Part shown: in pieces, positions 1-42,865 of the stretch
Layout: each line of letters begins with the position of its first letter
Numbering within the stretch: the stretch's first letter is position 1
IMG/VR virus record: IMGVR_UViG_3300028800_000164
Coordinates: 1 to 42,865 of that record
Length of the DNA: 42,865 bases
From: a virus
Reading direction: 5' to 3' (one strand)
Program-made: the position numbers and the translations under genes
Notes under the pieces: model-generated
What the model was told of the DNA's origin: nothing
What the model saw: only the letters and a program-made list of their open reading frames with translations
The model's database searches: none

Positions 1-126
1 ACAACCGAATATGTCAATGCAAATCTGATCCAAATCGAGCGCTTCAAGAAAAATACGGTCGAGGCCGACGAATTCTGGTTTCCCTACAACTCCAAAGGGT
101 TTGGATTCTTCCAGTTGTAGACGTTT
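1..126. repeat. Left-end direct repeat, identical to 41232-41357
   Basis: Positions 1-126 match 41232-41357 base for base and then diverge at once. Together with the 127-nt identity of 1585-1711 and 42739-42865, this is what an assembly graph gives when a circular or circularly permuted genome contains a two-allele bubble: the contig starts at the branch point and ends where the alleles rejoin. The repeat holds the last codons of the reverse-strand ParB-like gene and, on the plus strand, the end of a possible small ORF (see 41208-41351). Confidence 0.85.
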
Positions 127-815
127 ACAAGCATTGTTCGGTAGCCGTCTTTGTCGGCGCATTTGTGCAGGGACTCGGCTTTCTGGGCTATCTTCTTCAA
201 AAGAATCTCTACATCGCATTCTTTTAGAACGAGCAGCCTCAAAATGGCAACCCCTAGTTTGTACCCAGACGGTTTGTTTTTCCCTAAGCAAAACCTGTCG
301 ATCTGTTCTTTAACGCTCCTGAAATTCTTTAAGGCTTCAACGGCCTTGACCTCCTCTTCTGGAGTGAAGAACTCAAATCTACCAGAGTTGAATTTATCTC
401 TGGACGTTCCTCCGAAAGATTGCTTCAAGGATATAAATTCTGGAACCGAGATTTTGTGTTCCTTTATAAAATTTTCAATTTTAATATAGTTTTCGTTTCC
501 TAAAGACACCTGGTAATTTAGATAATCTAAGGGAGTCCATTTCTTTTGATTCTGGTTTAGAAGGAAAATGTCTTAGTGAATCGCCTCTTCTTTTCTTTGG
601 TAGTAAACGTCCAGGTCTAGAAGCCTCGCCGCTTCGAGTCTGTGTTGGCCGTCGATCACGCGCATCTGAGCGTCCACGAGGATGGGTCTAAAAGCAAGCA
701 GGTCTTCCGCCTTTATTGAATTGACGATCTTTTTTAGGTTATTCTGATCGATTCCTCGATTGCTTTCGTGTTTTTTAAATATAGAATAGTCTTTCGTTTT
801 TATTACTTCGGGCAT
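84..815 (-). pseudogene. ParB/Srx-like DNA-binding protein interrupted by one in-frame TAA
   Basis: Two reverse-strand reading frames (573-815 and 84-572) lie in the same frame, separated only by a TAA at 573-575. The N-terminal part has a ParB-type nuclease/CTPase fold signature: a list of fixed residues, then VIDGQHRLEAARLL. After the stop the frame continues through LLNQNQKKW and GNENYIK, which I know as the normal continuation of phage ParB-like proteins, into an HTH-like region. Removing the stop gives a protein of about 243 residues, a normal length. The simplest reading is a nonsense mutation; stop readthrough is possible but nothing here shows it. It overlaps the upstream HTH gene and is probably co-transcribed. 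Only the last 13-14 codons survive in the alternative allele at 41314-41357. Confidence 0.7.
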
Positions 816-1075
816 ACGGTTTCCTTGATGAATTGTGTTAGTATTTTAATCTGTTCTTCCAGAGCTTCTACTCTTTCAGACAAGATTTTATTCGAGCGTC
901 TTTTATAGACCAGACCCAAGTCGCGGGCTATAACCCTTCCTGTTGTAACGGGCGACCATCCTATTGTTCTTCCTTCTTTAAGCAGTTTTTCAATCTGTTT
1001 CCTCTCATCCAGGGTTAAACAGGAAAGGCGCGCCATAATTTCTGATAAATATTTTATTTTTTCATAAAAGACCAC
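803..1075 (-). CDS. Small helix-turn-helix protein
   Basis: A 90-residue reading frame starting with GTG at 1075; an ATG at residue 14 (1036) is an alternative start without a clear RBS. Residues 18-50 (LTLDERKQIEKLL, then VIARDLGL) resemble the resolvase/IS30-type HTH, and the C-terminus is a short predicted coiled coil. It overlaps the ParB-like gene by 13 nt, so the two are probably translated together. A DNA-binding role is inferred; no target can be named. Confidence 0.55.
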   Translation of the reverse strand: MVFYEKIKYLSEIMARLSCLTLDERKQIEKLLKEGRTIGWSPVTTGRVIARDLGLVYKRRSNKILSERVEALEEQIKILTQFIKETVCPK

Positions 1076-1096
1076 TCATCTTATCAGAAAATAAAG

Positions 1097-1219
1097 GTGG
1101 AGTCAATAGGGCAATCTAGCCTAAATAAAATGCTTAGTGATACATTTGCCCTAAGAGTAATAATCATTATTTTAGGGGCAACTTGTCTTTTTATTATCCT
1201 CCATGGAATAACGCATTAG
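1097..1219 (+). pseudogene. 3' remnant of a two-helix membrane protein gene
   Basis: This frame matches the C-terminal half of the membrane protein at 41377-41601: both read SSLNK, then a SDT segment, then RVI and a hydrophobic helix. Here the 5' half is missing, replaced by the reverse-strand ParB/HTH cassette. The remnant runs into the start of the portal gene, sharing about 37 nt in another frame. It is visible only by comparing the two versions of this locus in the window. Confidence 0.5.
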
Positions 1220-3315
1220 AGCCCAATCAAGGAAACGTCCGCCAGTGGTTGGACAATCTGTACAGCAAGTTTCAGCCCATCGAACAAGCCCGTTGGAACC
1301 AATCGAACATCGACACCCTCTTTTACGCAGGGGCTCAGGACTTCATTAACCGAAACTTCGGTACTGCGAACGTCTCCCAATACGGAAAGTTCTACTTCAA
1401 TCTGCTGCAACAGCCCGTGAATATGGTGACTGGCTATCAACGCCAGCACAGAAAATCTTTCAACTACATCCCTTGCGAGGGAGCCGACACCCAGACGACC
1501 GACCAGTATACTCGGCTAATGACGCATGTTGCCAATGCTGAGGGTATTCACGAGCAGTTTTCTAGAGCTTGCGAGCAATCTGCCATCACGGGAATGGTTC
1601 TTTTGCAGCCATACCTTGATTACACTGGAGATGATCCAGCACAAGGTCAATTAAAAGTGAAGCTGTGGGAGTACAATTCATTTCTAGTAGATCCGTATTT
1701 CCGCAACTACGACATGTCAGACGCGCAATTCGTTTGGTGTCAAGAGTACATATCAAAGAAAGAGGCACAGTCCCGTTTTCCCGATAAAATAGAAAACATA
1801 GCTCCAATGGCAGGCACTCCACAGAGATATGGAAGCTTTTACTTTCTTCCAGAGAACTACAACATGGCACGCAATGACCTCATGGTACTGAGCTATGTAT
1901 GGTACAAGTGGAAAAGAAAAAAGAAAAGGCTATATTCCAAGAAGCGAAATCAGTTCTTTGATTTTGCTCAAGGAAAAGAGGATCTCGATGCTTTGCTGTA
2001 TAATATTCCTGATCTAGAAGAGGCGACCGTTGAGGTTCCAACATGGAAATTGGCTGTCGTGCTCAACGACCAACTTATGTTCCAGGGCGATAACCCACTT
2101 GGATTTGATGATAGCCCCTTTATTCCCGTTTTTTGGAACTACGAGCCTCACATCAACTATTATGATCTGCGTTGCCGTGGTTTAGTGCGCACTATGCGCG
2201 ACTCGAACTACCTCATGAATCGCCGCATCATCATTAACCATGATATATCTGAGGCGACGATCAATCAGGGTTGGAAGCGAAAGGTCGGAGCTGTAGCCAA
2301 TGAAGATAACCTGAAGAAGTCGGGTCAAGGCTTTGATGTCATAGTAAATGAAGGCTATGAACTTACAGACGTCGAGAAGATTATACCGACTGCCGTACCA
2401 GAATCGGACTTTGCCCTGGCAGATCAGCTCAGAAGCCTTATTTTCGGCACGTCGGGTGTTGACCTAGAGAACTGGTCAGCTCAGAACGACAAGCAATCCA
2501 GCACGCTTACAACGATGATTAAGCAAGCCGCCAACTTGATGGTGTTGCAGAAGTACTTCGATCAGTGGGATCAGTCTTTAAAGTTCTTGGGCGATCGTTG
2601 CCTTCAGATCATTCTTAATAACTGGAGCGCCGAGAAGGTTGGCTTGATGATTGGAGAAGATCCTAGCCCCTTCTTCTACTCTAAGATATTCTCCAAGTTC
2701 CAGGTGATCGTTGAAGAGGGCGACTTAACGCCTACTCAGCAGAACATGCAAGCTCAGTCTCTCATGGATATCAACCAGGCCTTTGGAAGAGAGGTCTTCC
2801 CGCCTTCTATGATCGTGCCGCATCTTAACATCACTGGTAAAGCCGAGGCTATTCAGTTCCTTCAGCAGCAAGAACAGCAAGCACAAGCGGTACAAAGTGA
2901 AGCTACAAACATCCAGCATGCTTTTGAAGAGGCCAAACTTAAGGAGCTTTATGCAAGAGCGGCTAATTCTATCGCAGCAGCAAAAGAGAGATACGGCAGG
3001 TTCGAAAGTAACATCGGACTGCTCGAAGAGCGCATGGCCGAGGTCTCTAAGAACCGCGCTCTGTCTACTAAAGCGAAAATGGAAGCTCTTGAAAAAATGG
3101 TTGATGTCATAGGCAAGTATGGCGAGATCGAGACTATGCTCAAGATGAACGATATCCAGAGCTTTGAATATCAAGAAAAGGCCATAGAAGATGATGAGAA
3201 GACACAGGCTCACCAAGAAGCAGCGTCTAATGAGTTCTTGTCTAAGCTGATGAACCAATCCGGCGCTGGGCTTGGGAGTCCTTCGTCTGGACAACAACAG
3301 GCGATGAATCAATAA
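1183..3315 (+). CDS. Portal protein, P22-like family (intronless allele)
   Basis: A 710-residue protein with the sequence character of P22-type portal proteins: a conserved N-terminal segment around QWLDNLYSKF, then TLFYAGAQDFINRNFG, and a long helical, Gln/Glu-rich C-terminal barrel region (residues about 530-690). It forms the dodecameric ring at the capsid vertex through which DNA is packaged and ejected. The start is TTG at 1183, with AGGGG about 7 nt upstream; no ATG occurs near the conserved N-terminus. The same gene begins again at 42105, interrupted by an intron and a mini-insert; this copy is uninterrupted and acts as the reference for those insertions. Confidence 0.9.
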   Translation: MSFYYPPWNNALEPNQGNVRQWLDNLYSKFQPIEQARWNQSNIDTLFYAGAQDFINRNFGTANVSQYGKFYFNLLQQPVNMVTGYQRQHRKSFNYIPCEGADTQTTDQYTRLMTHVANAEGIHEQFSRACEQSAITGMVLLQPYLDYTGDDPAQGQLKVKLWEYNSFLVDPYFRNYDMSDAQFVWCQEYISKKEAQSRFPDKIENIAPMAGTPQRYGSFYFLPENYNMARNDLMVLSYVWYKWKRKKKRLYSKKRNQFFDFAQGKEDLDALLYNIPDLEEATVEVPTWKLAVVLNDQLMFQGDNPLGFDDSPFIPVFWNYEPHINYYDLRCRGLVRTMRDSNYLMNRRIIINHDISEATINQGWKRKVGAVANEDNLKKSGQGFDVIVNEGYELTDVEKIIPTAVPESDFALADQLRSLIFGTSGVDLENWSAQNDKQSSTLTTMIKQAANLMVLQKYFDQWDQSLKFLGDRCLQIILNNWSAEKVGLMIGEDPSPFFYSKIFSKFQVIVEEGDLTPTQQNMQAQSLMDINQAFGREVFPPSMIVPHLNITGKAEAIQFLQQQEQQAQAVQSEATNIQHAFEEAKLKELYARAANSIAAAKERYGRFESNIGLLEERMAEVSKNRALSTKAKMEALEKMVDVIGKYGEIETMLKMNDIQSFEYQEKAIEDDEKTQAHQEAASNEFLSKLMNQSGAGLGSPSSGQQQAMNQ

Positions 3316-3350
3316 TGCTGTAAAGTTACAGCAACAGAAATAGGATCGAC

Positions 3351-3695
3351 ATGAGCCAAAGATGTCTTGTTTCTTTTAGAAAGAACGTTACACAGGAAGA
3401 TTCGTTTTACGATTGCATTTATGATGAAAACGGGTCTTTGGGGGTTCTGCTAAGGGATTGGCTTGCGATGAGGGGAGACGGTCTTTGCCTTGGGCCGTGG
3501 AAGCTCTCTATTAGGGATGAGAGCTTTTTCCCTGGGTTCACGGAGGATTTCAAGGAAATTAAGAGATTCTGTCCCCAACTGAAAAGTCTTGATGATCTTT
3601 GGGGGATTTGGGTGGATGGGGTTTGTGTACAAGACAACCCTCCAGAGTGGTTATCGTCAGCTTTAGGCGTGCTTTCGAATCATCTATCCAAATGA
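3351..3695 (+). CDS. Hypothetical protein
   Basis: A 114-residue protein directly downstream of the portal gene, with a plausible RBS (AGGA) before the ATG. It is acidic and tryptophan-rich, with no membrane segment or motif I recognise. A 16-nt perfect inverted repeat (3317-3332) sits between it and the portal stop codon. Position suggests a late, virion-associated or morphogenesis role, but this is only context. Confidence 0.6.
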   Translation: MSQRCLVSFRKNVTQEDSFYDCIYDENGSLGVLLRDWLAMRGDGLCLGPWKLSIRDESFFPGFTEDFKEIKRFCPQLKSLDDLWGIWVDGVCVQDNPPEWLSSALGVLSNHLSK

Positions 3696-3756
3696 GAGTA
3701 TTGCGGATGAATTGCTCGATCATTAAAATTAAAATTATATAAAACCCGAGGTTTAT

Positions 3757-3972
3757 ATGAGCGGTAGACGAATTAATGATTTTGGTGGAATGCCCCATAC
3801 TTCTGATATGTCAATGAAGTCAAAGAACAGCCTGAAGGGCTTTAGTTCAGCGGAAGGTTCTGGGCATCTTGGTATGGAGTATCCTGATACCACAGAGGCT
3901 ATTAAAAAGGGTCAGGAAATGGGTGACAGCAAAGCTAAAAGTCACGCCATGAAGCCTGGTTATAGAAACTAA
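3757..3972 (+). CDS. Small hypothetical phage protein
   Basis: A 71-residue Gly/Ser/Met-rich protein. Low-complexity small proteins of this sort are common next to phage portal genes; I do not know a function. An AT-rich stretch with a TATATAAA-like box lies 30 nt upstream. A structured RNA element begins a few bases after its stop codon. Confidence 0.5.
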   Translation: MSGRRINDFGGMPHTSDMSMKSKNSLKGFSSAEGSGHLGMEYPDTTEAIKKGQEMGDSKAKSHAMKPGYRN

Positions 3973-3978
3973 ATTTTT

Positions 3979-4170
3979 GCATGGGTATCCGCTCACGTAT
4001 GCGGTGAATTAAGAGGTGAGAGCCCTCTCTGTGCGTTTTTTGAATGGCCAAGTGACTGGGTTCTAAAAGGCAGTGAAGCGGCTGAAACCCGTGGAGTCCT
4101 AAGGTAATTCCTGGTCGGTTCAAAGGAGATTTACGCATTGATCCTTCAAGGCTGAGCCGGCCAAATGCGT
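3979..4170 (+). ncRNA. Structured RNA resembling HEARO / IscB omega RNA, without an IscB gene
   Basis: About 190 nt without a good reading frame but dense in pairing: CCGC/GCGG (near 3990), AGAGG/CCTCT around the segment GGTGAGAGCC, a long stem GACT-GGGTT with AACCC-AGTC (4054-4098) enclosing GGCTGAAACCC, and an outer CGCATT/AATGCG stem at the 3' end. The GGTGAGAGCC and GCTGAAACCC blocks resemble what I remember of HEARO RNAs, the guide RNAs of IscB. No RuvC/HNH IscB reading frame is near, so it would be a standalone copy. It ends about 20 nt before an ATGA start codon; HEARO elements are reported next to ATGA/GTGA. A covariance search would decide. Confidence 0.5.
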
Positions 4171-4189
4171 CTTTCAACAAGGGTTTACG

Positions 4190-4444
4190 ATGAATAAAGT
4201 ATTAAAAGATCCGATTGCGGTAAAAATAAGACAGAACGAAACTCAAAAAGAATGGTCATATGATGCCCCTTCTTATGACAATCGCACGAGCTGCTCTATA
4301 TCTGCTGGGGACGACTACGGGAGTGGTCATCGTAATCCTATTGGTTCAAAACAAAGCACTCCGATGAAGTCGGGGCCTATTCCTCAAGAGTCTCATTGTT
4401 TTTCACCCGATGAGGTCTTTCGTGGCGAAGACAAAAAAGGTTAG
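4190..4444 (+). CDS. Hypothetical protein
   Basis: An 84-residue, Ser-rich polar protein with ATG at 4190 preceded by AAGGG at good spacing. It overlaps the next gene by 35 nt in another frame. No domain recognised. Its RBS lies just after the HEARO-like RNA, so folding of that RNA could affect its translation (inference). Confidence 0.5.
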   Translation: MNKVLKDPIAVKIRQNETQKEWSYDAPSYDNRTSCSISAGDDYGSGHRNPIGSKQSTPMKSGPIPQESHCFSPDEVFRGEDKKG

Positions 4445-4631
4445 TGCTTTCATAGGTGGCAGAGGGGTTGCGTCTAATGATTCGGGACTGGTTCCAGGAG
4501 AACATGGAGGGATGGGCTTCTATTATGGGAGAGCTGCAAGGAACCCCACGGGGAAGCTCCGGAGCGATACTTTAGGCTACCGCCCCGTATCCAGAAAACA
4601 ACTAGGCACACCCCCTAAGACAGTGGTTTAA
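4410..4631 (+). CDS. Small conserved-type phage protein
   Basis: A 73-residue basic, Gly-rich protein. The C-terminal half (GYRPVSRKQLG, ending PPKTVV) has the look of small proteins found between portal and other late genes in related podoviruses; I cannot give a function. It starts inside the preceding gene, indicating translational coupling, and is the last gene before the promoter of the helicase module. Confidence 0.55.
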   Translation: MRSFVAKTKKVSAFIGGRGVASNDSGLVPGEHGGMGFYYGRAARNPTGKLRSDTLGYRPVSRKQLGTPPKTVV

Positions 4632-4672
4632 TATATATAGTTTCATCGGATTTTTTCTCCTTCTTCTGGGCA

Positions 4673-4701
4673 TTGACTAAAATAGACCCACGGGTTATAA
4701 T
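4673..4701 (+). promoter_or_regulatory. Sigma-70-type promoter, probably giving a leaderless helicase mRNA
   Basis: TTGACT (4673-4678), a 17-nt spacer, then TATAAT (4696-4701), a near-consensus promoter. The ATG at 4711 begins only 9 nt after the -10 box, so transcription would start at or within about 3 nt of the ATG. No Shine-Dalgarno sequence lies in between. It separates the helicase module from the late genes upstream. Confidence 0.65.
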
Positions 4702-4710
4702 CTCCATTGT

Positions 4711-5964
4711 ATGGAATTATACGATTATCAAAAAAAGATTTCAGAAGAAACAGTCTCAGCTTTAAAAAAGCATGGGAGGTGTATGACGGTTGTCCCTACT
4801 GGAGGAGGAAAAACGGTTATTTTTTGTGATGTGGCTAAAAAATTAAAATTAAAAACTCTGGTGGTGGCCCATACCCGGGAGTTGATAGATCAGTGCAAAA
4901 GAACGGCAGAAACGTGGGCTTGTGATTATATTGATGCATTTTCTATTCAAAAGACTAGTAGAAATTTTGAACTTCTGGATGATTATGACTTTTTAATTGT
5001 TGACGAGTGTCATCGATCGGGAGCGGATTCATATCAAAAAGTGGTTGAAGAGTTCATTAAAAAGGGAAGGTGCGTTTTGGGGGTTACTGCAACCCCCTTT
5101 AGACACGATACTTTTAAGCTTAATACGCTATTCGGTCCAACAGTCTGTACTATGAATTTGATAGAAATGATTGAAAATGGTTTTTTGTGCGATTTCGAAG
5201 GCTACAGAATCAAAACTAACGTTACTTTGACGGGTGTGAGTACAAAAAATGGAGATTTTATATCAGCAAAACTTTCCCCTGTGGTCAATGTCAAAAACAG
5301 AAACGAATTAATTGTTAGAGAATATAAAAAGATAGCCCCTAAGGAAAAATCTCTTTGCTTTGCAGTAAGTGTAGCTCACGCCAATGAACTGGCCAAAGAA
5401 TTTTTATCCCAGGGAGTAAGCGCAGGGAGTGTTTCCGGGGATGTTTCTGATAAAGAAAGAAGGCAGACAATAAAAGACTTCAAAGAGGGAAGATTAAGGG
5501 TCTTGGTTAACTGCCAGTTGTTGACCGAGGGGTTTGATGATCCTTCCATAAGCTGTCTTTTGATGGCCAGACCTACTTGTAGTAAGATTTTATATACGCA
5601 AATGATTGGAAGGGGAAGCCGACTTTTCGAAGGTAAAAGCGTGTGTAAAGTAATAGAGTTTACCGACAATTATTATGACATTTGCCAAATAGAACACCTT
5701 GTATCAAGCACTCCCAGTGTCCATACAATTAAACAAGGGGAAAGGGTCTCCGGTTTCGGTAGGCGACATGCTGAGCTTTTGAAAAATGATTCCACTGCAA
5801 CCATTTGCGAAAAGATGGACGTTTTAAGAAAATTAAGCCATGAAAAACCGGCCACTTCATGGCAAATTAAATATTTAAGAAGATTGGGAATTGAAACTAA
5901 GAAAGATATTTCAGAAATTGAAGCAAATGTGTTGATAACTGAGGCGATTGATGGATTATATTAG
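4711..5964 (+). CDS. SF2 DEAD/DEAH-type helicase
   Basis: A 417-residue superfamily 2 ATPase. Visible motifs: Q-like YDYQ (residues 4-7), Walker A PTGGGKT (29-35), Ia AHTREL, Walker B DECH (98-101), motif III TATP (126-129), and a C-terminal RecA fold with TEGFDDPS and QMIGRGSR (motif VI). There is no fused nuclease. A short C-terminal segment (SWQIKYLRRLGI) resembles the accessory tail of phage SF2 helicases. It presumably remodels DNA in replication or recombination, as no replicative helicase is otherwise evident. It overlaps the next gene by 17 nt and is AT-richer than the virion genes around it. Confidence 0.9.
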   Translation: MELYDYQKKISEETVSALKKHGRCMTVVPTGGGKTVIFCDVAKKLKLKTLVVAHTRELIDQCKRTAETWACDYIDAFSIQKTSRNFELLDDYDFLIVDECHRSGADSYQKVVEEFIKKGRCVLGVTATPFRHDTFKLNTLFGPTVCTMNLIEMIENGFLCDFEGYRIKTNVTLTGVSTKNGDFISAKLSPVVNVKNRNELIVREYKKIAPKEKSLCFAVSVAHANELAKEFLSQGVSAGSVSGDVSDKERRQTIKDFKEGRLRVLVNCQLLTEGFDDPSISCLLMARPTCSKILYTQMIGRGSRLFEGKSVCKVIEFTDNYYDICQIEHLVSSTPSVHTIKQGERVSGFGRRHAELLKNDSTATICEKMDVLRKLSHEKPATSWQIKYLRRLGIETKKDISEIEANVLITEAIDGLY

Positions 5965-6682
5965 AAAAAGAGAAAACAAAAACGGAGTCGTTTCTTTCAG
6001 GGTTCAAATAAGAAAAAAGGGCTTTCCTAGGGTAAACAGATCTTTTAAAACCGAAGAAGAGGCCAGGGCGTTTTCTTTGGATTTTCAAAAATCTTTCAGT
6101 AAGGTTTATGAGTCTCCTTTGGAAATCCCTCGACTTCCTCTTGGCATTTGGATAGAAAGGTACAAGGAAGATATTTTGCCTAAAAAATCATATAAAACAA
6201 GGAATTATCAATTTTTTGAATTTTGGCAAAACTCGCTTGGAAAAGATGTTGCGATCGATATTTCTCCTTTAAAAATCGAGTTGATGGCCGACAACTTATG
6301 TAAAGAGAGAGGACTTTCAAAAGAGAGTCGTAGGAAATACTTGCTTTTTCTGTCGTCTCTCTATAATACGGCAATAAAGGACTGGAAGTGGGCGAAAAGC
6401 AACCCTCTTTGGAATGTAAACATGAAGCAGCCAACGGAAAAAGAGGTTTATGAAAAAAGAAAGCCGATCGAGTGTCCTGGCATAGAGGGATTTAAAAAAG
6501 ATTTTTGCTTAAGAGTTGAGCAGCTCAGGAAGGAGAAGAACCTTTCTCAAGCCCAGGCTGCCAAACTTTGCGGGATGTCAAAGACCACCTATCAGCACTG
6601 TGTAGGGGAGAGGGCAAATCCCTCAATTGACAAAATTTTAAAAATTTCCAATGCCTTTGGGATTAAGGTGATTTTTTCATAA
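5948..6682 (+). CDS. Integrase arm/core-binding-like region fused to an XRE-type HTH, no recombinase catalytic domain
   Basis: A 244-residue protein. Residues 1-50 (IRKRE, then VSFRVQIRKKGFP, then FKTEEEARAF) read like the arm-binding domain of tyrosine integrases. Residues 55-150 resemble the SAM-like core-binding domain (PKKS, then ESRRKYLLFLSSLYNTAIKDW, then NPL). Where the Arg-His-Arg-Tyr catalytic domain should follow, there is instead a Cro/C1-type HTH (about 180-244: LRKEKNLSQAQAAKLCGMS, then YQHCVGERANPS). It cannot be a normal recombinase. A DNA-binding regulator or directionality-like factor is an inference. Its start lies inside the helicase gene. Confidence 0.75.
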   Translation: MMDYIRKRENKNGVVSFRVQIRKKGFPRVNRSFKTEEEARAFSLDFQKSFSKVYESPLEIPRLPLGIWIERYKEDILPKKSYKTRNYQFFEFWQNSLGKDVAIDISPLKIELMADNLCKERGLSKESRRKYLLFLSSLYNTAIKDWKWAKSNPLWNVNMKQPTEKEVYEKRKPIECPGIEGFKKDFCLRVEQLRKEKNLSQAQAAKLCGMSKTTYQHCVGERANPSIDKILKISNAFGIKVIFS

Positions 6683-6892
6683 AATCAACCTAATTTTGGC
6701 CTCTTCTTTAGTAACCCATATTCTAGGCATCTGGTTAATATGTGTGCGCGCTATTGTCTCTTTGGTTATAAACCCATCTACTGCAAGAGGGCCTGTATAA
6801 CCTGAAGGTCTATAGACAAACTGAGTCTTGCCCTTTTTTGCAAGTTCTTCGTTAGGGACTTCAGTCCATTCATCAAATGGAATTTCCGTCAT
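6677..6892 (-). CDS. Small hypothetical protein
   Basis: A 71-residue protein, last gene of the reverse-strand block, ending tail-to-tail with the integrase/HTH fusion. It overlaps the metallophosphoesterase by 4 nt (ATGA), so it is translationally coupled. No recognisable domain. Confidence 0.6.
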   Translation of the reverse strand: MTEIPFDEWTEVPNEELAKKGKTQFVYRPSGYTGPLAVDGFITKETIARTHINQMPRIWVTKEEAKIRLIL

Positions 6893-7584
6893 AATATAAT
6901 CCTGAGTGGCTTGTTAACAGGTTCGTAGCGCTCGTTGACGTGGCTGGCGTTGACGAAGATTGTGTTAGGACAAAGGTTTTTTATAATTTGTAAATTCTCT
7001 GCCGTCATTTTCCCATAACATTCGTGAATGTGACCGAATACCATGAGTCGGGGTTGTATTTTTTCGATCTTCTTTAAAAGGGAATAACTACCAACATATT
7101 CAATCTGCTTATCGTAGTAGGACTGTACCTCATCCATTATTGCGAAAGGAGGACAATGCGTCACCAGTATATCAACATCCTCCGGTATCCTCGCCCATTT
7201 CTCGGCGAGTTCCTCATCTGTATCGACTGTAAACGCCATACAGTTCGGGTTCATTCCAGGAAGGCGCTTCGTCCAGGGCGATCCCCATATGCGTAGACCT
7301 CCGAACTCGGTTCCTGAGTCGCAGAGATACTCCATCTTAGGATCACCCCTATCCAATTCTAGTTTGTCGGCTTCATGCGAACTAAGAGCATGAGTCAGGA
7401 AGTTGTCGTGGTTTCCTGCGATATATACTATTTTTTTATAGTCTTGATCTTGTAACCAGTCGTAATAGGCCTTCCATGAAGGGATTCTGTCATCCGAAGT
7501 CAAATCCCCCGCCACAATAAGCAGATCGCCGCCTTCTAGCTTGGGATAATGGCCGTGCAGGTCGCTGATGCAGTCAATGATCAT
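6889..7584 (-). CDS. Calcineurin-like metallophosphoesterase
   Basis: A 231-residue phosphoesterase with the full dinuclear metal site: SDLHG (7-11), GDLT (26-29), GNHD (57-60), THCPP and GHIHE near the C-terminus. The family hydrolyses phosphomono- or diesters, including nucleotides and nucleic-acid ends; the substrate cannot be read from sequence. It lies in a tightly packed reverse-strand operon, overlapping genes at both ends by 4-11 nt. Confidence 0.9.
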   Translation of the reverse strand: MIIDCISDLHGHYPKLEGGDLLIVAGDLTSDDRIPSWKAYYDWLQDQDYKKIVYIAGNHDNFLTHALSSHEADKLELDRGDPKMEYLCDSGTEFGGLRIWGSPWTKRLPGMNPNCMAFTVDTDEELAEKWARIPEDVDILVTHCPPFAIMDEVQSYYDKQIEYVGSYSLLKKIEKIQPRLMVFGHIHECYGKMTAENLQIIKNLCPNTIFVNASHVNERYEPVNKPLRIIL

Positions 7585-7795
7585 TCGGTGGCTCCGGTAA
7601 CGGCATCCAGTGGGTTATATTTGGTTGCGTTTGATATTCCCCATGATTCCAGTCAGTAGAACAAAACTCGAAATCGCTTTGAGTTGGGACATGAAACGAT
7701 ATGTAATCACACAGAAATATTTCCGTATTTTCCCCGAGACACAACACCTTAGATCCTGCTTTAGGAAGGCGCTCTTTAACGCTAATCCATTCCAT
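7574..7795 (-). CDS. DUF551-like small protein
   Basis: The frame from ATG at 7795 starts with MEWISVKERLP and ends with THWMPLPEPP, the hallmark of the DUF551 family found widely in phages. An ATG 30 nt further upstream exists, but GGAAGGG sits ahead of 7795, supporting the shorter start. Function unknown. It overlaps both neighbours. Confidence 0.8.
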   Translation of the reverse strand: MEWISVKERLPKAGSKVLCLGENTEIFLCDYISFHVPTQSDFEFCSTDWNHGEYQTQPNITHWMPLPEPPNDH

Positions 7796-7982
7796 TAAAA
7801 AAATCCCTTCCATATTCCTTTCCATTCAAGAGAACAATCTCCAGGCGATCTGTCTTGACACCCAGCTTCTCAACTTCTTCCCTTACGTCATCTGCCGATC
7901 TGAATGCCAGAGAGACTGCCCCATATTCTCCAATATAATCGACCATAGGCTCTATCAGCTCAAACCGCGTCTTTTTCATCAT
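7782..7982 (-). CDS. Small hypothetical protein
   Basis: A 66-residue acidic protein between a membrane protein and the DUF551 gene, overlapping each by a few bases (ATGA with the upstream gene). No recognised domain. Confidence 0.55.
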   Translation of the reverse strand: MMKKTRFELIEPMVDYIGEYGAVSLAFRSADDVREEVEKLGVKTDRLEIVLLNGKEYGRDFFNGMD

Positions 7983-8263
7983 CGATCCCTATTGCAGTCG
8001 TGATCCACATCATTCGAATAAACCCCGTCGTTATCTCGCCACGCGCTTTCCACGTCTCGCACCCATTCTCTGATGCTCTCTTCGCGCTCTAGCCTTCTTA
8101 ACTCATCCCTTTCGGCCCGCTCTCTTATAGCCTCAGGGTCAAAGTGGAAATGCGACACATGCTCTATGAATCCCAGATCTTGGGCTACGACGCCTCCGGT
8201 CAGTATGATAGCGCAGCCTAAAATTCCAGATATCCAATAAATTGTTTTTTTAGATTCTGACAT
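7979..8263 (-). CDS. Single-pass membrane protein with charged tail
   Basis: A 94-residue protein with one N-terminal transmembrane helix (residues about 8-28, ending GGVVAQ) and a strongly charged, helical Arg/Glu-rich tail (RERAERDELRRLEREE). This is the shape of an inner-membrane spanin or other lysis accessory, but there is no supporting homology. An RBS-like GGAG lies upstream of the ATG. Confidence 0.55.
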   Translation of the reverse strand: MSESKKTIYWISGILGCAIILTGGVVAQDLGFIEHVSHFHFDPEAIRERAERDELRRLEREESIREWVRDVESAWRDNDGVYSNDVDHDCNRDR

Positions 8264-8279
8264 ACGATCTCCTTTAATT

Positions 8280-8407
8280 TGGAAGCCTGAGGACTCGAAC
8301 CCCGTAGTGCGCGCCTACCGTATAGATTTATAGAGCGACGGGTCAAAGGATACGCCTCTGACGCAGATCTCCACTTTTACGACAGATACCCATCTGCTTT
8401 GGCTCCC
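8280..8407 (-). ncRNA. tRNA-like RNA of unusual length (about 128 nt)
   Basis: On the reverse strand, GGGAGCC (8407-8401) can pair along 7 bp with GGCTTCC (8287-8281), as in an acceptor stem, followed by a candidate discriminator A. Just before the 3' acceptor strand stands GGGGTTCGAGTCCTC, a canonical T-arm. A CAGA/TCTG hairpin with a TGGGTA loop sits where a D-arm belongs. The middle is too long for a tRNA, with two hairpins (TCAGAGG/CCTTTGA and CCGT/ACGG) and no clear anticodon loop. It may be a tRNA-like structure or a decayed, interrupted tRNA. Confidence 0.4.
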
Positions 8408-8416
8408 TTATTTCTC

Positions 8417-8497
8417 CTAACTAAATTTAGCAATAAACCACATTCCTACCACTAAAAGAATCGCCAGAAAGAGAATGTCAGCGAAAGCGTGGGTCAT
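8417..8497 (-). CDS. 26-residue transmembrane micropeptide
   Basis: ATG at 8497 overlaps the TGA of the upstream gene (ATGA). The peptide is almost entirely one hydrophobic helix (FADILFLAILLVVGMWFIA). Such micropeptides are common in phage lysis or membrane modules. Expression is unproven; the coupling overlap is the main support. Confidence 0.45.
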   Translation of the reverse strand: MTHAFADILFLAILLVVGMWFIAKFS

Positions 8498-9012
8498 TTA
8501 GGCCCCATGGTTTTTCTAGCGTGCGTCGAGAGCTCCTTATAGATCGCATCGATCTTCTCGTCGGATAAATCGTCGTCTTCCTTCTCTTCCAGCTTATTCT
8601 TATTGGTTTTAAACAACTCTATACTTTCAGAAACGGTATTATTTTCCGTCATCTTTCCCTTGGTATACTGGTCCCACAGCTCAGGGGATGGAATGAGCCA
8701 AATGACCTTTATAACGTCAGTTCCAGGGTATGCCTTAAAAAGCATGGAGTTGCTCTGTGCCTGGGGCTTTGTAAGCCTTGGTTGCCAGATTATAGTCTTT
8801 TCGGGGATTTCTTCTAGGGTTTTATATTGGCCGCCTGAGAATAGCTTCATCTTTTCATCTAGTCCTAGTGTTCTAGCATGGGCAAATATATAGAACGGGT
8901 GCTCCCCGAATGGGCGCTTGTTTATTAAATCTTGACAACACTCGCTAATGTCGAAGGACTGTTTAGTAAAGTGCTCGAACCTGTCGTGTGCATCTAGCCT
9001 GTTTATCTTCAT
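8494..9012 (-). CDS. Hypothetical protein
   Basis: A 172-residue soluble protein, first gene of the reverse-strand block that faces the scaffold gene. Acidic C-terminal third (EEKEDDDLSDEK). No recognised domain. Transcription probably starts in the 88-nt gap to the scaffold gene. Confidence 0.65.
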   Translation of the reverse strand: MKINRLDAHDRFEHFTKQSFDISECCQDLINKRPFGEHPFYIFAHARTLGLDEKMKLFSGGQYKTLEEIPEKTIIWQPRLTKPQAQSNSMLFKAYPGTDVIKVIWLIPSPELWDQYTKGKMTENNTVSESIELFKTNKNKLEEKEDDDLSDEKIDAIYKELSTHARKTMGPK

Positions 9013-9025
9013 GTGCCTCGGTAGC

Positions 9026-9067
9026 GTTAAATAAATAATTTACTATATATACAAATTATTTACTTTA
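9026..9067. promoter_or_regulatory. Hairpin in the divergent intergenic region upstream of the scaffold gene
   Basis: AAATAATTT (about 9034-9042) pairs with AAATTATTT (9053-9061) around an AT-only loop, with outer GTTAA and TTAAC arms continuing the pairing. Similar AT-rich hairpins stand before other virion genes (15574, 16213, 25222). It could be an operator, an RNA-processing site or a bidirectional terminator. Confidence 0.45.
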
Positions 9068-9099
9068 ACACGCGTGCCAGCGTCAAGGCAAAAGGGAAA

Positions 9100-9765
9100 A
9101 TGTCAGCAGTTCCTCAAGAAAATCCGGTACAGACACAAGAAGCTCCTAAAAATGATAAGGAGTACAACTTTGCTCAGATCAGACAGCAATTAGAGCGCGA
9201 GAAGCAAGAAAAGGCCCTGCTCAAAGAAGAGGTGGAAAAGTTAAAGCAGGTTGCTCAAGAGCGCCTGGCTCCAAAAGATGATGACGACGTGGAGGATAAC
9301 GAGCCTTACGTTGACCATAAAAGATTAAAAAAAGAGTTGACAAAAGTTGCTAGGCAAACTGCCACTGAAACTGATAATCGGATCAACAACGCAGTAAATC
9401 GCGCACTTGCAGAAGAAAGGCAGAAGCAGTGGATGAAAAACAACCCTGATTTTTACGAGGTAATGCAACATGCGCAAACGTTTGCCGATAGAGATCCGGA
9501 GTTGGCAGAGAGCATTCTAGAGATGCCGGAGGGGTTCGAAAGGCAAAAGCTTGTCTACAAGAACATTAAGGCTTTAGGAATCCACAAGCCCCCTGAGCAG
9601 AAGTCAACTGTCCAGGATAAAATAGACCAAAATAAGCGGTCTCCTTACTATCAGCCATCTGGGGTGGCTAGCGCTCCTTATGCCACGTCTGGGGATTTTA
9701 CCCCTGCTGGGAAGGAAAATGCCTATAAGAAGATGCAGGAACTCAAAAATAGACTGAGGATTTGA
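9100..9765 (+). CDS. Scaffold-like capsid assembly protein
   Basis: A 221-residue, highly charged protein with a coiled coil (residues about 24-62, QLEREKQEKALLKEEVEKL), a second helical segment, a Pro/Ser-rich linker and a basic C-terminal helix (KKMQELKNRLRI). This is the typical architecture of phage scaffolding proteins, whose C-terminal basic helix binds coat protein. It lies between the portal region and the capsid gene, as scaffolds usually do, and is followed at once by the co-chaperonin gene. Confidence 0.75.
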   Translation: MSAVPQENPVQTQEAPKNDKEYNFAQIRQQLEREKQEKALLKEEVEKLKQVAQERLAPKDDDDVEDNEPYVDHKRLKKELTKVARQTATETDNRINNAVNRALAEERQKQWMKNNPDFYEVMQHAQTFADRDPELAESILEMPEGFERQKLVYKNIKALGIHKPPEQKSTVQDKIDQNKRSPYYQPSGVASAPYATSGDFTPAGKENAYKKMQELKNRLRI

Positions 9766-9766
9766 T

Positions 9767-10015
9767 ATGCAGGCGTTAGGAAAGAATCTATTAGTCAAGC
9801 CGATTGAAGAGGAGTTTAAGAAAGGCATCCTCATTATGCCCACTCAAAAGAAGCCAACTTTATACGAGGTCTTGTCCGTGGGTGATGAGATCACTAATGT
9901 GGCTGAGGGGGATAAGATCCGTATCTTTGAGTACGGGATTAAGGAAATAGAGATCGAGGATGGATCTAAGGTGTTTGTAGTTCCCATTGAAAATGTCTAT
10001 GCTAAGATGAGGTGA
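9767..10015 (+). CDS. GroES-like co-chaperonin (Cpn10 fold)
   Basis: An 82-residue protein with the Cpn10 pattern: an N-terminal strand (LGKNLLVKPIEEE), a shortened mobile loop, YEVLSVGDEI, then a GDKIRIFEYG strand pair and a C-terminal VPIENVYA strand. Phage co-chaperonins such as T4 gp31 replace host GroES for folding large coat proteins. The place between scaffold and capsid genes fits that role. The ATG overlaps the scaffold stop (TGATATG), indicating coupled expression. Confidence 0.8.
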   Translation: MQALGKNLLVKPIEEEFKKGILIMPTQKKPTLYEVLSVGDEITNVAEGDKIRIFEYGIKEIEIEDGSKVFVVPIENVYAKMR

Positions 10016-10183
10016 TTACTTTGTCTTGTTTCTTTCTTCTATAGCACACATTCTTCCGTGGAAATCCTGCATCTCTTTATGTATGGCCATGATCTTGTTA
10101 TCGTTCTGAACGTAAAGAAATATTACCGTTCCTAGGTTGGTTGCGATTACCGCGAATACTGTTATAACTTGTGTCCAGTCCAT
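10016..10183 (-). CDS. 55-residue membrane protein with coiled-coil tail
   Basis: The reverse-strand ATG at 10183 encodes an N-terminal transmembrane helix (VITVFAVIATNLGTVIFLYV) followed by a helical tail rich in Glu, Lys and Met. The layout matches the small membrane proteins at 24642-25129 and many phage holin-like proteins. It meets the co-chaperonin gene tail-to-tail. Confidence 0.55.
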   Translation of the reverse strand: MDWTQVITVFAVIATNLGTVIFLYVQNDNKIMAIHKEMQDFHGRMCAIEERNKTK

Positions 10184-10249
10184 TATTGTTTCCTTATGTA
10201 GACATTTAAACTAAAAATTTGTTATCTGTAATTATACGAAAGCACAGCG

Positions 10250-10966
10250 TTAAGTGCAATATTTTTTCTCCCTTCGAGCCGTTGAGTTGGGGTTTTTGTC
10301 GCCTAATTTAGAACACGAGCGACAGTGGGTTGCTATTCCGTGAAGAATCTTAAATCTTGAAATCCTAGTTCTTTTTCCACAATCACACTCGCAAAAATAT
10401 CTCGCTCCCGTTGACTTATCTTCATCTAAGTCGAGTATGATTAGTGCCCCGAATCTTCGGCCTATGATGTCTACAAGGTCTGGAATAGGCCTTTTTTTAG
10501 GAAGCGTACCTTCTTTGAACATCTTAAGAAAACGATTAACTCCGTGTTTTTCAATGGATCTTTGAAATTGCCTACGAGTATATCCTGTGAGTTCTATTAA
10601 TTCCGCCTGGCAAATTTTTCCCACGTGAGTTTCGTAATACGCATTATTTCTTTTGTTTCTGTGGTTGATCTTTGGAGAAGTCCATCGGCAGTTCTCTTTG
10701 AAATACCCTTTATTGTTATCAATCCTGTCCAGATGGAGCCCAACTTTTGATCCTTGAGCCACATCTTCACAGAATCGATCGAAATCCGTCCACTCTTTGC
10801 AAAGGGAGATTCCTCTTTCACCATAATTTTTATATTGTTTGTTTTCGGGTCGTGTACATCTATAAAAAATACTTGTCCATATTCTGTATAGCCTAACTAT
10901 TTCCGTTGGTTTGATGATTGTTGTCATAAAAATAAATTTATCCTTATATTTAAGTTTCGGCCCCAT
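10250..10966 (-). CDS. Free-standing HNH-type homing endonuclease
   Basis: A 238-residue protein. Residues about 25-115 carry the phage HNH signature seen in homing endonucleases: RLYRIWTSIFYRC, GERGI, then LHLDRIDNNKGYFKENCRW and HRNKRNN. A C-terminal zinc-ribbon-like CECDCG and CRSC follows, probably for DNA binding. A second ATG at 10927 has AAGGA upstream at long spacing, so the start is uncertain. It is not inside an intron, but its divergent neighbour is the capsid gene carrying four introns. Free-standing endonucleases next to introns can drive their homing in trans. Confidence 0.8.
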   Translation of the reverse strand: MGPKLKYKDKFIFMTTIIKPTEIVRLYRIWTSIFYRCTRPENKQYKNYGERGISLCKEWTDFDRFCEDVAQGSKVGLHLDRIDNNKGYFKENCRWTSPKINHRNKRNNAYYETHVGKICQAELIELTGYTRRQFQRSIEKHGVNRFLKMFKEGTLPKKRPIPDLVDIIGRRFGALIILDLDEDKSTGARYFCECDCGKRTRISRFKILHGIATHCRSCSKLGDKNPNSTARREKKYCT

Positions 10967-11023
10967 CCGTTATCTGGGACTTGCGTTTACAGGGTTTCGC
11001 GAACTCATTGGAAATCGAGAACG

Positions 11024-11076
11024 GATGTTATAACGTTTCATCCACGGATCGTTTTTCCTAAGTAGTGTATAACATC
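11024..11076 (+). promoter_or_regulatory. 9-bp perfect inverted repeat in the capsid gene leader
   Basis: GATGTTATA (11024-11032) and TATAACATC (11068-11076) are exact inverses 35 nt apart, about 20 nt before the capsid ATG. The right arm begins a motif, TATAACATCTGACAATAA, that recurs in near-identical form at about 21402 (TATAACGTCTGATAATAG). It may be an operator, a late promoter element or an mRNA-stabilising stem. Confidence 0.4.
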
Positions 11077-11095
11077 TGACAATAAAGGTACAGAT

Positions 11096-13795
11096 ATGTC
11101 GATTACTACGACGGGGAATTTAGGGCCGATGATCCTTAGCATGAGGGATCTTTAAACTCTTTCTGATTGAGGTGGAAGTCCAGAATGTAACTGGATGACA
11201 CTGCGGAAGGTGAAAACCACCGTAAACGACTAAGCGAAAGAGACGCCGGGAGGCGTGTGCGATAGTCTAAACTCTATGGAGACATAGAGAGATCGAGTCG
11301 AAGAACTTGATCCGCCTAGGGAACTAGGTCATAAAAGTAATAGCTCGTCAAAGCTTAGCTCCGGCTATGCTTTACGTCCCTACCCCAACTATGAACTATT
11401 AACTTTAAATGTAGTTCTAAAATCTTTGGTAATTGACTTGGAAGCCCGACAGGGTAACAAGGGGCAAGTTTGAATACAGCCTGAACGACTAAACCCAGAG
11501 ACCCGAAAGGGATGCGATAGTCTGGACACTACGAATAAAAAAAGGTAGTGAGAGCGATCCGAAGAGGTTGCTCCGCCTAGAAATAGGTCTAAAAGTAACA
11601 GAATGATTCTCGTGTGCGACAAAGTGTCGATGCCAGCTAATGGCGGGACTACTTGCCGTTTCATGAGACCAAGAGCTTTGGTTCCTCCTACTGTCCAGTT
11701 GGGGAACTCGGGGATTGATCCCCCAGCTCAGGTGCCACAACGCGACATCATTGATGCGCAAATGGCATTCTTCGGGACAGGCTGCATTTTAGATTGTGCA
11801 GCATGATTTGGCGTAAAAAAAAGAATTAACGAACAGGTAATTTTACAAGACCAAGAGGGAGTTCTCGCTTGGGTTTCTGAAAGATTAGCTGTGGCGATGC
11901 GCCAAGCCGAGGATAGAGATAATGTCCTCGATAAACTAACTCTGATTGACTTGGAAACCCGACAGGGTGACAAGGGCCAAGGGGTTCAATTAGCAGAAGG
12001 AACTAAATGTTCGAAATCAGCTTTAAGAAAGCCTTTAGCATTAAGACGGCACATCTCGACTCGGATGTCTTCTCTAATAGCTATTGTCTCTGGATCGAGG
12101 GGAGTATGAGCGCCGAAACCTTTTTGGGTGTAAGTGGCTCGGAACTGAAGGATCAGTTCGGCTTGCCTCTTTTTAAGAACGAGGTAGGGCAGCAGCTGCG
12201 TACACAGGTCGACAAGGCGATGGCCTTGTATTACCCACTCGTAGATGTATCGTTCGTGTATCCCGTTTTTCTTGAAGATAGAGCGTTTGTGTTTCTTGGA
12301 TTTGTGATTCATGTTGGCAAAATGCTCCTCAATCCAATCAAAAAGTTCTTTTCTCGTGTTAGAGATATTAAGAACAGATCGAAAGTTGGGGTTTTTGTAT
12401 CGGTTGTATTTGGCGGGATTCACTCTGTAAATGCAGAGAGAACCCTCTCCATCGACGATACCAGCAAGATAGGCCAGTTTGAGGGGATCATAAATAACTT
12501 TTTCGTATTCGATAATTGGCATTCGCAAGCTCCTTGTGTGTAGTTGCATGTACATTGTCGCATATGGGCTAATTAAACGCCAGGCTGAACGACTAAGTGA
12601 GATAGCGCCGAAAGGTGATGCGATAGTCTGAGCAAGAACTATAAATAAAATTCTTGAGGGAGATCCGAAGAGGTTTCCCCGCCAACTATAAGGGAATTCC
12701 GAATAGTTGGTCATAAAAGTAACAGTGTGCTTATCCTCCGTGATTATATTGTTTCGGCGGCTAGCCAGATCAATGCAGGGGGGGGGTCTAATGGAGACAA
12801 TCCCACAAATTTGGGAGTCTCTGACTTCTCGTTAGTGGCGACTACTCTCGATACTAATAACGCTTATAAATTTATGAGCGGTATCGAAGGTATGGACAGG
12901 TTTAAAATACCAGACCTGTATAAATTTTGGGTAATGGACTTGGAGTGCCTGGCTGCTTAAGCAGAGGTTAACAAGGGGCAAGATTATGGATATGGTTGGG
13001 TATATAATCGCTGAAGCAGACGGGAAATGTTTCATGTGTGGAAACTATTGCATGGAATGTGGATGTTGGTGCAAGGGATTGGATTTTTCTTACCTAGAAA
13101 ATAATCAGCCTGAACGACTAAACCCCGAGACTCACGATGCATAAATGTACTGATGGAAGGCTCTTTGTAGAAGGAAATCAACTGTCTTGGTTTGATATTT
13201 TAAAAGGTTGGTCTTTTTTAAGAGTCGTCCGCTGTCCTCTATGCAAAAAGAGATGCGATAGTCTGAGCCAAGCGAATATATGAAGGCTTGGAGAGCGATC
13301 CGAAGAGGTTGCTCCGCCATTTTGTTGAGGTCAACGAAATGGTCATAAAAGTAACAGAAAAGTGGTACCGGTCCAGTACGCTCTGCATATTTTATGCTGA
13401 GTTCTACTGAGCTTCAAACGGATTTTGATGGTTTAACTGGTTCAGGATTCCTGTCCCAGTGGAACTATCCAACAAATGCTTCGGCACTTCCGAGCGAGTA
13501 CGGTTCTGTGTTTAACATCAGAATCTTAACTAGCTCTGAGGCTCCCGTTGCACGCGCGTCGTCTAAAAATGGTAACGATGTTTACTACAACTCTGTTGTT
13601 GGTAAGCAAGCGATCACGCATATAAATCAGGATGGTTATTCCATGAACCTGATCTATCGTGATCCTTACTATTCTGGGATGTTAGCACAGAATGCCACTT
13701 TGGCGGTCAAGTTCGCGCAAGCGCAGGCGATCACCCAAGATACAGCTATTAGAAACCTACTTTGCACTAGACTCAGCTCTAGCGCAGGACCATAG
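11096..13795 (+). CDS. Major capsid protein, N4-gp56 family, five exons
   Basis: Exons by my reconstruction: 11096-11136, 11348-11399, 11606-11914 (minus 11788-11823), 12730-12902 and 13363-13795. The joined frame is 972 nt, 323 residues, the usual length for the family. Family-like blocks are VCDKVSMPANGGTT, LGNSG, NEQVILQDQ, MRQAED, LRDYIVSAASQIN, GSNGDNPT and FGTGPVRSAYF. Each group I junction was set by P1 pairing with a U.G pair, a terminal intron G and frame conservation. Unspliced mRNA would make only a 19-residue peptide, so splicing is essential for the virion. The stop is followed by the RBS of the next gene. Confidence 0.85.
11137..11347 (+). ncRNA. Group I intron 1 in the capsid gene (211 nt)
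   Basis: 5' exon GATCCT pairs with the guide GGGATC (P1, with U.G at the cut). The core has TGGAAGTCC, GACTAAG and GATAGTC (P7 strands), and the 3' end is AGTAATA plus GCTCG, terminal G. P10 pairs the first bases of exon 2 with the guide. It has no ORF; at about 210 nt it is a minimal self-splicing intron. Confidence 0.85.
11400..11605 (+). ncRNA. Group I intron 2 in the capsid gene (206 nt)
   Basis: 5' exon GAACTAT pairs with GTAGTTC (P1, U.G at the cut). The core reads TTGACTTGGAAGCCC, GACTAAACC, GGGATGCGATAGTC; the 3' end is AGTAACA plus GAATG, terminal G. Exon 3 ATT pairs in P10. The downstream ATG at 11603 is partly intronic and is not a true start. Confidence 0.87.
11788..11823 (+). 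other. Coreless 36-nt intron-like insert in capsid exon 3
   Basis: The 5' exon end GCTGCAT can pair with the guide GTGCAGC (11796-11802), giving a seven-pair P1 with U.G at the cut. The first exon bases after the final G (AATT, 11824-11827) pair with the guide flank GATT (11792-11795) as P10. Between guide and 3' end there are only about 21 nt, with no P3-P8 core. The insert holds an in-frame TGA (11804-11806); exact removal joins TGC AT and A ATT and restores the family sequence and frame. Its tail has GATTTGG, like TAATTTGG in the portal insert at 42173-42205. Confidence 0.7.
11915..12729 (+). ncRNA. Group I intron 3 in the capsid gene (815 nt) with antisense LAGLIDADG gene
   Basis: 5' exon GAGGAT pairs with GTCCTC (P1, U.G). 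The core is TTGACTTGGAAACCC before the insertion and GACTAAGT, GGTGATGCGATAGTC after it; the 3' end is AGTAACA plus GTGTG. P10 uses TTATC of exon 4. The homing endonuclease gene sits in a peripheral loop between the two core halves, on the strand opposite to the intron. Confidence 0.87.
11986..12522 (-). CDS. LAGLIDADG homing endonuclease, antisense within intron 3
   Basis: A 178-residue single-motif LAGLIDADG enzyme: LAYLAGIVDGEGSLCI near the N-terminus holds the catalytic helix and acidic residue. The rest has the family's usual basic strands (NISNTRKELFDWIEEHF, LPYLVLKKRQAELIL). Single-motif members act as homodimers cutting intronless alleles. The start at 12522 is chosen because AAGGAG lies 8 nt upstream. 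The gene runs against the intron and host gene, so it needs its own promoter and cannot be translated from capsid mRNA. Confidence 0.88.
   Translation of the reverse strand: MPIIEYEKVIYDPLKLAYLAGIVDGEGSLCIYRVNPAKYNRYKNPNFRSVLNISNTRKELFDWIEEHFANMNHKSKKHKRSIFKKNGIHERYIYEWVIQGHRLVDLCTQLLPYLVLKKRQAELILQFRATYTQKGFGAHTPLDPETIAIREDIRVEMCRLNAKGFLKADFEHLVPSAN
12986..13144 (+). CDS. 52-residue Cys-rich ORF in intron 4
   Basis: ATG at 12986 with AAGGGG upstream. The peptide has six Cys in a short span (CFMCGNYCMECGCWC), compatible with zinc binding. It continues through the conserved core segment CTGAACGACTAAAC, so its C-terminus is read from ribozyme core. No homologue recognised; it could be a remnant of a zinc-finger endonuclease domain or an intron-stabilising peptide (speculative). 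Confidence 0.45.
   Translation: MDMVGYIIAEADGKCFMCGNYCMECGCWCKGLDFSYLENNQPERLNPETHDA
13137..13283 (+). CDS. 48-residue zinc-finger-like ORF in intron 4
   Basis: ATG at 13137 overlaps the stop of the previous ORF. The peptide has a CPLCKKRC knuckle near its C-terminus and an aromatic middle (LSWFDILKGWSFL). It fills the loop between the two P7 strands and reads out through the conserved GATGCGATAGTCTGAGCC core. Function unknown; coding is supported mainly by the overlap and the Cys pattern. Confidence 0.4.
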   Translation: MHKCTDGRLFVEGNQLSWFDILKGWSFLRVVRCPLCKKRCDSLSQANI

Positions 13796-13805
13796 GAGAT
13801 TATAT

Positions 13806-14933
13806 ATGGCTGAATATTCAAGAATGGCAAGTGGAACATTTACTACTGCTGCATCTCCGGTGACGCAGTTTGTCAATCTTCCTTTTCAACCGCAAAGAGT
13901 AAAATTAGTAAATACTACATCTTACACTGCCCCTGCCCAATACGCAGTAACAACTGCTGAATGGGATATTAACATGGGACAAGGTACTTCTGTTATGGAG
14001 TATCTAGAATCTGCCAGCGCTCCTTGGATCGTTGCGGCTGATTCCGTTGCTTCTGCCGGTATTAGTACTTTTGCCGCGGGAAAAATGTTGCAGTATGGAC
14101 CACAGCTCCAAGTTGCAAGTACAACAAAAGCCACAAATACTATCACCACAGCAAGTGCTCACGGACTTTCTACTGGGGATGTTGTGATCTTAGAAGGTAT
14201 GTTCCAGTCTTCAACTACTGGCGTACCCCAAATTTCATTGATGCCTTTTGTTATTACTGTAACAAGTACTACAGCATTTACTATCAACTGGAACATGAAC
14301 CAATCTAACTATACCAACCTCAGTGGATCACCTGCTGGTGCGTATGTTAGAAAAGTTTTGTATCCTTATGTTTTTGAGCCTGGTGTCAACTTCATCAGTG
14401 CTATTGATCTGTCAGGTACTAACGTAAAAATTACTACCACAGCTAACCATAACTACGTTGTGGGTCAAGAGGTTGGGTTTAGAATTCCAACAGCGTTTGG
14501 GTCTACTCAGCTCAACTCTCTGCCAAATGGTAGCGTCCCTGGATCTCCAGTATACTACTATGTGACAGCCCTAAATAGTAATACGCAGTTTACTTGCAGT
14601 GCTTTATCAGCTGGGGTGACTGCATATGCGTCTAACCTAACTGTAGCGCAAATGGTGGGTCAAAGCTTACCACAGGTGGTTTCAGTAGGCGACGTAAACA
14701 GTGGTGGAGTTGCATATAGTGGCGGGGCTCTATACCCATCGCCAGTATTCCCGACATCTTCGGGAGGCACCTCTAGCATTAACGGTCCTGCTATTAGTGG
14801 GGCTTTTGTTAATAACACTTCTCAAGGATTCCTTGTTGGGCTGGGAGTTGGTGCTGTACAAAGCAGCGCTCTTCTTCTGACTGCATCGAGCGTATACTTG
14901 TGGGAGGCTTTCCTATACGATTATGGGTCTTAA
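13806..14933 (+). CDS. Virion protein with FCCH-like beta domain
   Basis: A 375-residue Thr/Ser/Gly-rich beta protein; ATG at 13806 with AGGAG 7 nt upstream. A segment near residue 100 (TTASAHGLSTGDVVILEGM) has the pattern annotated in phages as the ubiquitin-activating-enzyme FCCH-like domain. The C-terminal part (TTANHNYVVGQEVGFRIP through PQVVSVGDVNSGG) is paralogous to the whole of the protein at 15065. Position after the capsid gene suggests a head decoration or connector role. Confidence 0.65.
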   Translation: MAEYSRMASGTFTTAASPVTQFVNLPFQPQRVKLVNTTSYTAPAQYAVTTAEWDINMGQGTSVMEYLESASAPWIVAADSVASAGISTFAAGKMLQYGPQLQVASTTKATNTITTASAHGLSTGDVVILEGMFQSSTTGVPQISLMPFVITVTSTTAFTINWNMNQSNYTNLSGSPAGAYVRKVLYPYVFEPGVNFISAIDLSGTNVKITTTANHNYVVGQEVGFRIPTAFGSTQLNSLPNGSVPGSPVYYYVTALNSNTQFTCSALSAGVTAYASNLTVAQMVGQSLPQVVSVGDVNSGGVAYSGGALYPSPVFPTSSGGTSSINGPAISGAFVNNTSQGFLVGLGVGAVQSSALLLTASSVYLWEAFLYDYGS

Positions 14934-14951
14934 CATTCATAATTGAAAATG

Positions 14952-15037
14952 GCGAAGAATCCTAGGCGATGTCTTCGCAAGTCGTCGGCTTAAAATGCCG
15001 AGGCGCAGGAGGGATGGGGGATCAGTCCTCCATTCCC
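14952..15037 (+). terminator. Three consecutive hairpins between virion genes
   Basis: GCGAAGA/TCTTCGC (14952-14978), CGGC/GCCG (14986-15000) and the longer GGGATGGGGGA with TCCTCCATTCCC (15011-15037), followed by TTTCCTGTTTTA. The last stem with its T-rich tail could be a weak terminator. The row may instead mark mRNA processing between the capsid-side genes and the next gene. Confidence 0.45.
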
Positions 15038-15064
15038 TTTCCTGTTTTAACTTAAAGGATACTC

Positions 15065-15499
15065 ATGGGTTATAATCCACCTCTTTTGTATGGGCCGATT
15101 GCCCCCGAAAACAATCCGCCGATCAACCCTCAATATTACAAGCCCAGCGTATTCGATATCTCCGCAATCTCCTTGGGAAATACAACAACTGTCACTACAA
15201 CGGTCGACCATAATTATGTCGTGGGACAGACGGTGCGACTGTTGATTCCGATGATTTACGGATCTTTTCAGCTTAACGAGCAGATGGCTAACGTGATTTC
15301 TATCCCTTCTAGCACACAAGTCGCTTTAAACCTCGTTTCGACCGATTCTAAAGCATTTGTTTCTAATCCAACCTCTGGTACTACTCAACCTCAGATAGTG
15401 GCCGTAGGTGACGTTAATAGCGGTCAAATAAATTCTATGGGTCGCTCAAATAACGGTAATTATATTCCCGGAAGCTTCATAGACATCTCTCCTCTCTGA
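15065..15499 (+). CDS. Virion protein paralogous to the C-terminus of the 13806-14933 product
   Basis: A 144-residue protein. HNYVVGQTVRLLIP, QLNEQ and PQIVAVGDVNSG align with the C-terminal domain of the gene at 13806, so a domain duplication is visible within the window. A Pro-rich N-terminus (PPLLYGPIAPENNPPINP) precedes it. Probably a structural protein built on the same beta fold. Confidence 0.65.
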   Translation: MGYNPPLLYGPIAPENNPPINPQYYKPSVFDISAISLGNTTTVTTTVDHNYVVGQTVRLLIPMIYGSFQLNEQMANVISIPSSTQVALNLVSTDSKAFVSNPTSGTTQPQIVAVGDVNSGQINSMGRSNNGNYIPGSFIDISPL

Positions 15500-15573
15500 A
15501 AATCAAGCTTTTGCGTGACCTCAAGGAAATGGTCGCCCTCTAGCGTAAATAATTTCTTTAATGTTATTGCATT

Positions 15574-15598
15574 GTAAAGATTCAATTTTAATCTTTAC
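15574..15598 (+). promoter_or_regulatory. Hairpin directly upstream of the RBS of 15608
   Basis: GTAAAGATT (15574-15582) and AATCTTTAC (15590-15598) form a perfect 9-bp stem with a 7-nt loop, ending just before AGGTGATAC and the ATG. It resembles the hairpins before 16256 and 25263 in form and place. Confidence 0.5.
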
Positions 15599-15607
15599 AG
15601 GTGATAC

Positions 15608-16192
15608 ATGACAGAGAATTCTAAACCGAAAGTTAATAGTAACGCTCAAAAGGAACTAGACAGAGCTGAAAAGCACTTCGAACAGTTTAGCAGTGAAGTG
15701 AAAAACCTCACGCTAGATCGAATGAATGAAGCTCCTAAAGAGGAACTGGAACCTCAAACAAAGCTTTCTTCCAAAGAAATTTCAAAATCGAATATTCCTT
15801 TCCTGAAACCTAAAAAGACCGTCAGTTGTAAAGAAAAGTTCAATGAAGCCCATAGAGCAGATTACGAGTTTGCCAAAGAACGAGTAAACTTCGTTGCGGA
15901 AAACAACGAGCTCATTGGAGAGACGATTGACATATGGACCAGACCTTTTCCTGGGATTCCGGCAGAAGAATGGGAAGTTCCGACCAATAAACCGGTCAAT
16001 GGGCCCAGATACCTTGCTGAGCAAATCAAAAGATGCACCTATCACCGCCTTGTAATGCAAGATAGAGTAGTGTCTACGGCTTCCGAGGGTTCTTATACAG
16101 GTCAAATGATTGCGGATACGATCAAGCAAAGGTTGGATGCTCATCCAGTCAGTGACAAAAAATCAGTATTTATGGGGGCTAGCAGTTTTTAG
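15608..16192 (+). CDS. Hypothetical virion-region protein
   Basis: A 194-residue charged protein with a helical, Lys/Glu-rich N-terminal half and a more globular C-terminal half (PFPGIPAEEWEVP, EQIKRCTYHRLVMQDR). No family recognised. It lies between beta-rich structural genes and is flanked on both sides by AT-rich hairpins. Possibly a minor virion or assembly protein. Confidence 0.6.
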   Translation: MTENSKPKVNSNAQKELDRAEKHFEQFSSEVKNLTLDRMNEAPKEELEPQTKLSSKEISKSNIPFLKPKKTVSCKEKFNEAHRADYEFAKERVNFVAENNELIGETIDIWTRPFPGIPAEEWEVPTNKPVNGPRYLAEQIKRCTYHRLVMQDRVVSTASEGSYTGQMIADTIKQRLDAHPVSDKKSVFMGASSF

Positions 16193-16212
16193 TCCGTAGG
16201 TAGCGATAGAAA

Positions 16213-16250
16213 ACCTACATTTGTTAAATTTTAATTTAACTAGTGTAGGT
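16213..16250 (+). promoter_or_regulatory. Strong double-stem hairpin containing GTTAAATTTTAATTTAAC
   Basis: Outer ACCTACA/TGTAGGT (7 bp) encloses the 18-nt palindrome GTTAAATTTTAATTTAAC (16223-16240). It ends 5 nt before the TTG start at 16256, so it could mask or present that start. The identical 18-mer recurs at 25228-25245. Confidence 0.55.
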
Positions 16251-16255
16251 AATTC

Positions 16256-17419
16256 TTGAATCTTCTTAGCGATATCATCACTTACGTACGCCGCATCATA
16301 AAGAGCCCTTCTAATGCTCAGATTACCGATAATCTAATCATAGATTATATCAATCGGTTTTGGCTTTTAGATGTCGATGCCAGAGTTCAGTTGTTCGATC
16401 TTAAGACCAAGTATCAGTTCCAAACGACACCTGGAATAGCCGACTACAACATGCCCTTGTACAACGTACAGACGCAGCCAGGCGCTCAGACCATTGGATC
16501 TTTCCCCGTTTATCAGGGATTCATGCAGGCGTGCTACGCTAACGGCATTCAAGTTCCCTTTTATACTCAGAGAGATCCTTTCTGGAACCTTTGGCCTAAT
16601 TACCTTCAATTTGATGCAGAAGCTGCGGTAGGCGATGGAACAGCAGGACCGTATTACATTCCTATACCGTATTTTCCGGCCATTCCAGGACACATTGATA
16701 TTACGGGAATTATTGCGACCGGCAACAATCAAGATCCCCCTCTAGTGACCAATGGGAATTTGATCCCTACTATCCCCACTACGAGTGTGTATTCAGCGGT
16801 CTATTTTACGGCAGTAGGAGCTAATGGACAGAATGTAGTGGTAGCCGATTCAGGGCAGTTTCTTTCCAATAATACCGATGAGAACCTGTATGGGCTTCTG
16901 ATGGAACCCGGATCTGCCCCTTATGGCAATACTGCGTTAGTGGGTGGCTATTCGACTACACTCAATACTGTGAACTATACGCAGGGATATGCCAATGTGA
17001 CCTTCCCCGCAGCTATACCGACAGGAACTCCAATACAGGCTCAGTGTTACTTTTACGAACAGGGACTCCCTAGAGCGCTTTTGTTTTATAACAACTGCAT
17101 TACTATGCGTCCTCCTCCAAATACTCAATACTTAATAGAGATGGATGCCTATCTAACCCCGGCTGCCTTCCTCAATACAGGAAGCGCCATTCCTTTTGGA
17201 TATATGAGTGAGTACTTGGCAAGAGGTGCGGCTAGGAAGATCCTTGCAGACACGGGCGATATGGAACAGTTCCAGTTCTACGAACCCTTATTTAGAGAGC
17301 AAGAAATTCTAGTATGGAAGCGCAGTCAAAGACAATTCACGTCGACTCGTACGGGAACCATATTCAGTGAAATCCAGGGACAATCAGGATACAACAATTT
17401 AGGACAAGGATCGGTATGA
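16256..17419 (+). CDS. Putative head-tail joining / tail adaptor protein
   Basis: A 387-residue protein with TTG start at 16256. The N-terminal segment (DIITYVRRIIKSPSNAQITDNLIIDYINRFW) and the C-terminal helix-rich region (YLARGAARKILADTGDMEQFQFY, FREQE) look like podoviral connector or tail-tubular proteins, with a large beta insert between. The assignment rests on this pattern and on position between capsid and tail genes, not on a firm family match. It overlaps the next gene by 4 nt (ATGA). Confidence 0.5.
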   Translation: MNLLSDIITYVRRIIKSPSNAQITDNLIIDYINRFWLLDVDARVQLFDLKTKYQFQTTPGIADYNMPLYNVQTQPGAQTIGSFPVYQGFMQACYANGIQVPFYTQRDPFWNLWPNYLQFDAEAAVGDGTAGPYYIPIPYFPAIPGHIDITGIIATGNNQDPPLVTNGNLIPTIPTTSVYSAVYFTAVGANGQNVVVADSGQFLSNNTDENLYGLLMEPGSAPYGNTALVGGYSTTLNTVNYTQGYANVTFPAAIPTGTPIQAQCYFYEQGLPRALLFYNNCITMRPPPNTQYLIEMDAYLTPAAFLNTGSAIPFGYMSEYLARGAARKILADTGDMEQFQFYEPLFREQEILVWKRSQRQFTSTRTGTIFSEIQGQSGYNNLGQGSV

Positions 17420-17955
17420 GCGCACCTAACTTTACATATAATTCTAATATTCCTCTTTCAACGCATAATCCTTCTGTTGACCAGCCAATGATGGAGGTTA
17501 ATAATAATAGTATAGCCGGTTATGTTGCTGTGGATCATGTCCCGTTCAATACGTCTGGGAGTGGATGGCACAATCAAGTAACTTTTAGTAATGTCTCTAC
17601 TCAAGCAACTCCTACCGATCCGGTTTCCATCCTTTACACAAAGAATGATGCGGCGGGACATCCCCAATTGAATTTCCTGAACAGCCAAAACTTCACCAAT
17701 ACATTCGCTGGCAATGGAGCGGTTCTCCTCCTGGGGGGACTGATAATCCAATGGGGAACAGGATCAACAACGGGATCTTCATTTGCTTTTCCTATTACTT
17801 TCCCAAATAACTGCTATAGTATGGTTGTTACGGGGACAAGTACGCTATATACGGGAGGATTCGTAGTTTCTGCTCTTTCAAGAACAAACTATACAGTATC
17901 TAGGACTTCGGGAACTGGTGCAACAGGATATTACTATATAGCCGTAGGTAACTAA
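17416..17955 (+). CDS. Tail-fibre-like protein with C-terminal fibre domain
   Basis: A 179-residue protein whose C-terminal 80 residues (GGLIIQWGTGS, then FPITFPNNCYSMVVT, ending GYYYIAVGN) match the common phage tail-fibre tip domain that forms trimers. The N-terminal half is polar and extended. It sits between the putative adaptor and the large tail protein, with 1-4 nt overlaps on both sides. Confidence 0.65.
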   Translation: MSAPNFTYNSNIPLSTHNPSVDQPMMEVNNNSIAGYVAVDHVPFNTSGSGWHNQVTFSNVSTQATPTDPVSILYTKNDAAGHPQLNFLNSQNFTNTFAGNGAVLLLGGLIIQWGTGSTTGSSFAFPITFPNNCYSMVVTGTSTLYTGGFVVSALSRTNYTVSRTSGTGATGYYYIAVGN

Positions 17956-20918
17956 TGCCTAAGCTGTCTGTTAGACCTATAAAAGATGCTCTTAGGACTG
18001 ACCAACTCGCCTTCAACATTGATGACGACTCCTTTCCCACTCTTATTAATGCCTATCAGTGGCGCGGTCGTATCAAGAGAAAAAGAGGGACCTCCTTTCT
18101 TGGAAGGCTTACCAGATTTTTCAATTCAAACTCAACCTCCTATTCATCTGTTTCGACAATCAATCTGGTGGGTGGAGCGGCCAATATTTTAACTGGGTTT
18201 TCTCTCCAGACCAACGGAAATATCGTTCCTGGTTCTGTAATTATCATAGATACAACTGCATCAAAAACTTATACGGATGCAGCCATGAATGGTAAGCTAA
18301 GTCCTGCTGCTACAATAACAGGAGCTACACAGGCCAATCCATGCGTGCTAACGGCAAACAATAGTTTCACGATGGGGGATACGGTTTTTATAAGTGGAGT
18401 TGTGGGAATGACACAACTCAACGGAAATGCTTACACTATTACTGCCGTTTCTGGGTCTAGCATCACTATAGGTGTCGATTCTACTTCATTCACCGGATAT
18501 TCCAGCGGAGGACTCGCCACAGATATTAGTGTATCGGACGGTACAATCAATTATGCTACTGGATCCATCACCATTTCTGGAGGAGGAACAGACTCGATAA
18601 AAGTTGAATTCCTTTATTACCCCGACCTTCCCGTGATGGGTTTGAGAGAATGGGTAAGTCCCTCTGAGGCCTTTCCAGGAACCCTTGGGTTTGATCCGAC
18701 GTACTCCTACAATATACTTACGACATATCCCTACAACATCTACGACGTTAGCTTCTACAAAAACCCTCCTACCTCAACCTATCCGAGTTATGTTCATAAA
18801 ACCGTAGTAACTCCTACTTCTTGGAATGGACAAGACTATCAGCAGTTTTGGACGACAAACTACCAAGGCGCTTTATGGGCGACTAATGGTATAAATGTTC
18901 CCTTCAGCCCTGAAAATGTAGGAATGCAGTTCAAGCCTATCGTTTCAGTTACGGTTGTGTCCGGAGGACCGCCTGCCACCGCAACTTTACAAATTACTGG
19001 TCATGGTCTTTCTGTAGGAGACTTCGTTTTCGTCAATGAAGTAGTAACCACCACTGGAATCAACTGGCAAACGGGCTACGTTATAACCGTTACTGATGCC
19101 AATAATGTAGTAGTAGAGTTTCCAAATGCGACAATTGCTACTGACGGAACGGGAGGGATAGCTCAGTATCTTACTAATAGATCTGATACAACAAAAGACT
19201 GCATCCGATGGTACGATGGTGATCCCACTAACGGAAGCTCGACAGCACCTGTCCTCAATGGAAATCTTGGCTGGGTTAACTTCATGCCACCTCTTTCAAG
19301 GAGTGCTTTTAGTATAGATGACGAGCTTCCAGCGATCTATTATCTAGTAGGAGCTCGTATTATCCTTCCCTTCAAGGATAGGTTGCTTTTCTTAGGGCCG
19401 GTTATCCAATCTTCTTCGGGAACGCCTCTTTATCTGAAAGATGCGGTTATTTATAGCCAAAACGGAACTCCCTATTACACAGCCTCGTTTACGGGGGATG
19501 TAAGTTCGGCTGCCACAACGTTTGTGGCCATCCTGACACCTACAAACCAAACAGCTTCTCCTCCTTCTTATTTTGAGGATCAGACGGGATTTGGAGGAAA
19601 TATTGTAGCCGGTTATGAACAAGCTATAACAACGGCTATTCCAAACGAAGATGTTCTAATTGTGGGATTTACCGCCAAGCAGACCCGATTGGTGTACACG
19701 GGAGATGACCTGATCCCTTTCAACTTCTTTTCCATTAACTCAGAGCTCGGATCGGCGTCTACTTTTTCTGCCATCACCCTGGACAGAGGTGCTATTACCG
19801 TAGGTCCTCATGGTATTATTTTAGCTTCACAGGTCTCTGTACAAAGAGTGGATCTTAAGATACCTGATAAGATATTTGAATTCAATTTGACAAACAATGG
19901 ATTCCAAAGAGTCTGTGCACAACGAGACTTCATTAATGAATGGATTTACTTTACCTACTTGAGTAATGAAAGTTCTTGGGTTTATCCCAATCAAACACTT
20001 CAGTACAATTACAGGGATGAGTCCTGGGCCGTATTCAACGAATGCTATACAACATATGGACAGTTTCGGGTAGTACAAGATGCCACCTGGGCAACCATAG
20101 GCAATAGATTTCCTACTTGGCAAGACTGGAATGAGCCATGGTCTGCGGGAGCTTCAACTCTATTGCAACCTAGCGTCATAGCAGGAAACCAGCAGGGATT
20201 CATTGTCTTTAGAGATAGGGGAACATCAGAGTCGTCCTCTCTATATATTCAAAATATAGTTGGAAATACTGTCACTTCTCCCAATCACTCTCTCAATGAA
20301 GGGGATTATATTATCATCAGTGGATCGATGGGGGTTACCAATGTCAATGGTAATATTTACTCAGTAGATACTCCAACTACTAATACCTTCGTGTTAAACG
20401 GGTCTCCTACTCCTACCGGTACGTATATAGGAGGAGGAACTATCCAAAGAATGTATGTGCCTTATATCCAGACTAAACAATTTCCTGTCGCTTGGGAATC
20501 AGCAAAAAAGACCCGAATTGGAAATCAGCAGTACCTATTGTCTACGACCAATAACGGCCAGATAACACTGCTCATATTCCTCAGTATGAATGACGAGAGC
20601 CCCTACAACCTGGGGCCCATTATTCCCGCAGAAGATGTAACAAGCAATGCTCTCATCTATAGTACCGTGCTTTATACATGTCCTGAATCGACCAACCTAG
20701 GCCTTACTCCTGCTAATATAAATCTACAGATGGTTACAGGATCTCAGCAGCAGCAAATATGGCATCGGATGAACACCTCTCTGATAGGTGATACGGTGCA
20801 GATAGGATTTACTCTGTCGGATTCACAAATGCGCGATACGAGCATGAACAATCAATTTTCTGAGATAGAGTTGCATGGATTCATATTAGACGTTCAACCT
20901 TCTCAGTTACTGGCATAG
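17955..20918 (+). CDS. Large tail structural protein
   Basis: A 987-residue protein, the longest in the window. It contains repeated FCCH-like beta segments: GDTVFISGVVGMTQLNGNAYTI (about 145-165), GHGLSVGDFVFVNEV (about 345) and NHSLNEGDYIIISGSMGVTNVNGN (about 780). The body is rich in aromatic beta strands. By size and place it is the main tail (nozzle or knob-type) protein of the podovirus tail; I cannot assign it to a named family with certainty. Confidence 0.7.
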   Translation: MPKLSVRPIKDALRTDQLAFNIDDDSFPTLINAYQWRGRIKRKRGTSFLGRLTRFFNSNSTSYSSVSTINLVGGAANILTGFSLQTNGNIVPGSVIIIDTTASKTYTDAAMNGKLSPAATITGATQANPCVLTANNSFTMGDTVFISGVVGMTQLNGNAYTITAVSGSSITIGVDSTSFTGYSSGGLATDISVSDGTINYATGSITISGGGTDSIKVEFLYYPDLPVMGLREWVSPSEAFPGTLGFDPTYSYNILTTYPYNIYDVSFYKNPPTSTYPSYVHKTVVTPTSWNGQDYQQFWTTNYQGALWATNGINVPFSPENVGMQFKPIVSVTVVSGGPPATATLQITGHGLSVGDFVFVNEVVTTTGINWQTGYVITVTDANNVVVEFPNATIATDGTGGIAQYLTNRSDTTKDCIRWYDGDPTNGSSTAPVLNGNLGWVNFMPPLSRSAFSIDDELPAIYYLVGARIILPFKDRLLFLGPVIQSSSGTPLYLKDAVIYSQNGTPYYTASFTGDVSSAATTFVAILTPTNQTASPPSYFEDQTGFGGNIVAGYEQAITTAIPNEDVLIVGFTAKQTRLVYTGDDLIPFNFFSINSELGSASTFSAITLDRGAITVGPHGIILASQVSVQRVDLKIPDKIFEFNLTNNGFQRVCAQRDFINEWIYFTYLSNESSWVYPNQTLQYNYRDESWAVFNECYTTYGQFRVVQDATWATIGNRFPTWQDWNEPWSAGASTLLQPSVIAGNQQGFIVFRDRGTSESSSLYIQNIVGNTVTSPNHSLNEGDYIIISGSMGVTNVNGNIYSVDTPTTNTFVLNGSPTPTGTYIGGGTIQRMYVPYIQTKQFPVAWESAKKTRIGNQQYLLSTTNNGQITLLIFLSMNDESPYNLGPIIPAEDVTSNALIYSTVLYTCPESTNLGLTPANINLQMVTGSQQQQIWHRMNTSLIGDTVQIGFTLSDSQMRDTSMNNQFSEIELHGFILDVQPSQLLA

Positions 20919-20919
20919 T

Positions 20920-21393
20920 ATGTCTAATCTTAATCAAAGCCCCTATTTGAGAGTACAGAGGCACTTTCCTACTGACAATCCTCAAGCTCTCTCAATCGAA
21001 GTAGATAGGGCTTATGTCGACACGGCCCAAAAGGTAAATGCGAGGACGATAGGTATTTTCCCTTCTAATAGCCCTATAGTAACAGGGGATCAGTGGTTTT
21101 TATCAGGGTCTTCTGAAAAGCAACAATCTCTGAGGCAGGCGTATACTTTTACTGGAACAGGAAATATTCCTCATAACATTAGCTTTACTGCGGTGTCGTT
21201 TGTCAGTCCCAAGTCCTACGGATCATTTACTGATGGTACAGACTGGTATGGAGCTATCTACGCTAGTAGTACAGCGATAGCAGCTCAGGTTTCATTCTAT
21301 GTGACTTCAACGAACATAGTGGTGGTGGCAGCGGCAGCAGCTCCATCTATTACTCAGGGATATATCGTCCTTGAATGGGTGAGTCAGGTTTAA
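20920..21393 (+). CDS. Hypothetical tail-region protein
   Basis: A 157-residue beta-rich protein starting 2 nt after the large tail gene. Its C-terminal half (YTFTGTGNIPHNISF, YGSFTDGTDWYGAIYAS) has the look of a small phage tail domain often found next to large tail proteins. No catalytic motif is visible. Confidence 0.6.
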   Translation: MSNLNQSPYLRVQRHFPTDNPQALSIEVDRAYVDTAQKVNARTIGIFPSNSPIVTGDQWFLSGSSEKQQSLRQAYTFTGTGNIPHNISFTAVSFVSPKSYGSFTDGTDWYGAIYASSTAIAAQVSFYVTSTNIVVVAAAAAPSITQGYIVLEWVSQV

Positions 21394-21423
21394 AATAACT
21401 CCTATAACGTCTGATAATAGATC

Positions 21424-21783
21424 TTATGATTCACTCTTCGTGAAGCATGTGCAGTCACGAAAAGCCTTGTCGAAGTAGTTAATCGACCGATTACCACAAT
21501 CACAACACTCATGCTGTGTGGCACTTATGATATAGTGCTTGGCTCTTTCCTCGGTACACGAAAGGTTTCTCATCCAATATAGAATGGAGATTTTATTAAA
21601 AGTTAGCAGTTGCTGTAAAATCTTTTTTTTAATGCACTCGTCTAGTGCTAACTTTTGGTCAACTTTTTCGCTAAAACTCATACAATTTTTTTTAATTATT
21701 TCTTTACGGCTTTCATCCAGGATGTCGTGCAAAATTCTTGAATATTGACCACTGACGCCTTTTCTAAAGATTTCTAAGCCCAT
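21424..21783 (-). CDS. Reverse-strand small protein with C-terminal Cys cluster
   Basis: A 119-residue protein, start chosen at 21783 because GGAGG lies 7 nt upstream. Mostly helical, ending in HECCDCGNRSIN with a following CTC, a possible zinc knuckle. It is the only reverse-strand gene between tail and injection genes, so it looks like an independently inserted cargo gene. Function unknown. Confidence 0.55.
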   Translation of the reverse strand: MGLEIFRKGVSGQYSRILHDILDESRKEIIKKNCMSFSEKVDQKLALDECIKKKILQQLLTFNKISILYWMRNLSCTEERAKHYIISATQHECCDCGNRSINYFDKAFRDCTCFTKSES

Positions 21784-21881
21784 AATGAATCCTCCACAGG
21801 ATATTTTTGACAAAACCGATATTTAGTTCAATTGTTAAAAATTTATTTAAAGTGGTAACTTAAAGTGAAAGGAGAAAAGTT

Positions 21882-22439
21882 ATGTCAATGCTCACAAATG
21901 CCACAGGAGCTAGAGGGTTCGGTGGAGTGACTGGCGGGGATAAGATCCCAAAAGGCTACCGTAAAGGCCAGCTTCAGCAGTTCACTCCTGAGCAGATGCA
22001 GTTGTTCCAGAGCCTATTTGGTAATCTTGGTCCCGATAGTTATCTGTCTAAGCTGGCCAATGGAGATGAATCCCAGTTCGAGCAGTTAGAGGCTCCTGCG
22101 TTAAGACAGCTCGGCGGACTTCAGGGGGGGCTCGCTTCTCGGTTCAGCGGGATGGGGACGGGGGCTCGCAGGAGCAGTGGTCATCAATTGGCTCAGGGAC
22201 AGTTGGCGTCCGATTTCTCTCAACAACTCCAATCTCAGCGTATGGGTCTTCAAAGACAGGCTATGCAGGATCTAATGGGATTTAGCAATGATTTGCTTAA
22301 TCAAAGGCCTTACGATAGGTTTGTCACAGAAAAGCCCCAGTCTTTTTGGAAAAGCCTTCTTTTGGGTGGTGCGGGTGGTTTGTCTACGGGGTTTGGGACA
22401 GGATTTGGTGGATCGGCTTATAAAGGATTATTTGGTTAA
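21882..22439 (+). CDS. Putative internal virion / DNA-injection protein
   Basis: A 185-residue Gln/Gly-rich protein with helical middle (FTPEQMQLFQSLFGNL, ASDFSQQLQSQRMGLQRQAMQDLM) and a glycine-rich C-terminus (LLGGAGGLSTGFGTGFGG). Podovirus ejection proteins are commonly built like this and lie just after the tail genes. AAAGGAG precedes the ATG. Confidence 0.6.
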   Translation: MSMLTNATGARGFGGVTGGDKIPKGYRKGQLQQFTPEQMQLFQSLFGNLGPDSYLSKLANGDESQFEQLEAPALRQLGGLQGGLASRFSGMGTGARRSSGHQLAQGQLASDFSQQLQSQRMGLQRQAMQDLMGFSNDLLNQRPYDRFVTEKPQSFWKSLLLGGAGGLSTGFGTGFGGSAYKGLFG

Positions 22440-22444
22440 AAATT

Positions 22445-23083
22445 ATGGTACATATACTTCCTAAAGTTCAAGGATTCGGGGAAAAGTTGGGAACCGCTAT
22501 CGGCGGAGGTCTTGGACAGGGATTCCAACAAGGGATGTCGAAGGGTCAAGAATTCGCCAATAAAATGGAATTGCAGTTGGCCAAGCAGAAAAAGGATTCT
22601 TCTGTAGAAAAGCAAAAGTCTCTGGCTTCTCTACAAGGAACAGTATCTGAAATGCAGGGTATGTTGGAAAATGATGACTCCGGTTTTGGAGTAGCGGGGC
22701 AATATTCTCCTTTCGGAAATTCTTTTGCTAATCGAGGAAGATTTAAAGTCCTATCATCAGATCTTCTCTCTTACTATAAATCTCTATTCCCAAGAGGGCT
22801 AACCCAGCAGGAGTTTTTAAAATTTGAAAAAGACTATCTTCCTAAGATTGGAGAGCCAGTTTCTACTATGAAATCCAAGTTGGGTGCTTTTCAAGATCTT
22901 ATAGAGAATAAGTTAGATGAGGATGTATCGGAAAAAAGTTCAAAATCTTCTGGTTCACTAAAAAATGTTAAATCAGGTACGCCTTTGACAGCTGAGGCTC
23001 TCCAAAAAATAATAGATAAAGTAGGTAATGATAAAGAAAAGGTCAGGGCAACTGCAAAAAAAATGGGATATAAATTTGAATGA
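22445..23083 (+). CDS. Putative internal virion / DNA-injection protein
   Basis: A 212-residue protein with an N-terminal Gly-rich amphipathic stretch (GTAIGGGLGQGFQQGMSKGQEF), a helical Lys/Gln/Glu-rich middle and a basic C-terminal helix. Together with its neighbours it resembles the three-gene ejection-protein set of P22-like phages. It overlaps the next gene by 4 nt. Confidence 0.6.
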   Translation: MVHILPKVQGFGEKLGTAIGGGLGQGFQQGMSKGQEFANKMELQLAKQKKDSSVEKQKSLASLQGTVSEMQGMLENDDSGFGVAGQYSPFGNSFANRGRFKVLSSDLLSYYKSLFPRGLTQQEFLKFEKDYLPKIGEPVSTMKSKLGAFQDLIENKLDEDVSEKSSKSSGSLKNVKSGTPLTAEALQKIIDKVGNDKEKVRATAKKMGYKFE

Positions 23084-24555
23084 GTTTTGATTCATTATTC
23101 GATCAGATTCACAATAAAAATCCTAAAGTCTCGGGCAACAGTTTTGATTCACTTTTCGATCAAGCGTCTAAATCTAAAAAACCCGGTTGGAAGCAGGGGG
23201 ACAGATTGCATGCCCAGGGTACGCTTGCAGCTGCCGATCTCGCTCTATTCCCATTAACCCTTCAATCTGATGTCACATCTTCTGAGGATGCTCAACATGC
23301 AGAATTTCGTAAGGGGATTTTCGAAGATATTGAAAGACTAGCTGAACAAAAACAAACAGGCGTGTGGGATGAGCAAGATGAGGAACTGTTTCAACAGCTC
23401 CAAGAACAAATCAAGAACCCTGAAAAAGCTGAACCTTTTGTGCAGACAGCCGATATTAGACCTTCTCACTTAGCCAAGAAGGGGATAAAAGAATTTACTG
23501 GAGAAGACCTTGAGCCTAGAAATGCTGCTGAGCATATTGTTGAATTTGCAGGAAATGTAATTAAACCAAAATCTTTGATAAAGGGTGTAGAGTACCTGGC
23601 CAGCAAAGAACTCAGACAAACAATAAAACTTCAGAAAAATTGGGATCGATTATCTAGAGCTGCTGCAAAGAGTCCTGAAAAACAAACTTTGTTGAATTTT
23701 GCTAAGCAAAAGGAACTTTCTCCTGAAGCAACGAATCTTCTTTTTCACTCCGAAGGAAGGGCAGAATACTTGGCGACCATAGGAAGAAAGACAAAAAAAT
23801 TTAAAGGAGCTGTTGAAGAGTTAAACAAAAAACTAGGAAAAAATTACAATGAATTGAAGGCTCTAGGAGAACAAGGCGGTCATTTAAATCTTCAAGAAGC
23901 TGACGCGCTGATGGGGGATCTTGGAAAAGTTCTGGAAGAAATGAAGGGAGCCCCATATATAGGAGCAGAAGTTTCTCCTGTAATAAATTCTTTAGAAAAA
24001 TCGATTGAGAATATTAATAACAAAACTAATTCTGTAAAAGAATTAATAGAAAGCAGAATTAATCTCAGTTCTGATATAAATTGGAGAAATTTTGAGAAAG
24101 GAGATTTTTATAGAAATGAAGCTAGACAGGCTTTTTTCAATGCCATAGAAAGGAAGAATCCGGCAGTGGCAGAAAGACTTGCTAATACAGATAGGGCTTG
24201 GGCAAAGTATGAAAAATTCAAGGATGTTTTGGATGCAAAAATTCCCACCATGAACATCAAAGGAGTGAAGGCTCCTGTTTCTTTGGTGGAAGCCTTAGCT
24301 TTTGGGGTAGCTCCATTTATTCCTGTTTTGGGAAAGGGGGCTGCGGTCGCGGTGGCTCTAAAAATAGCAGTCCAGAGATTAGCTACTCAAATGGCCATTA
24401 ATCCAAAATATAATAAGCCTTTAAAACATTTACAGGCAGCTATGCTGGAGGGTCGTCCAGAGAAAATAAAAAAAGCTTACATGGCTATCAAGGCTATAAC
24501 TAAAAAAGAAGATCCTGACATCTATGAAGAGATAAAAGACTTGGATTTTGATTGA
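23080..24555 (+). CDS. Large internal virion / DNA-injection protein
   Basis: A 491-residue, mostly alpha-helical protein. The N-terminus carries a duplicated SFDSLFDQ motif (residues 2-9 and 21-28). A hydrophobic stretch near 405-430 (VSLVEALAFGVAPFIPVLGKGAAVAVAL) could insert in a membrane during ejection. Position and architecture fit the largest ejection protein of a podovirus; no transglycosylase motif is visible. Confidence 0.6.
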   Translation: MSFDSLFDQIHNKNPKVSGNSFDSLFDQASKSKKPGWKQGDRLHAQGTLAAADLALFPLTLQSDVTSSEDAQHAEFRKGIFEDIERLAEQKQTGVWDEQDEELFQQLQEQIKNPEKAEPFVQTADIRPSHLAKKGIKEFTGEDLEPRNAAEHIVEFAGNVIKPKSLIKGVEYLASKELRQTIKLQKNWDRLSRAAAKSPEKQTLLNFAKQKELSPEATNLLFHSEGRAEYLATIGRKTKKFKGAVEELNKKLGKNYNELKALGEQGGHLNLQEADALMGDLGKVLEEMKGAPYIGAEVSPVINSLEKSIENINNKTNSVKELIESRINLSSDINWRNFEKGDFYRNEARQAFFNAIERKNPAVAERLANTDRAWAKYEKFKDVLDAKIPTMNIKGVKAPVSLVEALAFGVAPFIPVLGKGAAVAVALKIAVQRLATQMAINPKYNKPLKHLQAAMLEGRPEKIKKAYMAIKAITKKEDPDIYEEIKDLDFD

Positions 24556-24561
24556 TTTGTT

Positions 24562-24645
24562 TCAATCTGAAAAAAGATAATACACAAGCTGGCATACATG
24601 TGATGCTGCGTATATAATTATCAGTCCCATTAAAATTGCTATCAT
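24562..24645 (-). CDS. 27-residue transmembrane micropeptide
   Basis: ATG at 24645 overlaps the stop of the preceding reverse-strand gene (ATGA) and has AGGAGG inside that gene at proper spacing. The peptide is a single hydrophobic helix (M-IAILMGLIIIYAASHVC). It is the last member of a three-gene set of small membrane proteins. Confidence 0.55.
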   Translation of the reverse strand: MIAILMGLIIIYAASHVCQLVYYLFSD

Positions 24646-24824
24646 TTTTCTACTCCTCCTTGTTTAGCTAATTCATTTTTTAAAGTTCCCTGCATCATCA
24701 TTACAGTTTCCATTTTCACCAATCTTCTATCAATATCGTTAAATTTCCCATTCATCCAAAGAACTGAAGTTAGGATTCCTCCCAGAACTAGGACGGCATC
24801 TGTGTGCTTTTTGAACCAGTCCAT
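24642..24824 (-). CDS. Small holin-like membrane protein
   Basis: A 60-residue protein with one transmembrane helix (AVLVLGGILTSVLWM) and a helical Met/Lys/Glu tail. Its size, topology and clustering with two other small membrane proteins suggest a lysis module; no endolysin was found to confirm it. Confidence 0.5.
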   Translation of the reverse strand: MDWFKKHTDAVLVLGGILTSVLWMNGKFNDIDRRLVKMETVMMMQGTLKNELAKQGGVEK

Positions 24825-25129
24825 TACTTTTGAACCTCTAATTTTTTAGACTTCCTTCTATCCCACATTCTTTTCGCAGCTTCGCTCCTGGGATTGTTGC
24901 TTTCCGCTCTGAATTCCGAAAAAAAAACAAAGGACTCTATAAAAGCCACTCGTTCCTTAATGTCTGAAACGTCATTTTTTATTCCGTTTACGTCGACCTT
25001 TAAAGTGTGTAAGTCTTTGTCTAGATGATCAATTTTTTGTACGATTCTTCCCGTCCTGAAAATGAGGAACAGAACTCCTGCTAGTCCTCCAGATCCAAAA
25101 ATCAAATGTAATACTTCGTTAATTTCCAT
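24824..25129 (-). CDS. Membrane protein with coiled-coil tail (holin/spanin-like)
   Basis: A 101-residue protein: transmembrane helix at residues 10-27 (FGSGGLAGVLFLIFRTG), then a heptad-rich coiled coil (IVQKIDHLDKDLHTLKVDV, then IKNDVSDIKERV) and a basic C-terminus. This is the architecture of small phage membrane proteins annotated as holins or inner-membrane spanins. The stop overlaps the next start by one base. Confidence 0.55.
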   Translation of the reverse strand: MEINEVLHLIFGSGGLAGVLFLIFRTGRIVQKIDHLDKDLHTLKVDVNGIKNDVSDIKERVAFIESFVFFSEFRAESNNPRSEAAKRMWDRRKSKKLEVQK

Positions 25130-25221
25130 GATTCATCCTTTTTTCTCCTCTATAGAATGCCATATTCCCCATTAAATTTGTAGTGAAAGAATTAATTTGC
25201 TGACGTAGCGCATAAAAATAC

Positions 25222-25251
25222 TGATAAGTTAAATTTTAATTTAACATATCA
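25222..25251 (+). promoter_or_regulatory. Hairpin with the same 18-nt palindrome as 16223-16240
   Basis: TGATA/TATCA encloses GTTAAATTTTAATTTAAC (25228-25245) and ends just before AAGGAG and the ATG of the first receptor-binding gene. The 18-mer is identical to the one before 16256 although the outer stems differ, so the palindrome itself appears to be the conserved part. Confidence 0.55.
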
Positions 25252-25262
25252 AGGAGTTTCCT

Positions 25263-26231
25263 ATGACTTTCCAGCCAGGAGCAAATGTATATACCCAGGG
25301 CTTTGGATCTAGACCCGAAAACGTAGAGGTGCCTCACGTAGATGTAAGGGCGCCGACTACCACCGATATTCTATATCCTATCGGTAAGCCGTGGATCGAT
25401 ACGGTAAACAATGCAAGTTACATCCTTTCCTCTTTTTCTACATCAGGAAACGTTTCTACCGCCAACTGGCTTATTACTGGTGCTACTTCTGGTGCTATTT
25501 CTAGCGTCGTTGGAACCACTAACCAAGTCACCGTAACTACATCAGGTGACGTGGCGACCGTTTCCCTCCCTTCTGCGATTACAACTCCTGGATCTTTGAC
25601 AACCACAACTAGTTTGGCTTCGACAACCACTCTAACCGCAGGTACGGGATTAACTGTAACAACTGGAGGAGCGACCATTACAGCAGGTGGTTTGACAGTC
25701 ACAGCGGGTGGAGCTGCCATAACAGGTATCACCACAATCAATACGACTGGATCGGCTACCACAACAATTGGTACTGGAGGAACGGGTTCAGTCACTATAG
25801 GTAATACAACTGGAAACACCTCTGTTACTGGATCGCTCGGAACTTCGACGACTTTGACTGCTGGAACTGGTCTAACTGTGACGACAGGAGCTGCTACCTT
25901 GACCAACGGGAATTTGGTTTTAGGAGCGGCTGGAAATAAAATCGTAAGCGTCAGTGTGGGAAGTAGCACAACTGCTGGAGCGAACTCCTTTGGAAGTGTA
26001 ACTTTAGCTTCTGGAACAGCTGTTGTAGCCACAACCGCAGTCACCGCCTCTTCTCTGATTAACGTATGGAGACAGGGCGTTGGTTCTACGGGTTCGGCTT
26101 CTTTGGGGATACTATCAGTTGGAACTGTGACTGCAAATACCTCCTTTCAGATTAATGCTCTTCAACCTGGAAATGCTACAGCCGCTCAGACTACCGATGT
26201 GTCGGTCGTGGGCTGGATGATTATCAACTAA
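25263..26231 (+). CDS. Tail fibre / receptor-binding protein, type A anchor with Thr-Gly repeats
   Basis: A 322-residue protein. Residues 1-70 form an anchor domain (QPGANVYTQGFGSRPENVEVPH, DILYPIGKPW, STSGNVST) that is shared almost base for base at its start with the gene at 29762. The middle is a Thr/Gly/Val repeat region (TLTAGTGLTVTTGGATITAGG and variants), probably a beta-helix shaft. The C-terminus is a compact beta tip. The gene follows a conserved hairpin and strong RBS. Confidence 0.75.
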   Translation: MTFQPGANVYTQGFGSRPENVEVPHVDVRAPTTTDILYPIGKPWIDTVNNASYILSSFSTSGNVSTANWLITGATSGAISSVVGTTNQVTVTTSGDVATVSLPSAITTPGSLTTTTSLASTTTLTAGTGLTVTTGGATITAGGLTVTAGGAAITGITTINTTGSATTTIGTGGTGSVTIGNTTGNTSVTGSLGTSTTLTAGTGLTVTTGAATLTNGNLVLGAAGNKIVSVSVGSSTTAGANSFGSVTLASGTAVVATTAVTASSLINVWRQGVGSTGSASLGILSVGTVTANTSFQINALQPGNATAAQTTDVSVVGWMIIN

Positions 26232-26240
26232 GGAGATCAC

Positions 26241-26576
26241 ATGGTCTTTAAACAAGCCGCTCTGTTCGACATTCTCAGACAGGTCGCTTATTCGAGTCTA
26301 AATGCGAGTCTTACGGCCCTAGGAACTCCTCTATCAGTCAATGCGAGAATAGTTCGTTTTACTAATACAACAGACAAAGATGTTTATGTTTCCACAGATG
26401 GAATAAACAACATGCTCCGTATAGCCACGGGGGGATTTCTGTTGCTTGATTTGGAGACTAACAGGTCTGCCACTGGAGATAATCTTATACCCTTAGGAAC
26501 TCAGTTTTACGTGGCTTACGTGGCCGCCCCTTCATCGGGAGAGTTTTGGATTGAAGTAGTCTACTCAAATAATTAA
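26241..26576 (+). CDS. Small tail-associated protein
   Basis: A 111-residue beta-rich protein (VRFTNTTDKDVYVSTDGINN, LLDLETN, GTQFYVAYVAAP) lying between two fibre genes. Its pattern of a short helix then jelly-roll-like strands suggests a small fibre-associated structural domain or chaperone. No firm family. Confidence 0.55.
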   Translation: MVFKQAALFDILRQVAYSSLNASLTALGTPLSVNARIVRFTNTTDKDVYVSTDGINNMLRIATGGFLLLDLETNRSATGDNLIPLGTQFYVAYVAAPSSGEFWIEVVYSNN

Positions 26577-26585
26577 GAGGTAATC

Positions 26586-27572
26586 GTGAGCCAAGCAGGA
26601 CAAGCAAGCAGCAGTGGTGGAGGCGGCGGTGGTGGCATTGAGACGATTGACGGCGATGTCGGTTCAGTTACCGGCTCTACCGTTGAGCTAACCGGTGGTA
26701 GTACAGGCCTTATATTCACTGGCGTAACTGCCACAATGACCATGAGCGGAACTCTGACCGTTCCTAGTGGTGGTACTGACAAAACTTCATTCACAGCCTA
26801 TATGCCGATCACGGGAGGAACAACCACTACAGGAGCCCTTCAGTCTGTAGGAACTGGCACAGCAGGCTACGTCTTAACGTATGTATCCTCTAGCGCCTTA
26901 CCTACCTGGCAAGCTGCTTCTGGCTCAGGCATCGTAACCATAGATGGAGATAGCGGCTCTGTAACTGGTAGCACTGTAGAGTTAACGGGGGGAACAACAG
27001 GACTCATTTTCACGGGATCTTCCGCTACCTTGACCATGAGCGGTACACTAGCCGTCAAAGACGGAGGAACCGGAGACAATTCTTTTACTACTTACATGCC
27101 TATTTGTGGTGGCACAGCTACGCAAGGGGCTCTCCAATCAGTTGGAACTTCCACAGCTGGATACGTTCTTACATACGTTTCCTCATCGGCCCTTCCGACT
27201 TTTCAAAATCCTAACTTTTTAAGTACAACGCCTTTCAGTTACGCTATTTCTGATGAGACCTCAGTCATCACCACATCGAATAACCTCACTTTTCGTGCTC
27301 CTTTTGCTTGTAATATCTCCAATATTCGTGCTTCTCTGGATGTGGCCTCGTCATCAGGTGCAGTAAAATTTGATATCACTGCTAGTGGCACCACTATTTT
27401 CTCCACATTGCTACAGTGCGATCAAAGCGCAACTACAAGCGTGGGATCGGGAACTCCTTACGTTCTAAGTACAACATCATTCACAGATGATCAAGTAATA
27501 GTCTTATCAGTCAATAGCGCAGGAACAGGAGCCACAGGAGCCAAGATAACTCTCTATCTGACGGAGACATAA
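26586..27572 (+). CDS. Tail fibre with two tandem long repeats
   Basis: A 328-residue protein from GTG at 26586 (AGAGG upstream). After a Gly-rich hinge it has two copies of a roughly 115-residue unit: TIDGDVGSVTGSTVELTGG, GLIFTG, TMSGTL, YMPITGG, GALQSVGTG, AGYVLTYVSSSALPT. The C-terminal 110 residues form a distinct beta domain, likely the tip. Such repeats form extended shafts. Confidence 0.7.
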   Translation: MSQAGQASSSGGGGGGGIETIDGDVGSVTGSTVELTGGSTGLIFTGVTATMTMSGTLTVPSGGTDKTSFTAYMPITGGTTTTGALQSVGTGTAGYVLTYVSSSALPTWQAASGSGIVTIDGDSGSVTGSTVELTGGTTGLIFTGSSATLTMSGTLAVKDGGTGDNSFTTYMPICGGTATQGALQSVGTSTAGYVLTYVSSSALPTFQNPNFLSTTPFSYAISDETSVITTSNNLTFRAPFACNISNIRASLDVASSSGAVKFDITASGTTIFSTLLQCDQSATTSVGSGTPYVLSTTSFTDDQVIVLSVNSAGTGATGAKITLYLTET

Positions 27573-27573
27573 T

Positions 27574-28296
27574 ATGCCCAATCTTGTGAATCCATATATC
27601 TTTCTCTTCCCTCCTCTAAATAGCGACCTTATCGCTTGGTATGACGCTCAAGATCCTTTAGGAACAGGTCGTCCTTTGTCCAGCGGCTCCGCAGTATCTT
27701 CGTGGGTTGATAAGAGCGTGAATGCAAGAAATGCTTCCCAAAACGTTAGCGGGGCGCGACCCACTTATACCTACAATGTCCTAAATGGAAATCCAGGAAT
27801 CTTATTCGACGGAAGTGCGTCTTACATGTTCCTAGCGGCAGACTGGAATCTTCCTAGCACTTCGACAATATTCACCTATGTTCAGCCTACTCTTTCGAGT
27901 CAAGGCGGAGGCATAATTTTGGGCTCCATTTCTAATACTGGAGGATGGTCTCAAAACATTAGATATCAGGGAAATGTTCCTGAATTGTCTTGTTGGAATC
28001 TAAATATAGCAACCGCTACGGTGACAGCAACGACATCTTCTGTGATTTGGAGCCTTCGAACCAATACAGGAACGTCAGCAGCCCAATTCCGTCAAAATGG
28101 CACTAACCTATCGACGACTTCTATCATAACTGGCAACCCATTCATCATGGGTCAAATCGGCGCTTTAGGAAATCCTGGCCCCCCAGGAGCTGGGTTCTTT
28201 CAAGGCTACATATTCGAGATTCTCATCTACAACGCCTATCTCACCGATGGTCAATGCGCGTCCGTTGAATCTTATTTCGCAGCGAAGTGGGGTTAA
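27574..28296 (+). CDS. Concanavalin A / LamG-like domain protein
   Basis: A 240-residue protein with the jelly-roll signature LIAWYDAQD, VSSWVDKS, NGNPGILFDGSASYM and a C-terminal FEILIYNAYL strand. LamG-type folds bind glycans, so it is probably a receptor- or surface-binding tail component. It starts 2 nt after the preceding fibre gene. Confidence 0.75.
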   Translation: MPNLVNPYIFLFPPLNSDLIAWYDAQDPLGTGRPLSSGSAVSSWVDKSVNARNASQNVSGARPTYTYNVLNGNPGILFDGSASYMFLAADWNLPSTSTIFTYVQPTLSSQGGGIILGSISNTGGWSQNIRYQGNVPELSCWNLNIATATVTATTSSVIWSLRTNTGTSAAQFRQNGTNLSTTSIITGNPFIMGQIGALGNPGPPGAGFFQGYIFEILIYNAYLTDGQCASVESYFAAKWG

Positions 28297-28313
28297 GCAC
28301 AGGAAATGATACA

Positions 28314-29765
28314 ATGACAAACAACACCACAATACCTACACTCTTAGATGCTTCTTCAGTCGGAAGGGGTTCTTCTAATCCTTTCGTAGTTCAGTATCAA
28401 ACCAGAGATCCGACCTCGTCGGATGTTCAGTATCCCATCCAGAAAATATGGCTAAACACCACTACTAATAACTTTTGGTTTTTAAAAAATTTCACTACTT
28501 CCAATGGCGTACTTTCCGCTAACTGGATTTTCTTTTCCTATGGAAATGCTCTAGGGTTTGATGTAGATGCTCACACTGATCCTGGTACAGATCCCGTCAT
28601 TTTTAGTCCTTCTGGGCTCATTACAGTAACAGGAGGTCAAGTCGCCGCTGGAACCACTACTCACGTCCTACAAACAGATTCCGTTGCAGCCAATGAATAC
28701 ACAATTGAAATTCAGCGCTCGCAAGCGGTCGCGTCTCCAACAGTAGGAGACAATGGGGTTTCTCATTACGATTCAGCGCATTTTTCTGTAGATTCTACTG
28801 GATACGTCCAGTTATTGGGTGGTGGCCAAGCTATTGATTCTGTAAATGTAGATGCCCATACAAGCCCAGGAACTAATCCTGTTTTACCTGCAATAGATGG
28901 GTCTATTACAGTAACAGGAGGTCAAGTCGCCGCTGGAACCACTACTCACGTCATTCGAACAGACTCCCTAGCTGTTAATACCTACACCATCGAAGTACAA
29001 AGATCCCAGGCTGTAGCTTCTTCGACAGTAGGAGACAACGGAGTGTGCCACTTTAGTAGCTCGCAATTTGGAGTTGATTCGAATGGATTTGTGACATCGA
29101 TCATTCCTTCTTTCACTTCTGTTCATGTTCAAACTTTCACTCCAGCCGGATCTTATACATATACTCCTACATCTGGGATGAAATACTGCACTGTTCAAGT
29201 TCAAGGAGCAGGTGGGGGCGGAGGAGCTTCTGGAACACAAGAGGCAGGTTCTGGATCTGGAGGTGGAGCGGGAGGTTATTGCATAGGTCTCTATCCTGCA
29301 GCCAGCGTAGGATCATCAACAGCTGTAATCGTAGGAGCAGGGGGAGCCACTGGAACAACGACCCTTTCAGGAGTTACTGGAGGAACATCTTCCTTTGGAT
29401 CGCTTCAATCAGCGACTGGAGGAGTTGGAGCTGAGGCCGCTAATAATTCGGGAGTAATTTACAATTACTTCGGAGGATCGGGAGGAACCGCTACTGGAGG
29501 ATATCTCCAGTGCGGAGGAGCAGCGGGCGACGATTCATGTTTCTACAATAACGTAGGGACTGGAAACTTTTCTCACTGTGGAAATGGAGGAGATTCCTTT
29601 TTCGGTGGAGGAGGGGAAAGCGCCGCTTCCGGATCGGGAACTGCTGGAGGAAATGGCGCAGCTCCTGGCGCTGGAGGTGGTGGAGGATCGAACTCTGGTA
29701 GTGGTGGAACTGCTGGAGGATCTGGAGCAGACGGTGTAGTAATTGTAACGGAGTACGTATTATGA
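28314..29765 (+). CDS. Receptor-binding protein with duplicated repeats and glycine-rich tip
   Basis: Start at 28314 with AGGAAA upstream; a GTG 27 nt earlier is possible. The N-terminus (YQTRDPTSSDVQYPIQKIW, then SNGVLSANW) is a diverged anchor like those at 25263 and 29762. Two copies of an approximately 75-residue unit follow (VDAHTDPGT, ITVTGGQVAAGTTTHV, TIEIQRSQAVAS). The last 170 residues are extremely Gly-rich, introduced by SYTYTPTSGMKYCTVQVQG, like glycine-rich adhesin tips that recognise receptors. It overlaps the next gene by 4 nt. Confidence 0.75.
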   Translation: MTNNTTIPTLLDASSVGRGSSNPFVVQYQTRDPTSSDVQYPIQKIWLNTTTNNFWFLKNFTTSNGVLSANWIFFSYGNALGFDVDAHTDPGTDPVIFSPSGLITVTGGQVAAGTTTHVLQTDSVAANEYTIEIQRSQAVASPTVGDNGVSHYDSAHFSVDSTGYVQLLGGGQAIDSVNVDAHTSPGTNPVLPAIDGSITVTGGQVAAGTTTHVIRTDSLAVNTYTIEVQRSQAVASSTVGDNGVCHFSSSQFGVDSNGFVTSIIPSFTSVHVQTFTPAGSYTYTPTSGMKYCTVQVQGAGGGGGASGTQEAGSGSGGGAGGYCIGLYPAASVGSSTAVIVGAGGATGTTTLSGVTGGTSSFGSLQSATGGVGAEAANNSGVIYNYFGGSGGTATGGYLQCGGAAGDDSCFYNNVGTGNFSHCGNGGDSFFGGGGESAASGSGTAGGNGAAPGAGGGGGSNSGSGGTAGGSGADGVVIVTEYVL

Positions 29766-30469
29766 CTTTCCAGCCAGGTGCAAATGTATATACCCAGGGC
29801 TTTGGATCTAGACCTGAAAATGTGGAAGTTCCTCATCTAGATATGAGAGATCCAACTCCAAATGACATCCTCTTTCCAATTGGGAAAAGATGGACTAATA
29901 CTATAGGAAATTCGGAGTGGGTTTTAACCTCTCAATCCACTATTGGAAACGTCACTACTTCCACGTGGGTTCCTCTTGGAAGTGGACAGCAGGTGGGATT
30001 CTTCTCTTATCTTTCTAGTACTAATATCGACTACACGAGCGGAACCGACTTTACTTATGGAACGGGAACTGGATCAACTTATGTCACAACATATAACGTG
30101 GGATCTTCATTTAGCGGAGGAACATTCACTGCTCCCATAAAAGACGTTTATTCTTTTACAGGCTACATAGCATGGGAATTCTTCCCCATGGGAGTATCGT
30201 ATGCTGCTGGGGAGGCTAATCTTTTAGTAAATGGAGTCGAAACACTCACAGGCGCCCAATTTAACAATATAATCAATGACAACTCGATTCAGAGCTATTT
30301 GATCGCTTCAGTTACTGGACAAGTACTATTGAATGCGGGAGATACATGTGGATTGCAAGGATTTTTAACTTTTGGAGCGCAAGATCCTGCTTCTTTATTT
30401 ATTGGAGGAGGAACGACACCCTATCTCACCACATTTGGAGGCAGTCGCCAAAGAGTGTATAGCGCTTAA
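29762..30469 (+). CDS. Receptor-binding protein, type A anchor plus C1q-like domain
   Basis: A 235-residue protein. Residues 1-75 repeat the anchor of the gene at 25263; the first 56 nt differ at a single base. The C-terminal 150 residues have the C1q/TNF-like jelly-roll pattern: FFSYLSSTN, YNVGSSFSGGTFTAPIKDVYSF, LNAGDTCGLQGF, and a final GGSRQRVY. Same anchor, different tip: a modular set of adhesins. Confidence 0.75.
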   Translation: MTFQPGANVYTQGFGSRPENVEVPHLDMRDPTPNDILFPIGKRWTNTIGNSEWVLTSQSTIGNVTTSTWVPLGSGQQVGFFSYLSSTNIDYTSGTDFTYGTGTGSTYVTTYNVGSSFSGGTFTAPIKDVYSFTGYIAWEFFPMGVSYAAGEANLLVNGVETLTGAQFNNIINDNSIQSYLIASVTGQVLLNAGDTCGLQGFLTFGAQDPASLFIGGGTTPYLTTFGGSRQRVYSA

Positions 30470-30547
30470 ATTATGAAAGCTAATACAACGAAGAATATAA
30501 AACCTAAAATTAACAAAATAGATATTCCAACAAGAGGAATCTTTTCC

Positions 30548-30706
30548 ATGAATATTTTATCCAGTGTGTGTTTATTTTCCATTTTTATATTGTTAGCTGG
30601 TTGTACTCCAACGGAAGTGAAAATGGCCGACGACTTCCTGGAAGGTGAAGTTAAAGTGGTAGAGACCATCGTCAATGATGCTAGTGGCCTTCCTCAAAAG
30701 CAATGA
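30548..30706 (+). CDS. Small lipoprotein, outer-spanin-like
   Basis: Start at 30548 rather than 75 nt upstream, because AGAGGAA precedes it and it gives a clean signal peptide: MNILSSVCLFSIFILLAGC with lipobox LAGC. The mature part is about 33 residues, acidic, ending LPQKQ. This is the format of Rz1-type outer-membrane spanins and suggests a Gram-negative host. It ends the rightward late region. Confidence 0.6.
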   Translation: MNILSSVCLFSIFILLAGCTPTEVKMADDFLEGEVKVVETIVNDASGLPQKQ

Positions 30707-30803
30707 ACCGTCTCAGTCGGCATTTGTCGCTTCTGATCTAAAATTTGGCCTCTAGAATCGACCACAATCCACTTTCTATAAGTTATGGATACATCCATAC
30801 TGA

Positions 30804-30986
30804 CTACCCTCCGTAATTGAATTTACCCCAGTTAAAACCTTTATTTGACAATTTAGCCGATTCGCTGTTCCTGTAGGCTTTTCTGCGACACTCCTTGCAA
30901 GATGAAGTCGAAGGCGAGAAGTGGAGAACTTTAATTTTTTCCTGTTTGCATTTCGAGCATTTTTTGACTTCTTGAAGAATGTCCAT
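30804..30986 (-). CDS. Small zinc-ribbon protein
   Basis: A 60-residue protein with CSKCKQEK near the N-terminus and CKECRRKAYR after a short SPSTSS linker, a four-Cys zinc ribbon typical of small phage proteins. It starts within the end of the upstream gene. It is the last gene of the long reverse-strand early operon. Confidence 0.65.
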   Translation of the reverse strand: MDILQEVKKCSKCKQEKIKVLHFSPSTSSCKECRRKAYRNSESAKLSNKGFNWGKFNYGG

Positions 30987-31269
30987 GTTTTAAAAACTCC
31001 ATGAGCCACGGGATTTTCTTGGCTTGTTCTAGAATCTTTTGCTTAAATTCAAAGTCTTTCCTAGGACACATAAAACTGAAAGTTGGAAATTCCCTCATGG
31101 TGACAGGATTCCAATTGGTAGGTATCTCTGCTTTTATTTTTTCTTCATCAGAATCATAAGATACTACCACACTGAAAATTTCTATTTCATTTTCAACAAT
31201 CTCAACATCTAAAGCACATGTTCTATTCATATTTGTATCGATTATTATCTTTCTTATTTCGACTTCCAT
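30931..31269 (-). CDS. Hypothetical early protein
   Basis: A 112-residue protein; the N-terminal 65 residues are beta-rich and acidic, the rest helical. Its last 18 codons overlap the start of the zinc-ribbon gene in another frame. It begins at the stop of the preceding gene (TAATGG). No domain recognised. Confidence 0.55.
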   Translation of the reverse strand: MEVEIRKIIIDTNMNRTCALDVEIVENEIEIFSVVVSYDSDEEKIKAEIPTNWNPVTMREFPTFSFMCPRKDFEFKQKILEQAKKIPWLMEFLKHGHSSRSQKMLEMQTGKN

Positions 31270-31640
31270 TAGACTTTTATCCCATTCAACAGTTCCGATT
31301 GCTTCATTTTTGGCTGCCTATCCCAAAACTTCTTGGCCGTATCCATGTACACATTAAACACGCCTTCGACTTGTTTGGAATATTCCCCATTCGACTGATG
31401 CAGAGGAATGGGAGTTGCATAGTTCCCGAACTTCGCATCAGAAGGTGGATTAAAGGCTACCAAAAGCAAGGATTTTGTTAAACCATGAGAATCTTTCACT
31501 CCCACGCTCATGCCCGGATGCAGGCTCTTTTGGACGGCTTGATAGAAGCGCTCGGCTGCCAGGAGGTTGGTCTCGTAATCGCGGTGAGGCCCTCGACTTG
31601 GTTCTTCTGAGCTTCCTCGCGACCATTTTACTTCTTTCAT
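31269..31640 (-). CDS. Hypothetical early protein
   Basis: A 123-residue protein following the replication initiator with a 4-nt overlap. Contains a helix-rich first half (ETNLLAAERFYQAVQ) and a C-terminal DTAKKFWDRQP segment. No domain recognised; operon context suggests a replication or recombination accessory. Confidence 0.6.
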   Translation of the reverse strand: MKEVKWSRGSSEEPSRGPHRDYETNLLAAERFYQAVQKSLHPGMSVGVKDSHGLTKSLLLVAFNPPSDAKFGNYATPIPLHQSNGEYSKQVEGVFNVYMDTAKKFWDRQPKMKQSELLNGIKV

Positions 31641-32566
31641 ACTTCTCCTCCAAAGATTTGGACTAGGGTTTTTTGAAAGGTATCCTCAGGTAAGGTGAAG
31701 GGAACCTCTTTAGCGTTATCGGGATTGATGGCATAGCCCCCTCGGATGACGAGTCTCTCCATGTGTTTGGGATAGCGCTCTTTTAGTTCTAAACAAAAGT
31801 CTTTATTTTTTGTAACTATTTCTTTCTCTTGACCCCTCTCACGCTCTTCTTCCATGTTGAGCCACATCTTATCGAACTGCTTGCCCAAGCTGGAAGGAGA
31901 TAGGACATTGCTTTTGTACCAGTGAGTCTTGGCTGCCCAGGTGATCACGGCTTTCAGATCCTCAGGGCTTCTCTTTTTCTTCTTTATCAAAACATCAAAC
32001 TCCTCGGCCCATTTTTTCTTGTTGGGAGTTTCCATGTCCGGCTTTCTTTCTTTGAGGCTCTTTAAAAAAAACTCCACACACGACTCGGCGTCAGCCGAGG
32101 GAGGCGAAGCTGCGCGAGCCTTTTCTTTAAGTTGTTCTTTCTTCTCTTCTTCGTAAGAAGAAGATTGCTTATTAGTACTGTCCTCATTTTCAGTATACTG
32201 ATTTTCAGTACCCTGATTTTGAGGACATGGCAAACATTTTTTGAATTTTGGAAACTCGGAGACGAAATACTTGTACCGTTTCAGGCCTTTGACCAAGAAG
32301 GTTTCTCGTTTGATGTAGCCAGCCTCTACTGCTTCGTCGATCAGCGGATACATCCGGTTTTTGGAAATTCCCTGTTCTTTCATGAAATAAGGGATCGAGA
32401 TCTTCCAACTGTTGTCGAAGCTGAGGCAGTAAATCAGGAACCACCGACACTGAGGGGACAGGTCTTTGTTTCGGATCAGGTCTCGATTGATCTGGGCGTA
32501 GGGGTTAACTCGATCGTGCGGGCATCTTTCGAAGGTATTAAAAGAGTCATCTTGAACTGGATTCAT
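31637..32566 (-). CDS. Replication initiator-like protein, winged helix plus DnaD-like C-terminus
   Basis: A 309-residue protein from ATG at 32566 with AAGGA upstream; an earlier TTG at 32611 is possible. The N-terminal winged helix reads NPYAQINRDLIRNKDLSP, then MKEQGISKNRMYPLIDEAVEAGYIKRE, as in phage replication initiators. A low-complexity linker (KKEQLKEKARAASPPS) leads to a C-terminal helical domain with the DnaD-like feature of a WAAKTHWYKSNVLSP segment. It probably loads host replication proteins at a phage origin; no helicase loader gene is separate. Confidence 0.7.
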   Translation of the reverse strand: MNPVQDDSFNTFERCPHDRVNPYAQINRDLIRNKDLSPQCRWFLIYCLSFDNSWKISIPYFMKEQGISKNRMYPLIDEAVEAGYIKRETFLVKGLKRYKYFVSEFPKFKKCLPCPQNQGTENQYTENEDSTNKQSSSYEEEKKEQLKEKARAASPPSADAESCVEFFLKSLKERKPDMETPNKKKWAEEFDVLIKKKKRSPEDLKAVITWAAKTHWYKSNVLSPSSLGKQFDKMWLNMEEERERGQEKEIVTKNKDFCLELKERYPKHMERLVIRGGYAINPDNAKEVPFTLPEDTFQKTLVQIFGGEV

Positions 32567-32628
32567 AGGTTCCTTACTACTTTTAGCAGGAGAAACCACC
32601 CTTTCCAACAAACCCCTTGCGATAATCC

Positions 32629-32656
32629 TTGTGGATTATTAGACTGAAGTTATAAG
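32629..32656 (+). promoter_or_regulatory. Candidate promoter of a small RNA
   Basis: TTGTGG (32629-32634), 16-nt spacer, TATAAG (32651-32656). No plus-strand reading frame starts within the next 95 nt, which end in a terminator. Confidence 0.35.
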
Positions 32657-32662
32657 ATCTCT

Positions 32663-32756
32663 GACGAGTTTTCGTTGATCTTGTTCCTTCAGTAGATCGT
32701 GGGAACGGGTGTTTTCTCCTGACGGTCAGCTTGTAGTAGGGCTGGCCGTTTTTTTA
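32663..32756 (+). ncRNA. Putative small RNA between the initiator gene and 32859
   Basis: A roughly 95-nt non-coding plus-strand segment bounded by a promoter-like element and a Rho-independent terminator. Internally GTTCC/GGAAC and GATC/GATC can pair. It is divergent from the early operon and overlaps nothing else; it could be a regulatory RNA or an attenuated leader of 32859. Confidence 0.35.
32722..32756 (+). terminator. Rho-independent terminator
   Basis: ACGGTCAGC (32722-32730) pairs over 9 bp with GCTGGCCGT (32741-32749, one U.G) and is followed by a run of seven T. It acts on plus-strand transcripts although no plus-strand gene lies upstream for more than 2 kb. Confidence 0.7.
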
Positions 32757-32808
32757 TTGTTACCCTAATCCTATCCCAAAAAATTCATTTGAATCAAATG
32801 GTAAAACT

Positions 32809-32836
32809 TTGATACCTTCCTATCTTTAAGTAATCT
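32809..32836 (+). promoter_or_regulatory. Candidate promoter for 32859
   Basis: TTGATA (32809-32814), 16-nt spacer, TAATCT (32831-32836); transcription would begin about 16 nt before the start codon, just ahead of the strong RBS. Confidence 0.35.
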
Positions 32837-32858
32837 TAATAGGAGATAAGGAGGGAAA

Positions 32859-33044
32859 ATGGCCTCAAAAATTATCCAGCTAGACATGTTCATCAGTGAT
32901 CTACGTGAATTGGAGAAGCTTCAAAAAGAAGAGGAGGAGCGAAAGAATAATCGCAAACTTCGCGCGGCTTTCCATCTTTTGAGCGACTTAGGTAGAGGGA
33001 TGAAAGAAAAAACTCCCCGAAGAGAACTTCAGGGAGAAACGTAA
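32859..33044 (+). CDS. Small highly charged protein
   Basis: A 61-residue protein with GGAGGG upstream of the ATG. Residues 13-40 form a charged helix (RELEKLQKEEEERKNNRKL). It stands alone on the plus strand between two reverse-strand early genes. Its last codons contain a strong hairpin (CTCCC-GAAG/CTTC-GGGAG). Role unknown; possibly a small early regulator. Confidence 0.55.
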   Translation: MASKIIQLDMFISDLRELEKLQKEEEERKNNRKLRAAFHLLSDLGRGMKEKTPRRELQGET

Positions 33045-33076
33045 GGAGACACCAATGTAGAGTCAAGCTACACCTT

Positions 33077-33913
33077 TTATATAGATCTTACGACCCATTT
33101 CTCGAAAGACTTTTTTCGATAGGGAGTTAGATCGATTCCCCACAGTTGAGGAATTTTAGAATAATCGACAGAGCCTTGACAGAGCTGTTTTTGCATACAA
33201 ACCCCATAGCCTTTTGCACTGCGCCCTTGAGTTAAGGATTTAAGATAAGCCGCCAGCTCGTCTTCCTTTTCTTCAAGGGCCTTTTTCTGTTTCTTAATAT
33301 CTACGAGCTCTGTAGACCATTTCATCCAGTCTTTATTACCTTCCATGCAAAGATAATCTCTGTCCGTGAGCTCGGGAGGAGTCTTTTTGAGAACCATATC
33401 CCAAAACTTGGACTCTTTTTCGATCATATCGTCGATGTAGGCTTGATCGCGCTTAACCTCGACAACAGCACCCTTTTGGCCATCAAAGCTAAAATAATAC
33501 ATGCCATCGACGCCAGAGACTTCGATCTGATGCTGGACTTGAGGCCAGTACTTCTCAGGAACTTTCTTACTTAGAGCAATCGAATGATCTTCTTTGTTGG
33601 GACACTTGATCTCGACCACAATTTTTCCTGTCATGTCGATTCCGTCTAGAGATGCTCGCATCCAATTTCTTGAAGGATGCTCAACATTAGAGGGAGCTAC
33701 CAAAGTTCCTACGATCTTTTCGAACTCCTGTCTAGCCTGTTCTTCCATGTCTCGACCTCTCTTCATAGAAGAATTGTCGAACTGTTCGGAAATCCCAAAG
33801 ACTTTCTCTTGCCACAACTGATTAGGAGTCTTCCAGGGACTGACTCCCATCAAAATGGGAGCATCGCTGCCCCCTATTCCTTGTCTTCTCCAGTCATGCC
33901 ATTCTTTATTCAT
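33077..33913 (-). CDS. YqaJ-type viral recombinase (5'-3' exonuclease)
   Basis: A 278-residue lambda-exonuclease/YqaJ-family nuclease. Motifs: WRRQGIGGSDAPILMG near the N-terminus, RGRDMEEQARQEFE, ASLDGID (catalytic Asp), VEIKCP (Glu-X-Lys) and QVQHQIEVSGVDGMYYFSFDG. It resects DNA ends for the annealing protein encoded just upstream. The start at 33913 is supported by GAGG 7 nt upstream and overlap with the preceding small gene (ATGAATAA). Confidence 0.88.
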   Translation of the reverse strand: MNKEWHDWRRQGIGGSDAPILMGVSPWKTPNQLWQEKVFGISEQFDNSSMKRGRDMEEQARQEFEKIVGTLVAPSNVEHPSRNWMRASLDGIDMTGKIVVEIKCPNKEDHSIALSKKVPEKYWPQVQHQIEVSGVDGMYYFSFDGQKGAVVEVKRDQAYIDDMIEKESKFWDMVLKKTPPELTDRDYLCMEGNKDWMKWSTELVDIKKQKKALEEKEDELAAYLKSLTQGRSAKGYGVCMQKQLCQGSVDYSKIPQLWGIDLTPYRKKSFEKWVVRSI

Positions 33914-34052
33914 ATTTAGCCTCATCACATAAGTGGTCTCCCCAGGAGGCGCAGTAATTCACATATTCTTCGTGTATCTCTTGAGGTTCTGGGTCTCTTC
34001 CATTTTCTTCTATAAATTCTTCGTAGAGTTCATTAAACAGCTCTTTTGTCAT
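33906..34052 (-). CDS. 48-residue acidic protein between RecT and YqaJ genes
   Basis: ATG at 34052 overlaps the end of the annealing-protein gene; the stop overlaps the nuclease start. The peptide is Glu/Asp-rich (NELYEEFIEENGRDPEPQEIHEEY). Tight coupling on both sides supports expression. A modulator of the recombinase pair is conceivable but unproven. Confidence 0.55.
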   Translation of the reverse strand: MTKELFNELYEEFIEENGRDPEPQEIHEEYVNYCASWGDHLCDEAKYE

Positions 34053-35037
34053 CGTTCATCTCCTCTGTTTTTTTCTTCAAAAGCTTCTCAAGATAAGTAA
34101 CTACTCCATCGAATTTCTCAGGAGATAGATCGTAAATAGAGGATATTCCAGCCCTTTTGCATATGAAATCCTCTGCTTTTCTGTCATCGAGATCCAAAAG
34201 CATGAAATCCAGCTTGGCCATTTGCTCTTCGGTTAGCTTTTCTTCGACAACAGGAGTTTCTATGACCATCTCAGCATCGGCATCTTCCAATGGTCTTTTC
34301 TCTGGAGATACTCCTTGGATATCAAAGCGCTCTTCTTCGCTGTAAGAGTTTCCTACAACATCAGGAAATAGAATCCTGGCCACTTGAGACATACAACGAT
34401 TATAAAGCATGTTCTTAGGGTACTTCTTCCAGGTAGGGGAGTTGTTCAGGCCTGCCAAGCTAGCATCTTCCATAGTGTACTCTAGATTTAATGAATCCCC
34501 ATTATCTTTACGGGTAGCTGTGATTATGCACTTATCTTTGGTCATCGCCGTAATCTTGATGCTATGGCCCTCCTTTCGTATCCTGTCAGCCATCATGGCG
34601 GTTGACATACATACCTTGCCGTTGACGATGTAGAATCCTCCATTCAATGCCTTGAGAGGAGATATCCCTAAATCGTTTGCACTTAGCATAAGATTCAAGA
34701 GCGCCGCTTCGCTTGTATTAGCGTACTGCTTTGAATCAGCGGCTATCTTCGCTAGTCCTTTCAGATAGTCTATTTGCTGTTGTTTTTGTTGAACTAAAGT
34801 CAATTGCGTCATACTTACCTCGTATTTTTGATGTTGTTTTTTGTGAAACTTTATTTTTTCTTTTTTTTTCCTAAACCACTCTTTGGATCTTAACGAATTT
34901 TGCTTTCTTTCTTTTTCTTTGCTCTCCCTATCGCAATCCCAACACGAGGAATTAATCCTGGTCCTACCTGAAGGATCGGGTCTAAATTGGGATTTATCCT
35001 TGATGCATTTGCATCTAAAGCACGGGTGAAGGCTCAT
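34033..35037 (-). CDS. RecT-like single-strand annealing protein with N-terminal zinc-finger extension
   Basis: A 334-residue frame. Residues 76-334 are RecT-like: LMLSANDLGISPLKALNGGFYIV, MADRIRKEGHSIKI, and WKKYPKNMLYNRCMSQVARILFPDVVG. Residues 1-75 form a four-Cys zinc-finger module (CFRCKCIKDKSQF, CWDCDRESK) like separate small phage proteins. GAGG lies 6 nt before an internal ATG at 34812, so a normal RecT could also be made alone. It works with the YqaJ nuclease in recombination and replication. Confidence 0.82.
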   Translation of the reverse strand: MSLHPCFRCKCIKDKSQFRPDPSGRTRINSSCWDCDRESKEKERKQNSLRSKEWFRKKKEKIKFHKKQHQKYEVSMTQLTLVQQKQQQIDYLKGLAKIAADSKQYANTSEAALLNLMLSANDLGISPLKALNGGFYIVNGKVCMSTAMMADRIRKEGHSIKITAMTKDKCIITATRKDNGDSLNLEYTMEDASLAGLNNSPTWKKYPKNMLYNRCMSQVARILFPDVVGNSYSEEERFDIQGVSPEKRPLEDADAEMVIETPVVEEKLTEEQMAKLDFMLLDLDDRKAEDFICKRAGISSIYDLSPEKFDGVVTYLEKLLKKKTEEMNDDKRAV

Positions 35038-35185
35038 ACAATTCCGCCCTGTCTTCTTCTATTTCACGGATTTTTATCCATTCGAAAGCCTCAAGATCCA
35101 TCGGGCAGTCATCTTCATCGAGAGATTGGAGATAGATGCAGTATTCTTCAGATAGGAGCTCCTCCCAAACATCATTTGGTTGCAT
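35015..35185 (-). CDS. Small acidic early protein
   Basis: A 56-residue protein from ATG at 35185, rich in Glu and Asp (WEELLSEEYCIYLQSLDEDD). It starts within the end of the gene at 35172 and ends within the start of the RecT-like gene, the dense packing expected of a real early operon. Function unknown. Confidence 0.5.
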   Translation of the reverse strand: MQPNDVWEELLSEEYCIYLQSLDEDDCPMDLEAFEWIKIREIEEDRAELYEPSPVL

Positions 35186-35360
35186 TGGATGCCCCCTTCA
35201 ATTCATTCTCGTGATAATCAAATTTTCTGAGATGATAATCGAACTCATCGCGAGAAAGCTTGGCGCTTTTTAGATGATGTTCCATTTGAGAGAGGTGATA
35301 AGAAATATCTTGCAATTGACCTAAATCGGACGCGAGTGTACTATCTTTGACTGATAACAT
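35172..35360 (-). CDS. Small helical early protein
   Basis: A 62-residue protein, first gene of the reverse-strand early operon. Heptad-like helix with many His (YHLSQMEHHLKSAKLSRDEFDYHLRKFDYHENEL). It lies 66 nt downstream of a good promoter. No known family. Confidence 0.55.
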   Translation of the reverse strand: MLSVKDSTLASDLGQLQDISYHLSQMEHHLKSAKLSRDEFDYHLRKFDYHENELKGASNATK

Positions 35361-35425
35361 TTTTAGTCCTGATGTTATTGTTTTTTCTTTCTCCCTTGGG
35401 TTACAGCCTGAGGGAGTCTTTTCTA

Positions 35426-35454
35426 TTTATATCTTAACTTCCCAGCTTTAGCAA
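35426..35454 (-). promoter_or_regulatory. Early promoter for the reverse-strand operon
   Basis: On the reverse strand TTGCTA (35454-35449), 17-nt spacer, TATAAA (35431-35426). It faces away from the Cro-like gene, so this is the divergent control region expected between a repressor and an early operon. A CTCCCT/AGGGAG stem lies in the leader. Confidence 0.5.
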
Positions 35455-35483
35455 CAGTCCTCGAAGGTTTCTGCGTTAATCGC

Positions 35484-35516
35484 GGTACTCTCAAGATGTC
35501 TCCATCTTAAAGTACC
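35484..35516. promoter_or_regulatory. Strong inverted repeat in the early control region
   Basis: GGTACT/AGTACC encloses AAGATG/CATCTT with a 4-nt loop, a nearly continuous hairpin. Its place between the early promoter and the Cro-like gene makes it a candidate operator or a transcription barrier. Confidence 0.45.
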
Positions 35517-35603
35517 CTATTTATTTAAATCAACACAAAATGAAAAGTTATGGAGGAAAATTCTCTTCCTATATATGCTAACGTTTTGAAAAAACAGGAA
35601 AGT

Positions 35604-35792
35604 ATGAAGTTAAAAGATTATTTAGATTCCAGAAACTTAGGTTATAAGGAATTTTCCGACATGATCGGCATAAGTCAAAGCGCTCTTTCCAACTACATTC
35701 ACTTCAGGAGAGAGCCCCGAAAGGCCATAAGAAACAAAATAATAAAAGTCACCAAGGGAAAAGTCAGCTTGCAAGATCTGCTGCCCAGTTAA
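35604..35792 (+). CDS. Cro/C1-type HTH regulator
   Basis: A 62-residue protein, start at 35604 with AGGA 6 nt upstream; an upstream ATG at 35550 lacks an RBS. The HTH is KEFSDMIGISQSALSNYIHFRREP, the standard XRE fold, and the short length fits a Cro-like repressor. Divergence from the early operon suggests it controls the promoter at 35426-35454. Confidence 0.8.
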   Translation: MKLKDYLDSRNLGYKEFSDMIGISQSALSNYIHFRREPRKAIRNKIIKVTKGKVSLQDLLPS

Positions 35793-35847
35793 AAATAAAA
35801 CTTAACAAAAAAAACCGTTAGCACTATGAAAAGACTAGCGGGGTTGC

Positions 35848-36261
35848 ATGATACAGCTAGAAATTCCTTGGGAGCCTACTTCTTGGCTAGCTCCCATTAA
35901 GGGAAAATATGTCTTTTACGATCCGAGGGCTTCTGAAAAGAAAGCCACTCGATTCCTCATAAGTCAAACCTACACCGATCCCCCTCTCACTGTCCCCACA
36001 GTTATAGAATTCACTTTCCACTTTAGAATCCCAAAGTACGCTTCTAAAAAAAAGCGCTCCGACATGCTAGCCGGCAGAGTCATCCCAACGAAAAAAGACG
36101 TCTCCAATCTCGTGAAGCTCTACGAGGACTGTTTAAAAAAAATTGTTATAGACGATGACAGAAACGTAGCAAAAATATTTTCAGAAAAGCTATACGCTGA
36201 AAAAGACATGACCATCATTAAGGTATACACACTCGAAGAATATGCGAACAATCGCCGATGA
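35848..36261 (+). CDS. RusA-like Holliday junction resolvase
   Basis: A 137-residue protein with the RusA pattern: KKDVSNLVKLYEDCLKKIVIDDDRNV with the acidic cluster that binds metal, then a KLYAEKDMTIIKV strand. RusA enzymes cut four-way junctions made in replication and recombination, consistent with the RecT/YqaJ pair. A stem (CCGTTAG/CTAGCGG) directly upstream may partly cover its RBS. Confidence 0.85.
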   Translation: MIQLEIPWEPTSWLAPIKGKYVFYDPRASEKKATRFLISQTYTDPPLTVPTVIEFTFHFRIPKYASKKKRSDMLAGRVIPTKKDVSNLVKLYEDCLKKIVIDDDRNVAKIFSEKLYAEKDMTIIKVYTLEEYANNRR

Positions 36262-36427
36262 AGTAGATGGAAGTTTCTACGTTGATATCGTTCTATCCCC
36301 AGACGAAACTAAGCGCATTAGACAAATGGAAATGATCCAAGGGGAAATGATTTTGAGACGAAGGAAATATTACATAGGAGTAAGACTTCATGGCCACTGG
36401 GATGAAGAAGAAAAAGAAGACGTATGA
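36242..36427 (+). CDS. Small hypothetical protein
   Basis: A 61-residue charged protein overlapping the RusA gene by 20 nt. No domain recognised. The tight overlap chain with its neighbours supports coding. Confidence 0.5.
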   Translation: MRTIADEVDGSFYVDIVLSPDETKRIRQMEMIQGEMILRRRKYYIGVRLHGHWDEEEKEDV

Positions 36428-36542
36428 GCTGAAAGATGCCTTAGTAGGGATAGGGTCTAAGCACCCACCCACTCACATGCCTAGAGCATTCCTAATAGTT
36501 ATTTGGGAGCTGATGAAGGCTAAAACGAGAATAAAAAATTAG
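36390..36542 (+). CDS. 50-residue basic protein
   Basis: ATG at 36390 (AGGAG upstream) within the end of the preceding gene. Basic N-terminus (KKKKKTYELKDALVG), then a helix (AFLIVIWELMKAK). No known family. Confidence 0.45.
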   Translation: MATGMKKKKKTYELKDALVGIGSKHPPTHMPRAFLIVIWELMKAKTRIKN

Positions 36543-36562
36543 AGGAGAAGGTAGAAAAAATT

Positions 36563-36712
36563 ATGCCACTGAAAAAAGGAAGCAGCAAGAAAGTTGTCAG
36601 TGAAAACATCAGAGAAATGCAGGCGAGTGGACATCCTCACGTCCAAGCTGTAGCCTCTGCCTTGAGCACTGCGAGCAAATCTACCGCAGCTCGCAAACCA
36701 AAAAAGAAATGA
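36563..36712 (+). CDS. DUF6496-like small protein
   Basis: A 49-residue protein beginning MPLKKGSSKKVVSENIREM, then SGHPHVQAVASAL and a basic tail. This pattern is frequent in phage genomes as a small protein of unknown function (DUF6496-type, from memory). It overlaps the next gene by 4 nt. Confidence 0.65.
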   Translation: MPLKKGSSKKVVSENIREMQASGHPHVQAVASALSTASKSTAARKPKKK

Positions 36713-36906
36713 ACGAGCAAATTTGTTTCGTCTGTGAAATGACTAAATATCCTCCAGAAAAGATACAGGATCATGACTTCTTTTACGAGAGAAAAAACGA
36801 GTTTTATCCCGACGACGATTACGGAAACTTTGCCTTCGTTTGCCCTGAATGTCACGAAAAAATCAAACTTTATTATTTAAATAAAATAATAGACTTTGAT
36901 ACATGA
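36709..36906 (+). CDS. Zinc-finger-like small protein
   Basis: A 65-residue acidic protein with CFVC near the N-terminus and CPEC in the C-terminal half, a likely four-Cys zinc site. The two halves flank an acidic Tyr/Asp segment (FYPDDDYGNF). Function unknown. Confidence 0.6.
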   Translation: MNEQICFVCEMTKYPPEKIQDHDFFYERKNEFYPDDDYGNFAFVCPECHEKIKLYYLNKIIDFDT

Positions 36907-36943
36907 GAGATAGAGTATAAACATTTTTTTAAGGAAAAAATTT

Positions 36944-37084
36944 ATGGCACACAAAAAGAAAGCCCACGAAAAAGAAATGCACAAGGGCAAGCATCATAAA
37001 GAACATGAGCATGAAATGCACCACGAAAAGAAACATGCGATGAAAAAAGCTCCCATGAAAAAACACGCAGGTCGTGGCAAGTAA
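36944..37084 (+). CDS. His/Lys-rich 46-residue protein
   Basis: ATG at 36944 with AAGGA upstream. Roughly a quarter of the residues are His and over a third Lys (KGKHHKEHEHEMHHEKKH). It might bind metal or nucleic acid. The TAATG junction with the next gene suggests coupling. Confidence 0.5.
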   Translation: MAHKKKAHEKEMHKGKHHKEHEHEMHHEKKHAMKKAPMKKHAGRGK

Positions 37085-37218
37085 TGGACAAGCTCATTAA
37101 ACGGGGTTTCGAAAGAGTTAAAAAGGTCGCCTCCCGAGAAGAGAAAGATCTAGTGAAGAAAGATAAGGTTCGTGATAGAAAATGCGAGCACGCCGAAAAA
37201 AAGGCCAAGCGCAAATGA
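37084..37218 (+). CDS. Lys/Arg-rich 44-residue protein
   Basis: Starts within the TAATG stop/start of the His-rich gene. Strongly basic helix (KRGFERVKKVASREEKDLV). Probably nucleic-acid binding by charge; no family. Confidence 0.45.
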   Translation: MDKLIKRGFERVKKVASREEKDLVKKDKVRDRKCEHAEKKAKRK

Positions 37219-37290
37219 TCTTATCAGCCAGGAACGTATCTAAACTTAGACTAAACGATTTCTTTGTAACAGCGCACAGGATGGTATTGA

Positions 37291-37602
37291 GTGCTCTCTA
37301 CACCAATCTCGCAGCCAGCAAAAGATTCGAATTTAACAATAACGGTCGGTAAATCCAAAATTGTAGATAAAAATACAAATAAGGAAAGAGTCTACCGTTA
37401 TTCCGATATCCCGACGGATGAGTACAAATGGGTGTACAATCTTTTGTACAAGCCCATACCTTTTGATCTTCTGCACCTCAAACTCAATGAGACCCTTAAA
37501 GTCAAGTCGGGTTGGTGGAATGGGGAAGACTGGGAAGGCCTGCGACTGAAAACAGACGAAAAAATAATAGCTTGGAAAAGAAATCATGAGTTCGAGCAAT
37601 AA
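37291..37602 (+). CDS. Hypothetical protein
   Basis: A 103-residue protein starting with GTG at 37291. Mixed alpha/beta (LTITVGKSKIVD, YRYSDIPTDEYKWVYNLLY, SGWWNGEDWEGL). No domain recognised. It overlaps the next gene by 17 nt. Confidence 0.55.
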   Translation: MLSTPISQPAKDSNLTITVGKSKIVDKNTNKERVYRYSDIPTDEYKWVYNLLYKPIPFDLLHLKLNETLKVKSGWWNGEDWEGLRLKTDEKIIAWKRNHEFEQ

Positions 37603-37726
37603 AAAAGAAAAAATGAATTTAGAATTTAACTTTTTATTCTCTTTACTGATTTATTTCTTTATAGCCTCTCTAAGCGCATTCTTCACATTACTATCAATCT
37701 ACCTATACAAAGGCCTCACAACATGA
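37586..37726 (+). CDS. Small membrane protein
   Basis: A 46-residue protein from ATG at 37586, overlapping neighbours at both ends. One long hydrophobic helix, residues about 13-40 (FNFLFSLLIYFFIASLSAFF). Function unknown. Confidence 0.5.
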   Translation: MSSSNKKEKMNLEFNFLFSLLIYFFIASLSAFFTLLSIYLYKGLTT

Positions 37727-37953
37727 GCGCAGCAGAATATATCGAGTATTCAATAACAGTAAAAGACGAGCACAATACGCTGTCTAAAAAGGAAATATCG
37801 TACGAGCCTCTACTTCTCAGCAAGAATGATGAGACACTCGCAATGGCCGTAGAACAGCTATTTCGGAAGTTTAAAGAGAACCAGGTAGGCGAACCCTATG
37901 AAGTTGAAGCCCCTGAAATAATCCTCAAGTTCAAGATGGTTTGGCAGGCGTAA
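37723..37953 (+). CDS. Hypothetical protein
   Basis: A 76-residue acidic protein, coupled by ATGA to the membrane protein gene and ending tail-to-tail, with 23 nt shared, against the reverse-strand gene at 37931. No domain recognised. Confidence 0.55.
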   Translation: MSAAEYIEYSITVKDEHNTLSKKEISYEPLLLSKNDETLAMAVEQLFRKFKENQVGEPYEVEAPEIILKFKMVWQA

Positions 37954-38128
37954 TATCCCTTGCGTCACTCAGAAGCTCCAACATTAGCGGGTTGTTTCTT
38001 AGATACTGCCCAAAAAGGTAACAAAGAAAAGCAGAAACGCTCTCGCGCCTCACACGCGCCACTAATCTGAGATCCGCGTACTCCTCATGGGTTAAATTAA
38101 TAGTCACACGCTTCCATTCCTTTCTCAT
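37931..38128 (-). CDS. Ribbon-helix-helix-type small protein
   Basis: A 65-residue protein reading VTINLTHEEYADLRLVARVRRESVSAFLCYLF: a strand followed by two helices as in CopG/Arc repressors. Probably a dimeric DNA-binding regulator of the local reverse-strand unit. Confidence 0.6.
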   Translation of the reverse strand: MRKEWKRVTINLTHEEYADLRLVARVRRESVSAFLCYLFGQYLRNNPLMLELLSDARDITPAKPS

Positions 38129-38271
38129 TGAAGTTCTCCCGTTGTTAAATAATGATAGGCGCTCTCTAAATCAAAACATATCGAACCCTCTTGCAAGAGG
38201 AGGGAAAACCCCTCTTCTTCAGCCTTTTCGTAAGCGGCCTCAATAATCTTATCGTTTTCGTGACAGCTCAT
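38125..38271 (-). CDS. 48-residue acidic protein
   Basis: ATG at 38271, stop overlapping the ribbon-helix-helix start (ATGA). Acidic helical peptide (DKIIEAAYEKAEEEGFSLLLQ). Tight coupling to both neighbours supports coding. Confidence 0.5.
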   Translation of the reverse strand: MSCHENDKIIEAAYEKAEEEGFSLLLQEGSICFDLESAYHYLTTGELQ

Positions 38272-38552
38272 ACCATATCCTCTTTTTTCTTTCTTAAATT
38301 ATAAGTCAAAGCCCTAACGGAGCTTTTGATTGTGTCGTAATAAGAGCCCGCATGGTAATCCGAACACCAATCATGCTTATCGTTCTCGTGGCGAACATTC
38401 ACACAATGCGCCTCATCAGGGGCGTAATAAGGCGTTATCCAAGTTATAACCATCCCTTCAAACCTAGCCACATACGCACGAGTCTTTCCATGCTCATAAG
38501 GTTCCACTCCAGCAAACTTCTCAACGGCTTTCTTTAAATTAATATGCTTCAT
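38268..38552 (-). CDS. Hypothetical protein
   Basis: A 94-residue protein, start at 38552 (AAGGA upstream) rather than the longer hydrophobic-leading frame. Contains TRAYVARFEGMVITWITPYYAP and several His/Asp. Divergent from terS, with a GTTATG/CATAAC inverted repeat between them. No family recognised. Confidence 0.55.
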   Translation of the reverse strand: MKHINLKKAVEKFAGVEPYEHGKTRAYVARFEGMVITWITPYYAPDEAHCVNVRHENDKHDWCSDYHAGSYYDTIKSSVRALTYNLRKKKEDMV

Positions 38553-38669
38553 CTTTTTTTTCCTTGTTGCTTGCGTTATGACAAACATAATAGCATAACT
38601 GCGATTAAATACAAGACATAAAAATTCATTTAATGCTAAATACTGAAAATGAAGGGTTAAAACAATTAT

Positions 38670-39086
38670 ATGACAGAAGAAAAAAAGAAGTTCGGCGGAA
38701 AGCAAGAAGGCGCAGGTCGCCCCCCAAAAGAGATTAATTGGACTCTCTTTGAAGACCTATGCTCCCTTCAATGCACCCAATCAGAAATATGCTCTGTTTT
38801 GCACGTACACGACGACACCCTAAGATCCAAAGTTAAAGAGTATTACGAAGAAGATTATTCGGCTGCATATAAGAGATTTTCAGAAGGCGGAAAATCAAGT
38901 CTCAGACGTATTCAGCTCAACTTAGCCAAGAAAAACCCAGGAATGGCCATATTCTTAGGAAAACAATGGCTAGGGCAAAAAGACAATCACGACGTAGTGC
39001 AGATCTCCCCTGAAATGGCCCAGCAATACGAGGCGGTCATGAATCAGTTGAAGCAGATGCAGAAAGCTCCCGCATTGTCTGCTTAA
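38670..39086 (+). CDS. terS: Terminase small subunit-like protein
   Basis: A 138-residue protein with a basic N-terminus (GAGRPPKE), a helix-turn-helix (LCSLQCTQSEICSVLHVHDDTL) and the usual C-terminal LAKKNPGMAIFLGKQWLGQKD segment of small terminases. It recognises packaging sites and pairs with terL at 39591. Two reverse-strand genes separate it from terL. Confidence 0.82.
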   Translation: MTEEKKKFGGKQEGAGRPPKEINWTLFEDLCSLQCTQSEICSVLHVHDDTLRSKVKEYYEEDYSAAYKRFSEGGKSSLRRIQLNLAKKNPGMAIFLGKQWLGQKDNHDVVQISPEMAQQYEAVMNQLKQMQKAPALSA

Positions 39087-39327
39087 ACGTTTCAAAAGAC
39101 TCGGCTTGGAGTAGAGCCGCGCTGCCCAGCCCTTCAGCTATCTTTTTAGCATGTTCTTTGTTGTCCTGAGAGAATATAAAAGCAGCCAACACCGCCTGCA
39201 TAATGTAAAAAATATGCGAGTTCTTATGCCCCTCCAAGAGATCGCCGATCTGACCGCTTACTCGTTGGATCACTTCAAGATCTCCCTTGGGAAGCACGTC
39301 AATGATGCGAGTTTCTTCCATATTCAA
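39037..39327 (-). CDS. Hypothetical protein inserted between terminase genes
   Basis: A 96-residue helical protein (HIFYIMQAVLAAFIFSQDN, KIAEGLGSAALLQAESF) overlapping the end of terS by 50 nt on the other strand. Coupled by a 4-nt overlap to the gene at 39324. No family recognised. Confidence 0.55.
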   Translation of the reverse strand: MNMEETRIIDVLPKGDLEVIQRVSGQIGDLLEGHKNSHIFYIMQAVLAAFIFSQDNKEHAKKIAEGLGSAALLQAESFETFKQTMRELSASASTDS

Positions 39328-39566
39328 CCTTTCTTTAAAATATTTAATATGATTAGCATAAAGTATTGTAGATCCACATTAAGAGCGAAGGAGAATTTTT
39401 CATGCTGAGGAAGTGTCTCGAAATAATTAACCTGAGCCTCGAGCTGCTCGATAAGCTCGTCTCGAGTAACGCCTTTGTTGTCTTCCTTATTCTCCTCAAC
39501 TTCTTTGTCTACGGCTACGTTATTTACACCTTCATCTTTGACATGATCGGACATGTGTTCATTCAT
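39324..39566 (-). CDS. Hypothetical acidic protein
   Basis: An 80-residue Glu/Asp/Val-rich protein with a hydrophobic C-terminal stretch (LQYFMLIILNIL). First of the two reverse-strand genes lying between terS and terL; its promoter must lie in the 24 nt before terL or within terL. Confidence 0.5.
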   Translation of the reverse strand: MNEHMSDHVKDEGVNNVAVDKEVEENKEDNKGVTRDELIEQLEAQVNYFETLPQHEKFSFALNVDLQYFMLIILNILKKG

Positions 39567-39590
39567 TTCAACGGCTCAGTTTAAGGGTTC

Positions 39591-40919
39591 ATGCAAAATC
39601 TAGCACCAAAACAGCTAAAATTTATTTTAGAGTCAACAAAAAAGATCAACTTGGCTCATGGATCGGTGAGATCCGGCAAGACGGTGTGCACGCTCTTTCG
39701 CTTCATGCAAGCGGTAGATGAGTGCCCAGACTCCCAAATATGGATGATAGGACACACGGCCTCTACGATCTACGACAATGCTGTAAGACTCATCATAGAG
39801 CCTAAAGACAAGGGAGTTCCCGATCCTTTGGCTTTGTTTAGAGGCAGATGCCATTGGATGAAAGGGGATAGGGAGCTATGCTTCACTGATTCTAGGGGCA
39901 ATCTTAAGCGGATCTCAACGGTTGGAGCCAGGGACGCGGGAGCGGTAGGAGCCATTCAAGGAAAGACCATGAGCTTGGTCTACTGCGATGAGATGACGCT
40001 CTATCCCAATATGATTATCGAGATGATAAGCACTCGTATATCGAATCCCCATTCCATGCTATTTGCCTCTATGAACCCGTCATATCCATCCCACATTTTA
40101 AAGAACTGGATTGATAAGGCAAGAGGTGGCGATCCGGATTATTACGAGCTGCACTTTCACCTAGACGACAACCCTTTTGTCGATGAAGGCTATAAAACCC
40201 GTGTAAAAAACAGCCTGTCTGGGATATATTACAAGCGACTTTACTTAGGAGAGTGGACGCTTGCTGAAGGAGCCATTTTTGATTTCTTTGATCGCTCTGT
40301 ACATGTGGTCAGTCGCGCGCCTCGGGCTGCGGACTACTGGATTGCTGGGGTGGATTATGGAACTAATAACGCCTTTGCTGCTCTCCTTGTTGGCGTGTCT
40401 ACTGGGAAATATGCCCAAGAAAAGGCCATGATGTGGGTCGAGAAAGAATACTATTGGGATCATCGCAAGAAGGGATTCCAAAAGAGCAGCTCGGAGTTTG
40501 CCAGTGATCTCAAAGCGTTTATGGCTCCTTATGGCGTTAGGAACGTGTATATTGATCCTAGTGCCGTCGCCTACCGGGTGGATCTCCAACGATTGGCTAT
40601 TCATCCTGTTAATGCTGATAACGACGTTGGTAACGGAATTATTTCTATGACGTCGAAGTTGAAAGATGGCCAGCTGTTCATCTGTTCCGAGTGTACGAAC
40701 TTAATTAGAGAGATTGAGAGCTACGTTTGGCATCCTAAATGCCTGGAGAAGGGCGAAGATGAGCCCTTAAAGGCCGAAGATCATGCGGTTGATGCGCTCA
40801 GATATGCCGTAAACACCCACAAGCCTCCTAGATTCGATCAAACAAGCGGAAGGACTCTAGGCAGGCCCGATGAGTTAGATCCTAATTGGAGGCATCCTAA
40901 TGACTTTGGATTCAGATGA
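39591..40919 (+). CDS. terL: Terminase large subunit
   Basis: A 442-residue packaging ATPase/nuclease. Walker A GSVRSGKT (24-31), Walker B LVYCDE (about 128-133), coupling-motif region ASMNPSYP, then the RNase H-like nuclease with VDYGT, YIDPSA and DHAVDALRYA carrying the metal-binding acids. It drives DNA into the prohead through the portal. It overlaps the next gene by 4 nt. Confidence 0.93.
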   Translation: MQNLAPKQLKFILESTKKINLAHGSVRSGKTVCTLFRFMQAVDECPDSQIWMIGHTASTIYDNAVRLIIEPKDKGVPDPLALFRGRCHWMKGDRELCFTDSRGNLKRISTVGARDAGAVGAIQGKTMSLVYCDEMTLYPNMIIEMISTRISNPHSMLFASMNPSYPSHILKNWIDKARGGDPDYYELHFHLDDNPFVDEGYKTRVKNSLSGIYYKRLYLGEWTLAEGAIFDFFDRSVHVVSRAPRAADYWIAGVDYGTNNAFAALLVGVSTGKYAQEKAMMWVEKEYYWDHRKKGFQKSSSEFASDLKAFMAPYGVRNVYIDPSAVAYRVDLQRLAIHPVNADNDVGNGIISMTSKLKDGQLFICSECTNLIREIESYVWHPKCLEKGEDEPLKAEDHAVDALRYAVNTHKPPRFDQTSGRTLGRPDELDPNWRHPNDFGFR

Positions 40920-41119
40920 CCTATAAATGCCCGCACTGCGGAAAAATAACCGAGTGGCCGGTTGGATGGGCCTTAGTTCCGGTGATTTCCGAATCGGGTG
41001 AGGAAAAGGTTCTATATTTCTGTCCCGCCTGGATTAGTGAGCATTGCAAGGAGTTTGGCAGGTCGGAGCAGGTAGAGGAAGAGATAGAGGGGGGCAAAAT
41101 ATGGCCATCCAGAAGTTAG
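40916..41119 (+). CDS. Zinc-ribbon protein downstream of terL
   Basis: A 67-residue protein with CPHCG at the N-terminus and CPAWISEHC further on, a split zinc ribbon. It is coupled to terL (ATGA). Function unknown; similar small proteins often trail terminase genes. Confidence 0.6.
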   Translation: MTYKCPHCGKITEWPVGWALVPVISESGEEKVLYFCPAWISEHCKEFGRSEQVEEEIEGGKIWPSRS

Positions 41120-41207
41120 GGGAGGCTATTCGTCTGCTCATGGACTAGTCCGGAACGATGAAGCCCAGTACTAATCTTGAGTCTACCCATTTTCAGTCCC
41201 TTTCTCT

Positions 41208-41351
41208 ATGTTTCAGCTGGTTTTATCCCACACAACCGAATATGTCAATGCAAATCTGATCCAAATCGAGCGCTTCAAGAAAAATACGGTCGAGGCCGAC
41301 GAATTCTGGTTTCCCTACAACTCCAAAGGGTTTGGATTCTTCCAGTTGTAG
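41208..41351 (+). CDS. Possible 47-residue ORF crossing the repeated segment
   Basis: ATG at 41208; the product has protein-like composition (LIQIERFKKNTVEADEFWF) and ends at a TAG in the repeat, also found at 118-120. There is no clear RBS, and the reverse strand carries the ParB C-terminus here. It could instead be the 3' end of a larger gene lost upstream. The 100 nt before it show only fragments. Confidence 0.3.
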   Translation: MFQLVLSHTTEYVNANLIQIERFKKNTVEADEFWFPYNSKGFGFFQL

Positions 41352-41357
41352 ACGTTT
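41232..41357. repeat. Internal copy of the left-end repeat
   Basis: Identical to 1-126. Downstream of here the sequence is an alternative version of 127-1584. Confidence 0.85.
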
Positions 41358-41376
41358 TTTTCTCACAACGTTCCCG

Positions 41377-41601
41377 ATGTGGATTCTCATTGGGTTATTT
41401 TTCATTCTTTTAACAATTTTAGATTTTGCTCTAAATACAATAACAAAAATGATGCCAGATTCGGATAAAGAAGTCAATGGGACATCTAGCCTAAATAAAA
41501 TATTTAGTGATACTCTTGCCTCAAGAGTAATAGTTCTAATTATTCTTAGTTTCATATATAATAACCCTCATTATTCTGGGGGTTTGTGTCAAAAGAAGTA
41601 A
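41377..41601 (+). CDS. Two-helix membrane protein (intact in this allele)
   Basis: A 74-residue protein: helix one about residues 1-20 (MWILIGLFFILLTILDFAL), a polar loop (DSDKEVNGTSSLNKIFSD) and helix two (RVIVLIILSFIY). The ATG lacks an RBS; a TTG at 41332 gives 15 extra residues. Its C-terminal half matches the remnant at 1097-1219. It overlaps the HNH gene by 16 nt. Confidence 0.5.
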   Translation: MWILIGLFFILLTILDFALNTITKMMPDSDKEVNGTSSLNKIFSDTLASRVIVLIILSFIYNNPHYSGGLCQKK

Positions 41602-42059
41602 AAGTTTATTTCGGTAAAAAATTCTACCTTCAGTCTAGTGGCTATTGGGTCAACTGGATGCCCATCCACGCCCAGCGCTGGGTTTGGATCTGTCATAATG
41701 GTATGCCTCCCGATGGTATGGATGTTCATCACAAAAATGGCGATAAAGGGAATAATGAAATAGAGAATCTTGAGCTTTTAAATCGCTCTGACCATTTAAA
41801 AAAGCATTGGGAAGAAGGACGTTTTGATTTAGAAAAAAGACGCCTTCAACTCGACAAGGTTCGGCCTATCGATTGGTTGAAGAGCGATGAGGGCAGAAGG
41901 GCAATTAGCGAAAAGGGCAGGGCGGTTTGGAAAGAAAGAAAGGCGACGGCTATTGCCTGCGGATATTGTGGTAAGCAGGCCTTTTTTAAGAGGTGGGCCA
42001 GATTTTGTTGCAAAAGCTGCTACATGAAATGGAGGCATCGCGCGGGGTTGTGTAAATAA
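41586..42059 (+). CDS. HNH homing endonuclease with zinc-ribbon tail
   Basis: A 157-residue protein from GTG at 41586 with GGGGG upstream. The HNH site is HAQRWVWICHNGMPPDGMD, then VHHKNGDKGNNEIENLELL. The C-terminus has CGYCGKQ and CCKSC, a probable DNA-binding zinc ribbon. It lies 45 nt before the portal start codon of this allele and is absent from the other allele. The adjacent portal gene carries an intron and a mini-insert that it may help spread. Confidence 0.85.
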   Translation: MSKEVKVYFGKKFYLQSSGYWVNWMPIHAQRWVWICHNGMPPDGMDVHHKNGDKGNNEIENLELLNRSDHLKKHWEEGRFDLEKRRLQLDKVRPIDWLKSDEGRRAISEKGRAVWKERKATAIACGYCGKQAFFKRWARFCCKSCYMKWRHRAGLCK

Positions 42060-42104
42060 AATTTATAATATACCATCCATTATATAAGAAATTAGGAGGT
42101 ATAT

Positions 42105-42865
42105 ACGTCTTTTTACTACCCACCTTGGAATAATGCACTTGAGCCCAATCAAGGGAATGTAAGACAGTGGCTTTAATGTCGGGCCACTTAATTTGGAATT
42201 CGTGGTGACAATTTATATTCCAAGTTTCAGCCTTGATCTAGGGGCTGATAAAACCATCTCTAATTGACTTGGAAGCCTAAACCGAAAGGCATGGCGACAG
42301 GGCGGAAGCTGTAAGCACCGTGAGAGACTAAACGAGAAGGCCCGAAAGGGATGCGATAGTCCGATCCGAACAACGAAAGGTTCGGAGGTTGGCAGAAATG
42401 ACTAACCCCGCCGTTAGGCGAGTAACAATTTGATAGAGCAAAGCCGCTGGAACCAGTCCAATATTGATACTCTGTTTTACGCAGGGGCGCAGGACTTTAT
42501 TAACCGAAACTTCGGTACGGCGAACGTCTCCCAATACGGCAAGTTCTACTTCAATTTGCTGCAACAACCTGTAAATATGGTCACAGGCTATCAAAGGCAG
42601 CATCGCAAATCTTTTAATTATATTCCTTGCGAAGGGGCCGATACTCAAACGACGGACCAGTATACACGACTAATGGCGCACGTTGCTAATGCTGAAGGTA
42701 TTCACGAGCAGTTCTCTCGTGCCTGTGAGCAATCGGCTATCACGGGAATGGTTCTTTTGCAGCCATACCTTGATTACACTGGAGATGATCCAGCACAAGG
42801 TCAATTAAAAGTGAAGCTGTGGGAGTACAATTCATTTCTAGTAGATCCGTATTTCCGCAACTACG
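42105..42865 (+). CDS. Portal protein, second version (5' part only, interrupted, cut by window end)
   Basis: The same N-terminus as the gene at 1183, with many synonymous differences. Exons are 42105-42172, 42206-42233 and 42433-42865. Only two amino-acid changes are seen in the part after the intron (Ala to Ser and Thr to Ala). The codon in the start position is ACG, 5 nt after AGGAGG; no in-frame ATG or GTG is near. From 42739 it is identical to the first copy. Confidence 0.8.
42173..42205 (+). other. Coreless 33-nt intron-like insert in portal allele B
   Basis: The 5' exon end AGTGGCT pairs with GGCCACT (42182-42188), a seven-pair P1 with U.G at the cut. After the final G (42205) exon bases TGACA pair with TGTCG in the guide flank (42177-42181), a five-pair P10. 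Only 17 nt lie between guide and 3' end, so there is no ribozyme core. Two in-frame TAA codons lie inside. Exact removal gives CTT GAC AAT, matching the uninterrupted allele at 1249-1257. The tail has TAATTTGG, as in the capsid insert. Confidence 0.75.
42234..42432 (+). ncRNA. Group I intron in portal allele B (199 nt)
   Basis: 5' exon CAGCCT pairs with GGGCTG (P1, U.G at the cut). The core has TTGACTTGGAAGCC, GACTAAACG and GGGATGCGATAGTC; the 3' end is AGTAACA plus ATTTG. P10 uses TAGA of the next exon. The allele at 1183 shows the same exons joined without it (CAGCCC ATCGAA), which fixes both splice sites. It is closely related to capsid introns 1-4 and has no ORF. Confidence 0.9.
42739..42865. 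repeat. Right-end repeat, identical to 1585-1711
   Basis: 127 nt identical to the inside of the first portal copy; immediately upstream the two copies differ at many codon third positions. It marks where the alternative allele rejoins the main sequence. Confidence 0.85.

Follow-up and report, generated by a model that had tools for sequence, protein, structure and literature searches.

The major capsid gene of an uncultured phage recorded in IMG/VR (IMGVR_UViG_3300028800_000164) is interrupted several times, and one of the interruptions is an insert of only 36 nt with an in-frame TGA. The question raised by this locus is how such an insert is kept out of the capsid protein. The window analysed here is the whole stretch of 42,865 nt. 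Spliced alignment to intact relatives gave a capsid gene of six exons that codes for 323 aa after splicing, and one relative, L018, matches phrog_1357 major head protein. The features of the gene are listed below; "core profile" refers to the group I core model described further on, and "mini" to the short inserts of the kind under study.

11096-13795, plus strand: major capsid gene, with exons at 11096-11136, 11348-11399, 11606-11787, 11824-11914, 12730-12902 and 13363-13795
11137-11347, plus strand: full group I intron at site 13 (early), without AA tail; core profile match
11400-11605, plus strand: full group I intron at site 31 (early), without AA tail; core profile match
11781-11787, plus strand: end of the 5' exon, GCTGCAT, forming the 5' strand of the mini's P1 with 11796-11802
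11788-11823, plus strand: candidate guide-only mini-intron at site 91, 36 nt, preceded by U, with its terminal G at 11823
11792-11795, plus strand: P10 part of the mini's guide, GATT, pairing with the 3' exon AATT at 11824-11827 (last pair G.U)
11796-11802, plus strand: P1 part of the mini's guide, GTGCAGC, whose first G faces the splice-site U
11804-11806, plus strand: in-frame TGA, closing the unspliced reading ...C-I-L-D-C-A-A-stop (AA tail)
11807-11815, plus strand: tail strand of helix A, TTTGGCGTA, pairing with 11898-11906
11898-11906, plus strand: exon strand of helix A, TGCGCCAAG, its 3' end 8 nt upstream of the 5' splice site of the partner
11908-11914 with 11924-11930, plus strand: the partner intron's own P1
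11915-12729, plus strand: full group I intron at site 122, the mini's partner and probable core supplier; profile matches
About 11920-11984 and 12575-12728, plus strand: core pieces of the partner intron, by profile matches; the core family is validated by covariation
11986-12714, minus strand: ORF of 242 aa antisense within the partner intron, with a motif LAGIVDGEG that by eye is like LAGLIDADG
12903-13362, plus strand: full group I intron at site 179, with its own tail ...DLECLAA-stop

The four complete introns proposed in the first-pass annotation of this DNA were borne out at the positions given. A Pfam search with the antisense ORF of 242 aa returned no match.

Recurrence in capsid and portal genes

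The insert at 11788-11823 is real, as it recurs at the same site in nine further independent contigs (L008, L013, L049, L050, L463, L543, L573, L575 and L576), where it measures 32-43 nt and differs in sequence while its architecture is identical. Relatives without an insert read TGC AT|A ATC AAC at this site. The seven-pair P1 with U.G at the cut, the four-pair P10, the in-frame TGA and the terminal G are all exactly as first described, and the P1 of site 91 covaries between GCTGCAT/GTGCAGC and GCTGCGT/GCGCAGC (A-U to G-C).

The capsid genes of 117 non-redundant relatives were aligned with a dynamic-programming splice aligner. Minis of 30-93 nt were found 47 times, in 41 of the 117 genes, at four sites (codons 87, 91, 103 and 113), and these 41 loci come from many metagenomes. 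The portal gene holds eight distinct inserts of the same kind, at codons 7, 22, 31 and 35, and in total there are 53 distinct minis at eight sites in two genes. Their lengths are as a rule not multiples of three and all three types of stop occur, which means that a bypass at the level of RNA or protein is required. The window itself contains a second mini with its partner:

42173-42205, plus strand: mini at the variant end of the contig, within the portal start, with P1 GTGGCT/GGCCAC, P10 TGACA/TGTCG and helix A AATTTGGAAT/ATTCCAAGTT; the identical insert is present in L584
42234-42432, plus strand: full group I intron in the portal gene, partner of this mini

This end of the window contig is a divergent second version of the portal start. 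Eight further portal inserts of 47-53 nt, mini-like by length, are hairpins without group I signals and were set apart. Three scans of DNA for mini patterns returned chance matches for the most part and a few new capsid loci. A search of a phage collection with the capsid segment as query gave no match, and the portal and terminase relatives found there were only distant. The phages compared are related, so that counts are not independent and p-values overstate the independent evidence; sturdier ground than the p-values is provided by the covariation and by the presence of minis at eight sites in two genes.

Guide and catalytic core

All minis (47 capsid and nine portal records) are preceded by U and end in G, and the U.G pair at the cut, a criterion of group I introns, is found in them. 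One contiguous guide with a P1 of at least six pairs (G opposite U) and a P10 of at least four pairs is present in 51 of the 53 distinct minis; the same combination occurred in 0.2% of shuffled inserts and in none of 2098 cross-site swaps. Across the minis, 361 of 364 P1 cells and 248 of 260 P10 cells are paired, with compensatory changes within single sites in seven P1 columns and five P10 columns. The third P10 pair at site 87, for example, occurs as T-A, A-T, C-G or G-C, that is, as all four Watson-Crick pairs, and the guide and exon of site 103 occur as GTATT/AATAC, GTGTT/AACAC and GTACT/AGTAC. Exon skipping from the 5' site of the mini to the 3' site of the partner is disfavoured, because P10 fits the exon directly after the mini.

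An Rfam search did not recognise the introns in the window, and the core was therefore modelled as a profile from 52 short introns of the same genes. In these sequences P3 is paired in 95% of cells, P4, P6 and P7 in about 100% (P7 in 259 of 260 cells) and P8 in 92%, and compensatory changes are present in the core helices, the P3/P7 pseudoknot included. Judged by this covariation, the profile describes a genuine group I core. In nine loci tested besides the window, Rfam model RF00028 at its gathering score detected only the divergent F89 intron of L079.

The core profile matches every full intron. It matches none of the 47 capsid minis, which lack the conserved P3-P8 core with its G-binding site in P7, and a length of 30-93 nt leaves no room for one. 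At site 103, nine inserts about 950 nt long are also without a core (one weak partial match); they carry a two-domain LAGLIDADG gene, with the guide near the 3' end, and L048 has a 93-nt version of the same insert. Coreless introns with a homing gene of their own therefore exist. The earlier reading of the window insert as a coreless mini-intron with group I ends, served by a core from elsewhere, is strongly supported by the 53 distinct examples in two genes and their covariation.

The downstream intron as candidate core supplier

A full intron lies directly after each mini or coreless insert of about 950 nt in all 50 such capsid loci, and one follows the portal minis in all cases. Loci with two minis alternate in the order mini, full, mini, full. 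Every one of the 47 capsid minis has a full intron downstream, and only 22 have one upstream. Under random order, a full intron directly after each mini or coreless insert in the capsid loci has a probability of about 10^-8.65 (39 architectures, each counted once), a value that is approximate owing to relatedness. Many full introns have no mini, so that the partner is independent of the mini and not the reverse.

The tail of the mini pairs with exon sequence that mostly ends 7-10 nt before the partner's 5' splice site, beside the partner's P1. This pairing, helix A, was absent from the first-pass annotation. In the window its p-value against tail shuffles is 0.003 and its predicted pair probability 0.90. 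Against shuffled tails, p is below 0.05 in 40 of the 53 minis (combined p = 3.5e-43, in related phages) and helix A is weak, with p of at least 0.05, in the other 13. Compensatory change within one partner site is found in 17 of 64 columns; before F116 helix A reads TCTAGCC/GGCTAGA (L048), TCTCGCC/GGCGAGA (L056) or ACTCGCC/GGCGAGT (L015), and before the portal intron F25 it has three variants. In the predicted joint folds, the mini's P1, helix A and the partner's P1 form together with linkers of 0-3 nt, at median pair probabilities of 0.96, 0.94 and 0.98, respectively. With three F98 partners helix A is displaced (14 nt away) or absent, and a few minis of the m87 group with distant partners have two short pairings instead. 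The order P1 - helix A - P3 suggests that helix A would occupy the position of P2 in an intron family that is without P2.

Because one full intron follows every mini and the mini's tail pairs beside its P1, the core used by the window mini is most likely that of the next downstream intron, at 11915-12729 in the same RNA. The initial proposal that any of the four introns might act in trans is narrowed accordingly to this direct partner.

We consider it probable that the mini is a guide-only "satellite intron" and that the core of the group I intron next downstream excises it from the capsid pre-mRNA. The guide would pair with the 5' exon (P1, with its U.G) and with the 3' exon (P10), the last base would be the omega-G, and the tail would form helix A with the exon beside the partner's P1, where P2 would lie. 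Helix A would thereby deliver a second P1 to the partner core, and one core would carry out two splicing reactions. Such a core serving two P1s is a prediction, and the search for a natural precedent gave none. The partner rule could also come from minis spreading or persisting only upstream of such introns, for translational reasons.

There is some small likelihood that splicing of the mini, as a coreless group I intron, can be done by any core in the infected cell, free or resident, with helix A concerned only with timing or folding. In principle a trans-acting core needs no more than P1, P10 and omega-G, and engineered spliceozymes and trans-excision ribozymes do likewise (PMC4094466, PMC6155759). 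The constant downstream intron, the minority of minis with an upstream one and the order test argue against this, however, as does a helix A that is tailored to, and covaries with, the exon beside the partner's P1.

We hold it improbable that the insert is taken out by protein machinery (an endonuclease with a ligase, or a maturase) and that no intron core takes part. LAGLIDADG proteins are present in these loci and some such proteins act as maturases (PMC3073962). Nevertheless, U.G, P10 and omega-G are kept at all sites, the partner rule is the same in two genes, and several partners are introns of about 200 nt with no room for a long ORF (e.g., in L354 and L575).

Three further alternatives, namely ribosome bypass, readthrough of the stop and an assembly error, are either excluded or improbable. 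The gap in T4 gene 60 is skipped in translation, and a comparable hop over the mini, which had been raised as an alternative at the outset, would be in keeping with inserts that are short, structured and stop-containing and with the ATT codons that flank the gap at site 91. At site 87, however, a hop needs a Gly landing codon before ACN, and no such codon is present, the insert ending in TAG, AAG, TTG, GCG, ACG or AGG. The recurrence of the inserts and this absence of matched take-off and landing codons contradict bypassing, which also gives no role to a covarying P10, an invariant U.G, a terminal G or a helix A beside another intron, and we regard it as very improbable. Readthrough of the stop or a recoded TGA, adding 12 residues with no RNA event, would suit the 36 nt and single TGA of the window insert but has hardly any chance of being right, since the homologous site-91 inserts measure 32, 33, 38 and 43 nt with TAA and most relatives lack extra residues. 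Equally negligible is an assembly artefact or a defective genome with a lost core, both also suggested earlier: the window is a single contig, with the divergent second portal start at its end, but the 41 capsid loci from many metagenomes, with their differing sequences and conserved pairing, contradict it.

A further set of capsid loci, those with intron F69 at site 69, concerns inserts that are shorter still. An insert of 1 nt (G) or 4 nt (TAAG, TTAG) is present at site 81 in 8 of 8 loci with F69 and in 0 of 109 others; the loci with F69 and the site-81 insert fall in few clades. The P10 half of the F69 guide fits site 81 with four pairs (GCGC/GCGT and GCAC/GTGT) and does not fit its own 3' exon, and in each tested locus site 81 is matched by no guide but that of the site-69 intron, bar a weaker second match in L056. 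On these pairings the F69 loci appear to show a second form of sharing. By analogy, they resemble designed trans-excision-splicing ribozymes, which can excise a single nucleotide (Baum and Testa 2005, as cited in PMC6155759).

AA tails and relation to known systems

In the window, the unspliced reading of the mini ends in ...DCAA and that of the intron at 12903-13362 in ...LECLAA, while the partner and the two early introns have no such tail. Among the capsid genes, AA before the stop is found in the real frame of 44 of 52 minis and 5 of 52 partner introns, in 52 of 58 solo full introns (no mini in front, codon 60 or later) and in 0 of 20 early introns (codon 33 or earlier). The other two frames have it in 0 of 52 minis and 0 of 58 solo introns, and only 1 of the 70 long ORFs of the window ends in this way. 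The site-87 minis without a stop of their own all have a length of 2 modulo 3 (14 of 14), and the next exon is thereby read as RLAA, RLVA or the like ahead of a stop.

The tags of tmRNA (ssrA) end in LAA. The unspliced readings here similarly end in ...LAA, ...AAA or ...KAA; unlike those tags, the tails are coded by the introns and minis themselves. The AA tail is likely to be an ssrA-like tag on truncated capsid protein translated from unspliced RNA, with the mini providing it where the partner has none. At the stop and tail of the mini, a ribosome on unspliced RNA would terminate before it came to the partner, and the tail would mark the truncated protein for degradation; we infer that ClpXP would degrade it, to the benefit of the phage. 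No tmRNA was found in the virus record, and an intron-coded degron was not found in the open-access literature searched. The idea that the mini does no more than carry a degron was rejected as a full account, since the portal minis (codons 7-35), which have no AA tail, keep P1, P10, helix A and the partner.

The minis share with phage group I introns such as T4 td (reviewed in PMC3984707) the U|...G| ends, a P1/P10 guide, a place in essential phage genes and the early in-frame stop, which is already known in introns (PMC3073962, PMC3984707). Those introns carry their own P3-P9 core, whereas the minis have none and would depend on another intron. Natural group I ribozymes have been described as cis-splicing (PMC6155759), and the use of a group I core to remove coreless introns as engineering (PMC4094466). 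In both spliceozymes (PMC4094466) and trans-excision-splicing ribozymes (Bell, Johnson and Testa 2002, as cited in PMC6155759) a core excises a coreless internal segment, even a very short one, and joins the flanks. Those RNAs are designed and hold the guide in the ribozyme; the minis are natural, have the guide in the removed segment and are tied to a resident intron by helix A. Trans-spliced (split) organellar group I introns (PMC3873408, PMC10027690) likewise need non-contiguous RNA parts, but they are one intron in pieces, and here a complete and a coreless intron, each with its own exon borders, would use one core. The gap of T4 gene 60, which adjoins the mobA endonuclease gene (PMC2988022), is also short, lies in an essential phage gene and is associated with a homing endonuclease; unlike it, the minis have splice signals and are without matched landing codons. 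Nothing comparable to coreless, degenerate or trans-served phage group I introns was found in the open-access literature searched.

Euglenid chloroplast group III introns and spliceosomal introns are short and keep their splice signals, have lost the ribozyme and are supplied with its parts from elsewhere. The minis are like them in the lost ribozyme; those introns belong to the group II pathway and the minis would be a group I counterpart. Spliceosomal introns are thought to have descended from ribozyme introns through loss of the introns' own catalytic parts, and a living group I example of such loss was not found in the literature searched. We lean towards a natural spliceosome-like division of labour in these phages, in which satellites would be cut by a resident core via a P2-like helix, a resident guide may, in one clade, remove "introns" of 1 to 4 nt, and ssrA-like tails would destroy unspliced products.

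In dozens of phages, coreless introns appear to lie next to the complete intron by which they are served, together with an intermediate stage, a coreless intron still with a homing endonuclease, so in vitro studies of this step could make use of RNAs of about 300 nt. From the position-dependent AA tails one would learn how phages deal with the translation of unspliced RNA, and the tails would give a predictive sign of unrecognised introns. Annotation would change as well, since capsid genes that look broken are probably intact. If the minis are cut by their partners, a reaction that until now was known from engineered RNAs alone occurs in nature as well.

Capsid gene inserts and introns

At capsid codon 81, inserts of 1 or 4 nt, preceded by U and ending in G, are present in eight loci of related uncultured phages (L034, L037, L041, L048, L053 and L056-L058). 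They were seen only in loci carrying the site-69 intron, the guide of which also fits codon 81 as a second site. The clade with a one-G insert at codon 81 (L041, L048, L053, L056-L058) lacks one G at codon 95, where AATAGCAG or AATAACAG stands in place of AAT GAR CAG, so that reading is open in neither frame. At codon 6 of the L076 capsid gene a 2-nt insert (ACGGGT|TG|AAC) introduces a stop codon; a search of the L076 locus found no guide that fits it.

Capsid site 89 holds introns of about 1270 nt in L072 and L079. The L072 intron encodes a protein judged by eye, from the reading in L072, to be LAGLIDADG-like. Of the introns tested, the Rfam group I intron model RF00028 recognises only that of L079.

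Upstream of the capsid gene in the window lies an ORF for which a Pfam search returned no match:

10250-10966, minus strand, ORF of 238 aa

Window ends and portal copies

Positions 1-126 are identical to 41232-41357, a circular overlap. The remainder of the window end (to 42865) repeats the start of the portal gene in divergent form, with about 89% identity across 426 nt, and holds one short coreless insert with group I end signals and one intron. The portal gene at 1183-3315 is without interruption.

Hairpin inserts in portal genes

Portal genes of eight related loci contain inserts of 47-53 nt that form near-perfect hairpins of at least about 17 pairs:

codon 35, hairpin insert, L026, L575, L608, L610, L622 and L647
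codon 172, hairpin insert, L065
codon 221, hairpin insert, L602

None of the eight carries group I signals. The codon directly 5' of the insert is CGG in seven and CCG in one; directly 3' of it the same amino acid is encoded again (CGN/AGA, CCA). These inserts look like candidate ribosome bypassing elements.

What the first reader, a model, noticed from the sequence alone, without database searches (positions are those of the whole stretch)
11788..42205. The two mini-introns look like one family, definable by guide pairing plus RATTTGG
The two inserts share no overall identity but have the same plan: exon end in U, 8-9 nt loop, a guide pairing both exons, then a 17-21 nt tail containing GATTTGG or TAATTTGG, then G. 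Both lie in genes that also carry complete small group I introns. Two independent core deletions leaving the same remnant would be unlikely; a mobile non-autonomous class, comparable to MITEs for transposons, is more economical. I know of no described class of this kind, but I cannot search.
Basis: inference. Interest (0 to 1): 0.8.

Follow-up and report, generated by a model that had tools for sequence, protein, structure and literature searches.

The report
Coreless introns leaning on neighbour ribozymes
Capsid and portal genes of an uncultured phage family carry tiny introns that keep the splice-site pairings of a group I self-splicing intron but have no catalytic core, and every one found lies just upstream of a complete group I intron, so they appear to be cut out by their neighbour's ribozyme.

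Summary
Homologues fix the inserts exactly: 11788-11823 (36 nt, major capsid gene) and 42173-42205 (33 nt, portal gene). Each has exon U, a 6-7 bp P1 with U.G, an adjoining P10 and a terminal G. A spliced protein-to-DNA search of about 410 related loci found over 50 unique inserts of this kind in capsid genes and 9 in portal genes, at 8 sites. The distance from guide to 3' splice site is bimodal: 14-31 nt in these, at least 179 nt in complete introns. A core profile hits 168/170 complete introns and none of these. P1+P10 scores reach 9 or more in 54/55 (1.8 expected; 0/197 ordinary indels) and co-vary with the exons. All 53 capsid inserts have a complete group I intron 27-168 nt downstream, against 38/170 complete introns. 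At one capsid site the same coreless intron also occurs with a ~290-residue LAGLIDADG endonuclease in its P1 loop. Best reading: non-autonomous group I introns spliced by the adjacent downstream core, probably in cis. RATTTGG is not a defining motif. Splicing was inferred from sequence, not tested on RNA. I know of no described class of this kind.

The parts
11788..11823 (+). mini1: coreless intron in the major capsid gene (exon GGCTGCAT^...^AATTAAC); loop 8 nt, IGS GTGCAGC 11796-11802, P10 strand GATT 11792-11795, tail 21 nt
   Evidence: homologues lack it; boundaries; P1=7, P10=4
11781..11787 (+). 5' exon strand of P1 (GCTGCAT) of mini1, ends in U
   Evidence: sequence
11824..11827 (+). 3' exon strand of P10 (AATT) of mini1
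   Evidence: sequence
11915..12729 (+). partner: complete group I intron 91 nt downstream of mini1 (815 nt; contains an endonuclease-like ORF on the minus strand, 11986-12714)
   Evidence: spliced alignment; core HMM; phrog_5046
11137..11347 (+). complete small group I intron 1 of the capsid gene (211 nt)
11400..11605 (+). complete small group I intron 2 of the capsid gene (206 nt), reference for the structure check
12903..13362 (+). complete group I intron of the capsid gene (460 nt)
11096..13795 (+). major capsid protein gene, six exons interrupted by four complete introns and one coreless intron
   Evidence: spliced alignment, 301/319 residues identical to a relative
42173..42205 (+). mini2: coreless intron in the portal gene (exon CAGTGGCT^...^TGACAAT); loop 9 nt, IGS GGCCACT 42182-42188, P10 strand GTCG 42178-42181
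   Evidence: score 12
42234..42432 (+). partner: complete group I intron 27 nt downstream of mini2 (199 nt)
   Evidence: (same intron in L082)
42104..42865 (+). second-strain portal gene, 5' part (contig ends inside it); start approximate
   Evidence: spliced alignment

Best explanation
The two inserts are members of a class of coreless (non-autonomous) group I introns. Each keeps only what a group I ribozyme needs to see in its substrate: a P1 hairpin formed by the 5' exon and the intron's own guide, with U.G at the splice site, a P10 formed by the adjoining guide bases and the 3' exon, a 14-31 nt tail, and a terminal G. They have no P3-P8 core. They are removed as separate introns by the core of the complete group I intron lying 27-168 nt downstream, most likely in cis on the same transcript before that intron excises itself. 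They probably arose by loss of the core from complete introns, some of which carried a LAGLIDADG gene in the P1 loop, once a neighbour's core could serve. Shown by sequence: exact inserts, pairing and covariation, absence of a core, constant downstream partner. Inferred: that splicing occurs, that the partner does it, that it does so in cis, and the origin by core loss.
For: Pairing: 54/55 short inserts reach P1+P10 of 9 or more against 1.8 expected with splice ends held fixed (max 6 in 1000 shuffles) and 0/197 ordinary in-frame indels. At site 88 (32 unique), own intron-exon pairing beats every one of 5000 swaps for both P1 (5.75 vs 5.04 of 6) and P10 (3.84 vs 3.14 of 4). No core: guide-to-3'-end distance is 14-31 nt against at least 179 nt for complete introns; core HMM hits 168/170 complete introns and no true coreless insert. 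Complete introns are real group I: P1, P3, P4, P6, P7, P8 at 98-100% paired with many double changes, slid controls 15-67%. Dependence: 53/53 coreless have a core-bearing intron within 168 nt downstream against 38/170 complete introns (Fisher 7.5e-27), only 16/53 upstream; portal 9/9; the partner of site 88 sits at nine different sites. Coreless absent from 19 capsid genes whose locus has cores only elsewhere, present in 60/116 with a core in the gene (p = 5e-6); in portal-selected loci 16/28 vs 0/9 (p = 0.005). The microexon is conserved and often not a multiple of 3 (40, 55, 91 nt), so it cannot simply be skipped. Engineered precedents show group I ribozymes excising such segments from another RNA (PMC4094466).
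Against: No RNA evidence: splicing itself is unproven. Adjacency could come from co-conversion during homing rather than from catalysis. The inserts are related sequences and not all are independent events, so the p-values overstate independence. Some loci (L288-L314) were found by a pattern requiring a short insert, which biases the count of coreless forms though not the position of their partners. Where distant relatives were aligned, single boundaries can be off by a nucleotide. Boundary choice among synonymous shifts favoured good pairing (allowed for, not).
Confidence: 0.77

Rival explanations
1. Same coreless introns, but spliced in trans by excised complete introns or any group I core in the infected cell; adjacency reflects co-mobility with a homing intron.
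For: Engineered group I ribozymes excise short segments in trans, helped by P10 (PMC4094466 and references in it). Endonuclease-bearing complete introns are common partners, and co-conversion would carry a nearby mini along.
Against: A trans model gives no reason for the partner to be always downstream (53/53 down, 16/53 up), nor for the absence of coreless inserts in genes whose locus has cores only elsewhere (0/19). Partners without an endonuclease (195-242 nt) are found too.
Confidence: 0.14
2. Non-functional deletion remnants of group I introns: the genes are broken or the contigs are assembly or minor-variant artefacts.
For: The tail of some minis resembles the 3' end of complete introns, and inserts carry stops or break the frame.
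Against: Found in dozens of independent metagenomic contigs at the same sites; pairing is kept by compensatory changes; capsid and portal are essential and the exons stay 80-98% conserved; the endonuclease-bearing forms keep intact ORFs at 33-78% identity, so they are old and maintained.
Confidence: 0.04
3. Translational bypassing elements (T4 gene 60 or mitochondrial byp type): the ribosome hops over the insert.
For: Short inserts with early stop codons inside coding sequence, as in T4 gene 60.
Against: 0/55 have the boundary repeat of 3 nt or more needed for matched take-off and landing codons; exon U, terminal G, P1 and P10 are group I features without role in bypassing; the same kind spans 950-975 nt at site 104.
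Confidence: 0.03
4. The mini P1 is an alternative 5' splice site of the downstream complete intron, used to skip the microexon and make a second protein form.
For: The mini's P1 is a good docking substrate for the nearby core.
Against: The mini has its own P10 and terminal G matched to the microexon start; skipping would often shift the frame (40, 55, 91 nt) and delete residues conserved in all intact homologues.
Confidence: 0.02

Closest known systems
Small phage group I introns (e.g. T4 td/nrdB, mycobacteriophage LittleE capsid intron, PMC3706429)
   Same: 5' exon ends in U, guide forms P1 with U.G, P10 with 3' exon, intron ends in G, located in capsid and other structural genes
   Different: the coreless inserts have no P3-P8 core and cannot be autonomous
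Degenerate group I introns of lichen rDNA (PMC8527467)
   Same: shortened group I introns that cannot self-splice and must be removed by something else
   Different: those are ~230 nt on average, fold into core-like structures and their splicing machinery is unknown; here the core is gone entirely and a partner core is always adjacent
Group I spliceozymes and trans-excision-splicing ribozymes (engineered; PMC4094466 and Bell/Testa papers cited there)
   Same: a group I core removes an internal segment flanked by recognised splice sites and joins the flanks; P10 helps the second step
   Different: engineered, guide on the ribozyme; here natural, guide on the substrate, core next to it on the same transcript
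Group III introns of Euglena plastids (from general knowledge; PMC4424553 only listed, not read)
   Same: minimal introns thought to depend on parts supplied by other introns
   Different: derived from group II, ~100 nt; no group I counterpart known to me
MITEs and other non-autonomous transposons (general knowledge)
   Same: short derivatives that keep the recognition ends and lack the catalytic part
   Different: the missing function here is splicing by an RNA; movement to new sites is not shown
T4 gene 60 bypass segment and mitochondrial byp elements (general knowledge)
   Same: short inserts with stops in essential coding sequence
   Different: need matched take-off/landing codons, which are absent here

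Membership tests
Group I intron (substrate features) | 5' exon ends in U paired with G of the internal guide (P1) | tested here: met
   51/51 capsid inserts with U and U.G-closed P1; 54/55 with P1+P10 of 9 or more
Group I intron (substrate features) | P10 pairing of the 3' exon with guide bases next to P1 | tested here: met
   mean 3.84 of 4 pairs at site 88, above all 5000 swaps
Group I intron (substrate features) | intron ends in G | tested here: met
   51/51
Group I intron (full member) | catalytic core P3-P8 with the P3/P7 pseudoknot | tested here: not met
   guide to 3' end 14-31 nt; core HMM: 0 true coreless hit, 168/170 complete hit
Group I intron (full member) | self-splicing with guanosine | not testable with these tools
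   no RNA or biochemistry; impossible alone if the core is absent
Group I intron (the complete partners) | P3, P4, P6, P7, P8 with covariation | tested here: met
   98-100% paired, many both-side changes, slid controls 15-67%; Rfam Intron_gpI not detected, weak LOOT RNA match E = 0.018
Translational bypass element | matched take-off and landing codons | tested here: not met
   0/55 with a boundary repeat of 3 nt or more
MITE-like non-autonomous mobile element | shares recognition ends with an autonomous element | tested here: met
   site 104.2 mini and endonuclease-bearing coreless intron share IGS and tail
MITE-like non-autonomous mobile element | movement to new sites | tested here: inconclusive
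   8 sites, each with its own guide; no transposition demonstrated
RATTTGG family as proposed | RATTTGG in the tail | tested here: not met
   in the capsid set only mini1 of the window has it in a tail

The most novel reading that the evidence does not exclude
A natural class of introns that has shed the ribozyme and is spliced by the group I core of the next intron on the same transcript: a group I counterpart of the step by which spliceosomal introns are thought to have become dependent on a shared core. A coreless intron would also make loss of its neighbour lethal (intron addiction), and forms with a LAGLIDADG gene in the P1 loop would be mobile but unable to splice alone.
Probability: 0.66. 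Interest if true: 0.93.

Novelty: categorically new. Interest (0 to 1): 0.88.

Why it matters
If right, it is a natural example of introns giving up their own ribozyme and using a shared core, the transition usually invoked for the origin of spliceosomal introns but otherwise seen only as degenerate group II/III introns in organelles or as engineered spliceozymes. It makes that transition testable in a small system of known chemistry: one core, two substrates, ~40 nt apart. It also matters for annotation: essential capsid and portal genes of an abundant environmental phage family look broken, and neither ORF callers nor Rfam see the introns.

Tried and rejected
RATTTGG as family mark: rejected by counting. 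Rfam at gathering and relaxed thresholds: no Intron_gpI hit, only chance-level matches and a weak LOOT RNA match to the portal intron. Annotated phage collection: no match to the capsid protein, so no cultured relative found there. Genome contigs: six hits in MAGs of unrelated phyla, so host unknown. Bypassing: rejected. Microexon skipping: rejected on frame and conservation. The gap calls of the first BLAST scan were mostly ordinary indels; a purpose-written spliced aligner replaced it. Apparent coreless calls L105 site 82 and L241 site 22 were complete introns (core hits). L110, L271 and L290 first seemed to lack a downstream partner; core hits cut by locus ends showed one. Portal hairpin inserts (L077, L090, L125, L127, L271, L285, L145) were set aside as a different, unexplained kind. 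Literature: ten searches of open-access papers found no description of such a class; subscription papers and preprints were mostly not searchable.

Full report
What was checked first. Eighty capsid homologues from viral contigs lack the first one, reading GTGC-I|I-NEQ, which fixes it to 11788-11823; the second is 42173-42205. With these boundaries the 5' exon ends in U, the intron ends in G, and one guide pairs to both exons: P1 GCUGCAU/GUGCAGC with P10 AAUU/GAUU, and P1 AGUGGCU/GGCCACU with P10 UGAC/GUCG. The window is a phage (terminase, portal, tail genes); its two ends are two strains of a ~41 kb genome, so the two inserts come from two closely related phages.

Generality. I wrote a spliced protein-to-DNA aligner that places inserts of any length without using splice signals, and ran it on capsid and portal genes of about 410 related loci from three capsid clades. 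The capsid gene of this family is interrupted at over 60 positions. Complete introns are at least 195 nt. A second class has the guide only 14-31 nt from the 3' splice site; nothing lies between 31 and 179 nt. This class numbers over 50 unique inserts in capsid genes, at sites 82.0 (clade C), 88.2 (clades A and B, 32 unique), 92.2 and 104.2, and 9 in portal genes at sites 7.1, 22.2, 31.2 and 35.2.

Is it chance? With exons and splice ends held fixed, 54 of 55 short inserts score 9 or more paired positions in P1+P10; shuffles give 1.8 on average and never more than 6 of 55; 0 of 197 ordinary in-frame indels do. At site 88 the pairing follows the exon as it varies: exon UUCGGU with guide GCCGAA, UUUGGU with GCCAAA, UACGGU with GCCGUA; 3' exon ACUGG with CCAGU, ACCUA with UAGGU, ACGUA with UACGU. 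Swapping introns between phages loses pairs in all 5000 permutations for both helices.

The complete introns are group I. Fifty-three distinct ones align with P1, P3, P4, P6, P7 and P8 98-100% paired, many pairs changed on both sides, controls 15-67%; P3 and P7 form the pseudoknot that defines the group. Rfam's group I model does not detect them. A profile of their core finds 168 of 170 complete introns; none of the short-tail class has a core (two apparent exceptions were complete introns).

The partner rule. Every one of 53 unique coreless capsid inserts has a core-bearing intron 27-168 nt downstream; 38 of 170 complete introns do (Fisher 7.5e-27). Only 16 of 53 have one within that distance upstream. 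All 9 portal cases obey it. The partner is not one fixed intron: site 88 is served by introns at nine different downstream sites. Coreless inserts were absent from 19 capsid genes whose locus held cores only outside the gene. In loci chosen by portal similarity alone, 16 of 28 capsid genes with a complete intron carried a coreless one and 0 of 9 without. The microexon between the two is conserved protein and often not a multiple of three, so the coreless insert must be removed on its own.

Mechanism. The simplest reading is that the downstream core docks the upstream P1, as a group I core docks its own, cuts at the U, then uses P10 and the terminal G to join exon 1 to the microexon, and afterwards splices itself out. 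The order on the transcript explains the downstream rule: a core upstream would leave with its own intron. Splicing, catalysis by the partner and the cis arrangement are inferred; engineered trans-excising group I ribozymes (PMC4094466) show that the chemistry is possible.

Mobility and origin. At capsid site 104.2 seven phages have coreless introns of 950-975 nt whose P1 loop holds an intact double-motif LAGLIDADG ORF of about 290 residues; the guide and tail match those of the 30-36 nt minis at the same site. Related endonucleases sit in the P1 loop of complete introns at site 123.2 in L128 and L241, followed by a normal ~197-nt core. This gives a series: complete with endonuclease, coreless with endonuclease, coreless alone. 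Portal site 31.2 is complete in the window and coreless in L008 and L075. Core loss at sites already next to a functioning intron is therefore more likely than spread of one mini family.

Comparison with what is known. Lichen rDNA holds shortened group I introns that cannot self-splice and whose splicing machinery is unknown (PMC8527467), but these still fold into core-like structures. The mycobacteriophage capsid intron (PMC3706429) is an ordinary complete intron. The closest functional analogue is engineered (PMC4094466). Failing the core test means the inserts are not full group I introns; it does not weaken the claim that they are recognised and spliced like one.

Limits. No RNA data; the loci are related and partly chosen by sequence; the number of independent origins is not known; the literature search covered open-access papers only.

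Noticed in passing
L077-L080 4395-4455, L090 9020-9067, L125 2353-2400, L127 3017-3063, L271 7542-7594, L285 2896-2946, L145 ~2320-2370: Another kind of 47-61 nt insert at one portal site (EQ[A/S]^RW): CGG, a perfect 10-13 bp hairpin with CGCCC/GGGCG, then AAAATT; it has in-frame stops or breaks the frame, no P1/P10 and no complete intron in the portal gene. How the gene is expressed is unknown.
   Followed up: partly
window 1-126 and 41232-41357; 1183-3315 and ~42104-42865: The contig runs once round a ~41.2 kb genome and ends in a second strain: 126 identical bases, then different HNH/other ORFs and a portal copy 89% identical that carries the introns the first copy lacks.
   Followed up: partly
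L128 and L241, capsid site 123.2: Complete group I introns of 1154-1161 nt with a LAGLIDADG ORF inside the P1 loop (loop 950-958 nt) and a normal ~197-nt core after the guide.
   Followed up: yes
capsid gene of this phage family (L001-L413): Extraordinary intron density: over 60 insertion positions in one ~320-residue capsid gene across the family, up to five inserts in one gene.
   Followed up: yes
window 42274-42407: Weak match (23.2 bits, E 0.018) of the portal complete intron to LOOT RNA (RF03000); the LOOT family might itself be a piece of this group I intron type.
   Followed up: no
window 41586-42059 and 10250-10966 (minus): HNH endonuclease genes next to the portal gene and upstream of the capsid gene, outside the introns.
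   Followed up: no
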